64,000 nt of DNA from Candidatus Omnitrophota bacterium (GTDB taxonomy: Bacteria; Omnitrophota; Omnitrophia; Omnitrophales; JACROU01). A program made the position numbers and the translations under genes. Location of the stretch: the NCBI GenBank assembly GCA_029261035.1, contig JAJDCD010000012.1, forward strand, positions 70,958-134,957. Direction: 5' to 3'. Under the pieces are notes generated by a model that saw only the letters and a list, made by a program, of their open reading frames with translations, searched no databases and was not told where the DNA came from. Each line of letters opens with the position of its first letter. Positions within the stretch are counted from its first letter, which is position 1. Positions 1 through 64,000 of this stretch are shown piece by piece.

Positions 1-1126
1 AGTCTGGATCAGGATTATGAAGGTTTATCGTAGGAGCAATAATACCCTCTTGAATGGTCTTACATAAAACAATTGCCTCAACACCTCCAGCAGCACCTAA
101 AAGATGGCCTGTCATGGACTTTGTTGAGCTGATACTTACTTTACGTATATGAGGCTCTCCTATTGCCTTTTTCATCGCAATAGTCTCAATTTTATCGTTT
201 AAAGGCGTTCCTGTTCCATGGGCATTGATATAGTCAATTTTATCAGGAGAAACTCCAGCATCTTTCATGGAACGCAACATACAATTAGCCGCGCCTGTGC
301 CTTCAGGGTCAGGTGCGGTTATATGATTTGCATCAGAAGTCATACCATAACCCAAAATTTCTGCGTATATTCTAGCTCCACGTTTTTTTGCATGTTCAAG
401 CTCTTCGCACACTAAAATTCCGCAACCCTCACCCATTACAAATCCATCTCTTGTTGCATCAAAAGGTCTACTCGAGCTTTCAGGTGTATCATTCTTGGTA
501 GACAAAGCTTTCATAGCCGCAAATCCACCAAAACCCAAAGAAGTAATACAAGCTTCAGAACCACCGGCAACCATAACATCCGCTTCGCCTCTTTGAATAA
601 TTTTAAAGGCATCCCCAGTTGCATGAGTCCCAGTCGCACAAGCTGTAGCCACACAGCTATTTGGACCTTTTAAATTGTGTTGTATAGAAACTTTTCCGGA
701 TGCCATATTCACAATAAGCATTGGAATAAGAAAAGGAGATAATCTTTCTGGACCTTTTTCCATTAGAACTTTGTGCTGCTCTTCAATTGTATGAAGACCA
801 CCAATCCCCGACCCAATAAATACCCCGCATTGAGTTGGATCTTCTTTTGAGAAATCAATACCAGAATCTTTTACTGCTTGATCGCTTGCAGCAATTGCAA
901 ACTGAACAAAACGATCATTTTTTCTTCTTTCTTTAGGCGAAAGCCAATCAGCAGGGTCGAAATCCGAAACTTCTGCTGCTACTTTAGAAGGAAAGTTATC
1001 TGGATTCACTTGAGTCAGTGGACAAGTTCCACTCCTACCCGCTTTCAGTGAGCTCCAAAAACTTTCTATAGAATTACCAATAGGACTGATGACGCCTACG
1101 CCTGTTACGACTACCCTACGATTCAT
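1..1126 (-). CDS. fabF: 3-oxoacyl-ACP synthase II (FabF/KAS II), 3' end cut by window edge
   Basis: Condensing enzyme of fatty-acid elongation: it joins malonyl-ACP to acyl-ACP in the cytoplasm. The ATG is at 1126, preceded by AGGTAAAGGG, and the protein begins MNRRVVVTGVGVISPIG. The thiolase-fold catalytic triad is visible: Cys at about residue 163 in CVATACATG, His at about 300 in NAHGTGTPLND and His at about 340 in SMTGHLLGAAGG. About 375 codons are present against roughly 412 usual for the family, so about 37 C-terminal residues lie beyond position 1. It is the last visible gene of the fab cluster, 26 bases after acpP, the common acpP-fabF pair. FabB is the alternative, but the acpP context and sequence favour FabF. 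Confidence 0.95.
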   Translation of the reverse strand, partial: MNRRVVVTGVGVISPIGNSIESFWSSLKAGRSGTCPLTQVNPDNFPSKVAAEVSDFDPADWLSPKERRKNDRFVQFAIAASDQAVKDSGIDFSKEDPTQCGVFIGSGIGGLHTIEEQHKVLMEKGPERLSPFLIPMLIVNMASGKVSIQHNLKGPNSCVATACATGTHATGDAFKIIQRGEADVMVAGGSEACITSLGFGGFAAMKALSTKNDTPESSSRPFDATRDGFVMGEGCGILVCEELEHAKKRGARIYAEILGYGMTSDANHITAPDPEGTGAANCMLRSMKDAGVSPDKIDYINAHGTGTPLNDKIETIAMKKAIGEPHIRKVSISSTKSMTGHLLGAAGGVEAIVLCKTIQEGIIAPTINLHNPDPD

Positions 1127-1152
1127 GACCCTTTACCTATTATCTTTATTTA

Positions 1153-1389
1153 TTATTTCTTTTTTTCTTCAACATATTTAATTGCATCACCAACGGTGCC
1201 AATTTTTTCTGCATCTTCATCTGGAATTTCAACGCCAAACTCTTCTTCTAATGCCATAACCAATTCTACGGTATCAAGAGAGTCAGCACCAAGATCATCG
1301 ACAAATGAAGCATCTGCGTTTACTTCTTCAGGTTTTACACCCAATTGTTCTACTATAATTTCAGTGATTTTATCTTGTACTGCTGCCAT
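1153..1389 (-). CDS. acpP: Acyl carrier protein
   Basis: Small acidic carrier that holds growing acyl chains on a 4'-phosphopantetheine arm. The attachment Ser sits in [11 protein letters not shown], the invariant DSL motif, and the fold-defining region DLGADSL...[16 protein letters not shown] is complete. There are two possible starts, ATG at 1395 and ATG at 1389. The AAGGAGG Shine-Dalgarno sequence is only 3 bases from the first but 9 from the second, so 1389 (78 aa, the family's usual size) is preferred. It lies between fabG (37 bases upstream) and fabF, the standard order. Confidence 0.95.
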
Positions 1390-1426
1390 TGACATGTTCC
1401 TCCTTGTTTAGGTTTTAAAAAAGATA

Positions 1427-2167
1427 CTACATTAACATTCCGCCATCAATCTGAACAACCTGTCCAGTGATGTAACTAGAATACTTTGAAGCTAAAAACA
1501 AAACTGTATTAGCAACATCTTCCGGCTGACCAAATCGATCTGCTGGAATCAACTTTAACATTTCATTTCGAACTAATTCCGGCAGTTTATCTGTCATTGC
1601 AGTCTTAATAAACCCTGGTGCAACCGCATTAACATTAATGCCTCTACTTGCTAATTCTTTTGCTGCAGATTTCGTCAAACCAATCACACCTGCTTTTGAA
1701 GCTGCGTAATTTGCTTGTCCTGCATTTCCCATAACACCAATGATCGAAGCAATGTTAACAATTCGACCAGAACGTTGCTTCATCATAACCTTAGCCGCTG
1801 CTTTGGTAAACAGAAAAGTTCCTTTAAGGTTAATATTTAAAACTGCATCCCAATCTTCTTCTTTCATTCGTATCATCAAAGTATCACGTGTGATACCTGC
1901 ATTGTTGACGAGTATATCTATCCGCCCCATAGTGTCAACACATTTTTTAATCGCCTCATCAACCTGAGTAGAGTCTGTAACGTTCGCCATCAAATCTAAA
2001 CACTTAACACCCTTACCCTCAATTTCGGCTTTTGTTTTACTCAAACTCTCTTGATTTAAATCAAGAATAACAACATGAGCACCTTCACTAGCAAATAATA
2101 GAGCAATTTCACGCCCAATACCTTGAGCTCCGCCAGTAATCAAAGCGACTTGATCTTTTAATAACAT
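1427..2167 (-). CDS. fabG: 3-oxoacyl-ACP reductase (FabG)
   Basis: NADPH-dependent reductase of the first reductive step in fatty-acid elongation; a short-chain dehydrogenase. It shows the Rossmann motif TGGAQGIG near the N-terminus, NNAG, the catalytic Ser in NIASIIG and YAASK (Tyr and Lys), followed by NAVAPGFI. The start is chosen at 2167 because AAGGAGGAG lies 6 bases upstream and gives 246 aa, the usual FabG length. An upstream ATG at 2206 with its own AGGAG would add 13 residues that look unlike the family. The gene sits between fabD and acpP. The 99 bases separating it from fabD are AT-rich and show no promoter I would defend. Confidence 0.95.
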   Translation of the reverse strand: MLLKDQVALITGGAQGIGREIALLFASEGAHVVILDLNQESLSKTKAEIEGKGVKCLDLMANVTDSTQVDEAIKKCVDTMGRIDILVNNAGITRDTLMIRMKEEDWDAVLNINLKGTFLFTKAAAKVMMKQRSGRIVNIASIIGVMGNAGQANYAASKAGVIGLTKSAAKELASRGINVNAVAPGFIKTAMTDKLPELVRNEMLKLIPADRFGQPEDVANTVLFLASKYSSYITGQVVQIDGGMLM

Positions 2168-2266
2168 TTTACTCTCCTCCTTAGTTTCTTGTAATGTGTC
2201 TGTCATCTTTTTCTCCTATTTCAAAGTTAAATATCAAACAAATTTATAGCAACCCATTTTTACCTA

Positions 2267-3190
2267 CTAAGATTTAGCGGTAAACATTTCTACATCTGTG
2301 ACTGAACCTAAATTTTCAACAACAAGCTCTGGATCTATCTTTCTTGCCAATCCCTTTAAAACGGTACCAGGACCTATCTCAATTGCCTGAGAAACACCCT
2401 CATTCTGCAATGCTTCAATTGTCTCAAACCATCTAACTGGCTGGGACACTTGTTGTCCAAGCAACTCCTTTATCACTAAAGGATCTGTTTCCTTTTCAGC
2501 AGTTACATTTGCGTAAAAATCAATCTCTGGAGCACTTAGCGTGAATGACTCTAAAGTTTCTGAAAGACCCTCCCCAGCCTCTTTCATAAGCCTAGAATGA
2601 AAAGCCCCACTCACCTTGAGAGGAATAGCCCTTTTAGCCCCTTTTTCTTTTGCTAATTCACAAGCTTTTTCAACCGATTCTGCAGTCCCAGAAATAACTG
2701 TTTGCTCTCTAGAGTTTAAATTTGCTATTTCACACCCAGCTTCTTCTACAACACATTTTAATACTTCTAGATCTAATCTAATAATAGAGGCCATTGCTCC
2801 TGAGTGTTTACTTGCCGCCTCATCCATCAAAGCACCTCTTTTTTGAACCAATCTTAAACCATCTTCAAAGCTCAGTACATTAGCAGCAACAAGAGCGTTG
2901 TACTCTCCCAAACTTAGACCACAAACATACGAAGGTTTTAAATCTGGGAACTCACTCTTAATCAGCGCCATAATTGCTGCACTCATTGTAAAAATAGCAG
3001 GCTGAGAAATTTTAGTCTTGGTCAGTTCATCTTCCGGCCCTTCAAAAGAAAGCTTAGAAATAGAAAACCCTAAAATCTCATCCGCCTTATCATAAACTTC
3101 CTTACAAACTGGAAACTTTTCGTAAAGGTCTTTTCCCATTCCTACAAACTGCGCCCCTTGCCCCGCAAACAAAAAAGCTTGTTTTACCAT
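2267..3190 (-). CDS. fabD: Malonyl-CoA:ACP transacylase (FabD)
   Basis: Loads malonyl groups from CoA onto ACP. It starts QAFLFAGQGAQFVGMG, the family's N-terminal signature. The nucleophile Ser is in CGLSLGEYNAL; many bacterial FabDs have GHSLGE, while the GLSLGEY form is, to my knowledge, common in cyanobacterial and plastid enzymes. The catalytic His is in SGAFHSRLM, and a GPGTVLKGL motif lies near the C-terminus. The ATG at 3190 overlaps the fabH stop (ATGGTAA), implying translational coupling. The open frame extends 7 codons further up inside fabH, but those residues do not fit the family. About 307 aa is the normal length. Confidence 0.95.
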   Translation of the reverse strand: MVKQAFLFAGQGAQFVGMGKDLYEKFPVCKEVYDKADEILGFSISKLSFEGPEDELTKTKISQPAIFTMSAAIMALIKSEFPDLKPSYVCGLSLGEYNALVAANVLSFEDGLRLVQKRGALMDEAASKHSGAMASIIRLDLEVLKCVVEEAGCEIANLNSREQTVISGTAESVEKACELAKEKGAKRAIPLKVSGAFHSRLMKEAGEGLSETLESFTLSAPEIDFYANVTAEKETDPLVIKELLGQQVSQPVRWFETIEALQNEGVSQAIEIGPGTVLKGLARKIDPELVVENLGSVTDVEMFTAKS

Positions 3191-4170
3191 TTCATCACCG
3201 TAGCAGCCCATGTAAGACCTGCTCCAAAAGCAACCATAACAACATTTGACCCTTCTTTTATCTTCCCTTCTTTAACAGCTTCGTGAAGAGCTACAACTGT
3301 AGAAGCGCTAGACATATTGCCATACTTATATAAATTGATAAATACTTTTTCTCTTGGCAATTTAACTCTATCCATAACAGCATCAATAATTCTCAAATTT
3401 GCTTGGTGCGGAATCAGCATATCAATATCTTCAAGGCTTAGCCCCGCATTATCTAAAACTTTTGCTACAGAATCGCTCATTTGTCTTACCGCTAATTTAA
3501 ATATCTCTTTACCTTCCATTTTTAAGGTATGCAACTTCTTATCAATAACGTCATGACTTGGCGGTACAGCAGATCCTCCACCTGGGATTTTTAACAAATC
3601 AGCATATTTACCATTAGAACCAATATAAGAACTCAAAATTCCTGATTCCGAATTTCCATCAACTGCAGTTACCACAGCAGCACCAGCACCATCCCCAAAA
3701 AGAACGCAAGTAGAACGATCGTCCCAATCAATAAAACTAGATAATTTCTCTGCTCCTACAACTAAGATATTTCTATACATTCCTGACTTTATAAAAGATT
3801 CAGCAGTAGTCAATGCATACGGAAAACCTGAACACGCCGCAGAAATATCAAAAGCAGGGCAATCAGCCCCAATCTTTTCTTGAACCAAACAAGCCGTGGC
3901 CGGAAAAAACATATCTGGAGTAATTGTTGCAACGAGAATCAAATCGATATCCGAAGTCTCAAGCCCCGAGTCTTTAATCGCATTCTTTGATGCTTCAACA
4001 GCAAGATCACTACAAGCTTGATTATCTGCAGCAATATGCCGCGACTTAATACCTGTTCGAGTCTGGATCCATTCGTCTGTTGTATCGACCATCGTTTCTA
4101 AGTCAGCATTCGTCAAAGCCTTTTCTGGAATGTATATTCCAGTACCAATAATTTTAGCTTTAGTCCCCAT
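3184..4170 (-). CDS. fabH: 3-oxoacyl-ACP synthase III (FabH)
   Basis: Starts fatty-acid synthesis by condensing acetyl-CoA (or a branched acyl-CoA) with malonyl-ACP. The catalytic triad is complete: Cys at about residue 112 in ISAACSGFPYAL, His in IPHQANLRIID at about 252 and Asn in KYGNMSSAS at about 283. The N-terminal IIGTGIYIPEK motif is typical. At 328 aa it is full length. It follows plsX by 10 bases and overlaps fabD by 7 bases, so it is part of one transcript. Confidence 0.96.
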   Translation of the reverse strand: MGTKAKIIGTGIYIPEKALTNADLETMVDTTDEWIQTRTGIKSRHIAADNQACSDLAVEASKNAIKDSGLETSDIDLILVATITPDMFFPATACLVQEKIGADCPAFDISAACSGFPYALTTAESFIKSGMYRNILVVGAEKLSSFIDWDDRSTCVLFGDGAGAAVVTAVDGNSESGILSSYIGSNGKYADLLKIPGGGSAVPPSHDVIDKKLHTLKMEGKEIFKLAVRQMSDSVAKVLDNAGLSLEDIDMLIPHQANLRIIDAVMDRVKLPREKVFINLYKYGNMSSASTVVALHEAVKEGKIKEGSNVVMVAFGAGLTWAATVMKW

Positions 4171-4180
4171 TACTTATCCC

Positions 4181-5200
4181 TTAACTATTATCTAATTTCA
4201 ACTCTTTTTCGTTCTGAGAAATCTCAGTAACGATCTGGTGATTAATTTTTTGCTGAACGGATTGCGCTGCAACACGAACTGCATTTTTAATTGCAGTCCC
4301 GGAAGATCCCCCATGACTAATAATTACAACTCCATCAACACCAAACAGAGGAGCTCCTCCACATTCTTCATAATTTGTATCTCTTCTAATGGCTTGAATA
4401 ACAGGCTTACATAAAAAAGCTCCTAGCTTAGCAATAGGGTTTTTTCTTATTTCTTTTTTAAACAATTTGGCAACAACATCCGTAATACCTTCGGCTATTT
4501 TCAAAACAACATTACCAACAAAACCATCACAAACAACACAATCGCATTTACCAGAAAAGAAGTCTCTTCCTTCCACATTACCCACAAAATTCAACCCAGA
4601 ATCTCTTAACAAACGGTAAGCCTCTTTTGTCCTTTCGGTCCCCTTACTCTCTTCTTCTCCCACATTCAAAAGTCCAATGGACGGACTTCTCTTCTTGAGA
4701 ACACATCGAGAATAAATTTCTGCCATAATTGCATACTGGAGTAAGTGATCAGGTTGAGGATCTACATTAGCACCCACGTCGATAGCTAATGAAATCCCAT
4801 GTTCTGAGGGGAAGGTGATTGCAATACCAGGACGTTTAATTCCTTTAAGCAGTCCTAAATTCAAAGTAGCACAAGCAACAGCAGCACCTGTATTACCCGC
4901 TGTTACAACGGCATCTACTTCTTTCTTTTTCAACAGGTCAATAGCTACATTTAAAGAAGAATCTTTTTTTCGCTTAATTGCTTTAACGGGTTGCTCGCCC
5001 ATAGAAATAATTTCAGAGGCATGATGAACAAATAGTCTTCCTGCACAAACTTGATATTTTTTCAATTCTTGCTTTAGACTTGATTCATCCCCTACAAGAA
5101 CAATTTCATACTCAAATTCGTTAGCTGCCAGAACAGCCCCTTCAACAATAGCTTGAGGAGCATAATCTCCTCCCATCCCATCAATTGCGATGCGGATCAT
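4181..5200 (-). CDS. plsX: Phosphate acyltransferase PlsX
   Basis: Converts acyl-ACP to acyl-phosphate, the acyl donor for PlsY in glycerophospholipid synthesis; a peripheral membrane enzyme. It begins IRIAIDGMGGDYAPQ, the family hallmark, followed by VTAGNTGAAVA and GFVGNVVLKIAEG. Its 339 aa are near the usual size (about 330-350). It starts 3 bases after the rpmF stop and precedes fabH, the canonical rpmF-plsX-fabH order. A few Lys- and Asn-rich C-terminal residues extend past the typical end. Confidence 0.95.
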   Translation of the reverse strand: MIRIAIDGMGGDYAPQAIVEGAVLAANEFEYEIVLVGDESSLKQELKKYQVCAGRLFVHHASEIISMGEQPVKAIKRKKDSSLNVAIDLLKKKEVDAVVTAGNTGAAVACATLNLGLLKGIKRPGIAITFPSEHGISLAIDVGANVDPQPDHLLQYAIMAEIYSRCVLKKRSPSIGLLNVGEEESKGTERTKEAYRLLRDSGLNFVGNVEGRDFFSGKCDCVVCDGFVGNVVLKIAEGITDVVAKLFKKEIRKNPIAKLGAFLCKPVIQAIRRDTNYEECGGAPLFGVDGVVIISHGGSSGTAIKNAVRVAAQSVQQKINHQIVTEISQNEKELKLDNS

Positions 5201-5203
5201 ACT

Positions 5204-5398
5204 TTATTTCTCCTCTTTTTTAGCTGAAAGAGTAATAACTTGTCTTCCTTTGTAGAAACCACAAGATGGGCAAATGCGATGAGGGATAATTCGAGCATCA
5301 CAATTGGTACATATAGACAAAGACTTTAATGTTAAAAAGTCATGAGAACGCCTTTTGTTTGATCTTGCATTTGAATGTTTTCTTTTTTGCTGTGCCAT
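5204..5398 (-). CDS. rpmF: 50S ribosomal protein L32
   Basis: Small basic protein of the large ribosomal subunit. It opens MAQQKRKHSNARSNKRRSHD (family N-terminus usually MAVPKRK), followed by a zinc ribbon with two CxxC pairs: CTNC and CPSC. This is therefore the zinc-binding form of L32 rather than the Cys-free form. It is 64 aa and has a classic location between the yceD (DUF177) gene and plsX. Confidence 0.95.
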   Translation of the reverse strand: MAQQKRKHSNARSNKRRSHDFLTLKSLSICTNCDARIIPHRICPSCGFYKGRQVITLSAKKEEK

Positions 5399-5450
5399 AA
5401 CTATATTCCTACCTTCCTTATCATCTTAGAACTCAAAACCATTTTGAATT

Positions 5451-5873
5451 CTAGTTATTTTGATTCCAAAGCTTTGAAGTATCGCAATCATCTGAACATA
5501 AACACTTTTGCTCACGCAACAATAATAGCGACTCCCTCAAATGATCTGTAATATCAACTTCCATTCGCTGACCAATTTCTTCACGAAACTTAAAAGAATG
5601 ATCTAGGTCTTCCTGAAATAATTCTAAACATCGAGAACATTTCTTTTCTAATTTTGCTTTTACGGCAACCTTAACAGTAATAACATCCCTCGACTTAGCA
5701 GCTTCACCTTCAATATTTAAAGAAGATAAATAAATTAAATCATCAAATTCTAAGTCTAATTGTTTGGCATCCAACTCACTTGAAACTCTCAAAACATCCG
5801 AGTCTTGAAATTGCCCCATGTGGATACATACTTTATTTTCATTCATATTTGCTAGATTATCTGTTTTTTGCAT
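5451..5873 (-). CDS. YceD/DUF177 family protein (23S rRNA accumulation protein)
   Basis: DUF177/YceD proteins precede rpmF in many bacteria and are linked to 23S rRNA processing or accumulation. The 140-aa sequence has the central conserved block EKKCSRCLELFQEDLDHSF. The C-terminal Cys-rich motif normally read as CxGLCPxCG is reduced here to EQKCLCSDDCD, so the canonical second CxxC is not conserved. The ATG overlaps the coaD stop by one base (TAATG), giving translational coupling. An internal Met (MNENK) could also start the protein. The identification rests mainly on context plus the CxRC block. Confidence 0.8.
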   Translation of the reverse strand: MQKTDNLANMNENKVCIHMGQFQDSDVLRVSSELDAKQLDLEFDDLIYLSSLNIEGEAAKSRDVITVKVAVKAKLEKKCSRCLELFQEDLDHSFKFREEIGQRMEVDITDHLRESLLLLREQKCLCSDDCDTSKLWNQNN

Positions 5874-6370
5874 TATTTTTTTGATAACTTCTTTATTAAA
5901 GCTTCCCCAACATACTCTGGAACCAAACTCTTCAAATCCCCACCAAATGTTGCAATTTCTTTAATCAGTCTAGAAGATATATAGAAATAATCTTCTGAAG
6001 GCATAATAAAAACGGTATTTATTTCCGACTCTAGTTTATGATTCGCAATAGCCATTTGGAATTCATAATCAAAATCTGAGACGGCCCTAATCCCTCTAAT
6101 AATAATTGAGGAACTCTTTTGTTTAGCATAATCGACAACTAATCCATCGAAAATTTCAACTTTAACATTAGAAACCCCTTCAAAAGCCTGCTCAATAAAA
6201 GAAAGCCGTTCTTTCTCAGTAAAAAAAGGGCTTTTCGAAGTATTTCGTGCTACAGCCACATAAACTTCATCAAACATAGTTGCGGCTTTTTTAATAATAT
6301 CAATATGCGCTAAGGTTGCCGGATCAAAGGTCCCTGGATATATTGCTATTTTACTTTTAGAGTCCTTCAT
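5873..6370 (-). CDS. coaD: Phosphopantetheine adenylyltransferase (CoaD)
   Basis: Penultimate step of coenzyme A synthesis: ATP plus 4'-phosphopantetheine gives dephospho-CoA. The nucleotidyltransferase fold is clear: AIYPGTFDPATLAHIDII at the N-terminus, IIRGIRAVSDFDYEFQMA in the middle and ISSRLIKEIATFGGD towards the end. The usual TxGH nucleotide-binding motif reads TLAH here, a Gly-to-Ala change with the His retained. Its 165 aa are normal. It overlaps rsmD by 14 bases, the common rsmD-coaD pair, and is coupled to yceD. Confidence 0.93.
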   Translation of the reverse strand: MKDSKSKIAIYPGTFDPATLAHIDIIKKAATMFDEVYVAVARNTSKSPFFTEKERLSFIEQAFEGVSNVKVEIFDGLVVDYAKQKSSSIIIRGIRAVSDFDYEFQMAIANHKLESEINTVFIMPSEDYFYISSRLIKEIATFGGDLKSLVPEYVGEALIKKLSKK

Positions 6371-6929
6371 TTTCTCGCTCTTTTCTGTAGATAAAAGACA
6401 AATAAGTGCCCCCGAATTTTTTTGTCTTCTCCACCCTATACTCTGGACTTAATTCCCCAGGAGTTTCCTCCTTAGAATGCTCTAATACTATGCAACCAAA
6501 AGTGCGCAGTATATCAAATTCGCATACTTGTCTCAAGGTCTTTCTAATAAAGTCTTTATTGTACGGTGGGTCCAGGAAAATAAGGTCAAATTGGGCCTTA
6601 TTTCGCTTAATCTGCCTAAGAGCCATCTGGATGTCCATTGCATACAAAGTTACCTGATTTTCCACCTTCAATAAATCTATATTCTTATTGATTGAAGAAA
6701 TGGCCAATCGATGCCTATCCACCAAAGAAACGCTATGAGCACCCCGACTTAAAGCCTCAAAAGAAAGGCTCCCGCAACCGGCAAATAAATCTAATACCTT
6801 AGAACCCTCAACCGAAGCCCCCAAAACATTAAAAATACACTGCCGCACCTTATCCATCGCCGGCCGAATATCCTTATCCTTAGGAAAGAAAAGCCGTCTA
6901 TTCTTATACAAACCCGTAGTTATCCTCAT
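6357..6929 (-). CDS. rsmD: 16S rRNA (guanine-966-N2)-methyltransferase RsmD
   Basis: SAM-dependent methyltransferase acting on 16S rRNA during 30S assembly. It starts MRITTGLYKNRRLFFPK and has DKVRQCIFNVLG, SAM-binding motif I LDLFAGCGSLSFEALSRGA and the adenine-N6/guanine-N2 catalytic motif LDPPYN at about residue 120. Its 190 aa are standard. It heads the rsmD-coaD-yceD-rpmF-plsX-fab run. The 382 bases upstream, before recG, carry no gene but several inverted repeats, so this run probably has its own promoter there, though I could not pick one out. Confidence 0.92.
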   Translation of the reverse strand: MRITTGLYKNRRLFFPKDKDIRPAMDKVRQCIFNVLGASVEGSKVLDLFAGCGSLSFEALSRGAHSVSLVDRHRLAISSINKNIDLLKVENQVTLYAMDIQMALRQIKRNKAQFDLIFLDPPYNKDFIRKTLRQVCEFDILRTFGCIVLEHSKEETPGELSPEYRVEKTKKFGGTYLSFIYRKERENEGL

Positions 6930-7081
6930 CTACATCCTCTACCTATAGCTTTTGGCTTTAACTTCGACGCCAGATGCGAATCCGACATAATTTGTGGAGG
7001 ATAATAAATCCTACACTTTCTCTCATTTCGCACACAACGCTTTTATCCAATTTTAAATTTACACGGTAACAACCAACAACA

Positions 7082-7108
7082 GTTTCGTTATGAATAGCAT
7101 AACGAAAC
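7082..7108. repeat. Perfect 11-bp hairpin
   Basis: GTTTCGTTATG at 7082-7092 and its exact complement CATAACGAAAC at 7098-7108 are separated by 5 bases. There is no T-run after it on either strand, so it is not an obvious intrinsic terminator. It sits between recG and rsmD near the larger inverted repeat. Confidence 0.7.
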
Positions 7109-7190
7109 ACATTAAACCCCAGAAACAAGATGGGCTCGATGCCCATTTTGTTTCAACCTCTCAACACCCCAAAAGCGTCCATAACTTAAA

Positions 7191-7290
7191 GGAAAATGGG
7201 AAACCCTCGCCGCGAGTTCACAAAAGTGACAGTCACCGCAGGTGACAGTCACTTTTGTGCTGTCTGAGCGCCGAGGGTTTCCCATTTTCC
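7191..7290. repeat. Nested 100-base inverted repeat containing GTGACAGTCAC palindromes
   Basis: The outer arms are 19 bases and exactly complementary: 7191-7209 (GGAAAATGGGAAACCCTCG) and 7272-7290. The inner arms, 7219-7237 and 7241-7259, are 19 bases with a single mismatch and a 3-base loop; each contains GTGACAGTCAC. The whole could fold into one long stem or be a small palindromic mobile element (REP/MITE-like). The same 11-mer recurs at 25105-25176 and 52873-53000. Confidence 0.85.
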
Positions 7291-7311
7291 GCCAACCCAA
7301 TAAATCTCCCT

Positions 7312-9414
7312 CTAAACCTTTCTCTCTTCATAATACTTCAAATACTCATCCACCTTCAATTTCAACCCAGCATTATCCTCCCTTTCAAGACCAGGATCCA
7401 AACGCTCAACTTCCTGAGCATCTTTCCTCGCCTCAACCAACGTAGAATAATCTTGAATCAAATTAGCCAAAACAAACTGAGGAACCCCTGACTGACGTGT
7501 CCCCAGAAAATCTCCTGGCCCTCGAATCAACAAATCTTCTTCAGCAATTTTAAAACCATCATTGCTTTTCGTCAAAACCCGCAAACGACGCTTCCCTTCA
7601 TCCGTTTTTGGATTGCCAAACAAAAAACAATAAGAAGCTTGAGACCCTCTCCCAACACGTCCTCTTAACTGATGTAATGCAGACAATCCAAAACGTTCTG
7701 CATGTTGAATCAACATAAGAGTTGCATTTGGATTATCAATTCCAACCTCAATAACAGAAGTTGCAACTAACACATGGATCTTACCTTGATAAAATTCTTT
7801 CATCACTTTATCTTTTTCAGACGAGTCAAGCTTTCCATGAACAAGCCCAACTTTAAAATCCTTAAAAACTCCTTTGCTTAAACTCTCAAAAGCTTTCTTA
7901 GCTGCCTGCAAATCTTGTTTTTCACTTTCTTCAATTAAAGGAAAAACAATGTATGCCTGCTGATTTTTTTCTAACCCTTTAACTATAAAAGAAAAAACAT
8001 CCTGTTCTTTAGTTTTAGTAATCCAATAGGTCTTTACAGGCTGCCTTCCTTTTGGCAGTTCATCGATAGTCGATATTTCCAAATCGCCATATAAGGTTAA
8101 TCCTAAAGTTCTAGGAATAGGCGTTGCAGTCATAATTAATAAATGAGGGGACTTAAGATTTTTTTCAGATTCCTTAATCAAATGAGCCCGCTGCCTCACC
8201 CCAAACTTATGCTGTTCATCAATAACAACAAGGCCTAACTTAGAAAATTTAACCCCTTCCTGTAGCAAAGCATGGGTTCCTATCACAATATCCACATTAT
8301 GTGTTTTCATTTCGTAACGTGTATTTGTTTTTACTGCTTTATCATGGCTTCCTGTTAACAAACGCGTACGAACTCCCCAATCAGAAAGCAAAGAAGAAAT
8401 ATTTTTATAATGCTGTTCCGCCAGTATCTCCGTCGGAACTAGTAAAGCAGCTTGAAAACCTGCCTTAACCACAGCCAATAAACCCAATGCGGCTACTACG
8501 GTTTTTCCAGAACCAACATCTCCTTGCAACAAACGCCTCATTGGAATTTCTTTCGACAAGTCATCAAAGATTTCATTAATTACTTTTTTTTGAGATTGAG
8601 TAAACTCAAAGGGGAGCTTTTCTTCAAATGAATGAATTAATTTTGGATTGGGCTTAAACTGAAAAGCCTGCTTACTTAACTTATCTTCTTTCTTTCTTTT
8701 AAATAAAGCAAATTGGAATAGAAATAATTCGTTATATATAATCCTCTGCCTTGCTTTGCTTAACAACTCCTCAGACTCTGGGAAATGGATATTTTTAATA
8801 GCATCCTTCAAATCCATAAATTCATACTTTTTCATAATAGAATACGGCAAAAACTCTTCTATCAATTCATCCGCATGGGTTTCTACCATGACATTCATAG
8901 CAGATCGCAAAGTGCGTTGCCACAAACCTTCACTTAATGGATAGATCGGTACAATGCGTCCTGTATGAATCTTTTCATTATCTTCTGAACTTAAAATCTC
9001 ATATTCTGGAGAACTGAGCTGCAAACGTTTATAAAACTCTACTTTTCCACTTAAAACAACCTTATCTCCTTCTCTAAAAATCTTCTTTAAATAAACTTGA
9101 TTAAACCAGGTCGCATAGACAACACCCGTGTTATCTCGGATTACAAGTTCAAATATTTGTAAACGCTTTATTCTTCTTATATGAATTCTCGCAATTTCTC
9201 CTAATAAAGTTACATGTTCATTCACTTTAATTTTATCAATAGGAAGAAAACGACTTCTATCTTGATATTTGCGTGGAAAAAGATAAAAAAGATCTCCGAC
9301 AGTCTCATACCCTAATCGACTTAAGGCTTGAGCTCTTTTAGGGCCTATCCCTTTAATAAATTGGATGGAAGTATCTTGATGTAGGGCTTTATAATTATGT
9401 GTCGTAGTGGTCAT
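7312..9414 (-). CDS. recG: ATP-dependent DNA helicase RecG
   Basis: Branch-migrating helicase that remodels stalled forks and recombination intermediates. The 700-aa protein has an N-terminal helix-hairpin-helix segment (IKGIGPKRAQALSRLGY), then the OB-fold wedge domain (about 60-150). The helicase motor has Walker A GDVGSGKTVVAAL at about 295, motif II DEQH in VVIDEQHKFGVRQRAHL at about 400 and motif III MTATPIPRTL. Motifs V and VI are in ATSVIEVGIDNPNA and LHQLRGRVGRG. The length is normal. It starts 3 bases after galT's stop, so the two are co-transcribed. Confidence 0.96.
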   Translation of the reverse strand: MTTTTHNYKALHQDTSIQFIKGIGPKRAQALSRLGYETVGDLFYLFPRKYQDRSRFLPIDKIKVNEHVTLLGEIARIHIRRIKRLQIFELVIRDNTGVVYATWFNQVYLKKIFREGDKVVLSGKVEFYKRLQLSSPEYEILSSEDNEKIHTGRIVPIYPLSEGLWQRTLRSAMNVMVETHADELIEEFLPYSIMKKYEFMDLKDAIKNIHFPESEELLSKARQRIIYNELFLFQFALFKRKKEDKLSKQAFQFKPNPKLIHSFEEKLPFEFTQSQKKVINEIFDDLSKEIPMRRLLQGDVGSGKTVVAALGLLAVVKAGFQAALLVPTEILAEQHYKNISSLLSDWGVRTRLLTGSHDKAVKTNTRYEMKTHNVDIVIGTHALLQEGVKFSKLGLVVIDEQHKFGVRQRAHLIKESEKNLKSPHLLIMTATPIPRTLGLTLYGDLEISTIDELPKGRQPVKTYWITKTKEQDVFSFIVKGLEKNQQAYIVFPLIEESEKQDLQAAKKAFESLSKGVFKDFKVGLVHGKLDSSEKDKVMKEFYQGKIHVLVATSVIEVGIDNPNATLMLIQHAERFGLSALHQLRGRVGRGSQASYCFLFGNPKTDEGKRRLRVLTKSNDGFKIAEEDLLIRGPGDFLGTRQSGVPQFVLANLIQDYSTLVEARKDAQEVERLDPGLEREDNAGLKLKVDEYLKYYEERKV

Positions 9415-9417
9415 AAA

Positions 9418-10452
9418 TTAACTCGTTTGAAGCTTTTGCTTAGCCTCTCGCATATACTCAGCAGCTTCCTCAGGAGGCGTTGGATTTATATAAAAACCCG
9501 AGCCCCATTCAAAACCTGCAACTTTTGTTAGTCTAGGCATAATTTCAAAATGCCAATGATAATCCTTAACATCCCTATCTTTAGATCCGTCTGGATTATT
9601 AGAATTTGGAGATGTGTGAATAATAAAATTATACTGAGGTCTTTTTAAAGCAGAAGATAGTTTACTTAATGTAATTCTTAAAGCTTCTGTCATTTCTTCT
9701 AAATGTTCACTGCTTTCATAAAAATCTTTTTGATGATACTTAGGCAGAAAACATATTTCAAATGGAAATCTAGAAGCATAGGGACAAAAAGAAATATAAT
9801 ATTCATTCTCATAAATAATTCTCTTGGCAACTTTCTTTTCCTCTTCAATCATATCGCAAAATAAGCACCCCTGCTTATTCTTACGGTATACTTCAACCCC
9901 ATCCAACTCTTCTAAAACTCTTTTTGGAATAATTGGCGTAGCAATAATTTGGGAGTGTGTATGACTTAACGATGCCCCTGCTTGAGGGCCTTCATTTTTA
10001 AAGATCAGAACATACTGATTCCTTTCATCTTCATACAAAGACTTAATCCTCGCCTGAAAGACTTTCAAAACATCTTGGATCTCTTCATTGGAAAGATCTT
10101 GAAACTTCTTAAAATGATCCGGGCTCTCAACGACAACCTCATGAATCCCAAATCCCGTCATTTGAGAATAAAAGCCATTGTCACCCTGAGTCAAAGGCTC
10201 TTTTTTATTAAGCGCCGGGTATTTATTAGGAATATCTCGAACAGTCCAACCCGTAGAATTTGGAGAGGTTCCCTTAGGTCTTATTGCTAAAATTTCAGAA
10301 GGAGTTTTATTTTCATTCCCATAACAAAAAGGACAATTACTAGCGTCTCCCTCATTAAAATCTTCAGAGACAAAATCAAAAGGCCTTTTCCCTCTTTCGG
10401 TAGCAATAATCACCCAACGTTCAGTAACTGGATCTTTTCTTAGCTCTGCCAC
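9418..10452 (-). CDS. galT: Galactose-1-phosphate uridylyltransferase family protein (GalT)
   Basis: HIT-superfamily transferase of the Leloir pathway that exchanges UMP between UDP-glucose and galactose-1-phosphate. It begins AELRKDPVTERWVIIATERG and has zinc-site Cys residues in NCPFCYG, a second CxxC (CLFCDMI), the active-site region LSHTHSQIIATP and HWHFEIMPRLT. Close relatives include ADP-glucose phosphorylases, which fall in the same family, so substrate specificity is not certain. The start is chosen at GTG 10452 because AGGAG lies 5 bases upstream; GTG 10458 overlaps that site. About 344 aa. It sits between an MFS transporter gene and recG. Confidence 0.87.
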   Translation of the reverse strand: MAELRKDPVTERWVIIATERGKRPFDFVSEDFNEGDASNCPFCYGNENKTPSEILAIRPKGTSPNSTGWTVRDIPNKYPALNKKEPLTQGDNGFYSQMTGFGIHEVVVESPDHFKKFQDLSNEEIQDVLKVFQARIKSLYEDERNQYVLIFKNEGPQAGASLSHTHSQIIATPIIPKRVLEELDGVEVYRKNKQGCLFCDMIEEEKKVAKRIIYENEYYISFCPYASRFPFEICFLPKYHQKDFYESSEHLEEMTEALRITLSKLSSALKRPQYNFIIHTSPNSNNPDGSKDRDVKDYHWHFEIMPRLTKVAGFEWGSGFYINPTPPEEAAEYMREAKQKLQTS

Positions 10453-10482
10453 AACCACTCCTATTCAATAGAATTCAACCTT

Positions 10483-11673
10483 CTACCCTTTTTCCATTAC
10501 TCCAAATTGAATTGATTTATTTAACAACATTAATACTGGAATTGCAATAATTCCGAGTAATGCGGATAGAAGAATTAAATTATTTAATCCCGTCCATTGA
10601 AAAAGATAGCCCCCCAACATACTCGAAAACAATGTTCCAAAATTATGTACACTCATTAAAACAGCAAACAAACAACCTTCAACAGTGGTAGCATGAGACA
10701 ATTTGGCCGCAAAAGATAATAGAGGTAGTAATATTAAGTATCCCAAAACACCATTAATTGAAAAAATAACCATCGCTGAGACGAAGTCTTTCACTAAAAA
10801 ACAAGATAAAATTCCTATTAAGTTCAATATAATTCCCGCAAAAATCACTCGCCCTAAATTAATAACAGATAAGAACTTTCCAAAAATAAAAGCTCCTAAA
10901 ATCGCACCAACCCAAGTTACGCTCGACAAAAGACCCAACTGCTGCTCTGTAAGCTGAACAGTCTCCTTTAGGTAAAAAAAGTAAGGAGTGCTAAAACAAG
11001 CTGTACAGGCAAGTATAATAAGTAATAAGGAAAAAAGAAGAAAAGGTTTTGTCTTAAAGAATAAGAGGCTTCTCCAAATAGGCTCCCAAATAATCCCTTC
11101 TCTCACTGTGACTTTTTCTTCGTGCACAAAAAAAGAATAAATCAGAGTAACTAAAGGCAATATAGAAGCAAAAAGAAAAACATAACGATAAGAAAATTGG
11201 TAAGCTAAATACCCTCCAACAACACCACTAAGAACCGCCCCTAAGCTTCTAAAACCCCAAGAGAGACTTTGATATTTGCTAACTGTATTTTTATCTGATT
11301 TCTCCACAATAAGACCATCTGTAATTACATCTGTTGCGGCAAAACCAATGTTGACTATTAACAACGCTCCAAGAATAAGCATATAACTCTGAGGACCTAA
11401 AGACAAAAAGACCCAGCCAATCAGAGAAAACAAAGAACTAATAAAAATATAGGTTTTTCTTCGATAACCCAAAAAGGGCACACTATCTGATAGAGCACCA
11501 TAGATAATTTTAAAGAACCAGGGGAAAGAACCTACGGAGGTTATGTAGGCAATCTCAGAAATAGAAAATCCAACTTGCTTTAAATAAAGCGGCAACGCTA
11601 TAGCCACAATACCTAAAGCCCCTTGGATAAAATAAACAATAGAAGCAAGTTGAGCTACAGATCGATCTAGCAT
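10483..11673 (-). CDS. MFS transporter, BT1/folate-biopterin-transporter-like
   Basis: An integral membrane protein of 396 aa with about 12 hydrophobic segments. The loop after TM2 reads IIYGALSDSVPFLGYRRKTY, which resembles the MFS DxxGxRR loop in the form typical of the BT1 (folate/biopterin) branch. The closing residues LLNKSIQFGVMEKG are cytoplasmic-like. The substrate cannot be read from sequence; its neighbour galT could hint at a sugar, but this branch does not support that. The start codon at 11673 has no Shine-Dalgarno sequence immediately upstream (the AAGGAGG there is on the plus strand), so the true start may differ. Confidence 0.75.
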   Translation of the reverse strand: MLDRSVAQLASIVYFIQGALGIVAIALPLYLKQVGFSISEIAYITSVGSFPWFFKIIYGALSDSVPFLGYRRKTYIFISSLFSLIGWVFLSLGPQSYMLILGALLIVNIGFAATDVITDGLIVEKSDKNTVSKYQSLSWGFRSLGAVLSGVVGGYLAYQFSYRYVFLFASILPLVTLIYSFFVHEEKVTVREGIIWEPIWRSLLFFKTKPFLLFSLLLIILACTACFSTPYFFYLKETVQLTEQQLGLLSSVTWVGAILGAFIFGKFLSVINLGRVIFAGIILNLIGILSCFLVKDFVSAMVIFSINGVLGYLILLPLLSFAAKLSHATTVEGCLFAVLMSVHNFGTLFSSMLGGYLFQWTGLNNLILLSALLGIIAIPVLMLLNKSIQFGVMEKG

Positions 11674-11764
11674 AAAGGAGGCTCGTATTAGATGTGACGA
11701 TTTTCTTTTTTGCCACAGAGGTTTTACTAAAGGCTAACAGCCAAAAGCTCAGACAAAATGGAAA

Positions 11765-12223
11765 CTATTTTTTCACTTCTTCAGAAAGAGCTGTAAGGTT
11801 CTCTTCTAATTTTTTTAACGCAGCATCAGCATCTTCTTTTGCTTCCACTCCAACTTCTTCAGCAACACCTGTTTCTTTTGCCAAATCAGCTTCTTGCTTC
11901 AACTTTTCAAGAGCTTCTTTAATTTTCGCTATATCTGCTTCAGAAACATTTTGTCCAGATGGGTTTACTATCGATCTAGATCTTCTTGCTTCAACAATGT
12001 CCAAAGAGATACAAGTAATTAAAAAAAGAATAGCGCATACTGCTGTTGCCTTAGTAAAGAAATCACCTGTTTTAGTTCCAAACAATGTGTTCACTCCACC
12101 ATCACCGCCACCGCCACCAAAAGACGAGCCCGTTAACCCCTGCCCTTTACCAGCCTGAAACAAAATAACGGCTACCAATACGAAACAAACAAAAACATGT
12201 AAAACTGTCAGAAAAATGCTCAT
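11765..12223 (-). CDS. secG: Preprotein translocase subunit SecG
   Basis: Small SecYEG accessory subunit. Two transmembrane helices (about residues 3-22 and 58-76) flank the signature loop LFQAGKGQGLTGSSFGGGGG and TLFGTKTGDFFTKATA. At 152 aa it is longer than many SecGs: a charged, probably coiled-coil tail of about 60 residues rich in Glu, Ala and Lys follows TM2, a pattern seen in several uncultured lineages. It starts one base after the tpiA stop, the well-known tpiA-secG adjacency. Confidence 0.92.
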   Translation of the reverse strand: MSIFLTVLHVFVCFVLVAVILFQAGKGQGLTGSSFGGGGGDGGVNTLFGTKTGDFFTKATAVCAILFLITCISLDIVEARRSRSIVNPSGQNVSEADIAKIKEALEKLKQEADLAKETGVAEEVGVEAKEDADAALKKLEENLTALSEEVKK

Positions 12224-12224
12224 T

Positions 12225-12998
12225 TTAAACCTTTGCGTTATCTTCTACTGTTCCTTGAATAATTTGAATAAATGATTGTGCTTTCAAACAAGCTCCTCCA
12301 ACGAGCCCTCCGTCCACATCCTCTTTAGAAATCAACTCCCCTATATTTTCAGGCTTCACACTACCGCCATATAAGATTCGGATTTTAGAAGCGATTTCTT
12401 GATTTGTTTTTTGCTCTACTAAAGATCGTATAAAATGGTGCATCTCTTGAGCTTGCTCAGGAGTTGCTGTCTTCCCAGTACCAATAGCCCAAACGGGTTC
12501 ATATGCAATAACAATTTTTTCAAACTGCTTCACATCTATTCCTTGGAAAGTTCCTTCAAACTGCTGCCTCACTGTATCTTGAGCTCGACCTGATTCTCTT
12601 TCTTCCAAAGTTTCCCCTACACACACAATAGGAACTAAACTATAAGACAACGCAGATTGAACCTTTTTATTTATAATAGAATCTGTTTCTTTAAAGTGAG
12701 CTCTTCTTTCAGAATGCCCCAAAATTACATATCGACATCCTAAATCTTTCAACATCACAGGAGAAACTTCTCCTGTAAAAGCACCTTCTTTTTCAAAATG
12801 CATATTTTGGCCACCTAATCCAATTGGAGTCCCATCCAACAAAGAAATAACACTCGACAATTGAGTAAACGGAGGACAAATAACAATATCACAGTAATCA
12901 ATACTATGAACTCCAGCTTTAATCGTATTCACTAAGTTATTAGCTTCTTGAGACGTTTTAAACATCTTCCAGTTTCCAGCAATCATTGGTTTTCTCAT
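12225..12998 (-). CDS. tpiA: Triosephosphate isomerase
   Basis: Interconverts dihydroxyacetone phosphate and glyceraldehyde-3-phosphate. It starts MRKPMIAGNWKMFKT, with catalytic Lys in NWKM. The catalytic His is in ILGHSERR, catalytic Glu in IAYEPVWAIGTGKTAT, and the phosphate loop is LYGGSVKPENIGEL. Its 257 aa are standard. GAGGGAAA precedes the ATG, and the gene begins 11 bases after the pgk stop. Confidence 0.97.
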   Translation of the reverse strand: MRKPMIAGNWKMFKTSQEANNLVNTIKAGVHSIDYCDIVICPPFTQLSSVISLLDGTPIGLGGQNMHFEKEGAFTGEVSPVMLKDLGCRYVILGHSERRAHFKETDSIINKKVQSALSYSLVPIVCVGETLEERESGRAQDTVRQQFEGTFQGIDVKQFEKIVIAYEPVWAIGTGKTATPEQAQEMHHFIRSLVEQKTNQEIASKIRILYGGSVKPENIGELISKEDVDGGLVGGACLKAQSFIQIIQGTVEDNAKV

Positions 12999-13009
12999 TA
13001 ATTTTCCCT

Positions 13010-14194
13010 CTATACTATAACTTCGTTTAATATTGACTGAACTCCAGGCAACTCTTTACCTTCTAAAAATTCCAAACTTGCCCCACCACCTGTGGAAATA
13101 TGAGACATCTTTTCTTCCAGGTTAAACTTTTTAATTGCACTGGCAGTATCACCCCCACCAATAATTGAAACAGCCTCTAAACCAGCTATGAATTCAGCTA
13201 TTTTCTGTGAACCGATTTTGTATTTTTCCATTTCGAATACACCGACCGGCCCATTCCAAATAATTGTTTTAGCATTTTTTAACGCGTTTTGAAAATTCAC
13301 TATCGTTTTAGGACCAATATCCATGCCCATCCAACCATCTTCAATATTTTGATTCTCGGTAACTTTAGATTCTGAGGTTTCGTTAAACTCAGTAGAAACC
13401 TGATAGTCAACAGGCAACAATAACTGAACGTTTTTTTCTTTAGCCTTTTCCACTGCTTGTTTGGCAATCTCAATACCATCTTCATCTAACAGAGATTCCC
13501 CAATCGTAAAGCCTAAAGCTTTTTGAAATGTATAAGACATTCCTCCTCCAATAATCATAATATTAACCTTGTCCATCAAGTTATCAATAAGCTTTATCTT
13601 ATCTGACACTTTTGCTCCACCTAAAATTGTCGCAAAAGGTCTATCAGGACTCGATAACGCTTTTCCAAAAAACTCCACTTCTTTGGTAATTAAAAATCCA
13701 GCAGCTGAAGGAAGAAAATGAGTTACACCTTCTACAGAAGCATGCGCTCGATGACAAGCCCCAAAAGCATCATCAATAAAAACATCCCCTAACTTAGATA
13801 GACTTTCAGAAAACTGAGCATCATTCTCTGTTTCCTCTTTATGAAAACGAAGATTTTCTAGCAGAATAACATCTCCAGACTGAGCTTGATTCACTTGGTT
13901 TTCCACATCCGAACCAATACAATCATCTAAAAATTTCACTTCTTTACCTAATAACTTTGATAAATGTTGAGCAACCGGCTTCAATGTAAACTCTAGATTT
14001 CTCTGCCCTTTAGGTCTACCCAAATGAGACATCAAAATCACTTTAGACCCTTGTTCTATAGCGTATTTAATAGTAGGAAGTGCTTTCACAATACGAGCAT
14101 CATCCTGAATAACAGATTCCTTCAAAGGAGCGTTGAAATCAACCCGTATAAGTACTTTTTTGTCTTTAATATCTATATCTTTTATTGTTTTCAT
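13010..14194 (-). CDS. pgk: Phosphoglycerate kinase
   Basis: ATP-generating glycolytic kinase that converts 1,3-bisphosphoglycerate to 3-phosphoglycerate. It shows VLIRVDFNAPLKE, the substrate-binding MSHLGRPKG and LLENLRFHKEE, the nucleotide-site block IIWNGPVGVFE, and IIGGGDTASAIKKF and ISTGGGASLEFLEG at the C-terminal hinge. At 394 aa it is full length. It precedes tpiA and is separated from malQ by 79 bases with no evident terminator, so the two are probably co-transcribed. Confidence 0.97.
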   Translation of the reverse strand: MKTIKDIDIKDKKVLIRVDFNAPLKESVIQDDARIVKALPTIKYAIEQGSKVILMSHLGRPKGQRNLEFTLKPVAQHLSKLLGKEVKFLDDCIGSDVENQVNQAQSGDVILLENLRFHKEETENDAQFSESLSKLGDVFIDDAFGACHRAHASVEGVTHFLPSAAGFLITKEVEFFGKALSSPDRPFATILGGAKVSDKIKLIDNLMDKVNIMIIGGGMSYTFQKALGFTIGESLLDEDGIEIAKQAVEKAKEKNVQLLLPVDYQVSTEFNETSESKVTENQNIEDGWMGMDIGPKTIVNFQNALKNAKTIIWNGPVGVFEMEKYKIGSQKIAEFIAGLEAVSIIGGGDTASAIKKFNLEEKMSHISTGGGASLEFLEGKELPGVQSILNEVIV

Positions 14195-14273
14195 GAAACC
14201 CCTTTATTCTTTTATCTAAATTCTCTGTCTAAAGAGATAAACCACTAGCTGAGCCCGCTATTTTAAAGGATTC

Positions 14274-16118
14274 CTAAGGTTTGTCAATCACTGAAGATGG
14301 AGCCACTCTATCTGCTGATATTACAACATCTTCGATTATAGAGTTTAAAGATAGCTTCAACAACTGCTCCAAGGATATGGGGAGTTTTAGGGACCAATTA
14401 TCAGGACGGATAGTTCCAGGTATATTAATTCGATAATCCCAATAATCCCCTTCAAAATACTTCAAATCCAGCAAAAGCCAATCCAACATAGAAAGAACAC
14501 AAAATACAGAGTCGGCTCGATGAATTTCTTTAATCGCTTTTTTAACTAAATCAGAGTAATCCTTCTTAGTTATAATTTCTTTCAAGTCCAATAATTTTAG
14601 AAACTTTTGTTTTTCTTGGTAACTCGACAAGTAAACCTCTTCCAGCTCTTTTGATTCTAAACTGGAAACACCGAGTTCAACAGCAATTTTTTCAGAAGAA
14701 ATAATTCGTTCATTCCAACTCAATTTTTCATGCCCTCCTGATTCACGCTGAAACAATTTGAAAACAACCTCTTCAAAATCAAATTTACGTTTTTTACATA
14801 TATTTTGAATCAGAGTCTCATCCAGACATCCCGCCTCATATTCCCACCAAGCTAAAAGATTCGATAAATCATGATTAGAGAGTGTCGCAATAGAATTTTT
14901 TCGATACCCCTCAGACTGAGAGAAATCATAACTCCCTCCCCAATCTTTCTTCCATCTTTGTATATCCATTCCAGGAATTCCAAACTCCTCCAAAACCTCA
15001 AAAGAACATTGAGGAACCAACCCCAAATCTTCCGCACATGGTAGCATTTCTGTACTATCTACTATAAGGGATAACAATTCCCTTCCTTGCGCTTCCCAAT
15101 CCATCTCATGAATCGGGTCAAATTTTCCGTTCACCCCTTCAGTCTCTACAGGTTCGGAGATCGGAATAGACCATATACGGAACAATCCAATGGCATGATC
15201 TATACGAAAGAGATGATAAAATTTCTCAGCATATTTAAGCTTCTCTTTTACATAATCAAATTCATGTTCTCGAATAGCATCCCAGTTATAAGGAGGCATA
15301 CCCCAACGCTGGCCATTCGAAAAATGCATATCCGGAGGGGCCCCTCCAGCATAATTTAGCTTAAAATACGATTGATAAGACCAAACATCGGCACTATCTC
15401 TAGAAACCAATAAAGGGAGATCTCCCATAATCAACACATCTTTTTCTTGGGCGTAAGATTTCACTTTCTCTAACTGTAACGAAGCTTGCCATTGTAACCA
15501 TTGATGAAAAACAATACTAAGCCTGTACTTCGTCTTAACTTGATTCAATATATCTTTTCCACGATTTCTTTGCTCAGGCTCCCAATCTTCCCAACAGGAT
15601 TCTTGATTAACTTCTTTCAACACTTTAAACATCGCATAGTCTTCTACCCAAAATTTGTTCTCTTTTAAAAAAACATCAAACTCTAAAGGTAATTTACGTT
15701 CTGCAGATTCAAACATCTTCCAAAGAATATTTAGTTTATCAGACTTAATTTCGTAATTAACCTTAGGAGTATTTAATGGATATTTTTTAATGAGAGCCTC
15801 TAGCTCATTAGAAAAAGATTTAACATCAACACCTTCTATATTCTTTAAGCTCAAATACATTGAATCTAATGCAAAAGTACTTTGGGCATCATAAGGAAAG
15901 AAATTAAAACCTGTATCATTCAGGGGCAACAATTGAATAATGCTTAATTTGGTTTTCTGACACCAATCGATCAATAATTTCAAATCAGAAAATTCACCAC
16001 AACCGATACTGTTTTGAGAATAGAGAGAAAATAAAGGAACAAGAACGCCAGAGCGACGACTTGGCTGAAACTTTTGCCATTTGGATTTAGAAATACTTTC
16101 TAAAAAGGCTTCATACAT
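14274..16118 (-). CDS. malQ: 4-alpha-glucanotransferase (amylomaltase, GH77)
   Basis: Transfers alpha-1,4-glucan segments in glycogen and maltodextrin metabolism. GH77 features are present: SLYSQNSIGCGEFSDLKLL and QLLPLNDTG near the N-terminus, the nucleophile Asp in FRIDHAIGLFRIW at about residue 300, the acid/base Glu in CAEDLGLVP at about 365 and the transition-state Asp in TLSNHDLS. At 614 aa it is longer than the common 500-aa form. The extra sequence (about 110-180 and the C-terminal part) looks helical. It sits between gap and pgk, which is unusual. No Shine-Dalgarno sequence is visible before the ATG. Confidence 0.9.
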   Translation of the reverse strand: MYEAFLESISKSKWQKFQPSRRSGVLVPLFSLYSQNSIGCGEFSDLKLLIDWCQKTKLSIIQLLPLNDTGFNFFPYDAQSTFALDSMYLSLKNIEGVDVKSFSNELEALIKKYPLNTPKVNYEIKSDKLNILWKMFESAERKLPLEFDVFLKENKFWVEDYAMFKVLKEVNQESCWEDWEPEQRNRGKDILNQVKTKYRLSIVFHQWLQWQASLQLEKVKSYAQEKDVLIMGDLPLLVSRDSADVWSYQSYFKLNYAGGAPPDMHFSNGQRWGMPPYNWDAIREHEFDYVKEKLKYAEKFYHLFRIDHAIGLFRIWSIPISEPVETEGVNGKFDPIHEMDWEAQGRELLSLIVDSTEMLPCAEDLGLVPQCSFEVLEEFGIPGMDIQRWKKDWGGSYDFSQSEGYRKNSIATLSNHDLSNLLAWWEYEAGCLDETLIQNICKKRKFDFEEVVFKLFQRESGGHEKLSWNERIISSEKIAVELGVSSLESKELEEVYLSSYQEKQKFLKLLDLKEIITKKDYSDLVKKAIKEIHRADSVFCVLSMLDWLLLDLKYFEGDYWDYRINIPGTIRPDNWSLKLPISLEQLLKLSLNSIIEDVVISADRVAPSSVIDKP

Positions 16119-16126
16119 AAGATACA

Positions 16127-16174
16127 GAAAAGATCACAGTCAAAGCAAGTCAATTCAAAGCTTCAACTGTGATC
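16127..16174 (-). terminator. Hairpin terminator just after gap
   Basis: On the minus strand, 11 bases past the gap stop codon, GATCACAGT and ACTGTGATC (plus-strand arms 16132-16140 and 16166-16174) form a 9-bp stem. It extends to about 15 bp with two mismatches, and TTTTCTG follows on the minus strand. The short, interrupted T-tract suggests partial termination, which would lower expression of malQ and later genes relative to gap. Confidence 0.5.
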
Positions 16175-16184
16175 CTATCCTGAA

Positions 16185-17201
16185 TTAAGCGGTAACCGCT
16201 AATTTTTTACCAATTAAGATAGCTAAATCAACACAACGATTAGAATAACCCCACTCGTTGTCATACCAGCTGATAATTTTAATCATTCTCTTATTTAGAA
16301 CTTGTGTCAAAGAAGCATCGACAATAGAAGAAGCTGGATGTTGATTAAAGTCTCTAGAAACTAGAGGCTCGTCACAAACTTCTAAAACGCCCTTCATATC
16401 ACCTTCAGCTGCTTTTCTCAATTCAGATAAAATTTCTTCAATAGTTACATCTTTTTCAACTTCAGCAACAAAGTCAACAACAGAAACATTAGGAGTTGGA
16501 ACTCTCATTGCCATACCATCCAACTTACCATTCAATTCTGGAATTACGCGACCAATCACCTTTGCAGCACCTGTTGACGTTGGAATAATAGAAAGAGCAG
16601 CGGAACGAGCTCTTCTAGGATCACTATGAGGTAAATCCAAAATTCTTTGGTCATTGGTATAAGAATGCACTGTAGTCATCAAACCACGAAGAATACCAAA
16701 ATTATCATGAAGCACTTTAGCTACTGGCGCTAAACAGTTTGTTGTACAACTTGCATTAGAAACAATGGTATGTTTCTCGGCATCAAACTGATCATCATTA
16801 ACACCCATAACTATGGTTAAATCTTCATTTTTAGCTGGAGCAGAAATAATTACTTTTTTAGCTCCACCTTCAATATGCTTTTTTGCTTTTTCAGCATCTG
16901 TAAAGATACCCGTTGATTCAATAACAACATCAACACCTAAACTTCCCCACTTAATATCCGCAGGATCTCTTTCGCTGAATACCTTAACTTCTTTTCCATC
17001 AACCTTAAGAAAACCATCTCCAGCTTCAATATCCGCATCCAGAGTACCCATGGTTGAGTCATATTTAAGCAAATGAGCTAAAGCATCTGTTGGGAACAAA
17101 TCATTTACAGCAACAATTTCAATTTCACTATTTTTGAAACCTGCTCTAAAAATGTTTCTTCCAATTCTTCCAAAACCGTTAATACCTACTTTTAAAGACA
17201 T
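16185..17201 (-). CDS. gap: Type I glyceraldehyde-3-phosphate dehydrogenase
   Basis: NAD-dependent oxidation and phosphorylation of glyceraldehyde-3-phosphate. It has the Rossmann motif [15 protein letters not shown], an Asp after the second strand (VNDLF) consistent with NAD preference, the catalytic Cys in [12 protein letters not shown] and His in [10 protein letters not shown], and [11 protein letters not shown] at the C-terminus. Its 338 aa are standard. AGGAGG lies just before the ATG, and a good sigma-70-type promoter lies 58 bases upstream. It heads the gap-malQ-pgk-tpiA-secG run. Confidence 0.97.
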
Positions 17202-17258
17202 TAGTTTTTCCTCCTAAAGACTAGCTATATTGTTCTTTTTTACTGTAAGAAGCTGATC

Positions 17259-17286
17259 ATTTTAGCGATAAATAAGATAAAGTCAA
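17259..17286 (-). promoter_or_regulatory. Sigma-70-type promoter for gap operon
   Basis: Read on the minus strand: -35 TTGACT (17286-17281), a 16-base spacer, -10 TAAAAT (17264-17259). The predicted start is near 17252, about 50 bases before the gap ATG, which has a strong TTTAGGAGG ribosome site. It is the best promoter match in this part of the window and separates gap from the priA-def-fmt run. Confidence 0.5.
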
Positions 17287-17401
17287 GTTTGAGCTTTTGA
17301 GGGGAATTTAGGTGGATTCCATACAGTTGTCACACAGAGTTCAAGAATTCTCTTTAGAAATAGCGCTTCTTCACCTCAAACCCAACGGTTCAAAGCAGCA
17401 A

Positions 17402-18331
17402 TTAAAGGCTATCCCCAACCTTCAACCGTCTTCCATTTAGGAAAGCGTCTCCGCTGATAGCACTTTTACCCGATAATTGAACGCTTTTAACCCATAATCG
17501 GTCTCGACCGGTTTGGATTAAAAACCCCTCATTTTTTTTCACTTCTATAAGGGTTCCAGGAGTTTCAGAACCCTCTCCTAACTGTAGCGAAGTATCCAAC
17601 AATCTTAAACGATCATTTTGATACAAAGTGTATGCTACTGGCCACTGAATATAAGCTCTCACTTTATTATGTATTTCTAAAGCATCCATACTCCAATTAA
17701 ATTCAGCATCTTTCTTTTCTATTTTAGATGTATATGTAGCCAAAGCTTCATCTTGAGTCTTAAACTCTACTTTTCCTTGTTTCGACAACGCATCTATAGC
17801 TACCTGTGTTAGCTCTGCCCCAATTTCAGCCAAGCTTTCCGATAACTCTTCTGCATTTACATCTAAGGTTACAGGGGTGGACTTCTGCATAAGAACATCT
17901 CCTGCATCCATCTTTAAAACAGGACGCATGAGACTTACTCCCGTTACCTCATCCTTATTTAATAGACTGCTCTGAATAGGTGACGCTCCTCTATACTTCG
18001 GCAAAAGTGAGGGATGAACATTTAAATTTTCAATTTGAGGTAAATCCAAAATACATTGAGGAACCAGCTTACCGTAAGACGCAATTACAGAAAAATCAAT
18101 TTCCAGTGCCTTAAGTTGTTGTGTCAAACTTTCTTCTTTAAGATTTTCAGGAGTTAAAACTTTAAGACCTTTTTCCTCGGCCCACTGTTTCACGACTGAA
18201 GGTTGAACCTTCTGACCTCTACCTTGTTTTTCATCTGGGGTCGATATAACAGAAACTACTTGATGATTTTTATAAAGAGCTTCAAGAATGGGAATGGAAA
18301 AGAAACTAGATCCGAAGAATAAAACTTTCAT
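17402..18331 (-). CDS. fmt: Methionyl-tRNA formyltransferase
   Basis: Formylates initiator Met-tRNA with 10-formyl-tetrahydrofolate. It begins MKVLFFGSSFFSIPILEAL. The catalytic Asn and His are in NVHPSLLPKYRGASPIQ, and the catalytic Asp is in MDAGDVL. The C-terminal tRNA-binding OB domain ends with GDAFLNGRRLKVGD. At 309 aa it is full length. It follows def by 13 bases, the standard def-fmt pair. Confidence 0.96.
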   Translation of the reverse strand: MKVLFFGSSFFSIPILEALYKNHQVVSVISTPDEKQGRGQKVQPSVVKQWAEEKGLKVLTPENLKEESLTQQLKALEIDFSVIASYGKLVPQCILDLPQIENLNVHPSLLPKYRGASPIQSSLLNKDEVTGVSLMRPVLKMDAGDVLMQKSTPVTLDVNAEELSESLAEIGAELTQVAIDALSKQGKVEFKTQDEALATYTSKIEKKDAEFNWSMDALEIHNKVRAYIQWPVAYTLYQNDRLRLLDTSLQLGEGSETPGTLIEVKKNEGFLIQTGRDRLWVKSVQLSGKSAISGDAFLNGRRLKVGDSL

Positions 18332-18344
18332 ATGGAAAAGATAA

Positions 18345-18845
18345 CTAACCTATCATTATTTGTTTGTTCAACTGCTTGATTATATCGGTTCTTTCAGTAA
18401 AAGAAACCCTATCGATTAATAACTTACCTTCCAAATGATCTGCTTCGTGCTGAACCACACGAGCAAAGAAGTCTTCGGCTTCAACTTGAATTTCGTTTCC
18501 AGAAATATCCAAAGCCTTAAATATGATTTTTTGGGCCCGTTTCACCTCAGCAGCAACTCCCGGCAAACTTAAACAACCTTCGTAACCCAACTCTGCCCCT
18601 TCATGATGAATAATTTCGAGATTAATATAGACCTGTTCCGTACCCGGCTCCGCTTCAGGAGAAACCACCATAATACGTTTAGAAACACCTACTTGCGGCG
18701 CCGCTAAACCCACGCCATCATCATGATACATGGTTTCAATCATATCTTGAACCAAGCGCCGAATGTCATCATCAATCTCTTTGACAGGTTCTGCCACTTT
18801 TCTCAAAACGTCACTTGGATAGGATTCGATTTTTAGTACGCTCAT
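18345..18845 (-). CDS. def: Peptide deformylase
   Basis: Removes the N-formyl group from nascent proteins. All three metal-site motifs are present: GVGLAAPQVG (motif 1), EGCLSLPG with the Cys ligand (motif 2) and QHEADHLEGKL, the HExxH motif 3. Its 166 aa are normal. It is preceded by priA (67-base gap) and followed by fmt, so formylation and deformylation are encoded together. Confidence 0.97.
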   Translation of the reverse strand: MSVLKIESYPSDVLRKVAEPVKEIDDDIRRLVQDMIETMYHDDGVGLAAPQVGVSKRIMVVSPEAEPGTEQVYINLEIIHHEGAELGYEGCLSLPGVAAEVKRAQKIIFKALDISGNEIQVEAEDFFARVVQHEADHLEGKLLIDRVSFTERTDIIKQLNKQIMIG

Positions 18846-18912
18846 AACCTTAACCTCTTATTTAAACTATATCATATCAGAATCTTCAAGGACTGTCACC
18901 ACACACAACTCA

Positions 18913-20961
18913 TCAAAGAACACTTACAGGATCTACATCCACTAGAAGCTGTATAGCTGAAGGCTTCTTTATTTCAGCAAGAGTTTCCCTGATATGCTGC
19001 AAGATTTTAGCTTTATCCGTTCCCTTAATCATTAAATGCCAACGGTAATAATCTCTCAGTTTATGTATAGGCAAAGGTGCCGGCCCTAACACAACAGATT
19101 CTTTATCTTTATTATGTTGATCAAAATGAAACCTTAACTCATTAGCAAAATCCAAAAGCCGTTTCTCCACTTTGCCCTTTAAAATAATATTAACCAAATT
19201 AGAAAAGGGTGGATAACTCAGTTCCTTTCTTCTTTCCACTTCTTCAGAATAAAAATGTTCATAATCTTGTCGTGATGCATTTTGAATCACGTGATGATCA
19301 TGTTGGTAAGTTTGAATAATAACTCTTCCTGGCACATCTCCACGCCCCGCTCTACCAGCCACCTGCGTCAATAGTTGAAATGTTTTTTCATTCGCTCTAA
19401 AATCAGGTAAACTCAGACCTACATCCGCCAACACAACCCCAACTAATGTAACCTGAGGAAAGTCAAATCCCTTAGCAATCATTTGAGTACCTATTAAAAT
19501 ATCAATCTTACCTTCTTTAAAATCATTCAGAACCTGAGTTACTTTTCCTTTTTTTCGGGCTATGTCCGAATCCGCTCTTCCAATTTTCGCTCTAGGAAAA
19601 ACTTTCGCAATCTCACTCTCAAGCTTCTCTGTACCCATCCCACCATATTTCAAAGTTGGCTGCCCACAATCAGGGCAATTCAGTAAAACTTTGCATTTAA
19701 ACTCACAGTAATGACACAAAAGCTTTCCGTCCCCCATATGAAATGTTAAAGGCACTTCACAACTTCCACAACTTAAGATGGTTCCACAGGATAAACAGTG
19801 AATAAAGGTAGAGAATCCTCGGCGATTTAAAAAAATCAGAGTCCCTTGTTTTTCTTGTAAATTTTTGTCTATCTCCTCTTTCAAGCGATCTGAAAACAAA
19901 ACAGGTCTTTTCTTTCTTTGAAACTCTTCACTCATATCTACAATTTCAACTTGAGGTAATGTGCGATCCGTGACTCTTTTAGTTAGTACAGCACGTGCAA
20001 CAGCCCCAGAATCGCAAGCATAACGAGTTTCTAAGGAAGGCGTAGCTGTCCCCATAACTAACTGAGCCCCTGTTAGCTCTGCCAATTTTTTAGCCGCCTC
20101 TCTCGTATGATAACGAGGAACTTGATCCTGTTTATAGGTAAACTCTTGCTCCTCATCAATAATAATAAGTCCTAAATTAGAAAAGGGTGCAAACAAAGCA
20201 GACCGTGGGCCCAATACAATTTGAACTTTTCCTGATTTAATTTTAAGCCAAGCCTTGAATTTTTCTAAGGGGGTAAGACGACTATGTAAGATTTCTAATC
20301 TAGAAGAAAATCGCTCTATAAAGGTATGTTTAATTTGCTCACTCAAAGCAATTTCGGGAAACAAACAAATGCTAGACTTGCCCCGGTCTAAATATTTCTC
20401 AATCAGCCGCAAGTAAACTTCTGTCTTACCGCTCCCCGTCACTCCTTGAATTAAGGCGGGCTTACCTTCTTCTCTCTGCACCAAATCCAACACTTGACTC
20501 TGTTCTTCCGTCAACTCATGAGGACTAGGCGCTACTGAAACCGAAACAGAATCTTCTAATATTTTATATTTCTCATTAAAGAAATCAACAGAGCTTGTTT
20601 TTGATAAGAGATAGTTTGGGATCAGTTGATTTAAAGCTTCCCCCCAAGAACAGTAGTATTCTTCAGACATCCACTGACTTAACATCAAATCACATTCTCT
20701 TAAAATCGGCTCTTCATCCAATACAGCAATGATGTCACGAAGCCCCTTAAAACTCTGCCCTTTATCATGAGAGACAACAACTCCAATAATTTTTTTGTTT
20801 CTAAATGGAATTTGAACCCGAACACCTGGTTTTATTTTAGAGGAGAACTCTTGAGGGATTTTGTAATCATAGGCTGGTGAATTAGGAATAGGTAAAGCAA
20901 TCTGAGCTTTTAATACTTCTTCCGTAGATTGAGTTTCTTCTCCTGCTGCTTCTAACTTCAT
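18913..20961 (-). CDS. priA: Primosomal protein N' (replication restart helicase PriA)
   Basis: SF2 DNA helicase that reloads the replisome at stalled forks. It has an N-terminal fork-binding domain (about 1-110) and Walker A QGVTGSGKTEVYLRLIE at about residue 174. Motif II is DEEQEFTYKQ at about 268, where DEEH is commoner. A zinc-binding insert with eight Cys between about 385 and 430 (CLSCG, CGSC, CHYC, CPDCG) is followed by GTQMIAKGFDFP and QVAGRAGRG. At 682 aa it is slightly shorter than E. coli PriA. It is the usual priA-def-fmt neighbour. Confidence 0.95.
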   Translation of the reverse strand: MKLEAAGEETQSTEEVLKAQIALPIPNSPAYDYKIPQEFSSKIKPGVRVQIPFRNKKIIGVVVSHDKGQSFKGLRDIIAVLDEEPILRECDLMLSQWMSEEYYCSWGEALNQLIPNYLLSKTSSVDFFNEKYKILEDSVSVSVAPSPHELTEEQSQVLDLVQREEGKPALIQGVTGSGKTEVYLRLIEKYLDRGKSSICLFPEIALSEQIKHTFIERFSSRLEILHSRLTPLEKFKAWLKIKSGKVQIVLGPRSALFAPFSNLGLIIIDEEQEFTYKQDQVPRYHTREAAKKLAELTGAQLVMGTATPSLETRYACDSGAVARAVLTKRVTDRTLPQVEIVDMSEEFQRKKRPVLFSDRLKEEIDKNLQEKQGTLIFLNRRGFSTFIHCLSCGTILSCGSCEVPLTFHMGDGKLLCHYCEFKCKVLLNCPDCGQPTLKYGGMGTEKLESEIAKVFPRAKIGRADSDIARKKGKVTQVLNDFKEGKIDILIGTQMIAKGFDFPQVTLVGVVLADVGLSLPDFRANEKTFQLLTQVAGRAGRGDVPGRVIIQTYQHDHHVIQNASRQDYEHFYSEEVERRKELSYPPFSNLVNIILKGKVEKRLLDFANELRFHFDQHNKDKESVVLGPAPLPIHKLRDYYRWHLMIKGTDKAKILQHIRETLAEIKKPSAIQLLVDVDPVSVL

Positions 20962-21013
20962 TGATATAGTAACACCTCGTTGAGTGAAAATTCTAATCTA
21001 TACTGAAATTCCA

Positions 21014-21718
21014 TTAATGATTTAATTCGTCCCGAATTTGTTTCATATCTTCCCACACCTTCTTCTTCTCAGCTGGATTTCTAAGTAAATAGGCAGGATG
21101 AAAGGTCGGCATCAACTTAACACCTTCGTAAACGGCCCACTTACCCCTAAGACGACTAATAGGTTCTGGCGAATTTAATAATGTCTGACAAGCAAATTTC
21201 CCCAAACAGCAAATAACATCTGGGTTTATAATTTTCAACTGCCTTTTCAAATATGGCTGACAATTAAGAATTTCATCTGGGTTTGGATTTCTATTTTCAG
21301 GAGGTCTACATTTTAATACATTACAAATAAATACATCTTCACGCTTAAAACCAATAGATTCTATGATCTTAGTTAGTAACTGCCCAGACTTTCCCACAAA
21401 AGGAAGTCCTTGTTGATCCTCATCATAACCTGGAGCTTCACCAACAATTACCAGTTTAGCATTCACATTTCCTTTACCAAAAACAATCGAATTACGAGAC
21501 GCAACCAAATCAGTGCATTTCGTGCATTTCATTACTTCCTTATAGAGGCTCATCATATCTTCTCTTTTATTTACAGGAGATACTATTTCTTCAGCAACTT
21601 GATCTGAAGCAACCTTCTCAGGAGCGGGTGCAGAGGTTTTTCCCATCAAAAAACTCTTAACCCCTCTTTTCTCTAGAGATTCAAAATACTGCTCTACTTT
21701 CTTAAGACTTTGATTCAT
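21014..21718 (-). CDS. Type 4 (Fe-S) uracil-DNA glycosylase
   Basis: Excises uracil from DNA. Family 4 hallmarks: the first cluster Cys pair in KCTKC, GEAPGYDEDQQGLPFVGKSGQLL (water-activating loop), the third Cys in NVLKCRPPENRNP, a fourth Cys in CQPYL, and the C-terminal FHPAYLLRNP. The start is placed at ATG 21718, with AAAGGAT upstream, giving about 234 aa. The open frame can be extended 34 codons, but those run into a dispersed repeat (21758-21832) and are almost certainly not translated. A low-complexity Ala/Pro/Glu linker lies at about residues 27-45. Its place before priA suggests a DNA-repair block. Confidence 0.9.
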   Translation of the reverse strand: MNQSLKKVEQYFESLEKRGVKSFLMGKTSAPAPEKVASDQVAEEIVSPVNKREDMMSLYKEVMKCTKCTDLVASRNSIVFGKGNVNAKLVIVGEAPGYDEDQQGLPFVGKSGQLLTKIIESIGFKREDVFICNVLKCRPPENRNPNPDEILNCQPYLKRQLKIINPDVICCLGKFACQTLLNSPEPISRLRGKWAVYEGVKLMPTFHPAYLLRNPAEKKKVWEDMKQIRDELNH

Positions 21719-21757
21719 TTCTATCCTTTTGGTGATCAGACTAAAAAACCAACTACT

Positions 21758-21832
21758 GTCATCCCCGAATGTTTGTGTCGGGGATCTAAATGTTTTAAAA
21801 GACACTGGATCCCGCATCAAGTACGGGATGAC
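21758..21832. repeat. Dispersed paired-hairpin repeat (GTCATCCCCG type)
   Basis: The element runs GTCATCCCCGAATG...CGGGGAT, then TGGATCCCGCATCAAG...CGGGATGAC. It makes two short hairpins and itself begins with GTCATCCC and ends with GGGATGAC as an inverted repeat. A second copy at 29043-29141 has the same layout with the two halves swapped in wording. It lies between the GT28-like gene and the uracil-DNA glycosylase. Confidence 0.85.
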
Positions 21833-21840
21833 AATACTTT

Positions 21841-21859
21841 CCGCTATCCGCTATCCGCT
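21841..21859. repeat. CCGCTAT tandem heptamer at the end of the GT28-like gene
   Basis: CCGCTAT is repeated twice and then CCGCT. It sits across the stop codon of the gene ending at 21844, so the last residues of that protein (RAADSG) are encoded by repeat sequence. This is probably an insertion scar of a small repeat rather than functional coding sequence. Confidence 0.6.
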
Positions 21860-22983
21860 GCACGCTCTACGCTATTCAATATATGATCCACAATATCTGA
21901 ACTTGAATTTGGCTTAGCTAAAGCCTTTATTATTTTACGTTTCTCCGCCAAAACATGAGGATTGGCTTCAATCTCTTTAATCACACCAACAACATCAGAG
22001 GGTTTGTTCAACTTCCAACAAATATCATATTCCTGCAATAACTTTAAATTACCCTCTTCTTGTCCAGGAATATAAGAAGAAATCACCATCGGAATCTCCT
22101 TAGACAAAGCTTCACTTGTAGTAATTCCCCCTGGCTTTGCTACTAAAACATCAGACACTTCCATTAGTTCATCCATATTATTGACAAACCCTAAAACTTT
22201 GACTGGATATGAGTAGGATAAAGTAGACAATTGCATAAAAGCACTTTTATTATTTCCACAAACTACAATCGCTTGGATATGCTCACTGCAATTATTCAAA
22301 GAGTCTAACAATTCTTTTATAGGCCCATAACCAAAGGAGCCGCTCGAAAACAAAAGCGTTAACTTTTCTTTTGAAAAACCATATTCTTGAATCAACTTAT
22401 CTTTTTCATCCTCTTTACGCTCAGCAAACAAAGTGCGAATAGGAATCCCAAAAGAGTGTATCTGATTCGAGTTAATCTTCCACTTATCACCCATTGCTTG
22501 TTTAGATCTTTTATCCATTACAAAGTAGCTATCCACAGCATAATCAATCCAAAAAGAATGCGCATAAAAATCAGTCACCGAAACCATAATTGAGCTGGAA
22601 ATTTTCCCTTTGCTTCTCAGATCGCAAGTCGTATGAATACCAATGAAGTGAGTAAATACCAGACACTCGGGTTGAACGTCTTCCAAATAACGAACGTATC
22701 GACCTAACACACTTCGATTCCCCCATTTTCTAAACAAAAATAAAAAAGGGAATAAAATTTTTTGATCATATAAATGGAAACAAGCTCCCCAAAACCAAGG
22801 AAGATATGTGGCCAAAAACCGGTAGGTCCCCGTGTACAGGACAGAAAAAAACTTAGGGGTAAAATCCAAGATATCAATTGCTTTACAATCTTTATCTGGG
22901 TTTCTGTGTTTTATTTCCTCTAGCAAAGCTTCTGCTGCTTTTTTATGTCCGTATCCCGCGTTTGCATATACAAGTAATATCAT
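21844..22983 (-). CDS. MGDG-synthase-like glycosyltransferase (GT28 family)
   Basis: Probably transfers a hexose to a lipid acceptor at the inner membrane. The N-terminal acceptor domain begins MILLVYANAGYGHKKAAEAL, the GxGHxxAA pattern of plant MGDG synthases and bacterial UgtP-type diacylglycerol glucosyltransferases. The C-terminal donor domain has LFSSGSFGYGPIKELLDS and VAKPGGITTSEALSK, the sugar-nucleotide signature of GT28. Its 379 aa are normal. Whether the acceptor is diacylglycerol or a polysaccharide precursor cannot be told. It ends the polysaccharide run, 44 bases after the GT2 gene. Confidence 0.85.
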   Translation of the reverse strand: MILLVYANAGYGHKKAAEALLEEIKHRNPDKDCKAIDILDFTPKFFSVLYTGTYRFLATYLPWFWGACFHLYDQKILFPFLFLFRKWGNRSVLGRYVRYLEDVQPECLVFTHFIGIHTTCDLRSKGKISSSIMVSVTDFYAHSFWIDYAVDSYFVMDKRSKQAMGDKWKINSNQIHSFGIPIRTLFAERKEDEKDKLIQEYGFSKEKLTLLFSSGSFGYGPIKELLDSLNNCSEHIQAIVVCGNNKSAFMQLSTLSYSYPVKVLGFVNNMDELMEVSDVLVAKPGGITTSEALSKEIPMVISSYIPGQEEGNLKLLQEYDICWKLNKPSDVVGVIKEIEANPHVLAEKRKIIKALAKPNSSSDIVDHILNSVERAADSG

Positions 22984-23027
22984 GATTAATTTTCATAAAG
23001 ACAGATTTCAGAAGTTAGACAACTGAA

Positions 23028-23825
23028 TTAATTTTTATCTATCTTCTGACCTCCCGCATCCAATTTCTGTTTTTTTTCCCAATATCGAGCATAACTCATT
23101 AATTGGTATAAGGAATGGAAATAAGACATTAAAAACCCTTGAAATCCAAATTTATACCCTTTTTTCATAATATAATTTTTAAGAAACCGATCAATGGTCT
23201 TTCTAAAAATTTTTGAAAAAGAAACTTTACGTCCATCTTGAATCCATTTATCTGCTTCCAAATCAGTCTCACGATTCATTTTTCCTAAAAACACACCAAA
23301 ATCAGGGCAAGAAAAATGAAGAATATCTCCTTTTAAAGCCCCGCATTCACCGTCAAGATAAACACAGGGATGAACCCCTTGCTCTTCATCATATTTAAAT
23401 TTATCTTTAAGAAACAGCCTCAACTTAGGCGCAGGATAATAACCAGCTCCTTGCACCCAACGATCTCCAATATATGTTTTAATAGGCATAGAAAATGCCG
23501 CACAACCATTCGCTCCACCCGATACAACTTTCGAAATTTCTTGAGCTAATTCAGGAGTCACTCGCTCATCCGCATCAATACTCAAAACCCAATCATTTTT
23601 AGCCTGAGCATAGGCGAAGTTACGATGCTTCCCTTCAAGATCCATCTTGCGACTAATAACTTTAGCACCTGAATCCTGAGCTAACTTAATTGTCCCATCC
23701 GTACTCTCATCATCGACAACAACAATCTCATCGGCCCATTCCAAACTTTTAAGACAATCCGGTAATCTTTTTTCCTCATTTTTAGCAATAACACATACAG
23801 AAACTAGCGCTTTCTTCTCGCTCAT
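23028..23825 (-). CDS. Family 2 glycosyltransferase, WaaE/KdtX-like
   Basis: A GT-A fold inverting glycosyltransferase of 265 aa. It opens VSVCVIAKNEEKRLPDCLKS and continues with EIVVVDDESTDGT, the nucleotide-binding site, and LSIDADERVTPEL, which carries the metal-binding acidic motif. The overall pattern, including KLRLFLKDKFKYDEEQGVHP, resembles LPS-core glucosyltransferases of the WaaE type. The start overlaps the stop of the upstream ligase gene by 4 bases (ATGA), so the two are coupled. Confidence 0.88.
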   Translation of the reverse strand: MSEKKALVSVCVIAKNEEKRLPDCLKSLEWADEIVVVDDESTDGTIKLAQDSGAKVISRKMDLEGKHRNFAYAQAKNDWVLSIDADERVTPELAQEISKVVSGGANGCAAFSMPIKTYIGDRWVQGAGYYPAPKLRLFLKDKFKYDEEQGVHPCVYLDGECGALKGDILHFSCPDFGVFLGKMNRETDLEADKWIQDGRKVSFSKIFRKTIDRFLKNYIMKKGYKFGFQGFLMSYFHSLYQLMSYARYWEKKQKLDAGGQKIDKN

Positions 23826-25081
23826 GTGACAATTCCCTCTGTTTTACTTTTGGATTGAACACCTACTTTATAACAAGCCATGCTTATTCCCATAAAAATC
23901 CAAAATATAAGTCCACTTTGAAAACTATGCAACACTGTATCTATTGTTACTAAACACAAAAAACCAAAACACCCTGAAATAAGTCCTAGAGAAGCGTCTT
24001 TATATAAAGGGTCCGGGATACCTCGAGCACCTCTAATTACTTTAAAGAAAAAGAAAAGTAAAAATAAAACAAAGAAACTTAATCCGATAATTCCAATTTC
24101 TGCCGCCAACTGCAGATACCCATTATGAGCATAGTACCCTTTTACTCTAGAATCTTTCACCGTATCATATTTATGGTGTACCAAATTATAATTATTAATC
24201 CCCACACCTAGAACTGGTTTAGCCTTAATAACATCCGCAGCTCTTTGCCACAACATAAAACGTTCACTAACAGATTGTTCCTTTCGATCTGCATCAAAGT
24301 GAATCAACATGTAATCCGGTAGTACAAAAAAAGCTAAAACCCCCGCAACAATAAGTCCACCAAGAATCAATTTGCTTTTCTTTAATATTCCTAAAAAGAA
24401 AATACTCGCTCCCATAGCGAGCCAAGACCCTCTCGACCCCGTATGAAATAGACATACAAAACCAGCAAAGCTCATAAGAAGTAACAGAAATCTTTCCCTC
24501 TTTTTTCTTAACGCAGACCCCAAAGCTAAACCTAAGAAAAGAGAAACACTCAAAATAAGATAAGAACCAAATTGACTATAATAACTAAAAGCTGCCGTAA
24601 TTCGGCGCCTAAAGTCCTCATTAAAAAACCCTGTCCCTTTACCTCGAATAAAATCTTTTCCTGTCCAGTATTGCCACATCCCATTCAAGCAAACAACTAA
24701 GAACAAGATAAACAGAACTTTAAAATAACGCATCATTTGTTTTTCAGTCTTAAAGGTATCAATCACCATCAAAAAAGCCAGAATGGGTTTTACTGCTTTA
24801 ATAACACCCCTAAAACTAACATAAAAATATTCTGCATTTGCTATAGATAAACCAATAAAGGCAACAAAAAGAGCCAAGAATAAGTAAATAGGTTCTTTAA
24901 CAAAATTCAAATCCTTATCTATGAATTTTTTAATTATCCAAAGAACCAGTCCTGTAGCAAAAAATATTTCGGATAATGCTATAGAAAATGTCAACGATAC
25001 CGTCAACCCTAATAAACAAAATTCAACTGCAGAAGAAAGTCTCTGAAAGTACTTTTTTTCTGTAAGTGCATTCTCAGTCAT
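23822..25081 (-). CDS. O-antigen ligase / polymerase family membrane protein (Wzy_C)
   Basis: About 10-12 transmembrane helices in 419 aa. The Wzy_C signature is present: LFHTGSRGSWLAMGAS in the middle and, on the large periplasmic loop, LGVGINNYNLVHHKY followed by YYAHNGYLQLAAEIGIIGLS. The His in AHNGYLQ is the residue conserved in WaaL ligases. It could ligate polysaccharide to lipid A or polymerise repeat units; sequence alone does not decide. It is coupled to the GT2 gene downstream, and repeat-filled DNA (25105-25176) separates it from the sugar transferase upstream. Confidence 0.87.
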   Translation of the reverse strand: MTENALTEKKYFQRLSSAVEFCLLGLTVSLTFSIALSEIFFATGLVLWIIKKFIDKDLNFVKEPIYLFLALFVAFIGLSIANAEYFYVSFRGVIKAVKPILAFLMVIDTFKTEKQMMRYFKVLFILFLVVCLNGMWQYWTGKDFIRGKGTGFFNEDFRRRITAAFSYYSQFGSYLILSVSLFLGLALGSALRKKRERFLLLLMSFAGFVCLFHTGSRGSWLAMGASIFFLGILKKSKLILGGLIVAGVLAFFVLPDYMLIHFDADRKEQSVSERFMLWQRAADVIKAKPVLGVGINNYNLVHHKYDTVKDSRVKGYYAHNGYLQLAAEIGIIGLSFFVLFLLFFFFKVIRGARGIPDPLYKDASLGLISGCFGFLCLVTIDTVLHSFQSGLIFWIFMGISMACYKVGVQSKSKTEGIVT

Positions 25082-25104
25082 AAAACCTCAATCATAGGTT
25101 GTAG

Positions 25105-25176
25105 AGGTGACTGTCACTTTATGTGACTGTCATCTCATCACTAAAAGTGACACTCACCAAAGTGACAGTCACTTTT
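25105..25176. repeat. Cluster of GTGACWGTCAC palindromes
   Basis: In the 99 bases between the sugar transferase and ligase genes, AGGTGACTGTCACTTT (25105-25120), TGTGACTGTCA, AAAAGTGACACTCACC and AAAGTGACAGTCACTTTT follow each other. The first and last are reverse complements and could pair into a long stem. It is the same 11-base core as at 7191-7290 and 52873-53000. Confidence 0.8.
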
Positions 25177-25180
25177 ATCA

Positions 25181-26581
25181 TCATTTAGCTCCTTTAAAAG
25201 AAAAAGGAGTCATTAATATAATTTTGATATCCATCCATATCGACCAATTCTCAATATAGTAAAGATCGTATTTTATCCGTTCTTCGCTTGGAGGGCCACC
25301 TCTTAATCCATTAACTTGAGCCCACCCTGTAATTCCAGTTAAAACTTTATGGCGCGCCATATAACGCGGTATATCCGTCTTTAGCTGATCCACAAATACA
25401 GGCCTTTCAGGTCTAGGCCCCACAACACTCATATTCCCTATAATAACATTCAGTATCTGAGGAAGCTCATCCAGATTACTCTTCCTCAGAAAAGAACCTA
25501 GGCGTGTTTTCCGTGGGTCCTCATCAGTAGCAAACTGCGGCCCAGATTCTTCTTCGGCATTCACTTTCATGGACCTAAATTTATAAATATTAAAGAGTTT
25601 GCCACCTTCTCCTACTCGTTCTTGTTTAAAAAAAATAGGGCCTCCATCAGACAGCTTAACAAGCAAAGCGATAAGGACTAAAACAGGAAGGAAGAAAATA
25701 AGCGCCGAAATAGATACCGTTAAATCTAAAAGTCTTTTTAAAGCTCGGTTCAGAGGCCTATTCAAAGGAGTTTCTTTAACTCCTAGCAAAGATACTCCAT
25801 TCACACTCTCAATGTCTAACTTATTTGTCATCAAACCCAACAAATCCGATATCATTTTGAATTCAACAAGGTTTTCTTCTGCTTTAAGTACAAGCTGTAA
25901 AATTTCTTTTCTAGTAAAACTATTCTCCCCTAAAATAACCTCGTCTATATCTTCTATTTTTAATATAGTTTCAAAATCCTCAATCGTTCCCGTTATTTTC
26001 ACATCATTAATATGGGTACCCACATTCTCCTTATCTTCAGTCAACAACCCAGCAATAGCATAATAACTTTTTCGATTTTTAATCAGACCATCAATCAAAT
26101 TACGAATAGCTGTCCCTCTTCCAATCAAAAGTATCTTCCTCTGCATCCCAATAATTTTAGCCGCTTTAGAAACCAACCAGTAAAAGAAAACCCTATTTAC
26201 AAATAGCATTACAATCAACATCACTGCCGCTAAAATAAGCATAGTTCTGGAATACGTAAAATCTCTATAAACAAAAGAGCCTGCCATCAAAAATAATGAC
26301 CCCATAAATACAGACTTCACAATCATAAAAAATTGAGAAAGCAATGAAATATGCTTCCCAAAGCGATACAACCCATAAAAACGAAGCACAAAAAAGTATA
26401 CTGCCACACAAAAAGGAATTGTATTTAAGTAGTACTTAAACGCAGGAATACCTAGAGGAGTTGGAAACCAATCAGAAAATCGAATGGCGTAAGCTAAGAA
26501 AAATGCCGTAGCCATCAAAGCGATATCCGACCCCCACAGCCACAACATGGCAATCGTATATTTTTTCTTTTTCTTCATCAT
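25181..26581 (-). CDS. Undecaprenyl-phosphate sugar-1-phosphate transferase (WcaJ/WbaP type)
   Basis: Puts the first sugar phosphate on the lipid carrier to begin exopolysaccharide or O-antigen synthesis. Four N-terminal membrane helices (about 10-130) precede a Rossmann-like domain starting ILLIGRGTAIRNLID. A membrane hairpin (ISALIFFLPVLVLIALLV) leads into the catalytic domain: FKQERVGEGGKLFNIYKFRS, DELPQILNVIIGNMSVVGPR and TGWAQVNGLRG. Its 466 aa are full length. A Lys-rich N-terminus is consistent with a cytoplasmic start. Confidence 0.93.
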   Translation of the reverse strand: MMKKKKKYTIAMLWLWGSDIALMATAFFLAYAIRFSDWFPTPLGIPAFKYYLNTIPFCVAVYFFVLRFYGLYRFGKHISLLSQFFMIVKSVFMGSLFLMAGSFVYRDFTYSRTMLILAAVMLIVMLFVNRVFFYWLVSKAAKIIGMQRKILLIGRGTAIRNLIDGLIKNRKSYYAIAGLLTEDKENVGTHINDVKITGTIEDFETILKIEDIDEVILGENSFTRKEILQLVLKAEENLVEFKMISDLLGLMTNKLDIESVNGVSLLGVKETPLNRPLNRALKRLLDLTVSISALIFFLPVLVLIALLVKLSDGGPIFFKQERVGEGGKLFNIYKFRSMKVNAEEESGPQFATDEDPRKTRLGSFLRKSNLDELPQILNVIIGNMSVVGPRPERPVFVDQLKTDIPRYMARHKVLTGITGWAQVNGLRGGPPSEERIKYDLYYIENWSIWMDIKIILMTPFSFKGAK

Positions 26582-26658
26582 AACTTATGCTCTTTTGTTA
26601 AAAATTAAGTGCTACAAAATACGTATTATCAAATTTCAAAACTCAAAGTTTGTTCGTT

Positions 26659-26685
26659 GTCATCCTGAAGGTAGAGAAAGATCTC
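26659..26685. repeat. Half copy of a GTCATCCTGA-type repeat supplying a stop codon
   Basis: GTCATCCTGAAGGTAGAG AAAGATCTC resembles the end of the repeat family seen at 28944-29001 and 48077-48148. Read on the minus strand, it encodes the last residues RDLSLPSG and the TGA stop of the GT4 gene ending at 26660. Confidence 0.6.
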
Positions 26686-27781
26686 TTTTCTGACTCATCT
26701 TATCATTAATCCAGTTTTTTAGCTTAAGATCAAAAACTTCCCCTCTAAAGCTAAGCGCATGTTCTTTAATTTTCTTTCGATCAAAGGTCAAGGATTCGAA
26801 TTGACGCACTGCATGTAAAATGGACTCCTTATCCTGACTTTCAAAGAAAACCCCAGAATAAAAGACTCCATCTTCTTTATAAGGTACAACTGTTTCAGTA
26901 ACGCCCCCTTCCCCAAAAGCAATTACAGGCGTTCCCATAATTTGCGCCTCTAAAGGAGTAATTCCAAAATCCTCGAGGCCAGGAAAGATGAAAGCCTTTG
27001 CGTTGGCATAATAAGACTTCAATACAGAGTCCTCTACCCAACCCAAAAACTCAATATTTGTTTTTGAGCTCTGTTTAAGTTCATTCAAACAAGGTCCCGT
27101 CCCAATAACCTTTAACTCATACCCTAAATCATTAAATGCTTCCACAGCCAAATCAATTCTCTTATACGGAACAAGTGCTGATAAAACTAAATAAAAAGGC
27201 CTATCTTCCAAAATAGAATCTTCGGAATTCAAATCTACAGGGGGATGAATTACCTCAGCATCCCTTTGATAATAATTTTCTATTCTCTTTTTAACTTCAA
27301 AAGAATTCGCACAATAATAATCCACTTCCTGCGCTGTGGCATAATCCCATCGCTTCAACCAACTCAAAATCCATATAGCTAAAAACCCATAAATTTTACC
27401 TTTAAAATATTCCTTCTGAAATTTCCAAGCATAACGAATAGGGGTATGACAATAACAAAGATGCAGCGCCTCTTTAGGTTTCACTATCCCCTTTGCCACA
27501 CAATGACTGCTCGAAATAATTAAATCATATTTCTTCAAATTAAAAAGTCGGATAGTCCAAGGGAAAAAAGGAAGTAAGAAAGGATACACTTTTCCAATTC
27601 CCGGAACATACTGCAGCCATGAAGTCTTAATATTTCTAGAAGCTAAATATGGCGATATTTTTTTTCGATCACAAAATAGAGTGTAAATATCACTCTCAGG
27701 ATACAGTCGGGCTATATGTTCTAAAACCTTTTCTCCACCCCTTTGCCTAATAAGCCAATCATGAATTAATGCAACTTTCAT
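26660..27781 (-). CDS. Family 4 glycosyltransferase (WbaZ-like mannosyltransferase type)
   Basis: A retaining GT-B glycosyltransferase of about 373 aa. It begins MKVALIHDWLIRQRGGEKVL, the acceptor-binding Gly-rich loop, and has FYLVLSALVPYKRIDLAVEAF at the start of the donor domain and GLEDFGITPLEAQIMGTPV, the EX7E motif, followed by IAFGEGG. The start at 27781 lies two bases after the upstream gene's stop. A TTG 15 bases earlier keeps the frame but is less likely. The C-terminus is derived from a dispersed repeat (26659-26685). Confidence 0.88.
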   Translation of the reverse strand: MKVALIHDWLIRQRGGEKVLEHIARLYPESDIYTLFCDRKKISPYLASRNIKTSWLQYVPGIGKVYPFLLPFFPWTIRLFNLKKYDLIISSSHCVAKGIVKPKEALHLCYCHTPIRYAWKFQKEYFKGKIYGFLAIWILSWLKRWDYATAQEVDYYCANSFEVKKRIENYYQRDAEVIHPPVDLNSEDSILEDRPFYLVLSALVPYKRIDLAVEAFNDLGYELKVIGTGPCLNELKQSSKTNIEFLGWVEDSVLKSYYANAKAFIFPGLEDFGITPLEAQIMGTPVIAFGEGGVTETVVPYKEDGVFYSGVFFESQDKESILHAVRQFESLTFDRKKIKEHALSFRGEVFDLKLKNWINDKMSQKRDLSLPSG

Positions 27782-27782
27782 C

Positions 27783-28895
27783 TTATCCATTCCCAACTGC
27801 TTTTTTATATACTTCTAAGGTCTGTTTAGCTGTTTTATCCCAAGAAAAACGTTTTAACTCTTTCTTTCCTCTTTTAACCAACTCTTTTCTCAAACCCTCA
27901 TCATTATAAAGATCTAATAACTTCCTCTTAATATCCCCTTCGTTTTCAGGATCTACAAACAAGGCCCCACTCCCTGCAATTTCAGGCAAAGATGAGACAT
28001 TAGATGCTATCACTGCTGTATCCGTAGCAAAAGCCTCTAATAAAGGAAGTCCAAAACCTTCTTGGAGAGAAAGAAATAAAAAACATTCTGCCAACTCATA
28101 AATCGCTTTCAAATCTTCATGAGGCACATTATCTAAATGAAGAATCCAACCTTCAGCAACTGCTTCCTGTATTTTTTGATTAATTTCAGGATGGTTTGAA
28201 AAAGTTTTACCTACCAAAACCAATTTCATACTCCTTCCGGTCTTACTCCTCACTTGAGAAAAACAATTGATCATTCTTAATATATTTTTATTTGGCTTCA
28301 TCGTTCCTACAAACAAAGCAAATCGCTCCGGAAGAGAGTATTTAGACTTTGCATAATCTTGAGATGCCATCCCTCCATTTAAATTAAAGTCTCCGCGCAA
28401 AGCCTCATGTATCACATTTCCTTTTACAACATCCACATTCAAGATACTTTTTACATCATCCAAAGTCGATTGAGAAACACTAATCCATTGTTTTGATTTT
28501 TGACATGCTTTTTTAATTAAGTATTTCGCGTAATGATAAGCCAATTGATTTGGCAAAAACTCTGGATGTTTTAAATGATTCACGTCATGAATAGTGGTTA
28601 CCATATCCCCTCTAAAAAAAATAGGTACGTTATAATGTGGAATATGAAGCAAATTAACACGATACTGAAAAACGGGGTGTACCACCTGCTCCTTCAAAGA
28701 GTAAATGGGATGATCACAATCCACAATCAACGTCTTAGCATGAATCCCTTTAATTTTTTGCTTCAACATATTTTTTGGGCCAAATAAAACATACTGGTTT
28801 CCTCGGTCCATGGGAAGCATATGGTTTAATAAATTTTCTATATAAATTCCAATACCCGAATGGTTTATCATTCGGGCATCAAACCCAATTCGCAT
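27783..28895 (-). CDS. Family 4 glycosyltransferase
   Basis: A GT-B transferase of about 370 aa. It starts MRIGFDARMINHSGIGIYIE, has FALFVGTMKPNKNILRMI at the head of the donor domain and LQEGFGLPLLEAFATDTAV, the EX7E motif, then IASNVSSLPEIAG. The start is placed at ATG 28895 with AAAGGAA upstream. The open frame continues 48 codons further, but that extension (for example NPERSEGSEILRR) is the translation of a dispersed intergenic repeat and is not real protein. It sits in tandem with the next GT4 gene. Confidence 0.88.
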   Translation of the reverse strand: MRIGFDARMINHSGIGIYIENLLNHMLPMDRGNQYVLFGPKNMLKQKIKGIHAKTLIVDCDHPIYSLKEQVVHPVFQYRVNLLHIPHYNVPIFFRGDMVTTIHDVNHLKHPEFLPNQLAYHYAKYLIKKACQKSKQWISVSQSTLDDVKSILNVDVVKGNVIHEALRGDFNLNGGMASQDYAKSKYSLPERFALFVGTMKPNKNILRMINCFSQVRSKTGRSMKLVLVGKTFSNHPEINQKIQEAVAEGWILHLDNVPHEDLKAIYELAECFLFLSLQEGFGLPLLEAFATDTAVIASNVSSLPEIAGSGALFVDPENEGDIKRKLLDLYNDEGLRKELVKRGKKELKRFSWDKTAKQTLEVYKKAVGNG

Positions 28896-28943
28896 AATAT
28901 TCCTTTGTTTCTCAATATGATTTATTATATATTTCAACATTCT

Positions 28944-29001
28944 GTCATTCTGAGGAGTACAACGACGAAGAATCTCAGACCCTTCGCTTCGCTCAGGATT
29001 G
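28944..29001. repeat. Dispersed repeat (GTCATTCTGAGG...CTTCGCTCAGGAT type)
   Basis: It reads GTCATTCTGAGGAG, then GACGAAGAATCTCAGA, then CCTTCGCTTCGCTCAGGAT; the ends are inverted (TCATTCTGAG against CTCAGGAT). Related copies are at 48077-48148 and, partially, 26659-26685. Similar elements recur between genes in many uncultured bacterial genomes. It lies immediately upstream of the GT4 start and creates a false N-terminal extension in that frame. Confidence 0.8.
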
Positions 29002-29042
29002 TATGTGTTTAGTAATTCGATGACAAAACAATGAGACAAAGT

Positions 29043-29141
29043 GTCATTCCCGAAATCTTTTGTCGGGAATCCATAATACTTACGTATTACTGCTCATTTT
29101 GCCAAAAACCTGGATCCCCGATACAAACATTCGGGGATGAC
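29043..29141. repeat. Dispersed paired-hairpin repeat (GTCATTCCCG...CGGGGATGAC)
   Basis: GTCATTCCCGAAAT...CGGGAATCC is followed after about 38 bases by TGGATCCCCGATACAAAC...CGGGGATGAC. It has the same architecture as 21758-21832: two hairpins within an overall inverted pair. It ends 6 bases before the stop of the GT9 gene. Confidence 0.85.
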
Positions 29142-29146
29142 AAACT

Positions 29147-30304
29147 TTACAACTTCTCGTTTAACACTTCTTTTTGTTTTACCAAACTTTCAAAAGCTTG
29201 TAACACATCCTCAACTTCAATCCATTCCATACATTGATGATGAATAAGAGGACATACTTTCTCCTCACATGGAGAACACTCAATATCTTTATAAACAACC
29301 TCGGACAGAGTTGCTTTGGGCTCCCATTCATCATGACGATTCGTTCCGCTAAAAATTGTCAAACAAGCCGCTCCGCAAGCACCAGCGACATGAGCTGGGC
29401 CAGAATCATTGCCTATAAAATAATCTGTAATACTCAACAAATCTGAAAGTTGCTTTAAATCTGTCCTGCCAATCAAATTAAATAAATGTTTCTCTTTCAA
29501 AAAATCTAAGGAAAGCGTCGCTTCATTTTCTTTACCAATCAAAACAATTTGATATTTATCTTGCTGCAATATAGAGTTTAATACCGTTGTGAATTTTTTA
29601 ACATCCCACTGTTTCGATGGATAGCCAGCACCTAAATGAGCAGCTACCAGAGGCCTACTGGTATCCCGCCCTAATTCTTTCATCTTTTCCAACATCTGCT
29701 CTTGTCGTTCGGCTTTAATTTCTAAAACAGGCTGTGTCACCGAAGTATTTCTATGGGTTAACGTTGACAGCAAAGCATTACACTTATCCACCTCATGAAC
29801 TCGCAATGGATGAATGGGGGCCGAATTCAACATAAAACCCCCTCCGCGAACACCGTAAGAGACTCTAAATTTAACTCCTGAAAGAAATAAGAGATAAAAA
29901 ATGGAGCGAATATCCCCTCTAAGATCAAACCCCAAATCGTACCCTTCTTTTCTGAGGTTGAGTATCAGAGAAAAAAGCTTTCTAACACTTAAGCGTTTCT
30001 TTTTTGACAACCAATGATTTTCAAGCCCAATAACCTGGTCAATTCTTGAGTCTTTCTCAAACAAAGGTGCAAATGCTTTATCGCACAGTAAATGAATTTC
30101 TGCTCCAGGGAATACATTCCTAATATTCGAATAAAAAGGAGCACTCAGAATAATGTCCCCCAGATGATCTAATCGGACAATCAATACTTTCCTAACTTCT
30201 TTTGGACATTTCTTTGATTTAAACAAGAAAAATAGACTGCCAATTAAATCAAGAAAAAAAACACTAACCCAGGTTTTCTTCTTCTTAAAAACATAATCAA
30301 ACAT
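29147..30304 (-). CDS. Family 9 glycosyltransferase (heptosyltransferase-like)
   Basis: A GT-B transferase of LPS-core type, 385 aa. After an N-terminal hydrophobic, basic segment it has VLIVRLDHLGDIILSAPFYS, the GDx2L loop of ADP-heptose:LPS heptosyltransferases. The donor domain contains YFIGNDSGPAHVAGACGAA and IFSGTNRHDEWEP. A Cys-rich stretch (CSPCEEKVCPLIHHQC) near the end is frequent in this family. Its start overlaps the CDP-alcohol gene by 8 bases, so the two are coupled. It supports an LPS-type outer membrane. Confidence 0.9.
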   Translation of the reverse strand: MFDYVFKKKKTWVSVFFLDLIGSLFFLFKSKKCPKEVRKVLIVRLDHLGDIILSAPFYSNIRNVFPGAEIHLLCDKAFAPLFEKDSRIDQVIGLENHWLSKKKRLSVRKLFSLILNLRKEGYDLGFDLRGDIRSIFYLLFLSGVKFRVSYGVRGGGFMLNSAPIHPLRVHEVDKCNALLSTLTHRNTSVTQPVLEIKAERQEQMLEKMKELGRDTSRPLVAAHLGAGYPSKQWDVKKFTTVLNSILQQDKYQIVLIGKENEATLSLDFLKEKHLFNLIGRTDLKQLSDLLSITDYFIGNDSGPAHVAGACGAACLTIFSGTNRHDEWEPKATLSEVVYKDIECSPCEEKVCPLIHHQCMEWIEVEDVLQAFESLVKQKEVLNEKL

Positions 30305-31127
30305 GAGGTTTCACTTTGTCTTTAAATTCTTGATCTAATGTTTTGTTTTTAATTAAATTAAAGCAACGAGCAGAAAATACAGTAGGAAGAACAATCGCAT
30401 AGAACAAAACAAACCATTCTTGAATTGCTAAAGATAGAAATTTCAATTCAACAAATAGACCTATCAAACTCGCAAAGGTCAAAACATTCATTAAGACATG
30501 GATGTCTGTCAATTTACACAAGAAGATAAAACAAATTTTAAATATATTTTTAGATTTTTCATTTGATTGAGAAGAACTCTCATCTTTAGTGTTAACAATA
30601 TCAATCGACCGCCACTGATTAAAATCGATCCAGTGAAAAAATGCTTTCCACTTCGCATCAAAAAACATAGAAACAAAAGCCATAAATAAGGCGCTAATAG
30701 CACCCAGAACCAACATGAACACATGTCCCTGACTGAAATAAGCTCCCACACCCAACCCGATAAAGATAACTGAATGCACCGTATAATGCGTTATATAATC
30801 AAAAAATACCCCCGTAACACCTGCTGTTTTTCTATATCGAGCAACCTGACCATCCACATGGTCTAATAAGTACCAAAATTGAAGTAGAAGAGCCCCAAGA
30901 AAAAGCCCCCAAGCAGTAGGGCAAGCAAAAGCGACTGCTGAGGCAATCCCTATTAATATAGAAAAAAACGTGACTTGATTCGCTGTCACCGAGGTATAAA
31001 GCAAGGGACGAGTTACATACAAAGCTAAATCTCGAATAATATGGCGGACATACCAGTTACCATACCCCTTTTCCTTATAATGAGGTTTCTGGCAAATAGC
31101 TCTCAATTCTTTAATCGACTCAACCAT
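30297..31127 (-). CDS. CDP-alcohol phosphatidyltransferase-like membrane protein
   Basis: About six membrane helices in 276 aa. The family motif is visible at about residues 100-124: DHVDGQVAR, eight residues, then GVFFDYITH. The usual pattern is DxxDGxxAR-x8-GxxxDxxxD; here the final catalytic Asp is His (DYITH). It therefore belongs to a divergent subgroup or has a changed mechanism; the substrate is unknown (CDP-glycerol, CDP-inositol or CDP-activated head groups are typical). The start at 31127 is chosen for AAGGAGAT six bases upstream; 17 further codons in frame are unlikely. It is the first gene of the polysaccharide operon. Confidence 0.82.
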   Translation of the reverse strand: MVESIKELRAICQKPHYKEKGYGNWYVRHIIRDLALYVTRPLLYTSVTANQVTFFSILIGIASAVAFACPTAWGLFLGALLLQFWYLLDHVDGQVARYRKTAGVTGVFFDYITHYTVHSVIFIGLGVGAYFSQGHVFMLVLGAISALFMAFVSMFFDAKWKAFFHWIDFNQWRSIDIVNTKDESSSQSNEKSKNIFKICFIFLCKLTDIHVLMNVLTFASLIGLFVELKFLSLAIQEWFVLFYAIVLPTVFSARCFNLIKNKTLDQEFKDKVKPHV

Positions 31128-31188
31128 GGCTATCTCCTTAAATTCATTCTTCTGTATAGACATTCTCTTGGTCTGCAAACAAACATGT

Positions 31189-31194
31189 ATTGTA
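31189..31194 (-). promoter_or_regulatory. Possible extended -10 promoter for the polysaccharide operon
   Basis: Minus-strand TGGTACAAT is an extended -10 (TGn plus TACAAT at 31194-31189). The -35 region 17 bases upstream is poor. It lies between the end of the 5,516-aa gene and the CDP-alcohol gene start, and would place the polysaccharide operon under its own control. Weak evidence. Confidence 0.3.
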
Positions 31195-31250
31195 CCAATC
31201 TTTAGAGAATTAAGGAAGGAGATCTCTGTAAAGGGTTTATTTATAAGTAA

Positions 31251-34200
31251 TTAGGCAGCAATCTGGATTAAATACTGTGCCATTGCATTCTTGAAGAGGT
31301 GTTTTGTAAACTCTTCTAATCGCACTCTATATCGGCCAGATTCTTTGGAGAAATAACCTTCTCGGTTTTTTCCCTGATCTAAAAGAAGGGATAAAGATGC
31401 CATCAAAGCAAAAGGAGATCGCTCAAGAACAATGTGATTATCTGATCGATCTGCACTGCCTGAGTTCGAATAGTTAATGATTGGATAAAACGTTCTATTC
31501 TTCCCGAGACTATTTTTAAGTTGCTTCAACAGGGATTCAAGGTCTCTATCAACAAATTTAAATTGCTGATTATTTACATAATCCGCTTGAAGCACAACTT
31601 TCTCATCTTTAATAATTATAATTTGGCTATTAGCTAAACTTAAGAACTGTTGAACACCCACCACTTCTTCGACTTCAGAATTCCGAAGCAAATCATTCCA
31701 AACAGAAGCTTTTATAATAAGATATTTTTCTTCTTCTAACCTTAAAGCATCAAAAAATAAATTCTCTACCCTCGAACCTTTCTCTCCCAAACTGGATGCA
31801 CTTAAAGCCTCTTCAGAAAATACTGCTGTTAAGCCAGCGCCTAACAGTTGAAACACATCTTTAAGAGGGTCTTCATCACCAACGTTCTCTAATTTCCCCT
31901 TGATACTTTCTACATCAATCCCTTTAATCACTTCCTGAACTCGTTTAAGCACTTTTGATATTGAGAATTCCTCTTCTAAATCCATGTTTAAAATAGTATT
32001 TTCCAGAATTTTCAATTCGATCTTTTGTTTTAAACTCTCACCTTCATCTAACTGTTCTGATAACATTCTAATCTCATCTATAAATTGCTCTAATCCTTTC
32101 ACCTGTATTCTTTGATTGAGATAATCGTACAAATCTTCCATCGAAGAAGCCACTGTCGGAATACCTCCAAGTAAAATCGAAATTAAGTTGGTTTTCTGAT
32201 CCAAATCACTGATGACTACATTTTTAGGTTCTCTTTCATATAGGTTAGGGTTACCAAGAAAAGTTGCTATTTTTTCAAATATCTCAGCTAATTCATGGGA
32301 AGATTTAATGTTCTTAATGGAAATATCATAATAAGAAAGGATACGTTCACTGTGCAGATTACCTGTAAGAACTTCTTCTAATTTAACTCTAATATATTTA
32401 CTTACCCTATCGGATTCCTCTACTTCCACATATTCTTCTACAGCCTCATGCAATAACAGCTGTTCTTTTTCTTCTGCCGTTAAAAGCTCAAACTGAGTTT
32501 TTGTAATTAAGAGAGATCGGTATAAAGGATTGAAGGAAGTTCTGAGGGCAAGGATAGGGATTTGTTTTACAGGAGTTTGAGCTTCTTCGGAGTCGTAAAT
32601 ATCTAAAACAAAATAATTCTTCTCTCCATCATAATGCACCACTCTCTTCTTTCCATCATTCAAGTATATTCTTTCCTCAAAAGCTTCTTCAATCACATGC
32701 CAATGAGTCTTCTTTCCAATTGAAAATATTTGAGCTAATGGACTCATTGATAAAACAGTTTTTTCAATACGCCTACTCACTTTTGGCAGAACAACTGAAA
32801 CTATCGCATCTTTAATATCTTCACGAATAACTTCGGGTGCTTTTGCATACACAGAAACATTTAGGTTTCCAAAGATAGCAAACACAAAATACTCTAAAAT
32901 ATATTCTAACTTTTCACGCTCTAAATCGCTCAATTTTAACTTAGTTGTTTTTAACAGCTCCACAATATCCTCTGTTGAACGCAATCCTTTATTAGGATCT
33001 ACAAGCATTTTTTCGTCAGCAATTATTTTTAATGCCCTGTAAACCAAAGAAGTACGTTCTAGATAATTTAAAACAAAACGAATTTTATCTTCCGGTCGAA
33101 CAAAGTAAGTACCTCTAATCTCGGACTGATGTTTATCCAATGATTGCTTAAAATCCTCAAAAGTAATTTGATCTGGAACTAGCTCCGCTCTTTCTCTAAT
33201 TATAGGAAGGGCTCTGTATTTAGCCTTAACCATAATCTCCATGGTAGCTTTTTCACCCATAACTCTTTTACCTTTATCATTGATATAAGCTAGCGGATAA
33301 ACATGTTCTCGGTTTTTCTTTCCTACTGAAATCCCATTAAACTGAAGGTAACTATAATCATTACCATAAAACTCGCCCTGATCCCCAATCTTTAAAATCT
33401 CATTTACATGAACCGAAACTCCCGTTTCTCTTTCTATGTGTTCAACAAAATCTTCCAGAGAAGAAGCTTTGTCTGTTCCCAGAGGCATAAAATCAATAGA
33501 CCTTCTCCCACTAATCATAGCTGTAAAGGGAATTCCGTCCGTTACCAATGCAGCCTGTAATCGGGTTACATAAGGTAGCGCATTCCTTATATCCCGGAAA
33601 TGTAATCGAAAGTAATTCTTCCTTTTTTGTAAAAATGCATGGTTTTTTTCTGTCAGTTCTTTTTCTGATTTTGCTTGTTTAAGAACAATTCCCATTGTCT
33701 TCAAAACCCCTTTAACGTCCTGTTCGCCTCTTCTAAAACTATAATTCCCAGGCCACAATCTTTTTGGCTGACGAACTAAATTTCCGAAGCCATCCAATAT
33801 TTCTGCTCCATTATCTGCATAAACAATCAGATACCTAGCATCCTCATCATCCATCCCAGAAGTTCTCAATGCCTCGTACACCTTTTTCATTTCGGGCTTA
33901 CTCGCCAATCGAGCCGTTGCGAAAGAAACAAAAACCTTACCCTTTAGCAATTTAACTAAAAGTTCTATCGCTTTTTTTGACAATTTGCCATGCTCAAGCG
34001 TTAAAGTACCGTCAATATCCAGCATCGTTGCAACAAACTGGGTTTTTATTAATTCCTCAAATTCTTTTTTTTCTAACAGCTCAACCAAATCATAAATCAC
34101 TTTAGCTTTAGGGTATACTTTTCTCTCTTTATACAACCCTTTAAAATGAGGTTTTCCATCGAGAGATTTCCTTGCCGGTTCTATATGCATACGATAGAGA

Positions 34201-37200
34201 CTCCCTGCTCCATCATTGATAATATCCGCCTTATACAAAGCAAAAGCCATTCTAAAAAGGTCTCTTCGATTCAACTTGTCTTTCAATTCCTCCGAAGGCG
34301 TAAAAGCGTTATCTACTAAATCTTGAGGGGTTCTAGGTTTTGGGTTAGCGTGATGCTTAAACATGTCTCCAAATTGATCTGCAATTAAAATAGCCTCAAC
34401 AATTTTAATTTCATCGTTTGAAAACCCTAAGGAAGGTAGAAACTGATAAGCAAACTCAATTGATTTTTCTTCGTGAAGTAAATGTTGTTCATCATAAAGA
34501 GCTCTCTCAGTCTTTTTATCTGCTGTTATCGTGGCTTTCCCAACATCATGCATCAAAGCTGCCGCTCGAATTAAAGCTCTTGGATTCATACCTGGTATAT
34601 TAATGCTATTAAAACCATCTGTATCCACACCCTTAAGTACATTTTGAGTGTGTTGCTGAATATCAAGAGCCAATGGACGACCCCGACCATCCTTACCTCT
34701 TCTTCCCGCGGGTCTTTCCATCAAAGATAATAAAGGGGGTGGTAAATATTTAAAAATCTTTTTAATATTCAATCTAAAAGTAACATCATCGGTCTCTAAC
34801 ATTTTCTTTACTTGACGACTGCCTTCAACATCCGATAACTGGTAGATTTCTTTCACATAAGCTCGTGCTTCTTTCAGAGTTGTAATAATATTATTTGCTA
34901 CAGTTTCATCGCTTTTACTTTCAAAACCTGCAGAATAAACAATTTGCTTAATTTGCCTATCTGTTAATTTAGCTATTTTTTTCGCCATTCTTTTTTGAGC
35001 GGCTCTACCTAACTCCGTTTGAATAAATCCAAAAAACTCTCTCTCATAATCGGTAATTGCTACAGAGGCATAGGTCCCCGGCTTTGTTATATCGGTAGGG
35101 TCACCCATAAAATCTTTGATGGCTTGAATATTAAAACCCTCATTCTTTAAAGTCCCACGAGCCCGATAGTGAAAACTGCCTCCAAAGTCCCAAACGACAG
35201 GATTTCCATTAAGTCTTACAGAATTATCTATTCCGTTATTTTGTTTTGCTCTACCATCATAGTTCAGAGTAATCATATCAAACAAAAAACGTTCTAACAC
35301 TTCATTGCTTTTTCTCAGTTGCTCATCTGAACCTTCTGGAAACTTTTCTATAAGTCCCGGAATTCTTTTACTAGCAATGGCATATTCCGTACTCCCCGTT
35401 CCTGGGTGTGTCATTTTAATAATACGCACATCTGTGGGCACATTTACCCCTAACTCTTTTGCCATTCTCCAAGCAACATACTCTGTTCTTAATTGGTTAA
35501 TTTCAGGGTAAAATTTAACGTAGTACTCATCTCCATTCGATTTTCTTTTCATAAATCGAGCTTTGTTAGACCCAAAAGGTCCCCAAGGAGTAGTCCCCGT
35601 TAAATCCTCACTCAGCTCATGCCCCTGAATCAACATGTACATCCATGAAGTTATTTTAATTTTTCCGTCTTCATTGAAATAATCTGCCAATTTAGAAAGG
35701 AAGGTTGTTTCAGCTATATCCGAATTAGGAGTTTCTCTAAAAAAATGGCTTATTTCATCTTTTTTCGCTTGATCTAAAGCCACGCCATTCAATTCACCAC
35801 GACGAATAATTCGATTAAGAGCATCAACAAAAGAGTGATTATCTTCATTGCTATGCACACCTACCAGAATACCCATTCCATTTTCAAATGGATTTTGATT
35901 TCTGATTACCTCCTCATAAATCTCACTTTCATCAATTAATCGAAAATGATCCAGCTCAGCAGGAGACATTTTTCTTTCTCCCACCCCAAACCTACCACTG
36001 GATTTATCAAAAAAATCACTCGCTCTCAGAGATGTAATCACCTCTCCTCTATCATCCATTAACTGTTCTTTAATTGCTTTGAGTTGTTGAAAATGTTCTT
36101 GTTTTATAAATACAACCCCTAATTGACTTACAGGAATAAGTCCTTTAAAAGGGATGACAGGTAGCTTTCTATGCCCAAAATCAATACCTCTTGTAATTTT
36201 GGCTTCATTGTAATATTCGCTTGGAATCAAAAATAGAGCTCCGTTATAATCAATAAATTGCTGACTACCCGCCCCATAACCACCGCCACCTTCTCGGATC
36301 ACATAATCATATTCATTTGCTATATAACGGACATCTGATTTCCCCTGATTTCTTGCTTTACGATCCGTAATAGGAGGCTGTAAACCTCGAGTAATTCCAT
36401 CTAAAAAAGCTTCTGTTCCTGTAACAGAACGAATAAGCCATTGCCCTTTAGGAAAAACATCTTCTTCGTTCAACGTTCCTTCAGGGGCAGCTCCATGATA
36501 AAGCCTTCCTGTATTCAAACGTCTATAGATAGCCCTGTATTTTGTTTTTGGGTAGGAAAACAAGAGCTCTAAAATATTATTTCGATACTGTTTCCCAAAA
36601 ACAACTTCGATTAAAGATCTTTTGATTCTTCTCTTAGCTTTACTTCTATCATCTTCAATAACAGCTTCCAAAACTTTTTCTTTTTTTAATTGTTTCATAA
36701 TCCATTCAGCAACTTCAAATGCTTTTTCACTATCGGATATATTCTGAGAAGCTCTATAGCGAATTCCATCTATAGCACTTAATTTGATTTGCTCAGCAAC
36801 GTAACGATACAAGCTTTTATCAAAAACGTCATTAATCACTTTCATTACTTCGACCGTTGAAGAAATTTTTCCTAGTGCCTCTAAAGCTTTTTGACGCAAA
36901 TTCGCAGATATTTTTTCATCCTTAAAGATCTCAATAATAAACTTTTCTGAGCTTTCATTCGCCAAACGGCCATTCACTTCAATAAGAACACTCAACAGTT
37001 CCTCATTAATCGAAGACTCTATAAGAGCTTTACGCAATAAATTCCTCAAAGTTCTATCAGCCCCTGAAGGCCTTGCATTCGCTACTAAATTCAATATTTC
37101 TTTCTTTAGATCTACATTTGTTAATTGCTCATACATGTTAAGCAAAGTCAGCGCCCAATCGGGATGATTAACATGAACAATCCCTTGGACTAATTCAAAG

Positions 37201-40200
37201 AGATAAACCTCTCCTTTTTCCGTTAATTTTTCCGAGCCAAATCGCTCTAAAACATCTTTATAGGAACGTCGAATATTAGGTTCATGTAAATTGTCTCCAA
37301 AAACAATAGCACGTATCTCTGCCATAATAATTGGAGATGTTTTCGGGTTGTTATAAATTCTAAGCAAATCCACAGGCTTATACTTTGACCGTTCTTTTGC
37401 TATCGATCTTTTAACTTTGTTTCTCTCTCTAGAACGAAGTACTTTCAAAGTAGCTCCATTTAAATCCACATTATTGTCTCTCAATTCAATATAAGCCCCT
37501 AATCTCACTTTCCACTTTTCAGATTTTTCAACAATTTCTTCTAGGATAATGAAAGCATCCTTTGTTCCTATCTCCCCCAAAGCCTTTATGAATCGATGAG
37601 GAGAGAATTTACGAACACTTAATTTCCCTTTATCATCCCCAAAATACAGAATATTCTTTTCTACCATCTCCACTATCAGAGAAACAATCATAGATTGATT
37701 TTTATCTGTCCTTATATATTCAAATGCATCTAAAAATTGTGCTAATTCATTTTCTTGAAGTTTCTCAGGGCCTAAAACTGCCACCATTAAATTTAGCCTA
37801 TCACCTTCATTTGAAGCAAATCTTTCAACTTTCCTTTTTAAAGATCTTGAAGTCAAATATCTCCTTTCATAAACTTTGACAATTTTTTCTTGGTACGGTT
37901 TTAATACAGAAGATAAATGTTGCTGCTGGCCAAACTCAACTAACGTATTTAGAATCGCTGCTCCCAATTCATTATTCTTGTTTTGATCTAATTTAGACAA
38001 TAACCAATCAATGCTTGGCCCAATCTCATTTGCCCATTTTGGCTCTTTTAAAATATGAGACAACAACCTAACTGCCATAAGTTTGTCATCAACAAAACTT
38101 TCCTCCTGCGATAAATACTTATACAGAAAATTGATGTCTGATTTGTCTAATGTATATTGATTTGATCGAGGATTTTTGTATTCTGCCCATAGCGCATCAA
38201 TAAATTTCAAAGGGTCATACCCTGACTCTTCAATGAGGTAGGTAACATCCGAATCAATCATAAATAAACGTGTGTTATTTATTTCTTCTTCTACAGTAAA
38301 TTCGTACTCATCCCCTTCCTCATCTTCGCCAATCCACTCATAATCTCTTAAAGTAGGAACTGCTATCAAACGGACAAGAGTTGCAAAAGATTTATGTTTA
38401 TAGGGTATCTTTTTCAAAATTTCAACAGACTTTTCGGAACCTGAAAGCGCTAGACGAATTAACTCCATTTGAGCAAAAGAATACTTCCCCGAATTCACTT
38501 TTCCAATTCGAGTCAATTGAGCTTCAAGAACAGCAACAATCTCAGCCTTAAATACATCTCTTATTTCTTTAGGTAATACCTTATCCACATCTTCACCACT
38601 TAAAACGCGAGTTGAAGGTTCTCGCATTATTTTCTTCTTTAAGGAGGTAACAACAAAAGGAATACGACCCGAAGAGGCTTCAAAGTATTTAATAACATCA
38701 CTGTACGCATCATACGAGACATCAATAGAAGTAATTGACTCTAATGCTTTAAGTACAAAAGCATCTTTTTTGAGGATTTTAGCCGTAAGATAAGCAACAG
38801 CCGCAAGGTCTCCAGTCTTAGCTAAAGTTATAATGCGTTCTAATACGATACCTTTATACCGTTCTTGATCCTCTGGAGAAATTCTTATAATTTCTTGAAG
38901 ACTCATAACTCTGATTTCAGCTACAATCAAATCATGAAAATCTCTTTTCATTCCTGGAGTCATCCTAAGTAACATATCATGGTTCATACGACTCTGAAGT
39001 AATTTTTCAACTTCATTAATTATATATTCTGTTGGCTGAGAGTAACTTTTATACAATTCAATCAGTTGATCATAGGTGTAATATCCAACATCAAAAGTCT
39101 TATCCTTGAATAAATCTTCAACACGTATATCTCCATGCAACCACATCTGAAGCAAACTCTGATAAACAAAATTTTTCACAGCAACATCATTTGGAGATTC
39201 GTTAATAACCTCTAAATATTTTTCTATAATTTCATCAAAATACCGAGTTAATATTCCAATAGGAAGCTTTTGTATTTGCTCCAGACTCCATTCATTTTTA
39301 AGGCGGTACTTAAAGGAAGGCTCAACCACTTTCAATTCACTCGGGTCTAATATGCCAAATTCGTTCAATTCTGCTGTTGTTGACTTATCCTTAATCAACC
39401 CACGTATATATGCATCTGGCGACTTAGTAGAGTAAATAAAACGAGCTGAATTTTTGACATTTTCTTCTCTGAATAAAATTTCCTTTAAAGAGTATCGTTT
39501 CCTGTAGTTTTGAGCAGAAAGATATTTATAAACAATTTCCCTTTGAAAAAGCAGGTCATAGAATACCAACTTAGAATTAAAGCGAAAACCAGTCAATATA
39601 TTCACAACGATCAATCCAAGCCTCTGAAAAGGTAATAATGCCAAGCTGTAAATAAAAGCAATAACCCCAACACTTATATTAATAATAGGTGTTGTCCATG
39701 GAACAGAAACACGATTAACTGTTATTATCTCAAAAAATACCCTTATAAACTCTAATGGAAATGCAATTAATACATACAGCAATGCAATAGGCGCCATAAA
39801 TACAACTCTGAAAAAATCAGAAATTGAGAAAATAACATCTAACCCGGCAGGAACCTCTTGATTCTCTTTTAATATTTCAAAATAATCTTTAAGTGGCGTT
39901 AAACGATGTGCCGTCTTCCATAAATTCCTAGCTTCTTCAGAACCAATCAAAAAGGCCCTACTTTCTTCTAATTTATTAATCAAAACAGAAGGTTCATCCA
40001 ACACCTTCAGTAAATCAGAATAAACTTTAATCAACGTATCTGAATAGCTTTCTTCTGTCTGCAAACGTTCAATTAATAGTGCAAATAAAAAATTCAAGAA
40101 TTTTTCTTTCTTTTCTTTTGTCAGTTCTATTAATGTGTAGTAATTCCAATCTTTTAAATGATCTTTTAATTCATAATAGAAAACTTCCACCACCTCCATA

Positions 40201-43200
40201 GGAAGGTCATTCACTTCACTTAGACTCAAATTCCCAACTCTTTTTTTAACCATATTGCTTAAATGCCCATGACTACGTCTATTCCAATACTCAAAACTCT
40301 CTTCTGCAGGCAAAAACTTAAGATTATAAGGAAGTCCTATTTTTTTAGCTGCATTTCCAAAAACAAAAAAACTAGGTCGTGTTGGGTAATTAAGAATAAA
40401 CACATCCACATTCCACTCTTTCATTTTCTTAAAGACATGTCCTTTAAATAACAATCTATCAACCCCATACAAAGCAGAAAGAATAAATGTGATTCCTCCA
40501 AAAACAATAAATGCATCTGCAACAGCTAAACTCATCAGATTCCATGAAGCCCCAGCCATAAGAAGGTAGCTTTTAACCAGACCCAATCCAAAATAAAACA
40601 TTGCTCCATAACTAAGGATTGACAAAGAGGTAAGAAAACCTGCCATTTTAATGACTCCCCAAACCCGGACATCCCACCCTTCTCCACCACTGTCTTTTCC
40701 AAAAAACAATTGAGTGATTGCTAAGGCAGTTACAGAATACGGAACTCTAAACACACTAATAAGCATAAGTTTTGCAAGACTAAAAGCACTCCAAATTAAA
40801 TTGAATATACTCCCTAATAAAATCTCAAAAAAACCTGCTATCAGAGGAAGTAGAATAATGAGAACCTTCAATCCCCCCAACATAAAAGTAAAAGGATATA
40901 ACATAAACTTCATACTATTTGTCCATACAGATTCAAAAAAAGAGGTTTTTTGTTTTTGAAATATGATTTTTAGATCTTCTAGACTTATCTCGTCACTGAA
41001 ATTCCACTGAACTAAATCCATCAATTCAGTTATTCCGCGTCCATCCTCTGCTTCTGCCCAAATCCTCAACAAAGTCCTCTGGGTGTCTATATCCATAAAA
41101 TTAATAAGGTCACTCAACCCTATATTATTATGTTCAGATATTAAAATAGATGGGATCTTAGACTCAACGCCCTGTTTCTCCCAAAAATTTATTAATTGAG
41201 TGATTTTCCGGTGATATAAATACCCACGAACCAAAGCTTCTTCATGTTCTTTCTTTAATTCAGGGGACAATTTGTCTGATTCTCTAACTTCAATAGTCTT
41301 ATATACAGCTTCAGCTACAGCTGATTTAAATACCTTTCTTGATTTCTTATTAAGACCATTTAGATTCACTGCTAAATTTGTTTCAGAAATACGTTTAATT
41401 AAAGCCTTTTGAATTTGCTTACTTTGATATGGTGACAATACGTCTCTCCACCCTTTAAACCAAGAAAAATTCTTATTAAATAGACGTTCGACAAAGAAAT
41501 ATTTCAGAATATTTCCAGGAACTTCAGAAGAAAATATCAAATCCTCAACAACATCATTCCTATAATTATGATCAGAGAAAACTTTCTCTAAAACAGCCGT
41601 CACAACCAAAATAACCGCTATCAAAGCAATAAAGCCAATTGGATTCGCTGTCAAAAGGGCTATATTAATTTTTCCATTTAATAGACTGGCAAGCAAAAGC
41701 CACTCTGATACAAAGACAATCAAAGAAAGAAGATCAGAAAAACCCAACTCAGGACCTCTATCAATTAATTTATTTACGGTATAACCTGGGCTTAATGCTG
41801 CTAAAAAAATGGTATATAATAAAATAAACCCTAAAGATACAAAGGCAGGGACTAAATCGACAACAAACCCTAAAACACCTCTCACAATACGAATAATTTC
41901 TAAAGGTAGTTTCAAAATAAAAAACAGCATTTTCTTAAGAAATGAGACCTGTTTAGACAAATAGAGCTTTTCTATTTCCTGCAAACTCAAAATGTTCTCA
42001 AAACTCCAACTTTTTTTATCCACCAAACGGGAAATAGGTCTTTTCAAGCCTTCTTTCTTCATTAATTCATACACAACTCTAAGAGGCTCTACATCGCCTC
42101 CATTAACTGCTATTGTAAATTCTGATATTAAGTCACTCGATACTCTAAAAGAACCCCATAAACCTATCTTTACATCATTCTCATACGCTATCACTTGGGT
42201 TACTTTTGATTCCGCTCCTCTTTCTAACCAAAACCGCAATAATTCCACTCTTGAGTCATGAGCTATATGCCCTCCCTGAGTTTCACTAAGTTGAATTAAC
42301 CTTCTCGTTACCTCTTCTTCAAATTCTCTCTTTACATCTTTATTCAAGTTTAGTATTTGCCCTAAAGTGAAGTCCAACCATATTCTGCTAGCTATTTTCG
42401 ACCTCATATCTTTTCGCACAGCACCAGGTAGGTCATTCATATCTGAAGCGCTCAACCTAGAATTCTCTATCTTAGAAGAAATGGCATTCCTATATATGTC
42501 TGTTTTATAGGGAGAAACAAAATTTAAATACTTCAAAGGAAGAAATAACGATTTAAATGATGTTGGAACTTTATAGAACCCTTCGTAAAAAAATGGCTTT
42601 TCAATGAGTTTGCTCAAATTGTTAGATATACCACTTTGAAAATAAGGTTCATCTAGAAATTTTAAAAATAAATACATACCGAACATTACGAATAAAACTA
42701 GCAAAGAACTGCCAACAAGAAAAGACAATGACCCTAAAGCAATTTTTGCCCAGAAAGCCAATTGAACCCCAAACAGTGTTCCTAATGTAATTTTTGCTCC
42801 AACCACCCCCCCAACAATCATTTGAATCACCCCGATAATAAAAGCGGGTGCTTTAAGATCTTCATAGCTCGTTCTGTCGTCATTAAAATAGAATCTTACA
42901 AATGCAGGAACTGCACTCATAAAAACAAAAATACCTACAATTAAGGCTGGTATTAATTTAAGAATTAAAATAGGAATTAGAATACTGTGATACAAAAAAG
43001 AGGAAAATAAATAAAACAAACTCGTAGAAACCAGAAAGACGGACTGTATAATTTTTCTAGGTAACCCTGCTCGATACTTCCCATAGATAATTGCCAAATC
43101 TTTAAGAGAAAAAAGATCCAACGAATATCCATTGCTCGAGATTAGCTTAGTAATTCTCTGAAAACGCCCTTCTAATTTAATCACTTCTAAAAAGGCTTTT

Positions 43201-46200
43201 TGAGGATAGAACGTCATAAGACTATTTACATTAGGGAGTTTAATCTGAGAACTCCCCCATGTCGTGGGTCTTAACTTAGAATCCCCCATCAAATCCGTAA
43301 CTCGATCAAAATACTTTTTATTTTTCCATAATTCAAAAATAAAGTATTCCGCATAATTTTTCTCATCAGTTCTTGAATTATTCATATGGGCTCTAGAAAT
43401 TAAAGTGGCCATAATTGCTTCGAGATATAAATCAATAACATGCTCTTTTAATAGAAGAAATTCACTAACAGAGATCTGCTTAAGAGATTCTTCGACATCA
43501 TCCTTATATTTTCTCAACACCTCTGGGCTTAGATCATTAAATTGAGATGCGTAGTTAAACCCACGAATATGACTCCCTAGCATGGTATCAATATATGTTG
43601 AACGATAAAAACCAACAGCATAGACCAAACCTGGCAAAGGAAGAAATCGATCTTTCCATGAGTCTTTTACTTTAGGAAAAGTATTCAACATAAATTCTTC
43701 TGAAGAAATATATTTAATAAATTTAAAGAACTTCCCTGAGAATTGTTTCTCATCAAGACTCATCAAGAGCTCAGAGATGATCAATTGACTCAAGAAAAAC
43801 ACGATAAAACTTAGTGTGATAGCTCCAATAATCCCAAATAAAATTGAAAGCCCCCAAGTAGCTAAAGAAGTCAAATTGAGTAAAGCAAAATACGGGTGGG
43901 CCAAAATAACGCTTCCTCCTAAGCTTAGAAGGGCTGGCAAACCATAGAAAGGTCCGTAATCCTTATTGGAAGTTAAATGCTTTGGAGTATTCTCAAAAAA
44001 GAATCCTCTAAATGCAATTGATGGCGAAAAAACAAATGCGACAAATAGATGTTGTACAATAAGAGGTATCATTTTCACTAAAACAAAAAATGTTGTAATA
44101 AGAAAAGAACTAATTCCCCAAATTAAAAAGGATGCATTCGTTAATAGTGATAAAGGTAAAGTCAGAATATATTTCCACCAAGGATTTTTGTTTTTCTCAG
44201 CAAGAGACTCCCATTCTTTTAAAGATATTTTGTCTAATCTCCAAGGCGAACTTCTATTCATAGTTTTTATATCAATCAATCGACTCATTCTTTTCTGCGA
44301 ACCTTCTCTCATCCACAATTCTAGTAAAAATTTTTGAGCATACTCTCTAGGCTTATTTCTAATACTCCAAGTTGGAATATTATTACTTGAATGATCTGCA
44401 ATGATATCCGTAGTAACAGAATCAGGCCCCCTTCCTTTCCATAGGGTAAACAACTCATCTCGAGCAACATCTCTTGGGTTTGGATGAGTTGTGCGATGAT
44501 CGTCATGTGTTGCTATATGAATCAAACGTAGAGTAATTTCTTTCTCAAACTTTATTTTAAATTGCTCTGGCAAAATATTGACGTGAACAGCAGGTATTTT
44601 CTCTATCGCCTTAAGTACTTCTCGTCGCTGAACCCTATCGCCTTTTAAATAATTTTGAAGAGCCGGTACTAATAGACGGTATCGATCATTAAACTGATAA
44701 GCCACTTCTTTATTGCTCAGCACTATTTCTCTTAGCTCTAATTCCTGCTTAACATCATAGACATACTCTTCCGCTTCTGCTGTTTCAGTCCAATTTATAA
44801 CATTTTTCTCAAAAGCTTTAAACGTATCTACTTGAGGGACAAACCCTAAATTCTCAAAGAAATTGAACAGCAATTCTTTAAACTCTGCTTCTTCTGAAAT
44901 ATCTTCTATTTTCTCACCTTTTAAATACGCCGTTAAGAATCTTCCAATTTCATGTGTCAAATCTCGATGTTCAGGATGAAGTTTTAAATAATCTTGAATT
45001 TCTTTATCTGAATCAACTTCTTCCAGAAAATGTCCATGCTCTTCAAATAGTGTCTGGATCCAATCTTCAAAGTTAAGTCCATCTGCAATAACAATAGTTC
45101 CATCTTCAACACCTTCTGTTGTCAGGTAAAACCCCTGAACATCTCCTTCTGGGAATAATTCTGAAAGCAAATCTCGAGATACACCAACTTTGACTTTTTT
45201 AATTTTTTTAGAATGTAATACAGCAACTGGAAACATCCCATAAAATTGTTGAAAAACAGATGTGAGTAATGCCTCATTCCTTGCAGTTCTTACGGAACTA
45301 ACTTCCATCGAATAGTTACTTCTTAACACCTTATTCAATTCTTCAAGATCTTCCGCGCCTGTATCCAATACCTTACTTGGAAGTTGAAGGACTTTGTTAA
45401 TCAAACGATTCACCCAACGCGAATCAACTTTATCTAACCACGTGCCAGTTTCGCTCAACTCTTCAGTCGGAATTTCTAAAAGTGCTAATTTAGACAAAGC
45501 CCAATAAAACTCTTCCTGAAAATCTGGCCTTGCCAATTTTAAGCGAGGAACAACGGTTGAACTAGAATAAGCCCCATTCAGCCAAACCTTTAACATTCCA
45601 TCGACATTGAATTCATTCATATCTTCCAAGTGTGCTAGTATCGATTTTCGATGTTTTTTTCCTTTTAAAAGCTTTCTTAATTGATATCCTTCAACTTCTT
45701 TCTTAATAGAACTCCATTGATATATAGCTGTGCTTTCCTTTTCATATTCTGTTAAATTTTGGAGGATTTGAAAACCTCTTTCATTTATTATTTTGAGAAC
45801 ATTTTTATCAAGCAACCTTCCCACAAGGTCTTCTTCATCACGCCTCTGTTTTTTGAGCAAAGTTCTTAAGAGCTCCAGCTCTTCTTGCTCGCCAGAGCTA
45901 TTCTGATATGCAGCCAAAAACAAAGTGAAAATTTTAAACTCTGGAGATTCTTGTGTAAGATAAAAGTTCAATTCTCTTGAATGCAAAAAGAAACTTCTGT
46001 GTTTTTTCCATAATTCATTAAATTGACTCCTATCTGCCTTACGACAAATAGTTATTAACTTCTTTAAGCGTTCATATTTTTCAGACTCAATCCCTGCAGC
46101 CAATCTATTAACATCCTTGATGAGATGTGCAGAAACAAGCTTATCTTTGGAATTAAAATTAAGTTTACTCTCTAAATATTCTCCTGATTTTAAAGGTGTG

Positions 46201-47801
46201 TGAGACTGTTCTTTCTGAAGTAATTTTTCTGTGTTTTTTTGAAGATTTTTTGATTCAGAAAGTGAATCTTTTGTTATTGAAGTAAGATCAGAGTGAAACT
46301 CATTTTCAATTCTTTTATGGTACAACTGATAGTTGTGTTGAGATTTAAACTTAGGACTAATTGCTACATAATTCATATCCTTTAGCCCTGCTTGCTTTTG
46401 GATGCCTGGTTGATGAAAACCACCTGTAATCAAAATAGCTTCTTTTATCCCTTGGTCTTTTAATTGCTTTTCTAAGTTAATAACTATAGATTCGTCTCTC
46501 TGCATAGCAATTAAATAAAACTGATCTAACAAGTCCCAATCGATCCAACTCTGAGCCTCTTTTAAGAACTCCAAGCTATTGAATTGCAATTGAATAAAAG
46601 TGTTTTTAAACTGAAAGTATTCCTCTGAACTAAGCTTAAGATGAGTGCTTTTTTCAAGAAGTTGAATCCATTGATGCCTTTGATGCCAATCTTTATCCTT
46701 ATTTGAAGAACTTAATTGAAACCAAATCATTTGATATATTTTCTTTAAATCAGAATCAAACGAAACAAATTGTTGAGTTTGAGTTAAATTAAGAAACTCA
46801 GAATAAAGCTGCCACTGAACATATTTTTCTTTTTTAAGACCCACGAAAACTGCCCATAATTGTAACCACTCAAAAAACGAGCTTTTTGAATCTTGTTTTT
46901 TAAGCCGTATTTGAACTAATTCCTTTTCGTATCGACTTAATACTTCGGGCTGATCTTCCAATTCAATCTCAATTGCATTCAAGATTTCATTCAATTCCTC
47001 TTCTAAACGATTAAAATCCAGGGCTTCTACATAAGGAATAATTTTTTCTAAAGAATCCATTCCCCCTTCTTTTAATTTAGATTTTAATTGATCAGGACGA
47101 AGCTTAAATACATCTTTAAAAGAATTGGCTAAATTTTGAACTATTTCAAAATCAGCAACCGTCAATTCTTTCCCTTGATACTCTTTCCAAAAATTCCATA
47201 ACTTTGAATTTGATTCCCGCCTAAAAAGAGCTTTAACATTTTTCTTAAGGACCTTCATCCGTTCAGAGTAATGCTGATTCTTCTCTAATATTTCTTTTAA
47301 AAGGGATAAGTTTTTTTCGTATAACTGAGAAGACTCAATACCATGAAGTTTTAAGCTAGGATTTGATAGATAAGCAGCTTCACCACCCGTAAGATATCCA
47401 TTTTCAATATACCATTCGATTACAGGAGATTCTTTTTGCTCTGTTTGTTGAATTGCTTTCTGGAGCCAAGGAGTTTTAATTTCTCCTTCATAACCCTCAA
47501 CAAAAATATGTTTTATTTTACGCTGTTGAGCTACATCCAACACAAGCTCTTTAATGCTACGCTGAGCCCCAGGCTCAGAATGAGCATCTAAAATGTGTAT
47601 GATTTTAGGACTATTTGAAGATTGAGAGGTTGAAGTAACAATTTTCCCTATACTCGGACGCACCCACAATGGTTGGGCCTGCGGATTTACTTTTAACGCC
47701 ACCTCATAGGCATAAACTGCATTCTGAGACAAATCAGTCAAAAGAAAGAAGATGAGCGTTATAAAAGCAATAATTTTAAGGAAATTACGACATTTCACCA
47801 T
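31251..47801 (-). CDS. Giant 5,516-aa multidomain membrane protein with TIKI-like, kinase-like, HD and HAD domains
   Basis: Function unknown. A signal peptide (about 1-31, ending NAVYA) is followed by a TIKI/EreA/ChaN-like domain (about 65-480). Its motifs are LDAHSEPGAQ (H74), FVEGYEG (E102), LHGIES and ITGGFHQPG. EEHGH near 922 resembles a broken zincin motif. Residues about 1200-2750 hold five hydrophobic blocks with some 20 helices in all. The first four are each preceded by a repeated helical signature (EGxxxRIxxLID...W...SLxE near 1165, 1544, 1917 and 2254). HEAT-like helices follow (about 2750-3750). Then come a kinase-like domain (about 4070-4260, WDFGGSF), an HD domain (LMHDVGK near 4420, KAD) and a HAD domain (LDIDGTLT near 4594, GDQGEFYGND near 4805). 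The C-terminus is IQIAA. Start ATG 47801, AAAGGAT upstream. Domain names are from motifs by eye. Confidence 0.85.
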   Translation of the reverse strand: MVKCRNFLKIIAFITLIFFLLTDLSQNAVYAYEVALKVNPQAQPLWVRPSIGKIVTSTSQSSNSPKIIHILDAHSEPGAQRSIKELVLDVAQQRKIKHIFVEGYEGEIKTPWLQKAIQQTEQKESPVIEWYIENGYLTGGEAAYLSNPSLKLHGIESSQLYEKNLSLLKEILEKNQHYSERMKVLKKNVKALFRRESNSKLWNFWKEYQGKELTVADFEIVQNLANSFKDVFKLRPDQLKSKLKEGGMDSLEKIIPYVEALDFNRLEEELNEILNAIEIELEDQPEVLSRYEKELVQIRLKKQDSKSSFFEWLQLWAVFVGLKKEKYVQWQLYSEFLNLTQTQQFVSFDSDLKKIYQMIWFQLSSSNKDKDWHQRHQWIQLLEKSTHLKLSSEEYFQFKNTFIQLQFNSLEFLKEAQSWIDWDLLDQFYLIAMQRDESIVINLEKQLKDQGIKEAILITGGFHQPGIQKQAGLKDMNYVAISPKFKSQHNYQLYHKRIENEFHSDLTSITKDSLSESKNLQKNTEKLLQKEQSHTPLKSGEYLESKLNFNSKDKLVSAHLIKDVNRLAAGIESEKYERLKKLITICRKADRSQFNELWKKHRSFFLHSRELNFYLTQESPEFKIFTLFLAAYQNSSGEQEELELLRTLLKKQRRDEEDLVGRLLDKNVLKIINERGFQILQNLTEYEKESTAIYQWSSIKKEVEGYQLRKLLKGKKHRKSILAHLEDMNEFNVDGMLKVWLNGAYSSSTVVPRLKLARPDFQEEFYWALSKLALLEIPTEELSETGTWLDKVDSRWVNRLINKVLQLPSKVLDTGAEDLEELNKVLRSNYSMEVSSVRTARNEALLTSVFQQFYGMFPVAVLHSKKIKKVKVGVSRDLLSELFPEGDVQGFYLTTEGVEDGTIVIADGLNFEDWIQTLFEEHGHFLEEVDSDKEIQDYLKLHPEHRDLTHEIGRFLTAYLKGEKIEDISEEAEFKELLFNFFENLGFVPQVDTFKAFEKNVINWTETAEAEEYVYDVKQELELREIVLSNKEVAYQFNDRYRLLVPALQNYLKGDRVQRREVLKAIEKIPAVHVNILPEQFKIKFEKEITLRLIHIATHDDHRTTHPNPRDVARDELFTLWKGRGPDSVTTDIIADHSSNNIPTWSIRNKPREYAQKFLLELWMREGSQKRMSRLIDIKTMNRSSPWRLDKISLKEWESLAEKNKNPWWKYILTLPLSLLTNASFLIWGISSFLITTFFVLVKMIPLIVQHLFVAFVFSPSIAFRGFFFENTPKHLTSNKDYGPFYGLPALLSLGGSVILAHPYFALLNLTSLATWGLSILFGIIGAITLSFIVFFLSQLIISELLMSLDEKQFSGKFFKFIKYISSEEFMLNTFPKVKDSWKDRFLPLPGLVYAVGFYRSTYIDTMLGSHIRGFNYASQFNDLSPEVLRKYKDDVEESLKQISVSEFLLLKEHVIDLYLEAIMATLISRAHMNNSRTDEKNYAEYFIFELWKNKKYFDRVTDLMGDSKLRPTTWGSSQIKLPNVNSLMTFYPQKAFLEVIKLEGRFQRITKLISSNGYSLDLFSLKDLAIIYGKYRAGLPRKIIQSVFLVSTSLFYLFSSFLYHSILIPILILKLIPALIVGIFVFMSAVPAFVRFYFNDDRTSYEDLKAPAFIIGVIQMIVGGVVGAKITLGTLFGVQLAFWAKIALGSLSFLVGSSLLVLFVMFGMYLFLKFLDEPYFQSGISNNLSKLIEKPFFYEGFYKVPTSFKSLFLPLKYLNFVSPYKTDIYRNAISSKIENSRLSASDMNDLPGAVRKDMRSKIASRIWLDFTLGQILNLNKDVKREFEEEVTRRLIQLSETQGGHIAHDSRVELLRFWLERGAESKVTQVIAYENDVKIGLWGSFRVSSDLISEFTIAVNGGDVEPLRVVYELMKKEGLKRPISRLVDKKSWSFENILSLQEIEKLYLSKQVSFLKKMLFFILKLPLEIIRIVRGVLGFVVDLVPAFVSLGFILLYTIFLAALSPGYTVNKLIDRGPELGFSDLLSLIVFVSEWLLLASLLNGKINIALLTANPIGFIALIAVILVVTAVLEKVFSDHNYRNDVVEDLIFSSEVPGNILKYFFVERLFNKNFSWFKGWRDVLSPYQSKQIQKALIKRISETNLAVNLNGLNKKSRKVFKSAVAEAVYKTIEVRESDKLSPELKKEHEEALVRGYLYHRKITQLINFWEKQGVESKIPSILISEHNNIGLSDLINFMDIDTQRTLLRIWAEAEDGRGITELMDLVQWNFSDEISLEDLKIIFQKQKTSFFESVWTNSMKFMLYPFTFMLGGLKVLIILLPLIAGFFEILLGSIFNLIWSAFSLAKLMLISVFRVPYSVTALAITQLFFGKDSGGEGWDVRVWGVIKMAGFLTSLSILSYGAMFYFGLGLVKSYLLMAGASWNLMSLAVADAFIVFGGITFILSALYGVDRLLFKGHVFKKMKEWNVDVFILNYPTRPSFFVFGNAAKKIGLPYNLKFLPAEESFEYWNRRSHGHLSNMVKKRVGNLSLSEVNDLPMEVVEVFYYELKDHLKDWNYYTLIELTKEKKEKFLNFLFALLIERLQTEESYSDTLIKVYSDLLKVLDEPSVLINKLEESRAFLIGSEEARNLWKTAHRLTPLKDYFEILKENQEVPAGLDVIFSISDFFRVVFMAPIALLYVLIAFPLEFIRVFFEIITVNRVSVPWTTPIINISVGVIAFIYSLALLPFQRLGLIVVNILTGFRFNSKLVFYDLLFQREIVYKYLSAQNYRKRYSLKEILFREENVKNSARFIYSTKSPDAYIRGLIKDKSTTAELNEFGILDPSELKVVEPSFKYRLKNEWSLEQIQKLPIGILTRYFDEIIEKYLEVINESPNDVAVKNFVYQSLLQMWLHGDIRVEDLFKDKTFDVGYYTYDQLIELYKSYSQPTEYIINEVEKLLQSRMNHDMLLRMTPGMKRDFHDLIVAEIRVMSLQEIIRISPEDQERYKGIVLERIITLAKTGDLAAVAYLTAKILKKDAFVLKALESITSIDVSYDAYSDVIKYFEASSGRIPFVVTSLKKKIMREPSTRVLSGEDVDKVLPKEIRDVFKAEIVAVLEAQLTRIGKVNSGKYSFAQMELIRLALSGSEKSVEILKKIPYKHKSFATLVRLIAVPTLRDYEWIGEDEEGDEYEFTVEEEINNTRLFMIDSDVTYLIEESGYDPLKFIDALWAEYKNPRSNQYTLDKSDINFLYKYLSQEESFVDDKLMAVRLLSHILKEPKWANEIGPSIDWLLSKLDQNKNNELGAAILNTLVEFGQQQHLSSVLKPYQEKIVKVYERRYLTSRSLKRKVERFASNEGDRLNLMVAVLGPEKLQENELAQFLDAFEYIRTDKNQSMIVSLIVEMVEKNILYFGDDKGKLSVRKFSPHRFIKALGEIGTKDAFIILEEIVEKSEKWKVRLGAYIELRDNNVDLNGATLKVLRSRERNKVKRSIAKERSKYKPVDLLRIYNNPKTSPIIMAEIRAIVFGDNLHEPNIRRSYKDVLERFGSEKLTEKGEVYLFELVQGIVHVNHPDWALTLLNMYEQLTNVDLKKEILNLVANARPSGADRTLRNLLRKALIESSINEELLSVLIEVNGRLANESSEKFIIEIFKDEKISANLRQKALEALGKISSTVEVMKVINDVFDKSLYRYVAEQIKLSAIDGIRYRASQNISDSEKAFEVAEWIMKQLKKEKVLEAVIEDDRSKAKRRIKRSLIEVVFGKQYRNNILELLFSYPKTKYRAIYRRLNTGRLYHGAAPEGTLNEEDVFPKGQWLIRSVTGTEAFLDGITRGLQPPITDRKARNQGKSDVRYIANEYDYVIREGGGGYGAGSQQFIDYNGALFLIPSEYYNEAKITRGIDFGHRKLPVIPFKGLIPVSQLGVVFIKQEHFQQLKAIKEQLMDDRGEVITSLRASDFFDKSSGRFGVGERKMSPAELDHFRLIDESEIYEEVIRNQNPFENGMGILVGVHSNEDNHSFVDALNRIIRRGELNGVALDQAKKDEISHFFRETPNSDIAETTFLSKLADYFNEDGKIKITSWMYMLIQGHELSEDLTGTTPWGPFGSNKARFMKRKSNGDEYYVKFYPEINQLRTEYVAWRMAKELGVNVPTDVRIIKMTHPGTGSTEYAIASKRIPGLIEKFPEGSDEQLRKSNEVLERFLFDMITLNYDGRAKQNNGIDNSVRLNGNPVVWDFGGSFHYRARGTLKNEGFNIQAIKDFMGDPTDITKPGTYASVAITDYEREFFGFIQTELGRAAQKRMAKKIAKLTDRQIKQIVYSAGFESKSDETVANNIITTLKEARAYVKEIYQLSDVEGSRQVKKMLETDDVTFRLNIKKIFKYLPPPLLSLMERPAGRRGKDGRGRPLALDIQQHTQNVLKGVDTDGFNSINIPGMNPRALIRAAALMHDVGKATITADKKTERALYDEQHLLHEEKSIEFAYQFLPSLGFSNDEIKIVEAILIADQFGDMFKHHANPKPRTPQDLVDNAFTPSEELKDKLNRRDLFRMAFALYKADIINDGAGSLYRMHIEPARKSLDGKPHFKGLYKERKVYPKAKVIYDLVELLEKKEFEELIKTQFVATMLDIDGTLTLEHGKLSKKAIELLVKLLKGKVFVSFATARLASKPEMKKVYEALRTSGMDDEDARYLIVYADNGAEILDGFGNLVRQPKRLWPGNYSFRRGEQDVKGVLKTMGIVLKQAKSEKELTEKNHAFLQKRKNYFRLHFRDIRNALPYVTRLQAALVTDGIPFTAMISGRRSIDFMPLGTDKASSLEDFVEHIERETGVSVHVNEILKIGDQGEFYGNDYSYLQFNGISVGKKNREHVYPLAYINDKGKRVMGEKATMEIMVKAKYRALPIIRERAELVPDQITFEDFKQSLDKHQSEIRGTYFVRPEDKIRFVLNYLERTSLVYRALKIIADEKMLVDPNKGLRSTEDIVELLKTTKLKLSDLEREKLEYILEYFVFAIFGNLNVSVYAKAPEVIREDIKDAIVSVVLPKVSRRIEKTVLSMSPLAQIFSIGKKTHWHVIEEAFEERIYLNDGKKRVVHYDGEKNYFVLDIYDSEEAQTPVKQIPILALRTSFNPLYRSLLITKTQFELLTAEEKEQLLLHEAVEEYVEVEESDRVSKYIRVKLEEVLTGNLHSERILSYYDISIKNIKSSHELAEIFEKIATFLGNPNLYEREPKNVVISDLDQKTNLISILLGGIPTVASSMEDLYDYLNQRIQVKGLEQFIDEIRMLSEQLDEGESLKQKIELKILENTILNMDLEEEFSISKVLKRVQEVIKGIDVESIKGKLENVGDEDPLKDVFQLLGAGLTAVFSEEALSASSLGEKGSRVENLFFDALRLEEEKYLIIKASVWNDLLRNSEVEEVVGVQQFLSLANSQIIIIKDEKVVLQADYVNNQQFKFVDRDLESLLKQLKNSLGKNRTFYPIINYSNSGSADRSDNHIVLERSPFALMASLSLLLDQGKNREGYFSKESGRYRVRLEEFTKHLFKNAMAQYLIQIAA

Positions 47802-47871
47802 GCAATGAAATATCCTTTCTTAGGAAATATAATCGTTTAAATTTACCATGCAAATGATCATAATACAAATA

Positions 47872-47900
47872 ATTATAAAAATATTTAAAAACTAGTTAAA
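47872..47900 (-). promoter_or_regulatory. Likely promoter of the 5,516-aa giant gene
   Basis: Minus strand: -35 TTTAAC (47900-47895), a 17-base spacer, -10 TATAAT (47877-47872), in a strongly AT-rich stretch. The 5' leader would be about 65 bases to the ATG at 47801, with AAAGGAT as ribosome site. AT-rich DNA gives chance matches, so this is moderate evidence, but the consensus -10 and exact spacer are notable. Confidence 0.45.
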
Positions 47901-48037
47901 CTATTACTATATAATGAGTTAAGTAGTTTTTGGTCATTTTTATGGGTTTATTTATATGGAAATAGCAATGCATGAGGCGATATCACTTAAGAATACGCTA
48001 AGTGGCACGCTTTAGATTGAACAAAAAACGGAACCCT

Positions 48038-48074
48038 CTAAGGTGCCAGGCACCTAAAGTGCCTGGCACCTTAG
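48038..48074. repeat. Perfect 16-bp palindrome with GGTGCCAGGCAC arms
   Basis: CTAAGGTGCCAGGCAC (48038-48053) and its exact reverse complement (48059-48074) are separated by CTAAA. There is no adjacent T-run, so it is more like a REP-type palindrome than a terminator. The arms are a self-complementary type of motif similar in plan to the GTGACWGTCAC family elsewhere in the window. Confidence 0.85.
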
Positions 48075-48076
48075 AT

Positions 48077-48148
48077 GAGGAGCTAAACGACGAAGAATCT
48101 TAGATTAAAGTAAGAGGACCTTAGATCCTTCGTTATACTCAGGATGAC
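48077..48148. repeat. Dispersed repeat (GACGAAGAATCT...CTCAGGATGAC type)
   Basis: GAGGAG...GACGAAGAATCTTAGA, then TTAGATCCTTCGTTATACTCAGGATGAC. It is a diverged copy of the 28944-29001 element with about 15 extra bases in the middle. It sits downstream of the 1,495-aa gene next to the 48038-48074 palindrome. Confidence 0.75.
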
Positions 48149-48175
48149 ACTCTCGCATAAGAATTCCGCTTCACG

Positions 48176-48203
48176 AGAAAAAGAGAGCTTATACTCTTTT
48201 TCT
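48176..48203 (-). terminator. Weak terminator-like hairpin at the end of the 1,495-aa gene
   Basis: On the minus strand AGAAAAAGAG pairs with CTCTTTTTCT across an 8-base loop (plus-strand arms 48176-48185 and 48194-48203). The stem is A/T-rich and overlaps the stop codon, with the T-run inside the stem. It may terminate weakly or bidirectionally. Confidence 0.3.
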
Positions 48204-51200
48204 TATGCAGCAATCATGATACGGCGAGTTGCTTGGATAAGATCCATGATTTGGTCTATGAATTGTGAGTTAAACTGGATGAAATACTGATTCCCTCTCA
48301 TCTCAATTTTTAATTCTTCGGGGATACGATCTTGGAGCAATGATGTTCCTTGTGAAGAAAGCAATAATCCGTAAAGTAAATGCGCAGAAAAAAGATCTTT
48401 GGATGAAATGCCTGGGTAGTTCTTTTGGTGAAATTGACGTGAAGTTTGTCCCAACAACATATTGTCTTCAAAGTTTTGTTTTGGAGCAACGACCAAAGAT
48501 GATTTTGGCAACCACATTGTAGGTAGCTTTCCCAAAACCTTCTTTGCCAGTTCTCTGCTTTTACTAGAAAACAGTTTTGCTAATTTTGCATTACTCTCTC
48601 CTAGATTATTAAACTGCCCCAAATACAAATTAGGCAAAAATCCAGCAATTCCTTCTGTGCTTTCAAACAAGAATACTCTTTCGTCATAAGTAGAATACAG
48701 CATCTCCCGAACATCCCCATACACAGCTTCAGAAGATACAAATACGATTACTTTATTAGGTTGATTTTTCAAAATTAGCTTCAAACTTTCCATCTCTCCA
48801 ATAAGGTCATCCAAACTAGTTTTGCCAGAAAGTGGAATTGCAACAACACCAAAACTTTTATCAACTAAACTCGAAAAAAAACTTTTAAGCTTTACCACAT
48901 CAAACCCTAAAGATTCTATCCCAGAATCAGTATTTTCTAAAACATTCACTAAATTTTGAGTTACCAGTGCAGGAGATTGGCTTGGAAACAACTCTGCATA
49001 CAACCTTTCTGCCACTTTCGTATTAGCTCCAAGAACCCCATCCATTAAATCAACAGTTACCCTACGAGCAGCTAAAAGGTCCTCATCAGAAATACGAGCA
49101 CTCAATGGATTAGATTCTAATTCCACCAAAGAAGAACCCAAAGAAGACCCAGATCCACTTACAAATCGACTAAAAAAGCCCCCTTTCTTAACAACTCTAG
49201 GAGGAGCTTCTCTTCTGGCTCTGGATACTCTTGGTTTAGCAGCGCGTGCATCGGCCGCTGTTTCAAGCTCAAGATCATTTATTCCTACTGCATAATCAAC
49301 AAAATCTTGAAGCTCATCTCTATTCGTAGGCACAGTCAACCGTCTCTCAGCAACAGCTTTGAGAATTCGATTAAAGGCTTTCGTTTTGTCCGTATAGTTC
49401 AAATTCTTCAAAGAAGGAAATGCGATTAAAAATGCAGATAACTGATCTCGTGTCTTTATTTTTTCAGAAGCAACTAATTGAATTAATTGATTAAAAGCAT
49501 CCGAAAAATCATTCCCAAAACTTCTAATCGCTTTTTTGAAGATAGGATTCGTTTTGAGAGCTTGTAAATCAAGAATTTTAACATCCACAGCTCCACTGGA
49601 ACTAGCCACAACAAAACGATTTTGCAATATGGCAAATGAACTCATTGCCCCACCAACAATCCCACTTATATTCTGTCCTGTTTTAGTTTCCAGAACACCT
49701 ACGCGATCTTTTTTAAAATAGAGAAGACTGGAATCTTCAGAAAACTCAATCTTGGCAGAGTAACCATCAACACCTTTCAAGGTGGTTATTTTTCCACTTC
49801 TCAAATCAATTAGCACTTCGCTTCCATAATTACTATCTGTTGTTTTAGCATTTCCAGCAGATAAATATTGACCATTAGCTGAAAATACTGGAACTCCTGT
49901 TAAGTGGATAGGGAAAGTACGGACCTTAACTTTATCAATCAAACGGTAGACTTCAAAGAAATATTGAACTTGCCCACTTGCAAAATCCCTTCTCCCAACA
50001 AATAAATACTCTCCTTTTAGAGAAAAAACAGCTCTGTATACCCCTGAAAAATCAAATCCAAACTGAGATGAGATATCTTCTCCTTTAGAAAAATCATATA
50101 TTTTCTCATAGTTCTTCGCTTCCCTATTCTCATCAAAATAGGTGTAATGAACAACAAGATATTTTCCATCTGCAGAAATCATTGCTCTTCTTGCATGAAG
50201 GTCAAAAGAGATTTCTCTTTCGAACCCAAAAGTAAGATCCACTACCTTACTTTCATTGTTTCTATAGCGCACAAAAGCCATATCCGTATCTCCTAGAAAA
50301 TTTACGGACAAAACATCACTTCCCAATTCAGAACTCATATTTGTTGCTATGTCGTTTTCTAATTGATATGCCTGATCTGAAGCTCGATCTTGATAAACAA
50401 TGAGAAGGTTTCCCGAATCTGAAAACTCAAGTCCTCCAGCTGTCAAAGAAACTCCTTCTAAAACAACCTTATTTCCAGAATCAACATTATAAAGATCCGC
50501 TGACTGCTTACTCGAATCGCCTCCAGTTCTAACATGGGTTGTGTAAGCAATATACTTTTCATTTGGAGAAAACTTAAATCCAACCGCACTGCTAGACATT
50601 CCTCTTACTACCTTAACGCCCGTCTTTACGTGATAAACATCCGTTGAAGTAAAGGACTTTACAACAATCAAATTACCCGAAGGAGAGACTTCTCCTAATT
50701 GCACCTGACTTCCAAAGTTAATGGGTAATTGCTTTCTGCTAAGGACATCAAAAGCAACCGCTGTATTGTCACGATACGACACAAAAGCAATAGATCCATC
50801 TTTAGAAAAAGATACTTTTTCTGTCGGTTTAGAACTTCCCAACGAAGATCGTTTCAAAACTTCCAATGCAGCATCTACACTCTGAGAGTCGGTAAATGCA
50901 TCAAACCAAGACGAACCATTACCATTCGATCCGTTTCCATTTCCACCCAAGCTAGCTGCAAGACTGACGCCTGAACCCAAACTTTGAGTCAGAGCAGACT
51001 CCAACCTACCTCTAAAATAATCTGGAGATTTCCCTTGCAGGATTAACGCTCTTTGGGATTGTAATTTCAACACATCCGAAATTTGAGAAACAACAACTGG
51101 GCTTTTTCTGGATTCCAACATAGATTCCAAATAACCCTCACTCTTCAACTCACCTGAAATCTGAGGGGTCAACCGCACATAAGACATCTTCTTATCCTTA

Positions 51201-52690
51201 GCAAATTGCTGTACAGCCTCAGCGTGATACCCTCCCGTAACTAAAATAGCTTGTCGGGCACCTTTATCTTTCATATACCTTTCAGCATGATTCAACATAA
51301 ACACTTCTCGTTCTTCAGCTCCAAGATAAAAATTCATTGCCGCGTCAAACACGTTATTAAAGAATGAAATATCTTCAAACACTTGCCTTTTTACTCTTTT
51401 TTCACTATTTAGTTTTTCTAATTGATTTACTATTTCAGAAGGTTTAAATCTCAACAAAGCTCCTGCATCTTCATTTAACCATTGATATTCATCGCGTGTT
51501 AATTGAAGGGTAAATATTTTTTCTAATAACCGAACGTTTTCCAATAAGATAACTATCTGCTCTTCCATTTCATTCAAAACTAAAGACTCTAAAATGAGTC
51601 CTTTTATTTTTTGGATTTCCTGAAAAAATGGAGCTGATTCCATCTCCGATTTCAAGATTTCCATTTGAATCAACTTCTTTAATAGAGGAAAAGACTGAAA
51701 TGAAAAATCCTTAGGCAGCTCTTTGAATAATCGTTCAAAAAAAGGTCTAAGCACAGCTAACTGACTTTGAGACAATGTGCCCTGAGAAGACGCTTTCAAA
51801 GAAAGCAAAGTCGCATTTAACTCATCACCTAAGTTCTTACTTAACTTAAACGATGAAGTTTCTTTCAAAAAGCCTTGAATCTCATTATTTAGCTTAGACG
51901 CATTCCACTGACTCTCAAGTTGTTTCATGCGAAAAAACCGAATAAGCATGGGCCATTCTTTTTGAAATTCCGCTTTTTCTAAATCAATATTTAAACGTTC
52001 GAGTGCAACTTCCTTCAAAAGTGAAAGTTTATTGATAGAACTCAAATCAGCTTCATTTTTAGAGGACATAAGATCTGAAAACTGCTTTAAATCCGTATTA
52101 AGATAATGAGGGATAAAAGCTTCTAATTGACGTTCTAATTTTTTAATGAAAGCACCTGTCGAAACAGACTGTCTCAAGACAAACTGAAAATCTTGGCGGT
52201 TTTTCCTGTAGTTCAAAGAATCTTCAATGCCGTAGGCGTTTAACTCACCCTTAGAAACTTGATCTAAACGATCTAACAAAAAAAGCTCCGGTCCTGTCAA
52301 CTCTGCTTCTTTCATTAATTTGTCTGCAAATTTCAAATTCTTTTTAGGACTTTCAGGAAAGAAGTTCAAGATTTGAGGGTCCAACTTTTCAATCCCCCCC
52401 TCTAACAACATTAAATCCACTCCTTTTACATCCGTTAAATACTCAATCATCGATTGGATATTTTTTTCAGCTTCATAATGTCCATGGGCGCTTTGTATAT
52501 GATAAAGAGTAGGTGCCTCTGGAATACTAAAAATAGATTCCACAATTGCTGTATCTTGAGGTAAGCCTAATAATTGATTTGTAGGTGCGCTCTTCAATTC
52601 AGGACGAACAACTTGTGTCCAAGCCAAAGAAGTAGAAATAAAATTTAATAGAATGAATATGCTAATAATTTTTAGTGTTAATTTGTACAT
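48203..52690 (-). CDS. Large exported protein with TIKI/EreA-like domain and beta-propeller
   Basis: Function unknown; about 1,495 aa. A signal peptide (MYKLTLKIISIFILLNFIST, to about residue 25) precedes a TIKI/EreA/ChaN-like domain (about 60-510). Its motifs HIQSAHGHYEAEKN (H69), LLEGG (E97), AYGIED (154-156) and LVTGGYHAEAV match the first domain of the 5,516-aa neighbour in order and spacing. A Gly/Asn/Ser linker (GNGNGSNGNGSS, about 587) leads to a beta-propeller (about 630-1045) of FS.DG.../VY repeats, as in FSPNEKYIAYTTH. A helical Arg/Pro-rich segment and a C-terminal domain ending RRIMIAA follow. The ATG at 52690 has AGGAG 10 bases upstream; an in-frame TTG at 52744 lies inside the likely -35 box and is rejected. 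Confidence 0.85.
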   Translation of the reverse strand: MYKLTLKIISIFILLNFISTSLAWTQVVRPELKSAPTNQLLGLPQDTAIVESIFSIPEAPTLYHIQSAHGHYEAEKNIQSMIEYLTDVKGVDLMLLEGGIEKLDPQILNFFPESPKKNLKFADKLMKEAELTGPELFLLDRLDQVSKGELNAYGIEDSLNYRKNRQDFQFVLRQSVSTGAFIKKLERQLEAFIPHYLNTDLKQFSDLMSSKNEADLSSINKLSLLKEVALERLNIDLEKAEFQKEWPMLIRFFRMKQLESQWNASKLNNEIQGFLKETSSFKLSKNLGDELNATLLSLKASSQGTLSQSQLAVLRPFFERLFKELPKDFSFQSFPLLKKLIQMEILKSEMESAPFFQEIQKIKGLILESLVLNEMEEQIVILLENVRLLEKIFTLQLTRDEYQWLNEDAGALLRFKPSEIVNQLEKLNSEKRVKRQVFEDISFFNNVFDAAMNFYLGAEEREVFMLNHAERYMKDKGARQAILVTGGYHAEAVQQFAKDKKMSYVRLTPQISGELKSEGYLESMLESRKSPVVVSQISDVLKLQSQRALILQGKSPDYFRGRLESALTQSLGSGVSLAASLGGNGNGSNGNGSSWFDAFTDSQSVDAALEVLKRSSLGSSKPTEKVSFSKDGSIAFVSYRDNTAVAFDVLSRKQLPINFGSQVQLGEVSPSGNLIVVKSFTSTDVYHVKTGVKVVRGMSSSAVGFKFSPNEKYIAYTTHVRTGGDSSKQSADLYNVDSGNKVVLEGVSLTAGGLEFSDSGNLLIVYQDRASDQAYQLENDIATNMSSELGSDVLSVNFLGDTDMAFVRYRNNESKVVDLTFGFEREISFDLHARRAMISADGKYLVVHYTYFDENREAKNYEKIYDFSKGEDISSQFGFDFSGVYRAVFSLKGEYLFVGRRDFASGQVQYFFEVYRLIDKVKVRTFPIHLTGVPVFSANGQYLSAGNAKTTDSNYGSEVLIDLRSGKITTLKGVDGYSAKIEFSEDSSLLYFKKDRVGVLETKTGQNISGIVGGAMSSFAILQNRFVVASSSGAVDVKILDLQALKTNPIFKKAIRSFGNDFSDAFNQLIQLVASEKIKTRDQLSAFLIAFPSLKNLNYTDKTKAFNRILKAVAERRLTVPTNRDELQDFVDYAVGINDLELETAADARAAKPRVSRARREAPPRVVKKGGFFSRFVSGSGSSLGSSLVELESNPLSARISDEDLLAARRVTVDLMDGVLGANTKVAERLYAELFPSQSPALVTQNLVNVLENTDSGIESLGFDVVKLKSFFSSLVDKSFGVVAIPLSGKTSLDDLIGEMESLKLILKNQPNKVIVFVSSEAVYGDVREMLYSTYDERVFLFESTEGIAGFLPNLYLGQFNNLGESNAKLAKLFSSKSRELAKKVLGKLPTMWLPKSSLVVAPKQNFEDNMLLGQTSRQFHQKNYPGISSKDLFSAHLLYGLLLSSQGTSLLQDRIPEELKIEMRGNQYFIQFNSQFIDQIMDLIQATRRIMIAA

Positions 52691-52999
52691 ATATATAAGT
52701 CTCCTAAACGACACTATTTTCCTTCTAAAGCAAGTATCTGTCAAACCTTAACATCAAATTGTAAAACAACCTTTTATTAAGTCTTAACCCTTTGACATGA
52801 GCTTTTAAAGCTACCCTATGGGTGGGGAAAATGCAAATGAGGTTTTGGGTGAAAGTTACTTGCCTGTACAGAGTGACTGTCACTGGCCTGTGCTTGCACA
52901 GAGCTCAGTGACTGTCACCCCAACTAGCTTGGTGATAGTTAACGCGTTGTGATAGTGACAGTCACCATGCTCTGCGGGGTCGCAGGCTGGTGACAGTCA
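52691..52999. other. 309-base spacer upstream of the 1,495-aa gene, promoter plus repeats
   Basis: No gene. Next to the 1,495-aa start it is AT-rich with a TTGACA box; further up (52873-53000) it is filled with four GTGACWGTCAC palindromes directly after the previous giant gene's stop codon. Confidence 0.7.
52716..52744 (-). promoter_or_regulatory. Possible promoter of the 1,495-aa gene
   Basis: Minus strand: a perfect -35 TTGACA (52744-52739), a 17-base spacer and a weak -10 GAAAAT (52721-52716). It leaves a short leader of about 20 bases to the ATG at 52690, with AGGAG inside it. The weak -10 keeps confidence low. Confidence 0.35.
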
Positions 53000-53000
53000 C
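52873..53000. repeat. Four GTGACWGTCAC palindromes between giant genes
   Basis: Copies lie at 52873-52883 (GTGACTGTCAC), 52908-52918 (GTGACTGTCAC), 52955-52965 (GTGACAGTCAC) and 52990-53000 (GTGACAGTCAC). The first two and last two are in opposite central orientation, so they can pair over about 120 bases. The last copy ends on the stop codon of the upstream giant gene. CTGTGC/GCACAG inverted repeats lie between the first two copies. Confidence 0.85.
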
Positions 53001-56000
53001 TATGCGGCTCTTTTAGCTTTTGATTTGGCCTTGAATTCTGCCAAGAATTGATTGGCCAGTTTAACGACATGACTGAAGTTCATCACGATTTGATTTGTTT
53101 CAGAGTTGTAAATGCCTGCTAGCTCCCCAGCTGTCAAAGCACCCACTCCATTTCTGGATAAGTAACGGCCTGTTTCGAATAAGAATTTGTTAATCAATTG
53201 TTTTTGTTCATTACTTAAACGACTATCCACACCTTTTGTTTCTTGATAGAGAACAGAAATAACTCCTTCTTGACCATCCGCTCTACTTACATGAACTACA
53301 TTCTCTTCTCTAGCACCTTTCTTTACAAGATTTTTAATGGTATCTGAAACAGCCTGACTTGTAATATTAACAACAGCAAATCCGGTACGTCCTACCGCTG
53401 TGGTTAATAACGGATGGTTTTTAAAATTCTCTTTTAATTGAGCTGCTAAAGCAGGATCTTCCACATGAATAAAATGCGCTATTCCCGAATCTACTGTCAA
53501 TGGATCGATCAAGCGTTTAAAGGATGCTTCACTATCCACCTGCTGGCTATTCGTCACAAATCCTTGATCTTTAATATTCGGAGCTGGTGAAGAAGCTGCT
53601 AACGCACTTACAGCTATTGCATTTTCAACCAATTTCATGGATACCCAATCGGTTGCACCACTATAGTGAGTTCTTAGATACTTACTTGCAGCGTTTTGTA
53701 ATGTTAATGGTAATGTAGAGACAAAAGGAGCTACACCTTCGTTGAGATAATCTTGTGCGGTGTCATTCATTCCTCGAAGAGCCATACGAATAACTGGATT
53801 ATCTAAATCTTGATTCTCAATAGCCTGTGCTAAACGTTGATTGAAAATTTCTAAGAATTGGGCCAGATCGGTATTACCTAATTTTTGAGCTGCCAATTGA
53901 GTTCGCTGGTAAGCGATCAACTCATCTGTAGCTGCTCTCAAAACTAAGTTATCAATACTGGATAAGGCCTCAATGTTTTCTAAATGAGTTAATTCATGAA
54001 TTAAATTGATAGCTAATGCATTTAGGGCTTCTTGATCTCCTGTAGCTGCTCGATCCACAATCAATTGATTCAAGACAATGGTTCTGTTTTCTAAATCAGC
54101 ATAGGCTGCTACCCCCGTTAGTGCTGCATCAAAGTTTTCAGAACGAATACTTCGAACAATGGATGGGTCAATATAAGCTCCAGCATTTATTCTAAGTGCT
54201 TGTTCCAAAGCTTTTGCGATAACTCCCTTATATTCTTGCATTTCAGCCGGCAACACGGAGTCTAGTAGTGATTTCATCTGATTTTCCGTTTGGAAAGCCC
54301 CCAAAATGGTTTGCCCTGGAATCGTAGCGGCACCCAAAGATCTAGCTGACACTTGAGTCATAAAACTCGTTACATCCGTCATTGGAAGCGTAAGAGATTT
54401 AACTTGATCATTCACCTCGGTTATGACGGTCAGTTCTTCTGCTCTTTCTGATTCTTCTTGTCCTTCAAGGGCACTGATAACTTCAGCAAAGGTTTCCCCG
54501 ATTGCCTCTGGGTGTTCTCGTTTCAGAGCATCAAACTCATCCGCACTTAAAGTTGGCAATGCTTTATAAGGTGCCGATAGCTCTGTTGAAATAGCCTGTA
54601 CTTTCTTTCCGCCCAAGACTTCTTTTGCTTGCTCATTAATCTGAGCTTCTAAAGATGCTATCTGACTCTTAAATCCTTTAAGAACTGGCTCAACCTTCAA
54701 AGCTTGAGTTGGATAATCATTAACAAAACCTTGAAGTTCTTCAATATAATCTTTGCCTAATTGAATCGCAGTTAAACTATCACTACTTTTCATAGACTCT
54801 TTTACTTCTGCACCTTTTTTCAATATATTTCTTGCCGCTATAGCATCTGTCGAAAATTCCATGCGACGAGGAGCTCCTTTATAATTCACAACAATAGAAA
54901 CGACAGCTTCGTCTCCCTGGGCTAAAGCTTCCGTTAAAATTGTGTTTAATTCGGGAATACGTTTAACAGCTTCATCCACACCTAAATCTAATGATGGGAT
55001 TGCACTTACAGATTCTGAGCTCGTAGACGCAATCACCGACTCCACAGATTCAACCTTTTTATCTCCCAAAGAAGCTAAAACTTCAATCTCTGGAATTTTA
55101 ATTTGAGCTATCTGTATGTTTTTAGATTGTATCTCTGCTTTAGCAGCTGCTAACGTTCTGCCAGAAAATTGACCGTCTACAGTAAATCGATTTTTAACCT
55201 TTGCTTGTATCGATGAAAAACCATATTGATGGAAAAGGTTCTGTAGAATTCCTCTGTCACGGTCCGTCACAAAAGTTTTTGCGAAAAACTGTTCACCCTT
55301 TGTCATTAATTCAGGATCTAAATCAATATCTTTCTGAGAGTAATAAGCTAAAATTTCTTCCACCACTTGCTCTTCAGTGTATCCACTATTCAATAAATCT
55401 TTAGAAGCTTCTTCGTAACCATCCAATGTCTTAATCACATCTATAATTGCTTCTCTTTCTAAATCAGATAGAGAGAAGAAAAGAGCATGATTTGTTTCAT
55501 GAAGCACATTTTTACGCGCTTGTTTAAATTCCTTCAACAAACCTTTGTTGGCACTAATGTCTTTACCTAAGGCAGGAGAAAAAGAAATAGTCCCTAACCC
55601 GTTGGTTTCAGCAAATAATTTCATAACTAATTGAGAACCTTCATAAATATTTGTCTTTAATTGGGTTACAGCTTTACTTTCAGCTTCTTCATAAGTCATC
55701 TTAGGATTTAATGAAAGTATTTCTTTCGCTAACTTAGCAATAAAAGCTTCTATTTGAGGATTAGACAAATCCAATTCCAATTCTTCAGCAGAGTCTTTTG
55801 TTGCAATTTCATAATACTTAGCTCTCTCTTTTGGATTCACAAAGAAACCAAGAGCATTTTCAGCATTAAATTCCCACTGATTATTAATATAAAGCTGTGT
55901 ATAAACGAGCTGCAAGAAGTCCTCTCTATTCGCTTCTTTATCTACGACAACAATATTTTCTAAGAAAGCATCTATAGGATCTTGAGGATACTCACTCGAT

Positions 56001-59000
56001 AAAATAAATTTAATTTTATCCGCTCCTTCTTTATCCACTTTTCGAGCCAAGCTAGCCATTTCTTCAGCTCGAATAACTTTCATAACAGGTTTTCCATCTT
56101 TTCCTTTTGTAGCCAAATAAACATCTTTACCTTCTCTAGCTTGCCTCAACCAACTATTCACATTACCAATCAACCAATTTCTAATTTCATTCCCTAATTC
56201 TTCTAAGTCTAAAGAGATCTCTGTGATTTCCCCTAACTTGTTGCTGGCTTCCATAAGCACAAGTGCTTGATAAGGATTTTCAGCCCCTTGACTCACAAGC
56301 TTTTCTGCCAACGTTTCCCCTCCCAAAATCTCACCTTGTGCATAAGAAGAAACAATCCCTTCCAAGACATCTTCTAATTTTTGTTGCTTAGAGGTCTCTT
56401 GCTCCACTCTCTTATCATGTTGAGAACGCATTTCATTATGCTCAACAACTAATTGAGTTGCGTGCTGTAACACCATCTCTCTTAAAGAGGTCTTTCCTTT
56501 TCTATTTGCTAATTGCTTTAATTGAATCTTCCAATCAACCCCTTCTTGACCTTGGCCTAGCTGAGTTCGAGCCACTTGAATAAAATCACTAAGGCGATGC
56601 GTTGAAATATCATTTTCAGCCGCAAATGCTCTTGCTTCATCCATCGTTCTATTAAAAGCATCTCTTCCAACAGATTCAATAACTTGGGCGTCCTCTCTAA
56701 TCGTTTGCAAAACTTCTATTTTTCGTTGCTTCAATGTTTCTGCTGACGCTCTTTGAGACTCCGGTAATTTTACATTTTCTTCATCCATTACTTCTAAAGC
56801 GGCATATACTTCAATCATTTTTCTATCCGTTGGATCCACGACTCTTTCTTTACCTATTTGTACTCTTAAATTATCTGAATGAGGTAATGCCTCACCTTTC
56901 TCAATTCTTTCCAACAAGAGATCCAAATCACGCGTTTCTACTGGGTCCATTCTTCGAACCAACTGTTCATAAATCACTTCCCTTGGAGCTAACCAAGAAT
57001 CATCCACACTATCAACAAAGTGCCATGCGTAATACTCTCCATCCACCAGTTGATTAATGCGTTTTCTAATACTGGTTTCATCAGAGGTACGTCCAAACTC
57101 ATCTCTATTAACTAACTGAGCCGCAAAAATACGGGCAATATTTTCAACTAAATCTTTCTTTCCAGGTCCAAAACGAACCATATGTCCTATCGTTTCTTTC
57201 CAGTCCACAACTCCAGGTTTTCCTAACCCTTTATTCAGAGCTAACAATTTCTTCTTAAGATCTGCACGGTAAGATGCTGTTAGACCAAAACCGTCCAACA
57301 AACGATCCCGATGTTTCAATAGCAAAGAATCTCTTAATACTTTTATTACATCGCTGCTTTCAATTCCGTTTTCACTTAAAAGCTTTACTATTTCTTTATT
57401 TGCCAATGGAGACTTAAGGAAATTACTTGGATCTGTTTTGCTCATTCCTTTTTCTGTACTGATAAGAAAATCATGCAACATTCGTTCTGAAACCTTGCTA
57501 TTCTCAGACAATTGTATTGCTGCCTTCGATTTAGGGTCTCCAGACTCTGCTTCCTTTAACTCAATTTTATGAGCGGTATCAAACACAACTAAATCCTGCC
57601 CTGGACCCGAGTGAGAAGTGATTTCCTCAGCAACTTCAGAAGCAAAATTTCTTTTAATATCTGCCAAAACACGTGGGTCTCTACCTGAAGTTCTATATTG
57701 AGAAACCATTTTTTCTAAGTAATGGATAAAGAAGCGAACTTCTCTATTTCTACCTGAAGCGCCAATCGCACTGGAGTCACGACCTTCATCTCCACGATTT
57801 CCAACAAGAGCTAATGAGAAATTAGAAGCAATACCATAATCTTTAGCTGCACTGAAGAGTCCATTTGCTCCTTGATTACTGGAAACCAATACCTTTAATT
57901 GCTGAAGAGCCTCTTCTTCACGACCCGCCTCTGTAGGAATATCTTTATATGGATCAAATAAGCTAGCTCCTAATCCCTTTTGAGCATAAGTTCTAGCTGC
58001 AATCGCTAATCTACGAATTGTTTCTCTATTCTGTTCTGTAATAGACTCTGTTCCTTCTATAATTTGTTTTAAATGAGAACCATGCTTTACGTTCTCGTCT
58101 AATTGAATCGCTCTTGAATTAGCTTCAGAACCATACTGATCAACCACACCCTGATACAAGTCATAAACCACCTTATAATCTCCTGTTAACTGATTAGGAT
58201 CAAAATAAAGTTTATCTGCTTGATAAACACCACTTTCCGCTTCTGCTTTCTTTTTATCTTTAGCTGTCAATTGTGACTGAAGCTTAGGTGCTATCACTTG
58301 AATCTGTTTTAGTTGTTTTTTCAAGAAAGCCTGCATTGACGCGTCTTGCTTAATCGCATTTTCAAAATCTTGCCTTGCCAAGACAAAATCACTACTGGAT
58401 ACCGCATCATCTTCTTTAAGTGAAAGAGCACGGTCAAAAAAGATTTGCCCTCGAGCTGCATAAGCTTCTGCAAGTAGCTTTGCGCCTAATTCGGACTGTA
58501 TTTCTTTTCGATCCAAGAAATTAATCGCATCGGTATAAGCATTCAAAGCAGTTTCAGCCAAAGTATTCGCTTCTGCTTCTTTTCCACTCTCTCTTAATAC
58601 TCTAATTTCTTTGTCTGTATTTTGAGCTATTTGTAGAGTTCTGATTGTACCAATTAAAGCTTTTTGATTAGGTTGTGTATTCGTAATCGTCGCAATATTC
58701 AAGATACCCTCTAAAATAGAGTCGAAACTCGAGGTATCTGAAACAGCAAAATTTCTTCGGCTCACAAGATCTTGTAGTGGCGTTATATCCTTTTGAATGA
58801 GCACATTCAAAATATCTTCCACGCTAAGTTCATGTTCTGCTTTAACTAATGAAAGAGCCGCATTCAACATCTGAGCTTGATTAAAGAAATCCCTTCTCAT
58901 TTTGGCAACTTCTATGTTTCGAGCTTCATCCTCTACAGAAATCAAAGTATCTAAAGAACTTAAAAGAGCTCTTAATTCTTCCTGTCTCTCAGCGTCAGAC

Positions 59001-62000
59001 TCCTTCTTAATACTTGAATTAAGATGATAAATCAAAGCACTAACTACACCCTCGCCATCTCTATATCCATGAGTCTGAGATTGTTTAAGAAGCTTTCCAA
59101 GGCCTAAAGCCGTGTCCTTATTTAAAGTGGCTATAGACAGCAATTGTTTAATAGACAAGTCTTTAGCTGTCGCTGCTCCCATAGCGACAATAGCACCCTC
59201 TTTAGATCCGTCCTTTAACCCTTTACTGATATCCACTATTTGCTCTTTTGAGAAATTAGGATTCACCAAAGGAAGAATGTCTTCTATCTGAAGTTTAAAA
59301 TCTTTTTGTAATTGTTCTAAGAAATTAACTGTTAGATAATCCTGAGGTGGATAATTTTCCATCAAGTAAGTATCTATATACTGATCAATCATGTGATCAT
59401 TCCAACCTTGACGCTTTAACTGTTTTTTATATTCTTCTCTAATTCTCAACTCAACTTCATATTGCCTAGCTAGCTCGTTATCAAATCCATTGAGTCGTTC
59501 TAAAAATTCTGCTTCTGCCGTCTTTTTATTATTGAGCTGTCTTCTTGCTTGGATAAATTTAGGAAGTTCAAAAGCAACAGCTTCTCCTTCCTTAATCTGC
59601 GTCGAACTTTCGTCCAAAACACTCAATGTAATCGATTCTACACCTGTTTTGTTGCCGTCATATCCAGAGTTCACTGCGGAAGGAGTCACTTTAACTTCAT
59701 ACTCCACACCTGCAATTGTAACCTTAGTATCTTTACGGGGTTCTAGAACAACCCCTTTATAACTGTAATGACCTGTATCTGAATTGAAATCAACTTCAAT
59801 AGTTGGTTGTTTAGGGTCAGGAGTTTTAATCTTCTTTGTCTCACCGGCAACAACCTTCGTTGTACTTTGAATCGTACTTGAAAACTTAATTCCACCTGTC
59901 TTAGTATCAGGAGAAGTTGTAATGCGATACATTCGGTAGACTTTTCCTCCTACTGTTTTATATACACCCCCATCTTCTATATCATGATCCCCTTTCTCTT
60001 CCTGCCAATAGTCCACATTGCTCGTCTGATCCACTGGAACCGTAACGGACTTCCCTAAGTCATCCACGATAATGTAATTACCTTTTCCATCTGGAGTTCC
60101 CATAACCGTAGGGGCTTTTGTAGAATCTTTAAGGTCTTTTGTTGCTGCAATAAGCTGCATTAAACTGTCTTTTAATTCCTTCGATTTAGAGGAATCTTCT
60201 GCTAATAAATATTGCTGATAGGCTTTTGAAAGAATTTTCTTTTGAGCTCCATCAGAGGTTGTTTCGATTCTTTTTAATATTTGTTGATTAAAAGCCTTAT
60301 CTCCTCCCAAAAAGCCGTTAGCAAAACTTCGGTCTCCAATAACTACTTGTTTAAAGCTAATATCCGCCCCTCTAATTTTCTCGATCAACCTTTCTCCATA
60401 GCTCAAATCATCAACTTGATCAATATCACTTGGACGTTTCTTTAATTCAGAAATTCCTGGTAATAGATTAACCAAAGGAAGAACAGCAATGACTTTACCC
60501 AGACCTACTAGGACTCCACTAACTACAGAAGAAGCCACAAAAGCAACGGGCTGTATTGCACCCACATTCAAAATGCTTCGGACAGAAACTGGAGCCTGAG
60601 AAGTTGTAAATTGTTGGAACGCTTGAGCGCGTAAAGCTTCTGGGTTGTTCTTATAGCCTTGAGGGTCGGATTTTCTTACAGATTGAAGTTGTCGCACCAA
60701 ATCCCCCAATTTGTTTACCTTATATCCAGAAAGAGCTTTTCGATTCGTCTCAGAACTCAATAATGAAACAAGATCTCGATGATCTTCAATATTTAATTGT
60801 TCCGAACTAACAATTGAGATTTTTTCTACTAACTTTTGAGCTAAATCTGCATCATCCAGGTTTGGGGATTCTCTATTTACATCTTTAAGGAGTGCGCTTA
60901 TTTTAACTTTTTCAGGATTCGTAAAGAAACCTTTAATATTATGAACCGTATTCTGATAGAGACGTTTCGCTTTTAGTTTCATCAAGTCTCGAGCTCGTAC
61001 TCGACGTTCTTGATCCAACTGATCTCTATTCCATACATCAAACCCTTCTAAAAGATTACGTTGAATCCATCTTCTGATTTTTGTTTTTTCTGGGGTTCGA
61101 CTCATACGAAGCTTATCTTCTAGCCGATCGATGTCTTTATTCAAATTAGCTTGTTGATACTGAAACTTTTCTTGGGATTCATGGGCGTCAACAATACCAT
61201 CAATCACTTTCCTCTGTTGTGGATATAATCCCATTTCACGAGTTGGTGTACTCACTTTCATCATTTCTCTCTGAATGATTTTAGCTAGCTCTGCTCTAGA
61301 GTTTTTAGCAGATAGGATTCTAGCCCACTCATTTGGCTCTACAGCCTCCGAAGGAACAAATTTCTTGAATTCACTAAAGAAAGAATTTAACTGAACAAGC
61401 TTATCTAAAGTTTTCTCATTTGCATCTTCCGCATTAATAAATCCCATTCCTACTAATGCAAAAGTGAATGTAACGATGTCAGAATCACTCGCACCTACAG
61501 GCGGCACTGGAGGAGCAACCCCTTGTCTAGAAGAAATCAACTTTCCAAGAGCCTGTCTTAAAGCTTTTTGATTCGCAATTTCTTCTTCTGACAGAGTAAC
61601 ACCTTCTGCTGCTGTTAACTGTCCTTTAAGGTGAAGAGCCAATTCCACCATTTTCATTCCTGTTTGGGTCAACAGACCCTCTTGAGTATTATTGATCATC
61701 CCTTGACTTAACAATTCTTTCTGAAGCGTTTTAACCGTTTTTGTATCTAACTGATCACTATTAAAATCAGACAGCGCTTTTCTTTCCATGACTTTAGCCC
61801 CAACGCCTCCTGCCTGCGTTGCTACATCTGGAAGCTGATCCTCTCGAACCCTTTGATTAGCTAAACGCAAAACTTCTGAAACAGTGCTCGCTTCCGTTGT
61901 TCCACGTTCTTGCCCAACCAAACCTTCTCTAAACTGAATATCTCCTGTCTTCAACTTCTCTACTTTCTGACCTGCTTTAAGACCCAACTCTTTATAATCA

Positions 62001-64000
62001 TTCACTACCGTATGAACAATCGCAACATCATCCAAAGCTTCAAGTACTCCCGCTTCTCTCAATGTTTGCGCCATCAAATCAATGTTTGGATTTTTTCGAA
62101 TAATTGTCTCTAAAATCTCTAATTGTTTTTGTTCTTGATACGTTAAGTCAGAAGCCCCTCTTCGAGCTAAAAGCTTAAACTCTTCCACAGATAGATTTGT
62201 ACTAAGACGTCTGAGAATATTTTGAATTTGAGGCTCCGCTAGTTTAGAGTTCACAGCACTATCTTTATGCGTAAACTCGGATGCAGTTTCTACAGCGTAA
62301 CTCTTGCCTGCTTGCTCAATATAATAAGTACTATTTTGATCATTAAAATTCAGAGCTGTCTCTTCAATAGCTTTTAGCTCTGCCGTGATCGTCTTTTGTA
62401 TAGCATCTGGCAATTGAGTAAAATCTTCTCTTTGAACAATACGCTTCAATTCTTCTATAACTTTGTTTCTAGCACTGAGAAGGTTTTCTAGGCCACTTTG
62501 GGTTCCCCCTAATGCAATATCTTTTTCCCCTACCCGTGAGGAATCGTAATCGCTTTGATATTGAGAAACAACATTCAAATGTTCTTGAAGTTCCGATTCA
62601 GATAATGCGGAGTCACTTTTTAAGCTTTGTTTTAAATTTTCAAGAAAAGTTTTATGCTTATCATCAATGTCATTCACCAACATGGTTAACAAGAAATTGC
62701 TGGCTTGACGATCTTGATTTGTTAATAAAATATCAGCCAACTCTTCCTTCGTTACACGATCCGTAGCTTTAGGATCATCAGAACGGTTTGCATCAACATA
62801 AACAATGTTTAGTTGATGAAAAAGAGGGGTTACTGCTGCAGAAAGTTCAAAAGTAAAGAGAGCTGTACGTTCTTCACCTGCTTCTTGCTGAGCCTTATCT
62901 TTCAATAACTCTTGAGTCACAAATTCCATATCAATACTGCCTTCTTGGAACATTTGTCTAAATTCTGGGCTGCGCGCATAAATAAAGTCACTTCCTCCAC
63001 GATGCTCTCCTCCAGGAAGCCCTTTCTTTTCTTTACCGTAAAGATGATCCTTGCTGATTCTTACACCACGGTCTCGTTTCATTGATTGAATCGCATCAAA
63101 AGCAGTGGTACCCCCATCATAAAGGTCATAAATATCTGCCTCACCATTCATAATAACGTCAACACCGCGGGTAGCCCCTTTATTAAAGTAAAAAGCGACT
63201 CTTTCATTAGGACCCACATTTGCAGGGTCTGCTAAAAATGCTTTTACATCAAGTTCACCCTCTGCTTCGCCCGCAAATTTAATTTGATTATCACTCAATA
63301 GGACATTTCCATTAGCATCTCTCATCACATTACCGTCAACATCTCTTACAACACGAACAATTCTCCATGTGGTTTCTTGATCTTTAAGCACAAGAACATC
63401 CACATTTTCGTCTCTGTCCCAATTACCTGCTGCATCTTCTTTACGTAACAAACGGTCAATCAAGCCACCTGATTGGGCATCAGATCGAGCTAAATCGACA
63501 TCCCCTAGTAAGTCTCTCTCATCTCCGTTGGTTAAAATGTTCTTTACAACAATATGCCTAGAAGCTCCCTCACTGCGTTTTGTCTTAATCGCCTTTAAAA
63601 TTCCTTGATTATCACTTACCGTATCAATACGAGAATCATCAATATTTACAAAGTGATCGGTTCCTTTAGAGGCATCCATCACCTTAATTCCATAAGACGC
63701 TAGTAATGGTAAAACAGCATGGTCCATCGTTCCTGAAAAACCGCTAATATCTGATCCGTTGTTATAGAATAAATTCAATGTTGCGTTACGAGAAGAACGG
63801 CTTGATTCTGAAGAAACAGTGATTGTTTTCATTAATTCTTTTCTCTGACTAGGGTCTCTTAACTTTTCACTGATTGTCTCATCTTTTTTCTCAGTACCAT
63901 GAGCTCGTTTCCATACAAGCTGTGTATGGACATTCAATAAAGGATCGGACTGATTCAAACTTGGCGACACAGCACCTCCTGAAAAGACCTTAATTGAAGA
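53000..64000 (-). CDS. Giant protein (at least 3,656 aa) with two HExxH zincin-like motifs, 5' end probably outside the window
   Basis: Function unknown. The frame is open from the right edge to the stop at 53000. A GTG at 63970 with GGAGG just upstream could start it, but no signal peptide follows and the first residues read as mid-domain sequence. Numbering from 63970: 60-420 resembles the C-terminal half of an SF2/SecA-like helicase (FSGTMDHAV..., KGATRGVDV near 268, AIQSMKRDRG near 295). There is one hydrophobic segment near 1150, TPR-like helices about 1780-1900, and HETNH near 2823 with a later Glu in VVEEILAYY. HELTH near 3323 has TDELIAYQ 21 residues on. The rest is charged, helical and rich in Glu, Lys and Gln. 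It ends AKSKAKRAA. Domain assignments are motif-based. Confidence 0.82.
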   Translation of the reverse strand, partial: SSIKVFSGGAVSPSLNQSDPLLNVHTQLVWKRAHGTEKKDETISEKLRDPSQRKELMKTITVSSESSRSSRNATLNLFYNNGSDISGFSGTMDHAVLPLLASYGIKVMDASKGTDHFVNIDDSRIDTVSDNQGILKAIKTKRSEGASRHIVVKNILTNGDERDLLGDVDLARSDAQSGGLIDRLLRKEDAAGNWDRDENVDVLVLKDQETTWRIVRVVRDVDGNVMRDANGNVLLSDNQIKFAGEAEGELDVKAFLADPANVGPNERVAFYFNKGATRGVDVIMNGEADIYDLYDGGTTAFDAIQSMKRDRGVRISKDHLYGKEKKGLPGGEHRGGSDFIYARSPEFRQMFQEGSIDMEFVTQELLKDKAQQEAGEERTALFTFELSAAVTPLFHQLNIVYVDANRSDDPKATDRVTKEELADILLTNQDRQASNFLLTMLVNDIDDKHKTFLENLKQSLKSDSALSESELQEHLNVVSQYQSDYDSSRVGEKDIALGGTQSGLENLLSARNKVIEELKRIVQREDFTQLPDAIQKTITAELKAIEETALNFNDQNSTYYIEQAGKSYAVETASEFTHKDSAVNSKLAEPQIQNILRRLSTNLSVEEFKLLARRGASDLTYQEQKQLEILETIIRKNPNIDLMAQTLREAGVLEALDDVAIVHTVVNDYKELGLKAGQKVEKLKTGDIQFREGLVGQERGTTEASTVSEVLRLANQRVREDQLPDVATQAGGVGAKVMERKALSDFNSDQLDTKTVKTLQKELLSQGMINNTQEGLLTQTGMKMVELALHLKGQLTAAEGVTLSEEEIANQKALRQALGKLISSRQGVAPPVPPVGASDSDIVTFTFALVGMGFINAEDANEKTLDKLVQLNSFFSEFKKFVPSEAVEPNEWARILSAKNSRAELAKIIQREMMKVSTPTREMGLYPQQRKVIDGIVDAHESQEKFQYQQANLNKDIDRLEDKLRMSRTPEKTKIRRWIQRNLLEGFDVWNRDQLDQERRVRARDLMKLKAKRLYQNTVHNIKGFFTNPEKVKISALLKDVNRESPNLDDADLAQKLVEKISIVSSEQLNIEDHRDLVSLLSSETNRKALSGYKVNKLGDLVRQLQSVRKSDPQGYKNNPEALRAQAFQQFTTSQAPVSVRSILNVGAIQPVAFVASSVVSGVLVGLGKVIAVLPLVNLLPGISELKKRPSDIDQVDDLSYGERLIEKIRGADISFKQVVIGDRSFANGFLGGDKAFNQQILKRIETTSDGAQKKILSKAYQQYLLAEDSSKSKELKDSLMQLIAATKDLKDSTKAPTVMGTPDGKGNYIIVDDLGKSVTVPVDQTSNVDYWQEEKGDHDIEDGGVYKTVGGKVYRMYRITTSPDTKTGGIKFSSTIQSTTKVVAGETKKIKTPDPKQPTIEVDFNSDTGHYSYKGVVLEPRKDTKVTIAGVEYEVKVTPSAVNSGYDGNKTGVESITLSVLDESSTQIKEGEAVAFELPKFIQARRQLNNKKTAEAEFLERLNGFDNELARQYEVELRIREEYKKQLKRQGWNDHMIDQYIDTYLMENYPPQDYLTVNFLEQLQKDFKLQIEDILPLVNPNFSKEQIVDISKGLKDGSKEGAIVAMGAATAKDLSIKQLLSIATLNKDTALGLGKLLKQSQTHGYRDGEGVVSALIYHLNSSIKKESDAERQEELRALLSSLDTLISVEDEARNIEVAKMRRDFFNQAQMLNAALSLVKAEHELSVEDILNVLIQKDITPLQDLVSRRNFAVSDTSSFDSILEGILNIATITNTQPNQKALIGTIRTLQIAQNTDKEIRVLRESGKEAEANTLAETALNAYTDAINFLDRKEIQSELGAKLLAEAYAARGQIFFDRALSLKEDDAVSSSDFVLARQDFENAIKQDASMQAFLKKQLKQIQVIAPKLQSQLTAKDKKKAEAESGVYQADKLYFDPNQLTGDYKVVYDLYQGVVDQYGSEANSRAIQLDENVKHGSHLKQIIEGTESITEQNRETIRRLAIAARTYAQKGLGASLFDPYKDIPTEAGREEEALQQLKVLVSSNQGANGLFSAAKDYGIASNFSLALVGNRGDEGRDSSAIGASGRNREVRFFIHYLEKMVSQYRTSGRDPRVLADIKRNFASEVAEEITSHSGPGQDLVVFDTAHKIELKEAESGDPKSKAAIQLSENSKVSERMLHDFLISTEKGMSKTDPSNFLKSPLANKEIVKLLSENGIESSDVIKVLRDSLLLKHRDRLLDGFGLTASYRADLKKKLLALNKGLGKPGVVDWKETIGHMVRFGPGKKDLVENIARIFAAQLVNRDEFGRTSDETSIRKRINQLVDGEYYAWHFVDSVDDSWLAPREVIYEQLVRRMDPVETRDLDLLLERIEKGEALPHSDNLRVQIGKERVVDPTDRKMIEVYAALEVMDEENVKLPESQRASAETLKQRKIEVLQTIREDAQVIESVGRDAFNRTMDEARAFAAENDISTHRLSDFIQVARTQLGQGQEGVDWKIQLKQLANRKGKTSLREMVLQHATQLVVEHNEMRSQHDKRVEQETSKQQKLEDVLEGIVSSYAQGEILGGETLAEKLVSQGAENPYQALVLMEASNKLGEITEISLDLEELGNEIRNWLIGNVNSWLRQAREGKDVYLATKGKDGKPVMKVIRAEEMASLARKVDKEGADKIKFILSSEYPQDPIDAFLENIVVVDKEANREDFLQLVYTQLYINNQWEFNAENALGFFVNPKERAKYYEIATKDSAEELELDLSNPQIEAFIAKLAKEILSLNPKMTYEEAESKAVTQLKTNIYEGSQLVMKLFAETNGLGTISFSPALGKDISANKGLLKEFKQARKNVLHETNHALFFSLSDLEREAIIDVIKTLDGYEEASKDLLNSGYTEEQVVEEILAYYSQKDIDLDPELMTKGEQFFAKTFVTDRDRGILQNLFHQYGFSSIQAKVKNRFTVDGQFSGRTLAAAKAEIQSKNIQIAQIKIPEIEVLASLGDKKVESVESVIASTSSESVSAIPSLDLGVDEAVKRIPELNTILTEALAQGDEAVVSIVVNYKGAPRRMEFSTDAIAARNILKKGAEVKESMKSSDSLTAIQLGKDYIEELQGFVNDYPTQALKVEPVLKGFKSQIASLEAQINEQAKEVLGGKKVQAISTELSAPYKALPTLSADEFDALKREHPEAIGETFAEVISALEGQEESERAEELTVITEVNDQVKSLTLPMTDVTSFMTQVSARSLGAATIPGQTILGAFQTENQMKSLLDSVLPAEMQEYKGVIAKALEQALRINAGAYIDPSIVRSIRSENFDAALTGVAAYADLENRTIVLNQLIVDRAATGDQEALNALAINLIHELTHLENIEALSSIDNLVLRAATDELIAYQRTQLAAQKLGNTDLAQFLEIFNQRLAQAIENQDLDNPVIRMALRGMNDTAQDYLNEGVAPFVSTLPLTLQNAASKYLRTHYSGATDWVSMKLVENAIAVSALAASSPAPNIKDQGFVTNSQQVDSEASFKRLIDPLTVDSGIAHFIHVEDPALAAQLKENFKNHPLLTTAVGRTGFAVVNITSQAVSDTIKNLVKKGAREENVVHVSRADGQEGVISVLYQETKGVDSRLSNEQKQLINKFLFETGRYLSRNGVGALTAGELAGIYNSETNQIVMNFSHVVKLANQFLAEFKAKSKAKRAA

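What the first reader, a model, noticed from the sequence alone, without database searches (positions are those of the whole stretch)
31251..64000. Three giant genes in tandem, sharing terminal modules: candidate undescribed surface or secreted system
Seen: three consecutive minus-strand genes of at least 3,656, about 1,495 and 5,516 codons fill half the window with almost no other coding sequence. At least two start with signal peptides. The second and third share an N-terminal domain, and all three appear to share a C-terminal module. Known: giant proteins are reported from Omnitrophota and are suspected in cell-cell interaction or predation. Inference: the three form one modular system (metal-dependent hydrolase-like heads, propeller or membrane middles, common tail), possibly assembled at the envelope, since an envelope-glycan operon follows directly.
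Basis: partly seen in the sequence, partly recalled or inferred. Interest (0 to 1): 0.9.

Follow-up and report, generated by a model that had tools for sequence, protein, structure and literature searches.

The report
Exported multi-enzyme giant polyprotein family
This uncultured Omnitrophota bacterium devotes about a sixth of its genome to at least 44 huge, apparently exported proteins that string together complete enzymes, almost all cysteines removed, between repeated short linker motifs that look like cutting sites, which would make them a protein-delivery arsenal that has not been described.

Summary
The three giant genes are real, but they are not a trio. The third is 23,704 codons long (71 kb; the window holds only its last 15%). 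They are three of at least 44 such genes in this 2.7-Mb genome: 156,405 aa, 17% of the genome. Shared plan: signal peptide; TIKI-superfamily hydrolase/protease head (43 of 44 genes; His/Glu/Arg/His invariant); unrelated bodies; C-terminus ending -A (41/42), usually -AA (33). Bodies are almost free of cysteine (0.024% against 1.15%), and the few left often sit in enzyme motifs (isocitrate lyase, GAPDH, UDP-glucose dehydrogenase, Macro). One body carries isocitrate lyase, malate synthase, PEPCK and a glutamate-dehydrogenase domain; others carry kinases, PGM/UGPase, helix-turn-helix arrays. A motif, [SVAIT]x[AG]xSLG, occurs 165 times (3 expected), never inside a head or named domain, and can bracket an enzyme to within 10 residues. 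Another family of the phylum uses RSE[LVM]R instead. Synonymous third positions vary freely, so selection acts on the protein. Best reading: exported polyproteins cut into separate enzymes and delivered to a neighbouring cell, working like MARTX but unrelated in build. Architecture is shown; cleavage, delivery and target are inferred. The link to the glycan operon is not supported.

The parts
31251..47801 (-). Giant gene 1 (P0001), 5,516 aa: signal peptide, TIKI-like head, middle with about 14 TM-like segments, HEAT repeats, HD and HAD domains, -QIAA tail
46233..47669 (-). TIKI-superfamily head of giant 1
   Evidence: one of 43 aligned heads in A1
36798..37013 (-). HEAT repeats (PF13646, E 2.9e-9) in giant 1
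34329..34580 (-). HD phosphohydrolase domain in giant 1, HD motif (MHDVGK) present
   Evidence: PF01966 E 2.6e-5
33306..34025 (-). HAD hydrolase domain in giant 1, DxDGT motif present
   Evidence: PF08282 E 9.4e-7
31785..31805 (-). LSASSLG, near match to the linker motif, before the tail of giant 1
31251..31313 (-). C-terminal helix and -AA end of giant 1
48203..52744 (-). Giant gene 2 (P0002), 1,513 aa from TTG or 1,495 aa from ATG: signal peptide, TIKI-like head, beta-propeller, C-terminal module, -MIAA tail
51080..52570 (-). TIKI-superfamily head of giant 2; AlphaFold2 pLDDT 92.7, pTM 0.88
50945..50965 (-). Linker motif SLAASLG between head and propeller of giant 2
49133..49156 (-). GSGSSLGS, relaxed linker motif between propeller and C-terminal module of giant 2
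48203..49135 (-). C-terminal module of giant 2, borderline member of the 18-tail family; ends ...RRIMIAA
   Evidence: AF2 model poor
53000..64000 (-). Last 3,667 codons of giant gene 3 (P0003), a 23,704-codon frame that continues to contig C4:195071; RHS and MORN repeats lie upstream of the window
54332..54352 (-). Linker motif VSARSLG in giant 3, the only strict match in its whole length
55487..55501 (-). HETNH zincin-like motif in giant 3
53984..53998 (-). HELTH zincin-like motif in giant 3
53000..53062 (-). C-terminal helix and -AA end of giant 3

Best explanation
The genes encode exported multi-enzyme polyproteins. Each carries a Sec-type signal peptide, in 43 of 44 cases a TIKI-superfamily hydrolase head, a string of complete enzyme or regulatory modules, and a C-terminal helix ending -AA. 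The modules are separated by a lineage-specific linker motif ([SVAIT]x[AG]xSLG here, RSE[LVM]R in another family) that most likely is a protease site. After export, cleavage at these sites, perhaps by the TIKI head itself in cis or in trans, would release individual enzymes. Because the cargo (isocitrate lyase, malate synthase, PEPCK, PGM/UGPase, GAPDH, protein kinases, DNA-binding arrays, Macro domain) needs cytosolic metabolites, nucleotides or DNA, the most likely place of action is the cytoplasm of a prey or partner cell. Shown: the shared plan, cysteine purge, retained catalytic cysteines, motif statistics and placement. Inferred: cleavage, identity of the protease, role of the -AA tail as a docking, export or processing signal, and delivery to another cell.
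For: 44 giants, 156,405 aa, 17.4% of the genome. Hydrophobic N-termini; 42/44 pass a crude hydropathy cut, though 23 of 73 control ORFs also do. Heads: H29, E57, Y415, R421, H449 invariant in 43/43; H-to-E spacing 28 in 41/43, identical to the TIKI endopeptidase VvRRSP (His3902-Glu3930) and Bcr135 (His85-Glu113) (PMC6254334). Cys 37 in 153,545 aa; bodies keep ICL KKCGH, GAPDH SCTTN, UGDH GGSCFPKD, Macro LGGC and a PEP-synthase-like pair. Giant PEPCK is full-length against the cell's own PEPCK (33% identity), which has 13 Cys where the giant copy has none. ICL-bearing giants in two relatives also keep the KKCGH Cys. Motif 165 vs 3.2 expected, 1 in 31,854 aa of ordinary ORFs; 0 inside heads (20.1 expected) and 0 inside 17 named domains (6.5 expected); PEPCK bracketed at -10/+2 aa, three kinases start 4-8 aa after it. 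A second family uses RSE[LVM]R (119 sites, 1 in heads vs 10.5 expected), bracketing a receiver domain at 1702/1847. Third codon positions near background entropy. -AA/-SA tails recur in other genomes, 25/37 vs 10/344 controls. A related predator shows open cytoplasmic contact and transfer of molecules into prey (PMC13153191).
Against: No cleavage, secretion or delivery is demonstrated. P0001 has no strict motif and P0003 one in 23.7 kaa, so the motif does not segment every giant. P0003 lacks the head. Some bodies have multi-TM regions (P0001) that suit a membrane protein better. No secretion machine was identified. The motif could be a chaperone or assembly epitope, or an inherited linker spread with shuffled modules; serine codon-family bias shows the copies share descent. 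The domain-placement test covers 17 domains in 6 giants, and most other sites lie next to sequence with no recognised domain. Several of the 17 domains have no strict site close by. Pfam does not recognise the head above its thresholds.
Confidence: 0.55

Rival explanations
1. Uncleaved surface or periplasmic giants. The SLG and RSELR motifs are flexible linkers or assembly/chaperone epitopes that came along with module shuffling, and the proteins act as adhesins or as a cell coat, as proposed for Velamenicoccus.
For: Multi-TM segments in P0001 and some others; RHS and MORN repeats in P0003; WD40-like propellers; published coat and adhesin proposals (PMC10066038); linker copies share descent.
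Against: Cargo enzymes need cytosolic cofactors and keep catalytic cysteines. Linkers drift, yet the amino acids are fixed while third codon positions are near background. A different lineage fixed a different motif at the same kind of position.
Confidence: 0.25
2. The giants act in the bacterium's own envelope or an internal compartment as multi-enzyme assemblies that process scavenged prey cytosol, without delivery into another cell.
For: Central-carbon enzymes grouped in one protein (ICL, malate synthase, PEPCK, GDH domain; PGM with UGPase); predatory relatives in open contact with prey cytoplasm.
Against: Kinases and helix-turn-helix arrays make little sense there; no compartment is known.
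Confidence: 0.12
3. The linker motifs are DNA-level recombination or insertion sites that shuffle modules and have no role at the protein level.
For: Strong polymorphism of bodies; serine and arginine codon-family bias points to copying.
Against: 52 distinct nucleotide 9-mers among 165 SLG sites and 102 distinct 15-mers among 119 RSExR sites; Gly, Ala, Glu and second-Arg codons at or near background. A DNA site would keep third positions.
Confidence: 0.05

Closest known systems
MARTX toxins of Vibrio (multifunctional autoprocessing RTX)
   Same: Giant exported protein carrying several enzyme modules released by site-specific cleavage, including TIKI-family modules (RRSP) (PMC6254334).
   Different: Here a Sec-like signal peptide, no RTX repeat array (4 scattered pattern matches in 156,405 aa), TIKI domain at the N-terminus of nearly every member, dozens of members per genome, metabolic enzymes as cargo. 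Cleavage unproven.
TIKI / TraB-PrgY-GumN / ChaN / erythromycin-esterase superfamily
   Same: Invariant His, Glu and C-terminal GGxH; H-to-E spacing 28 as in VvRRSP and Bcr135; FYxxAxxRD...GGFH aligns with TraB ERNxxM...VGAGH.
   Different: Large helical insertion between the catalytic halves; below Pfam cut-offs; no significant Foldseek hit.
Giant ORFs of Omnitrophota (Seymour 2023; Velamenicoccus 39,678-aa protein)
   Same: Same phylum, huge ORFs, TM helices or extracellular parts, predator setting (PMC10066038).
   Different: Described there as poorly conserved with few annotated domains; the shared head, linker motif, tail, cysteine purge and metabolic cargo are not described in the passages I could read.
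Polyvalent proteins of phages and conjugative elements (PMC5512222)
   Same: Multi-domain proteins with many enzymatic activities deployed in conflicts with another cell (title and abstract only).
   Different: Those belong to phages and plasmids; these are chromosomal, signal-peptide-bearing and far larger.

Membership tests
TIKI superfamily | Catalytic His and Glu on adjacent strands, H-to-E spacing as in VvRRSP/Bcr135 | tested here: met
   H29 and E57 43/43; spacing 28 in 41/43
TIKI superfamily | Second catalytic His (GxxH) and acidic residue of ExH | tested here: met
   GG-x-H 43/43; position 27 is D or E in 39/43
TIKI superfamily | Parallel beta-sheet core fold | tested here: inconclusive
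   High-confidence model with alternating strands and helices, but no Foldseek hit below E 0.001; ChaN, EreC and 2RAD appear among weak hits
TIKI superfamily | Match to curated Pfam models (ChaN PF04187, TraB PF01963) | tested here: not met
   best E 0.0057 and 0.07 in the own heads, none over cut-off; profile-profile link to TraB P=2.7e-4 in raw hhalign output with only 42% probability
TIKI superfamily | Peptidase or esterase activity | not testable with these tools
   needs biochemistry
MARTX toxins | RTX nonapeptide repeat arrays | tested here: not met
   4 pattern matches in 156,405 aa
MARTX toxins | Autoprocessing cysteine protease domain | tested here: inconclusive
   not among the top 25 Pfam families listed per batch; lists were truncated
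MARTX toxins | Multiple effector modules separated by cleaved linkers | tested here: inconclusive
   modules and recurrent inter-module motif shown; cleavage not testable
Omnitrophota giant ORFs | ORF over 20 kb in an Omnitrophota genome | tested here: met
   71 kb (P0003), 48.6 kb and 24.3 kb frames; named relatives nearly all Omnitrophota

The most novel reading that the evidence does not exclude
A bacterial lineage exports dozens of auto- or trans-processed polyproteins that carry whole metabolic pathways (glyoxylate shunt plus gluconeogenesis, UDP-sugar synthesis), kinases and DNA-binding arrays into other cells to rewire their metabolism, with processing sites that co-evolved by lineage and a TIKI protease head as processing enzyme.
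Probability: 0.35. Interest if true: 0.97.

Novelty: categorically new. Interest (0 to 1): 0.9.

Why it matters
Giant Omnitrophota proteins are known but unexplained, described as poorly conserved with few recognisable domains. This analysis gives them a grammar: a common head, recurrent lineage-specific linker motifs, cysteine-free cargo with retained catalytic residues, and a common tail. That makes the long-standing question of what these proteins do directly testable, because the motif predicts where they would be cut and which enzymes would be released. If true, it is a new way for one cell to deliver metabolic pathways into another. The head and the motif also give search handles for finding such proteins in other genomes: 83 of 145 genomes sampled across the phylum carry the head.

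Tried and rejected
The trio as a conserved unit with the glycan operon: rejected, since bodies are not conserved in 58 relatives.

A universal ~280-aa C-terminal domain: a first permissive iteration seemed to unite nearly all tails, but with decoys only 18/41 held. Its AlphaFold model is poor (pLDDT 48.5), so no fold search was run.

Foldseek on the head: no significant hit. The head profile found no PDB chain by sequence.

DNA-level recombination site as origin of the motif: third codon positions vary.

The search for related loci with the 43-row head alignment failed for lack of a conserved stretch; a 5-row subset worked.

For a few other lineages (G018, G022, G009, Tantalella, JAHJGZ and others) no clear recurrent motif emerged from the small samples.

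Full report
What is there. The window (G000:C4:70958-134957) lies in a 2.70-Mb, 94.8%-complete genome. Named relatives of the shared head are nearly all Candidatus Omnitrophota. Three minus-strand frames fill 31251-64000: 5,516 aa, 1,513 aa (1,495 from the internal ATG) and the 3' part of a third. Following the third gene out of the window shows one uninterrupted frame of 23,704 codons, C4:123960-195071. It has a signal peptide, RHS and MORN repeats, no shared head, and two RND pumps, a membrane-fusion protein and a TolC-like gene directly upstream (read from the translations).

A genome-wide family. The first 267 aa of P0001 hit 43 places in the genome, nearly all at the start of frames of about 1,200-16,199 aa. 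With P0003 there are 44 proteins, 156,405 aa, 17.4% of the genome. They begin with a hydrophobic signal-like segment. In a crude test 42 of 44 pass a hydropathy threshold; 23 of 73 control ORFs also pass, so this test alone is weak.

The head. Alignment of 43 heads leaves nine invariant positions, among them H29, E57, Y415, R421 and the GG-x-H at 446-449. Pfam sees only sub-threshold ChaN and TraB matches. hhalign places FYxxAxxRD...GGFH on TraB's ERNxxM...VGAGH, score 37 (31 with a second head alignment); 30 column-shuffled or reversed controls run with the second alignment reached at most 24. The H-to-E spacing is 28 in 41 of 43, the same as His3902-Glu3930 of VvRRSP and His85-Glu113 of Bcr135, TIKI-superfamily enzymes (PMC6254334). 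AlphaFold2 gives pLDDT 92.7, but Foldseek finds nothing significant, with ChaN, EreC and 2RAD only among weak hits. I file the head as a divergent TIKI-superfamily domain with its catalytic residues intact; the activity is unknown. In distant families of the phylum it often occurs once, in several cases in a frame of about 530 aa, and in this order up to about 40 times, which suggests that a stand-alone secreted enzyme was recruited as an N-terminal module.

The tail. 41 of 42 complete giants end in Ala, 33 of them in Ala-Ala; 0 of 89 control ORFs end in Ala-Ala. In other Omnitrophota 25 of 37 end AA or SA against 10 of 344 controls (one protein appears in two loci). Positions -22, -18/-19, -15, -11 and -5 are hydrophobic. 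A homologous module of about 280 aa is secure for 18 of 41 tails only.

The cargo. Pfam scans of the bodies find isocitrate lyase, malate synthase, PEPCK and a glutamate-dehydrogenase-type domain in one 3,587-aa protein; PGM plus a UGPase domain in another; seven of the genome's eight protein-kinase domains in two giants, four of them with intact HRDxKPxN motifs; Macro plus histidine phosphatase; PPDK/PEP-synthase parts; UDP-glucose dehydrogenase; a GAPDH domain; and arrays of helix-turn-helix domains. The giant PEPCK aligns over its whole length with the cell's separate 596-aa PEPCK at 33% identity. The cell's own copy has 13 cysteines, the giant's none; even the P-loop PSACGKTN reads PSASGKTN.

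Cysteine purge with exceptions. After the signal peptides, 37 cysteines remain in 153,545 aa. About sixteen lie in heads or signal regions. Of the rest, eight fall in enzyme motifs: the isocitrate lyase KKCGH (the only cysteine of that protein outside its start region), two in GAPDH SCASCTTN, the UGDH GGSCFPKD, two in the Macro ECRGLGGC, two in a PEP-synthase-like KCGYCG (motif assignments are from my own knowledge); five lie in internal hydrophobic, lipobox-like segments. In two related genomes isocitrate-lyase giants also keep the KKCGH cysteine and few others. Catalysis therefore seems to be under selection while cysteine is otherwise avoided, as expected for proteins that leave the cytoplasm.

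The linker motif. SLG is the most over-represented tripeptide of the giants (271 against 97 expected). In the form [SVAIT]x[AG]xSLG it occurs 165 times, 3.2 expected from shuffles, once in 31,854 aa of ordinary ORFs. It never falls inside a head (20.1 expected) or inside 17 named domains (6.5 expected). It brackets PEPCK at -10 and +2 residues and precedes three kinase domains by 4-8 residues; median spacing is 432 aa. In most giants the last copy lies 183-331 aa before the C-terminus. The same-family relative sampled (G001) shares it. Genomes of family f5 lack it (two stray matches) and instead repeat RSE[LVM]R, 119 sites, one inside a head against 10.5 expected; a response-regulator domain at 1721-1842 sits between sites at 1702 and 1847. 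Most third codon positions are as variable as background, while the Ser codon family (and the first Arg in f5) is biased: the copies share descent but are conserved as protein.

Interpretation. Interdomain, lineage-specific, protein-level-conserved short motifs, with small residues at the positions of an A-x-A type protease site in this family, suggest processing of a polyprotein. The cargo makes sense only in a cytoplasm, and a predatory relative is reported with open cytoplasmic contact to its prey and transfer of molecules (PMC13153191). I therefore favour exported polyproteins cut into enzymes and delivered to another cell, working like MARTX without belonging to it. The steps after export are inference. 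P0001 (no strict motif, multi-TM middle) and P0003 (one motif, no head) are the members that fit least well, and they are two of the three in the window.

The modular giants and hydrolase-like heads are right; the trio as one system beside the glycan operon is not: P0001 and P0002 bodies have almost no relatives in 58 genomes.

Limits. Literature was searched only in open-licence PMC; the preprint on giant genes cited there (West-Roberts 2023, named in PMC12057145) could not be read, so part of this may be described in it. The novelty rating rests on what I could read.

Noticed in passing
L014 (C4:35443-46203, outside window): 3,587-aa exported giant with isocitrate lyase, malate synthase, PEPCK and a glutamate-dehydrogenase domain; its only cysteine beyond the start region is the lyase's catalytic one.
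   Followed up: yes
C24:301197, C24:318475, C24:117634, C18:285805 giants (L047, L048, L045, L033): Internal hydrophobic segments ending in lipobox-like LSAC, LVSC, LTSC, LAGC in mid-protein, each preceded by an SLG tripeptide: possible second, lipoprotein-type signals inside the polyprotein.
   Followed up: partly
L027, C16:405697-407205: 503-aa stand-alone head with signal peptide and no tail: possible trans-acting processing enzyme.
   Followed up: no
C4:195138-205155 (L057): Two RND-type pumps, a membrane-fusion protein and a TolC-like protein directly upstream of the 71-kb gene, the nearest 66 bp from it.
   Followed up: no
C18:285805 (L033) and C21:137122 (L044): Tandem helix-turn-helix arrays (sigma-70 region 4/GerE type; HTH_17 type) inside exported giants.
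   Followed up: partly
window 53984-55501: Two HExxH zincin-like motifs near the C-terminus of giant 3.
   Followed up: no
C16:38495 and C16:280558 giants (L018, L024): Long internal repeats of about 110 aa shared between two giants and with C20:28409.
   Followed up: no

What the first reader, a model, noticed from the sequence alone, without database searches (positions are those of the whole stretch)
33380..35600. Kinase-like, HD and HAD domains in a row inside an exported membrane giant
Near residues 4070-4260 is a kinase-like fold (D-G-R...N catalytic loop near 4190, WDFGGSF as the DFG-like metal loop), similar in plan to HipA/PI-kinase-like families. Near 4380-4480 is an HD domain (QHTQNV, LMHDVGK, KAD). 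Near 4594-4805 is a HAD phosphatase with all four motifs (LDIDGTLT, SFATARL, GTDKASS, GDQGEFYGND). These normally act on nucleotides or phosphoproteins in the cytoplasm, yet the protein has an N-terminal signal peptide. An even number of membrane helices would put them outside; an odd number puts them in the cytoplasm.
Basis: partly seen in the sequence, partly recalled or inferred. Interest (0 to 1): 0.75.

Follow-up and report, generated by a model that had tools for sequence, protein, structure and literature searches.

The report
Kinase–HD–HAD cassette in exported giant
One of about 45 very large, apparently exported proteins of an uncultured Omnitrophota bacterium carries a kinase-like domain (close in shape to a kinase that a stomach bacterium delivers into host cells, and related to domains of phage proteins) followed by an HD and a HAD phosphatase-type domain, which suggests that such giants carry enzymes meant to act outside the cell or on other cells.

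Summary
One 5,516-residue ORF (window 31251-47801, minus) carries, in order, a kinase-like domain (about 4063-4320), an HD domain (about 4380-4530) and a HAD-IIB domain (4594-4826), catalytic residues present. HD and HAD pass curated cut-offs. The kinase has no Pfam match, but its model (pLDDT 80.8) is closest to CtkA, a secreted Helicobacter kinase (Z 15.7), tied with CotH (14.9), then PI4KII and HipA. Its Lys, Glu and two Asp are invariant in 16 of 16 aligned relatives. A giant from another family of the same order has the same three-domain order; a third genome has kinase-HD. Sixteen viral contigs encode the kinase domain.

The protein belongs to a large paralogous family: 45 open frames in its genome (15.5% of the assembly) match its ChaN/TIKI-like N-terminus, and 36 of 38 C-termini read end in Ala (28 in Ala-Ala). 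Of seven members read whole, six lack a membrane block, so export of the cassette is likely; topology of this one, with 16 candidate helices, is unproven. Best reading: an exported multi-enzyme payload, perhaps acting in another cell. Activity, substrates and delivery are inferred. The shared C-terminal tag is the most novel element.

The parts
31251..47801 (-). giant ORF, 5516 aa (P0001)
47709..47801 (-). signal-peptide-like start, residues 1-31 (hydrophobic core 7-25)
   Evidence: hydropathy only; cleavage after VYA read by eye
46161..47780 (-). N-terminal ChaN/TIKI-like module, residues 8-547, shared with P0002, L005 and L012 and with 45 frames of the genome
   Evidence: superfamily name rests on motifs DAH, VEG, GG[FY]H and a sub-threshold Pfam ChaN/Tiki match elsewhere in L012
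39630..44168 (-). membrane block, 16 candidate helices in five clusters, residues 1212-2724
   Evidence: Kyte-Doolittle scan
36798..37013 (-). HEAT repeats, best stretch residues 3597-3668
   Evidence: PF13646 39.2 bits, cut-off 27.7
35622..36569 (-). upstream region of unresolved fold, residues 3745-4060
   Evidence: AlphaFold2 model failed, pLDDT 32.2
34842..35615 (-). kinase-like domain, residues 4063-4320; K4096, E4107, D4182, N4193, D4205
34212..34664 (-). HD domain, about residues 4380-4530; Pfam stretch 4408-4491
   Evidence: (PF01966)
33324..34022 (-). HAD-IIB domain, residues 4594-4826
   Evidence: TIGR01484; PF08282
31254..31328 (-). C-terminal tag, last 25 residues, ending Ile-Ala-Ala
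48203..52744 (-). neighbouring family member P0002, 1513 aa, same N-terminal module, ends Ala-Ala

Best explanation
The ORF is one member of a large family of exported giant proteins of Omnitrophota. A signal peptide and a ChaN/TIKI-like N-terminal domain take the chain across the inner membrane, a short C-terminal helix ending in Ala-Ala marks it for a common step (anchoring, secretion or processing), and the variable middle carries enzymes. In this member the payload is a CtkA/HipA/CotH-clan kinase, an HD phosphohydrolase-type domain and a HAD-IIB phosphatase-type domain. The most likely use is on targets outside the producing cell: the kinase needs ATP, so it would most plausibly act inside a recipient (prey, host or neighbour) cell, with HD and HAD removing phosphate from nucleotides or small phosphorylated molecules there. 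Shown: the domains, their order, conserved catalytic residues, the family and its two shared ends. Inferred: catalytic activity, export of this member, delivery, targets and the role of the tag.
For: HD and HAD above curated cut-offs. Kinase model pLDDT 80.8, pTM 0.84; Foldseek best CtkA E 1.1e-4; VIA Z 15.7 CtkA, 14.9 CotH, 12.8 PI4KII, 12.4 HipA; profile search of PDB sequences gives CtkA at E 3.5e-4 and nothing else below 0.05. K, E, D, D invariant 16 of 16 (four of the rows are near-copies), N 12 of 16. Same three-domain order in L004 (22% over 623 columns, E 1e-23); kinase-HD in L011, HD above cut-off. Same kinase behind a different N-terminal module in L018 and L019, which lack a multi-helix block. 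Viral relatives: 16 viral contigs, phage records directly with the window query, best E 4e-6; partners above cut-off in 3 of 4 viral proteins scanned (MuF with DRAT, MuF, Nudix) and in one phage record (ADP-ribosyltransferase exoenzyme). Family: 47 of 47 genomes of the order, 45 frames in this genome. C-termini: 28 of 38 end AA, 36 of 38 end A, 0.5% AA expected; 0 of 29 other window ORFs end AA; 11 of 16 in other genomes end A.
Against: No activity, export or delivery was measured. This member has 16 candidate helices, so its C-terminal part could face the cytoplasm. The payload of paralogues is not obviously toxin-like: of seven read whole, two have Pfam matches, one Nudix plus DUF218 and one a GAPDH with its catalytic SCTTN. 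The cassette is rare: one copy in this genome, kinase in 7 of 384 genomes of the phylum sample. No immunity gene was identified. HD of L004 has no Pfam match. L012's HAD has lost the second motif I Asp. The HELIX-type C-terminal tag is missing in 2 of 38 own and 5 of 16 other C-termini (three of the five contain assembly gaps).
Confidence: 0.5

Rival explanations
1. An odd number of membrane helices leaves the C-terminal half in the producer's own cytoplasm, and kinase, HD and HAD form an intracellular signalling or nucleotide-turnover unit of a membrane sensor.
For: Only 3 and 3 helices were found in two of five clusters and 2 in the last, so parity is open. ATP and nucleotides are in the cytoplasm (general knowledge). 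HD and HAD families mostly work there.
Against: Relatives with the same kinase lack a membrane block, and the same C-terminal tag ends paralogues that have only a signal-peptide-like segment or none (5 and 1 of 7), so the tag and what precedes it are probably exported.
Confidence: 0.2
2. The giants are an exported coat or adhesive scaffold; enzyme domains are captured gene pieces kept for their folds or for extracellular housekeeping such as nutrient and nucleotide scavenging.
For: Adhesion and coat roles are proposed in print for Omnitrophota giants (PMC10066038, passages). A GAPDH and a Nudix domain sit in two paralogues; HEAT repeats and a membrane block suggest a scaffold.
Against: Catalytic residues are kept: kinase 16 of 16, HAD first Asp, Lys and two motif IV Asp 6 of 6 and second Asp 5 of 6, HD three of four metal positions 3 of 3, GAPDH SCTTN; folds kept as mere building blocks should lose them.
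Confidence: 0.25
3. The kinase domain is a phage-derived piece captured by a giant, a remnant without present function.
For: Relatives occur in phage proteins and the domain is rare and scattered in the phylum.
Against: Conserved catalytic residues at 20-27% identity and recurrence of the kinase-HD-HAD order in a distant giant.
Confidence: 0.05

Closest known systems
CtkA (Helicobacter pylori, PDB 3akj/3akk/3akl)
   Same: Closest fold (Z 15.7, 210 aligned, 3.4 A, 19% identity) and only solved-structure sequence match below 0.05 (E 3.5e-4); a Ser/Thr kinase whose activity in host cells depends on a type IV secretion system (PMC5536186, start of abstract in a listing).
   Different: CtkA is a small stand-alone protein; here the domain is embedded in a 5516-aa chain with signal peptide, membrane block, HD and HAD. 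CotH is tied in Z (14.9).
HipA / HipT toxins, PI4KII, CotH, FAM20 kinases
   Same: Same kinase clan by model (Z 12.4 HipA, 12.8 PI4KII, 14.9 CotH, 11.2 FAM20).
   Different: No Pfam HipA match at E<=1; no antitoxin-type neighbour noticed.
Phage MuF-type and polyvalent proteins (PMC5512222)
   Same: The kinase domain occurs in phage proteins with MuF, ADP-ribosyltransferase or Nudix domains; several enzymes in one chain.
   Different: Here a chromosomal, signal-peptide-bearing giant, not a virion protein. The kinase group that paper describes is said to have lost its C-terminal subdomain; this model keeps C-terminal helices. Passages read only.
Giant ORFs of Omnitrophota (PMC10066038; gigantic proteins in PMC12419801)
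   Same: Same phylum, giant size, membrane helices, mixed domains; PMC12419801 reports enzymes and peptidases in gigantic proteins and suggests use against prey (passages).
   Different: The passages read do not mention a kinase-HD-HAD cassette, a shared ChaN/TIKI-like N-terminus or a C-terminal Ala-Ala tag.
Polymorphic toxin systems
   Same: Shared N-terminal export module, shared end, variable enzymes between.
   Different: No immunity gene identified; payload often not toxin-like.

Membership tests
HAD-IIB hydrolases | score above the curated cut-off and motif I-IV residues | tested here: met
   TIGR01484 42.5 bits, cut-off 41.8; residues; conserved in relatives
HAD Cof-type equivalogs | score above the Cof subfamily cut-off | tested here: not met
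   TIGR00099 32.1 bits, cut-off 137
HD superfamily | Pfam HD above gathering score with H..HD..D | tested here: met
   PF01966 25.4 bits, cut-off 22; residues
HD-GYP | GYP motif | tested here: not met
   no GYP in the protein
CtkA/HipA/CotH/PI4K-like kinase clan | fold | tested here: met
CtkA/HipA/CotH/PI4K-like kinase clan | ATP-binding Lys, catalytic Asp, Asn, metal-binding Asp | tested here: met
   Lys and both Asp 16 of 16, Asn 12 of 16
HipA family | Pfam HipA domain match | tested here: not met
   no match at E<=1
Polyvalent/MuF phage proteins | packaged in or delivered with a virion or conjugative element | tested here: not met
   signal-peptide-like start and cellular neighbourhood of lipid, glycolysis and sugar-transfer genes read from ORFs
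Polymorphic toxin systems | shared N-terminal trafficking module with variable rest | tested here: met
   45 frames of 503-16199 aa
Polymorphic toxin systems | immunity gene next to the toxin gene | tested here: inconclusive
   next gene downstream (30297-31178) looks like a CDP-alcohol phosphatidyltransferase by eye; an unknown immunity protein elsewhere is not excluded
any kinase family | phosphotransfer activity | not testable with these tools
   needs biochemistry

The most novel reading that the evidence does not exclude
Omnitrophota possess an order-wide secretion class of their own: proteins with a signal peptide and ChaN/TIKI-like N-terminus, an amphipathic C-terminal helix ending in Ala-Ala that is read by an unknown sorting or processing machine, and exchangeable enzyme payloads in between, taking about 15% of this genome. 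The kinase-HD-HAD block is one payload, delivered into other cells to rewrite phosphate-based signalling and nucleotide pools, and its kinase is shared with phage-borne effectors.
Probability: 0.3. Interest if true: 0.9.

Novelty: new variant of a known kind. Interest (0 to 1): 0.7.

Why it matters
The function of Omnitrophota giants is described in print as poorly understood, with adhesion and predation as guesses (PMC10066038, passages). Conserved catalytic residues of a delivered-kinase clan, the link to phage effector proteins, and a shared N-terminal module plus C-terminal tag turn that into testable claims: which machine reads the tag, where the chain ends up, and what the enzymes modify. 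It also gives a handle (the two shared ends) for finding the whole family in other genomes.

Tried and rejected
An ADP-ribosyltransferase reading of the region before the kinase (3745-4060): suggested by eye only; the AlphaFold2 model failed (pLDDT 32.2, two sequences) and Pfam gave nothing, so it is left unresolved.

Direct scan of genome contigs with the window cassette found no relative (71 stretches matched a pattern, none confirmed); the six-row kinase alignment was too diverse to scan with; three closer rows worked.

PADLOC and NCBIfam give weak Cas3-HD matches to the HD domain (E 1.2e-4 and 0.0028), below cut-off where one is given; not taken as Cas3. NCBIfam XopAC-type and Fic matches in L004 concern its Fic domain, not the cassette.

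phmmer of HD-HAD against PDB sequences gave only one chance-level row, E 0.4. Membrane topology was judged by hydropathy only; no topology predictor is on hand. A DNA-repeat origin of the RSE[VMLI]R junction motif was rejected for the two giants that have it, because codons vary. Paper search on ChaN/TIKI terms returned unrelated papers because 'chan' matches other words; searches found no paper on this cassette or tag, but preprints are not held, so the giant-gene preprint cited in PMC12057145 was not read.
Full report
What is there. The finding lies in one minus-strand ORF of 5516 codons (31251-47801). Residue n begins at 47801-3(n-1). The quoted motifs are at the stated places. HD (PF01966, 25.4 bits, cut-off 22; residues 4408-4491) and HAD (PF08282, 36.7 bits, cut-off 20.9) pass Pfam's gathering scores. 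HAD-SF-IIB passes its NCBIfam cut-off narrowly (42.5 against 41.8; residues 4594-4826), whereas the Cof-type model does not (32.1 against 137). Residues before and after: HEAT repeats near 3597-3668, an unresolved region 3745-4060, and about 690 residues after the HAD.

The kinase. Pfam gives nothing at E<=1. PHROG 3162, of unknown function, matches residues 4083-4228 at E 6.7e-6. An alignment of the window domain with 15 relatives (three Omnitrophota loci and 12 of the 16 viral loci; four near-duplicates left out) keeps Lys4096, Glu4107, Asp4182, Asp4205, Gly4207 and Lys4219 in 16 of 16 and Asn4193 in 12 of 16, the other four, a near-identical group, having Asn one column earlier. In six Omnitrophota sequences the Lys, Glu and both Asp are also invariant, although two of them read DNG for DFG. 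A profile of the alignment finds CtkA in the PDB sequences at E 3.5e-4, next row 0.089. The AlphaFold2 model (pLDDT 80.8, pTM 0.84) gives CtkA first in Foldseek (E 1.1e-4, TM about 0.48; an ATM entry is next at 1.2e-4), and in the VIA re-alignment CtkA Z 15.7 (210 residues, 3.4 A), CotH 14.9, which counts as a tie, PI4KII 12.8, HipA 12.4, actin-fragmin kinase 11.9, MavQ 11.6, FAM20 11.2, LepB 10.6.

Relatives. A search of 58 relatives with the cassette found two besides the own genome, G014 and G039. In G014 the 3609-aa frame has the same order kinase-HD-HAD, aligned over 623 columns at 22% identity, E 1e-23; its HD has no Pfam match and its HAD only sub-threshold matches. G025 has kinase then HD, the HD at 27.0 bits against 22. 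With the three-row cassette profile 5 of 47 genomes of the order and 10 of 384 sampled from the phylum match, own genome included; with the kinase profile 7 of 384, in open frames of 1153 to 9814 aa. G039's contig ends just after the kinase, so what follows is unknown. In G163 both kinase and HAD lie in one 9814-aa frame but far apart. In L012 and L020 a HAD is followed by another kinase-like domain: APH, 69.8 bits, in L012; in L020 by eye, with a sub-threshold TCAD9 match. HAD catalytic positions are kept in 5 of 6 sequences for the second motif I Asp (L012 has lost it) and 6 of 6 for the first Asp, the Lys and both motif IV Asp; HD, HD pair, second His and final Asp in 3 of 3, first His in 2 of 3 as aligned. 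Named records of three relatives are Candidatus Omnitrophica, among them Candidatus Omnitrophus fodinae SCGC AAA011-A17, whose contig is the one seen as G014, so the window is Omnitrophota of the same order.

Phage link. Sixteen viral contigs encode relatives of the kinase. Four of their proteins were scanned with Pfam: L039 has MuF and a DRAT ADP-ribosyltransferase, L029 MuF, L041 Nudix, all above cut-off; L027 none above cut-off. The other twelve were only read by eye. In annotated phages 19 records match the L027 kinase, four of them annotated as ADP-ribosyltransferase, and the window cassette itself matches 8 records through its kinase part, best E 4e-6. In Pseudomonas phage Jeremy the domain lies in a 1213-aa protein with an ADP-ribosyltransferase exoenzyme domain; in Actinomycetia phage DSL-LC01 in a 3289-aa protein three genes before a capsid maturation protease. 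Polyvalent phage proteins with several enzyme domains, a kinase group among them, are known (PMC5512222, passages); whether this kinase belongs to that group was not tested.

The family around it. The N-terminal 540 residues align with those of P0002, L005 and L012 (E 5e-15 to 3e-9) and keep DAH, VEG and GG[FY]H, marks of the ChaN/TraB/TIKI superfamily (recalled). A profile of three rows matches 47 of 47 genomes of the order, between 1 and 42 matches each (not all candidates were scored; matches are not genes). With every candidate scored, the own genome has 58 matches in 45 distinct open frames, 503 to 16199 aa, median 2546, together 420 kb or 15.5% of the 2.70 Mb assembly. These are stop-to-stop frames, some cut by contig ends.

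C-termini. Forty of the 45 frames were fetched at their 3' end (P0001 is in the window; three were not fetched, and the 16199-aa frame was left out); two ran off a contig. Of 38 read, 28 end in Ala-Ala and 36 in Ala; composition predicts 0.5% Ala-Ala. With P0001, 37 ends show a pattern: Leu/Ile at -22, -19, -18 and -15, Ala at -9, Gln/Arg at -8 and -7, Ile/Leu/Val at -5, Ala or Ser at -2. Of 29 other window ORFs, chosen by hand as likely genes, none ends in Ala-Ala and one in Ala. In 20 other genomes of the order, one frame each chosen for a predicted end inside its contig, 16 ends were read: 5 Ala-Ala, 11 Ala; of the five others three contain assembly gaps and two (L094, L098) simply do not fit.

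Which side. Hydropathy gives P0001 an N-terminal segment 7-25 and 16 more segments in clusters of 4, 4, 3, 3 and 2 between 1212 and 2724; parity cannot be read from this. Seven paralogues of the own genome read whole all end in Ala; five have only an N-terminal segment, one none above threshold, and one nine segments. L018 and L019, which carry the kinase behind a different shared N-terminal module (52% identity), have a signal-peptide-like start; L018 has one further weak segment. If the tag is used on the exported side, P0001's cassette is exported. This is inference.

Payloads. Of the seven, five have no Pfam match at E<=0.01; L115 has Nudix and DUF218, L119 a GAPDH C-terminal domain, all above cut-off. 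The L119 GAPDH is 27% identical to the window's own GAPDH over 201 residues and keeps SCTTN; none of 16 other housekeeping proteins of the window matched a giant. This speaks for captured enzymes kept active, and against a pure toxin reading.

Judgement. The domains and their conservation are firm, the family and its two shared ends are firm for this order, export is likely, and delivery into another cell is a hypothesis favoured by the clan, the phage link and the need for ATP. Giant Omnitrophota proteins with enzymes are already in print (PMC10066038, PMC11573180, PMC12057145 and PMC12419801, passages only); the cassette, the order-wide N-terminal module and the C-terminal tag were not found in the searches made (no preprints held).

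Noticed in passing
window 31251-31328, 48203-48280; L054-L093; L094-L113: Shared C-terminal helix ending in Ala-Ala in the family of exported giants: 28 of 38 own-genome ends are AA, 36 of 38 end in A; pattern; 11 of 16 ends in other genomes end in A. P0003, L004 and L011 also end in Ala-Ala.
   Followed up: partly
L012 (G043) and L005 (G039): The pentapeptide RSE[VMLI]R occurs 15 and 6 times (0.02 and 0.04 expected by shuffling), apparently at domain borders and with varied codons; absent from the 18 other frames checked, P0001 included. Possibly a processing or recognition site.
   Followed up: partly
L119, residues about 1100-1505 of its frame: A divergent GAPDH with its catalytic SCTTN inside an exported-type giant of the same genome.
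   Followed up: partly
L005 about residue 470, L012 about residue 1797, L018 360-378: Internal signal-peptide-like or Tat-like segments within giants, as if formerly separate exported proteins had been joined (read by eye; L018).
   Followed up: no
window 39630-44168: Five membrane-helix clusters of P0001 spaced roughly 340-380 residues apart, as in an internal repeat too diverged for the self-BLAST at 1e-4.
   Followed up: no
G018:C37:183558-184961: The N-terminal module lies in an open frame of 35113 aa in a relative.
   Followed up: no
L020 (G381), frame of 4207 aa: A stretch near the end reads like a degenerate glucose-6-phosphate isomerase (by eye); another glycolytic enzyme in a giant.
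   Followed up: no
L004 residues about 1120-1166: A Fic domain (PF02661, 32.3 bits, cut-off 24) in the G014 giant that has the same kinase-HD-HAD order.
   Followed up: no

What the first reader, a model, noticed from the sequence alone, without database searches (positions are those of the whole stretch)
46370..52520. Same TIKI/EreA/ChaN-like N-terminal domain in two giant proteins
In the 5,516-aa protein, H74 (LDAHSEPGAQ), E102 (FVEGYEG), GIE at 154-156 and a distal ITGGFH near 462 occur. In the 1,495-aa protein, H69 (QSAHGHYEAE), E97 (LLEGG), GIE at 154-156 and VTGGYH near 487 occur. Order and spacing match. The pattern (early His, Glu in E-G, late GGxH) is that of the TIKI/TraB/EreA/ChaN superfamily of metal-dependent hydrolases. 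Both copies follow a signal peptide, so they should act outside the cytoplasm.
Basis: partly seen in the sequence, partly recalled or inferred. Interest (0 to 1): 0.75.

Follow-up and report, generated by a model that had tools for sequence, protein, structure and literature searches.

The report
Giant exported bacterial proteins, possibly polyproteins
In uncultivated Omnitrophota bacteria, dozens of huge, apparently exported proteins per genome can begin with the same predicted enzyme domain and, in three of four lineages looked at, carry a short lineage-specific signature between their parts, as if they were made to be cut into pieces.

Summary
Both window proteins carry the stated residues at the stated places, and their N-terminal regions are homologous. 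Fold comparison of both models puts TIKI-superfamily proteins on top (EreC, BcR135, HopBA1; ChaN for one). The published 2His/2Glu/Arg site maps onto D72, H74, E102, R435 and H463.

The pair belongs to a large family: 45 copies in this genome, all N-terminal behind a signal-like segment, in frames of 503-16,199 codons that fill 15.5% of the genome. H74, E102, R435 and H463 are kept in 45 of 45. Of 117 genomes of the phylum searched, 77 have the domain.

Three of four lineages tested show a strict lineage-specific pentapeptide recurring in these giants: [AG]xSLG here (113 sites, shuffles 4.4), RSELR in G021 (144, 0.28), [AG]ARLA in G067 (98, 0.41). Sites are spaced 330-520 residues apart (medians), begin about 50-125 residues after the TIKI domain (medians), lie in less hydrophobic stretches, cut none of 15 mapped Pfam stretches, and use diverse codons. 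Most own giants end in a helix closed by ...AA. Family f14 shows no such site.

Best reading: exported polyproteins headed by a TIKI-type hydrolase. Export and cleavage are inferred, not shown.

The parts
46299..47675 (-). TIKI-superfamily N-terminal domain of the 5,516-aa protein (P1, about residues 43-501)
   Evidence: profile match; AlphaFold2 model pLDDT 88.4, pTM 0.80; fold matches
51104..52573 (-). TIKI-superfamily N-terminal domain of the 1,495-aa protein (P2)
   Evidence: profile match; AlphaFold2 model pLDDT 86.3, pTM 0.82; fold matches
47709..47801 (-). signal-peptide-like N terminus of P1 (MVKCRNFLKIIAFITLIFFLLTDLSQNAVYA)
   Evidence: sequence; hydropathy rule met by 45 of 45 family members
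52622..52690 (-). signal-peptide-like N terminus of P2 from the ATG
   Evidence: sequence
47580..47588 (-). P1 D72-A73-H74, first catalytic strand (D-x-H)
   Evidence: the H is invariant, 45 of 45 and 54 of 54
47496..47498 (-). P1 E102, second catalytic acid, 28 residues after H74
46497..46499 (-). P1 R435, conserved basic residue
46413..46415 (-). P1 H463 of GGFH
52484..52486 (-). P2 H69 (S67 stands where most copies have D)
52400..52402 (-). P2 E97
51308..51310 (-). P2 R461
51224..51226 (-). P2 H489 of GGYH
50945..50959 (-). P2 candidate cleavage/linker site AASLG, about 49 residues after the TIKI domain
49136..49150 (-). P2 candidate site GSSLG before the C-terminal part
31785..31799 (-). 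P1 candidate site ASSLG, about 180 residues before the C terminus; its only site
54332..54346 (-). ARSLG near the C terminus of the third giant protein (P3); P3 has two such matches in 23,704 residues, about chance level
31254..31343 (-). C-terminal tail of P1, ending IQIAA
48206..48295 (-). C-terminal tail of P2, ending IMIAA
53003..53092 (-). C-terminal tail of P3, ending AKRAA; P3 is a single frame of about 23,680 codons that runs off the window; no match of the TIKI profile was reported in it
31251..47801 (-). whole P1 gene, 5,516 aa (Pfam: HEAT repeats, HD domain, HAD hydrolase; membrane-like segments seen by eye)
48203..52690 (-). whole P2 gene, 1,495 aa (weak WD40-type propeller match, far below its cut-off, in the middle)

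Best explanation
The shared N-terminal domain is a TIKI-superfamily hydrolase with an intact active site. It heads a large set of exported giant proteins that are probably polyproteins: signal peptide, TIKI domain, then independent modules joined by hydrophilic linkers that carry one genome-wide pentapeptide, then a common C-terminal helix ending in Ala-Ala. I think a protease that knows this pentapeptide cuts the chain outside the cytoplasm, first just behind the TIKI domain, so that the TIKI enzyme and the following modules are set free. Shown: the homology, the fold resemblance, the conserved catalytic set, the copy number and N-terminal placing, the strict lineage-specific pentapeptides and where they lie, the tail. 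Inferred: export, hydrolase activity, cleavage at the pentapeptide. The protease is unknown; some TIKI clades mix lineages that use different pentapeptides, which points to a genome-wide trans-acting factor rather than to each head domain acting alone.
For: Domain: H74, E102, R435, H463 kept in 45 of 45 own copies and 54 of 54 rows of A3, whose identity to P1 is 17-25%; His-to-Glu spacing 28 as in RRSP H3902/E3930 and BcR135 H85/E113, Arg-to-His 28 versus 29. In both models the catalytic residues follow strand ends: P1 model strand 22-28 then H30, strand 54-57 then E58, strand 410-416 then H419; P2 strand 22-28 then H30, 54-57 then E58, 441-447 then H450. Giants: 45 copies, all N-terminal, 139,947 codons = 15.5% of the genome; phylum 77 of 117 genomes, own included. 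Sites: own [AG].SLG 113 in 42 of 42 proteins, shuffle mean 4.37, maximum 10 in 200; G001 (same family) 85 in 20 of 20, shuffle 2.59; G021 RSELR 144 in 20 of 20, shuffle 0.28; G067 [AG]ARLA 98 in 18 of 19, shuffle 0.41. Strict: 14 one-letter variants of RSELR tried, 0-2 each. Protein level: 122 distinct 15-mers among 144 RSELR sites, 3 hits in the five other frames. Sites are mostly not copies of each other: 92 flank clusters of 113 sites, 127 of 144. First site follows the TIKI domain (medians 72, 53, 124, 74); sites inside the domain part 1, 0, 0, 0 against about 20, 16 and 18 expected in G001, G021 and G067. Fifteen mapped Pfam stretches contain no site. Flanks poorer in large hydrophobics, P 2e-5 to 5e-13. 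Tail: 41 of 43 end in A, 33 of 43 in AA; 0 of 91 ordinary frames end in AA.
Against: No cleavage product, proteome or mutant was seen. P1 has one site in 5,516 aa and P3 two matches in 23,704, so not every giant is richly cut. Family f14 (20 giants of six genomes, pooled; G065 also alone) shows no comparable pentapeptide. The pentapeptides were found on the same data on which they are counted. Some near variants exceed chance: AARLG 4 and AARLS 3 in G067 (expected about 0.2), RSEPR 3 in G021. The Ala tail is not phylum-wide: of 37 closed frames in the loci, stand-alone copies included, only 6 end in A and 3 in AA. Several modules look like cytosolic enzymes (PEPCK, PPDK, transaldolase), odd for exported proteins. 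Foldseek gave no E-value under 0.001 for either model and VIA Z of 8-9 is in its middling range. Two other Pfam families match domain members better or more often than PF04187: PF23202 in 30 of 54 (best 2.6e-6) and PF08349 in 14 (best 1.9e-4); I took them for chance in the helical part without testing. The Pfam-stretch test is weak: few domains, so few sites expected in them.
Confidence: 0.55

Rival explanations
1. The TIKI head itself is the processing protease and cuts its own chain (in cis, or in trans across all giants) at the pentapeptides.
For: Each site-bearing protein studied has one TIKI head, and the active site is intact in the sets checked, 45 of 45 and 54 of 54; the superfamily includes true endopeptidases (passages); P3, in which no head was found, has sites only at about chance level.
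Against: Well supported clades mix domains from genomes with RSELR and with [AG]xSLG (for example G021_L234/L235 with G000_L025, support 1.0), so the site follows the genome and not the TIKI clade; 45 such divergent copies would all need one specificity. Family f14 has the head without a detectable site.
Confidence: 0.2
2. The pentapeptides are docking or attachment sites (for a chaperone, a translocation machine, a glycan or a scaffold) on uncut giant chains.
For: Median spacing of 330-520 residues in less hydrophobic stretches would suit periodic docking; published passages read the giants as surface proteins (PMC10066038, PMC12057145).
Against: Strictness over five residues, replacement as a set between lineages, near absence from the TIKI domain, and the first site soon behind it suit cutting better.
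Confidence: 0.22
3. The head domain is a ChaN-like binding or structural domain, not an enzyme.
For: ChaN is the top fold match of P1 (Z 9.4), and PF04187 echoes weakly in 19 of 54 members, best E 0.001.
Against: The His/Glu/Arg/His positions are kept in 45 of 45 copies, more than a binding role would seem to need; ChaN is not among the 50 rows of P2.
Confidence: 0.12
4. The pentapeptides are a translated DNA repeat or inherited by recent duplication.
For: Some codon preference, for example AGT for Ser in 48 of 88 own A.SLG sites; one cluster of 13 own sites with similar flanks.
Against: 122 distinct 15-mers of 144, almost only the coding frame (3 hits elsewhere), mostly unrelated flanks.
Confidence: 0.03

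Closest known systems
TIKI superfamily hydrolases (Tiki, TraB/PrgY/GumN, erythromycin esterase EreC/BcR135, ChaN, HopBA1, RRSP; the listing of Tiki and TraB types here is partly recalled)
   Same: Core fold by predicted model; His, Glu, His, Arg and an acid at the first strand, with matching spacing.
   Different: D-x-H in place of the E-x-H of RRSP in 39 of 45 copies; a ~330-residue mostly helical stretch between E102 and R435; N-terminal head of giants; under the cut-off of, or without match to, the three Pfam families tested.
Giant ORFs of Omnitrophota (Seymour et al. 2023, PMC10066038, passages read; West-Roberts et al. 2023 preprint, seen only as a citation in PMC12057145)
   Same: Same phylum, exported-looking giant frames; these are probably among the reported ORFs.
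   Different: The passages read say that few domains are annotated and roles are poorly understood; they mention neither a shared head domain, a common tail nor recurrent pentapeptides.
Viral polyproteins (recalled, no call)
   Same: Many functional modules in one chain with a short recurrent sequence between them that suits one protease.
   Different: Bacterial, dozens of genes per genome, protease not identified, cleavage not shown.
Autoprocessing multidomain toxins of the MARTX type (PMC6254334, passages)
   Same: Large secreted chain, multiple effector modules, a TIKI-fold member among them.
   Different: There TIKI is one delivered effector; here it is the constant head. The Pfam lists shown (first 25 of 79 and of 43 families) name no autoprocessing protease domain; the lists are capped.

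Membership tests
TIKI superfamily | parallel beta-sheet core flanked by helices, as in solved members | tested here: met
   Two models; top rows are ChaN, HopBA1, EreC, BcR135, RRSP and PMT for P1 and BcR135, EreC, HopBA1 for P2, with a Tetrahymena complex IV subunit high in both. Z 6-9, middling; Foldseek E not significant.
TIKI superfamily | 2His/2Glu catalytic residues | tested here: met
   H74, E102, H463 in 45 of 45; the first acid is Asp in 39, Glu in 2, and not acidic in 4 including P2; compared with the passages read.
TIKI superfamily | conserved basic residue near the active site | tested here: met
   R435 in 45 of 45 and 54 of 54; Arg-4001 of RRSP.
TIKI superfamily | hydrolase activity, metal use | not testable with these tools
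   needs purified protein
Pfam PF04187 (ChaN) | profile score over the gathering cut-off | tested here: not met
   0 of 58 genomes over the cut-off, 22 of 58 below it; 19 of 54 members at E up to 1, best 0.001.
Pfam PF05139 (erythromycin esterase) | profile match | tested here: not met
   0 matches in the own genome; controls ring in 3 of 14.
Pfam PF01963 (TraB/PrgY/GumN) | profile match | tested here: not met
   No match in the own genome; 2 of 97 genomes of the phylum match, 1 over the cut-off, on a separate 342-codon frame.
polyprotein (works-like) | recurrent strict site between modules | tested here: met
   three lineages; family f14 without
polyprotein (works-like) | proteolysis at the sites | not testable with these tools
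   needs proteomics or expression
polyprotein (works-like) | identified processing protease | tested here: inconclusive
   the site type follows the genome and not the TIKI clade; no other candidate was sought

The most novel reading that the evidence does not exclude
Omnitrophota make exported giant polyproteins: TIKI-headed chains (15.5% of the one genome measured) that a lineage-specific protease cuts at one fixed pentapeptide into many separate proteins, and the whole set of sites has been rewritten in step between lineages ([AG]xSLG, RSELR, [AG]ARLA). This would explain why giant genes exist in these bacteria and why they have resisted annotation.
Probability: 0.5. Interest if true: 0.97.

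Novelty: categorically new. Interest (0 to 1): 0.9.

Why it matters
Giant genes of Omnitrophota are a published puzzle. The passages read say that roles are poorly understood (PMC10066038), that the integrity of the proteins after synthesis is unclear (PMC12057145), and that huge proteins might be cleaved but that the proteases and motifs are hard to predict (PMC11573180). Here are exact candidate motifs for three lineages, a common head enzyme and a tail, so the question becomes a simple proteomic test. If the chains are cut, bacteria have a large-scale polyprotein system, with a co-evolving site and recognition factor, in a phylum thought to contain predators and symbionts. The head domain by itself is a large family, not covered by the Pfam and NCBIfam models tested, with an intact hydrolase site; the genes that carry it fill 15.5% of one genome.

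Tried and rejected
Sequence searches against solved structures with the domain or its profile gave no TIKI member; the profile's 15 hits lie in the helical stretch. NCBIfam and PHROGs gave nothing specific. The search for related loci with the single domain found no relative and alignment A1 was too diverse; the tighter A2 worked (the best 80 of 465 relatives were kept, 78 loci). The viral collection gave one locus, L055, not followed.

I considered that the Ala-Ala tail is an ssrA-like tag: the genome's own tmRNA tag ends ...ALPLAA, but in the giants -3 is hydrophobic in only 31% and a long amphipathic helix is conserved, so I do not claim it. I considered that [AG]xSLG is phylum-wide: no (A.SLG 4 and G.SLG 2 beyond residue 550 in 58 frames of other lineages; chance level in G021 and G067). 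I looked for a pentapeptide in family f14 and found none (genera pooled, so a genus-specific one could be missed). I considered TIKI as the site-specific protease; the tree speaks against a simple version.

Rows left out: A3 used 52 of the 78 loci plus the two window domains; L115 was dropped for stops, the others were left out by my choice (partial or similar ones). Own site counts use 42 of 45 proteins (L042 short, L053 and L140 run to contig ends); 40 of the 42 are C-terminal pieces of up to 1,666 residues. Tail counts use 43 of 45; the tail table leaves out the two that do not end in Ala and adds P3. Ordinary frames are those of 150-1,500 codons, those of 250-1,450. G001, G021 and G067 counts use 20, 20 and 19 giants chosen by me from the capped list, cut at 20 kb. 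Of the Pfam segments scanned, two (L180, L256) had no hit and only best stretches were listed. The tree used 121 of 124 domains. RSELR was not wholly blind: one search had shown RSE[MVL]R in loci of other genomes.

Full report
What was checked first. The two segments are homologous (BLASTP E 5e-13, C-terminal part), and both match one family profile along nearly its whole length; since both were rows of that profile's alignment, the pairwise BLASTP is the independent evidence.

The domain. An alignment of 21 domains from this and related genomes gave as invariant the Ala-His of the first motif, A79, I83, E102-G103, G154, Y161, Y429, A432, R435, G460-G461, H463 and P483 (P1 numbering). The predicted structure of the P1 domain has mean pLDDT 88.4 and pTM 0.80, that of P2 86.3 and 0.82. 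VIA-align 2 puts TIKI-superfamily structures on top for both: P1 with ChaN 2g5g Z 9.4 (rmsd 5.8, 181 aligned), HopBA1 5t09 8.5 (3.6, 161), EreC 6xcq 8.2 (3.7, 159), BcR135 2rad 7.5 (4.2, 156), RRSP 5w6l 6.8 (4.9, 154), PMT 2ebf 6.2 (4.4, 147); P2 with BcR135 2rad 8.7 (3.9, 161), EreC 6xcs 8.4 (4.6, 169), HopBA1 8.1 (4.1, 167) (ChaN, RRSP and PMT are not among its 50 rows). A Tetrahymena complex IV subunit is also high in both (8.4 and 8.2). These Z values are middling and Foldseek's E-values are not significant (best 0.092, BcR135, with P1; with P2 EreC only at rank 7), so the assignment rests on the fold list together with the residues. Passages read in PMC6254334 name the TIKI set in RRSP as E3900, H3902, E3930, H4030 and a conserved basic residue R4001, and H85/E113 in BcR135. 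Here the order is D72, H74, E102, R435, H463: His to Glu 28 residues in all three, Arg to His 28 versus 29. The first acid is Asp in 39 of 45 own copies, Glu in 2, and Ser, Asn or Thr in 4, P2 being one with Ser. H74, E102, R435 and H463 are kept in 45 of 45 own copies and 54 of 54 rows of A3; a profile search favours copies that keep motifs, but no copy found had lost one. In the models these residues follow the ends of strands. PF04187 matches 19 of 54 members at E up to 1, best 0.001, and never over its cut-off (0 of 58 genomes); PF23202 (30 members, best 2.6e-6) and PF08349 (14, best 1.9e-4) match more strongly and I took them for chance in the helical part, untested. PF05139 and PF01963 have no match in this genome. 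So I read this as a new, unannotated family of the TIKI superfamily, not a member of those Pfam families.

Spread. With the family profile the window's own genome has 60 match pieces that fall into 45 genes. In all 45 the domain is N-terminal, starting 37-152 codons after the stop that opens the frame, behind a hydrophobic stretch with K/R before it (45 of 45; control 0 of 225). Frames run from 503 to 16,199 codons, median 2,546, in sum 139,947 codons or 15.5% of the 2,700,877 bases (two run to contig ends). Of 117 genomes of the phylum, own included, 77 have it (where at most 13 candidates per genome were scored); of 58 relatives, own included, 54. The 78 loci kept from genome contigs are all titled Omnitrophota, Omnitrophica or Omnitrophus (the best 80 of 465). 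Several genomes outside the class have one stand-alone copy of about 520-650 codons (for example G051, G054, G056, G060, G081, G084, G086, G112), and stand-alone copies recur among the loci (for example L094, L100, L113, L122, L130, L131, L133, L134, L136), so a single exported enzyme may be the ancestral state. Open frames with this head reach 35,113 codons (G018).

The C-terminal tail. Of 43 own proteins whose C terminus was held, 41 end in Ala and 33 in Ala-Ala; the exceptions are the 503-codon stand-alone copy and L151. Of 91 ordinary frames near the window 0 end in Ala-Ala and 7 in Ala. Counted back from the end without gaps, 42 tails (P3 included, the two exceptions left out) have Ala at -1 in 42, Ala at -2 in 34, hydrophobic residues at -5 (95%), -15 (98%), -18 (90%), -19 (88%) and -22 (81%): the pattern of an amphipathic helix closed by Ala-Ala. 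In G021 14 of 15 closed frames end in Ala, in G067 15 of 15, in G001 9 of 13, two of the misses holding unread bases. In family f14, of 12 closed frames 6 end in Ser-Leu, 3 in Ala-Leu, 2 in Ala-Ala and 1 in Ser-Val. In the loci, stand-alone copies included, only 6 of 37 closed frames end in Ala and 3 in Ala-Ala. So the tail is conserved within lineages, not across the phylum.

The pentapeptides. In the own giants (42 proteins, 71,903 aa: C-terminal pieces of 40, whole P1 and P2) A.SLG occurs 88 times against 2.3 expected and G.SLG 25 against 2.1, while other first residues ([^AG].SLG 38 against 31) and most near variants are at chance. Together 113 sites in 42 of 42 proteins, shuffle mean 4.37, maximum 10 in 200. 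Ordinary frames have 2 in 30,311 aa. A like routine with no motif given in advance, applied to giants of three other genomes, gave: in G001, of the same family, the same [AG].SLG, 85 in 20 of 20 (shuffle 2.59); in G021 RSELR, 144 in 20 of 20 (shuffle 0.28); in G067 [AG]ARLA, 98 in 18 of 19 (shuffle 0.41). RSELR had been hinted at. Fourteen one-letter variants of RSELR tried in G021 occur 0 to 2 times each, RSEPR 3 times; in G067 AARLG occurs 4 and AARLS 3 times, above the 0.2 expected. [AG].SLG is at chance in G021 and G067. Loci of other genomes carry relaxed forms (RSEMR, RSEVR, RAEVR, RSEIR). In family f14 (20 giants of six genomes) no such peptide stands out, a result against generality.

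Where the sites lie. Median spacing is 401, 334, 515 and 356 residues. The first site follows the TIKI domain: in the own set 32 of 45 genes have a site in the held stretch (13 have none: the stand-alone copy, P1 with 515 residues held behind the domain, and 11 with only 48-130 held), 31 of the 32 within 200 residues, median 72; G001 20 of 20 within 121, median 53; G021 19 of 20 within 177, median 124; G067 16 of the 18 that have one within 156, median 74. Before the end of the domain there is 1 site in the own set and none in the three other sets, where about 20, 16 and 18 would be expected from the density beyond the domain. Fifteen Pfam stretches in nine segments (WD40 propeller, NUDIX, DUF218, methyltransferase, AprA_N, three HTH, two kinases, HAD hydrolase, transaldolase, PPDK_N, PEP-utilizers, M23) hold no site, and three (two kinases, HAD hydrolase) begin within 25 residues after one. 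Flanks hold fewer large hydrophobic residues than background (0.31 vs 0.35, 0.27 vs 0.32, 0.28 vs 0.32, 0.26 vs 0.33; P 2e-5 to 5e-13). The sites are selected as protein: 122 distinct 15-mers in 144 RSELR sites, 85 in 98 for G067 and 81 in 85 for G001, with 3, 1 and 9 hits in the other five frames. Their surroundings are mostly unrelated (92 clusters of 113 sites, 77 of 85, 127 of 144, 77 of 98).

What the modules are. Pfam over the last 1,666 residues or so of 40 own giants names mostly single-protein hits to enzymes and signalling domains (lists capped at 25 of 79 and of 43 families): PEPCK, UDP-glucose dehydrogenase, PPDK and PEP-utilizers (2 of 30 each), phosphoglucomutase, macro domain, LuxR-type HTH, protein kinase (2 of 10), histidine-kinase ATPase, WD40 propellers.

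Mechanism. The simplest reading is a polyprotein: an exported chain whose first product is a TIKI hydrolase, cut at one genome-wide pentapeptide. A tree of 121 head domains is mostly sorted by lineage (12 changes against 51.6 in shuffles), yet several strongly supported clades join heads of RSELR and [AG]xSLG genomes. So the site type belongs to the genome. This favours one trans-acting protease or other factor per genome, with the sites of all giants rewritten when it changed. What the TIKI enzyme then does is open: a processing or a target-directed endopeptidase or esterase are both compatible. The window fits in part: P2 has AASLG 49 residues behind its TIKI domain and GSSLG before its last 310 residues; P1 has one site 180 residues before its end. 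The third giant in the window, P3, shows no TIKI head and only two matches in 23,704 residues, yet ends in Ala-Ala.

Novelty. Library searches for Omnitrophota with polyprotein (0 papers), Omnitrophota with TraB (0), 'bacterial polyprotein' (0), and giant proteins with polyprotein and bacteria since 2018 (5 listed, on other subjects by title) found no earlier description; the library holds no preprints. Passages read in PMC10066038, PMC12057145 and PMC11573180 describe the giants as poorly understood, of unclear integrity, and huge proteins as possibly cleaved. A passage in PMC12419801 lists domains of gigantic Omnitrophota proteins without such a head or site.

Noticed in passing
53000-64000 and beyond (own contig C4, to about window-scale position 124114): The third giant is one open frame of about 23,680 codons (71 kb) with, by eye, RHS-like repeats and HExxH-like motifs, no TIKI head reported, a signal-like N terminus and the AA tail.
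   Followed up: partly
L212 (own contig C24:327859-328266): tmRNA whose tag peptide ends ALPLAA, similar in its last two residues to the giants' tails.
   Followed up: no
L273-L292 (family f14): Same head domain but tails ending mostly SL or AL and no recurrent pentapeptide found.
   Followed up: partly
G018 contig 37 (L020, L061): TIKI-headed open frame of 35,113 codons.
   Followed up: no
L055 (IMG/VR contig): One contig of the viral collection encodes a relative of the domain at 27% identity; mis-binned host DNA is a guess.
   Followed up: no
L145, L147 (own genome): Two of 45 copies have Glu in place of Asp72 (E-x-H as in RRSP); four have S, N or T.
   Followed up: no
8b6h_DQ fold match: A Tetrahymena mitochondrial complex IV subunit ranks among the TIKI matches of both models; it may be a TraB/Tiki-type protein (guess).
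   Followed up: no
31251-45800, P1 body: HD domain, HAD hydrolase and HEAT repeats together with clusters of membrane-like segments, seen by eye, in one exported-looking chain.
   Followed up: no
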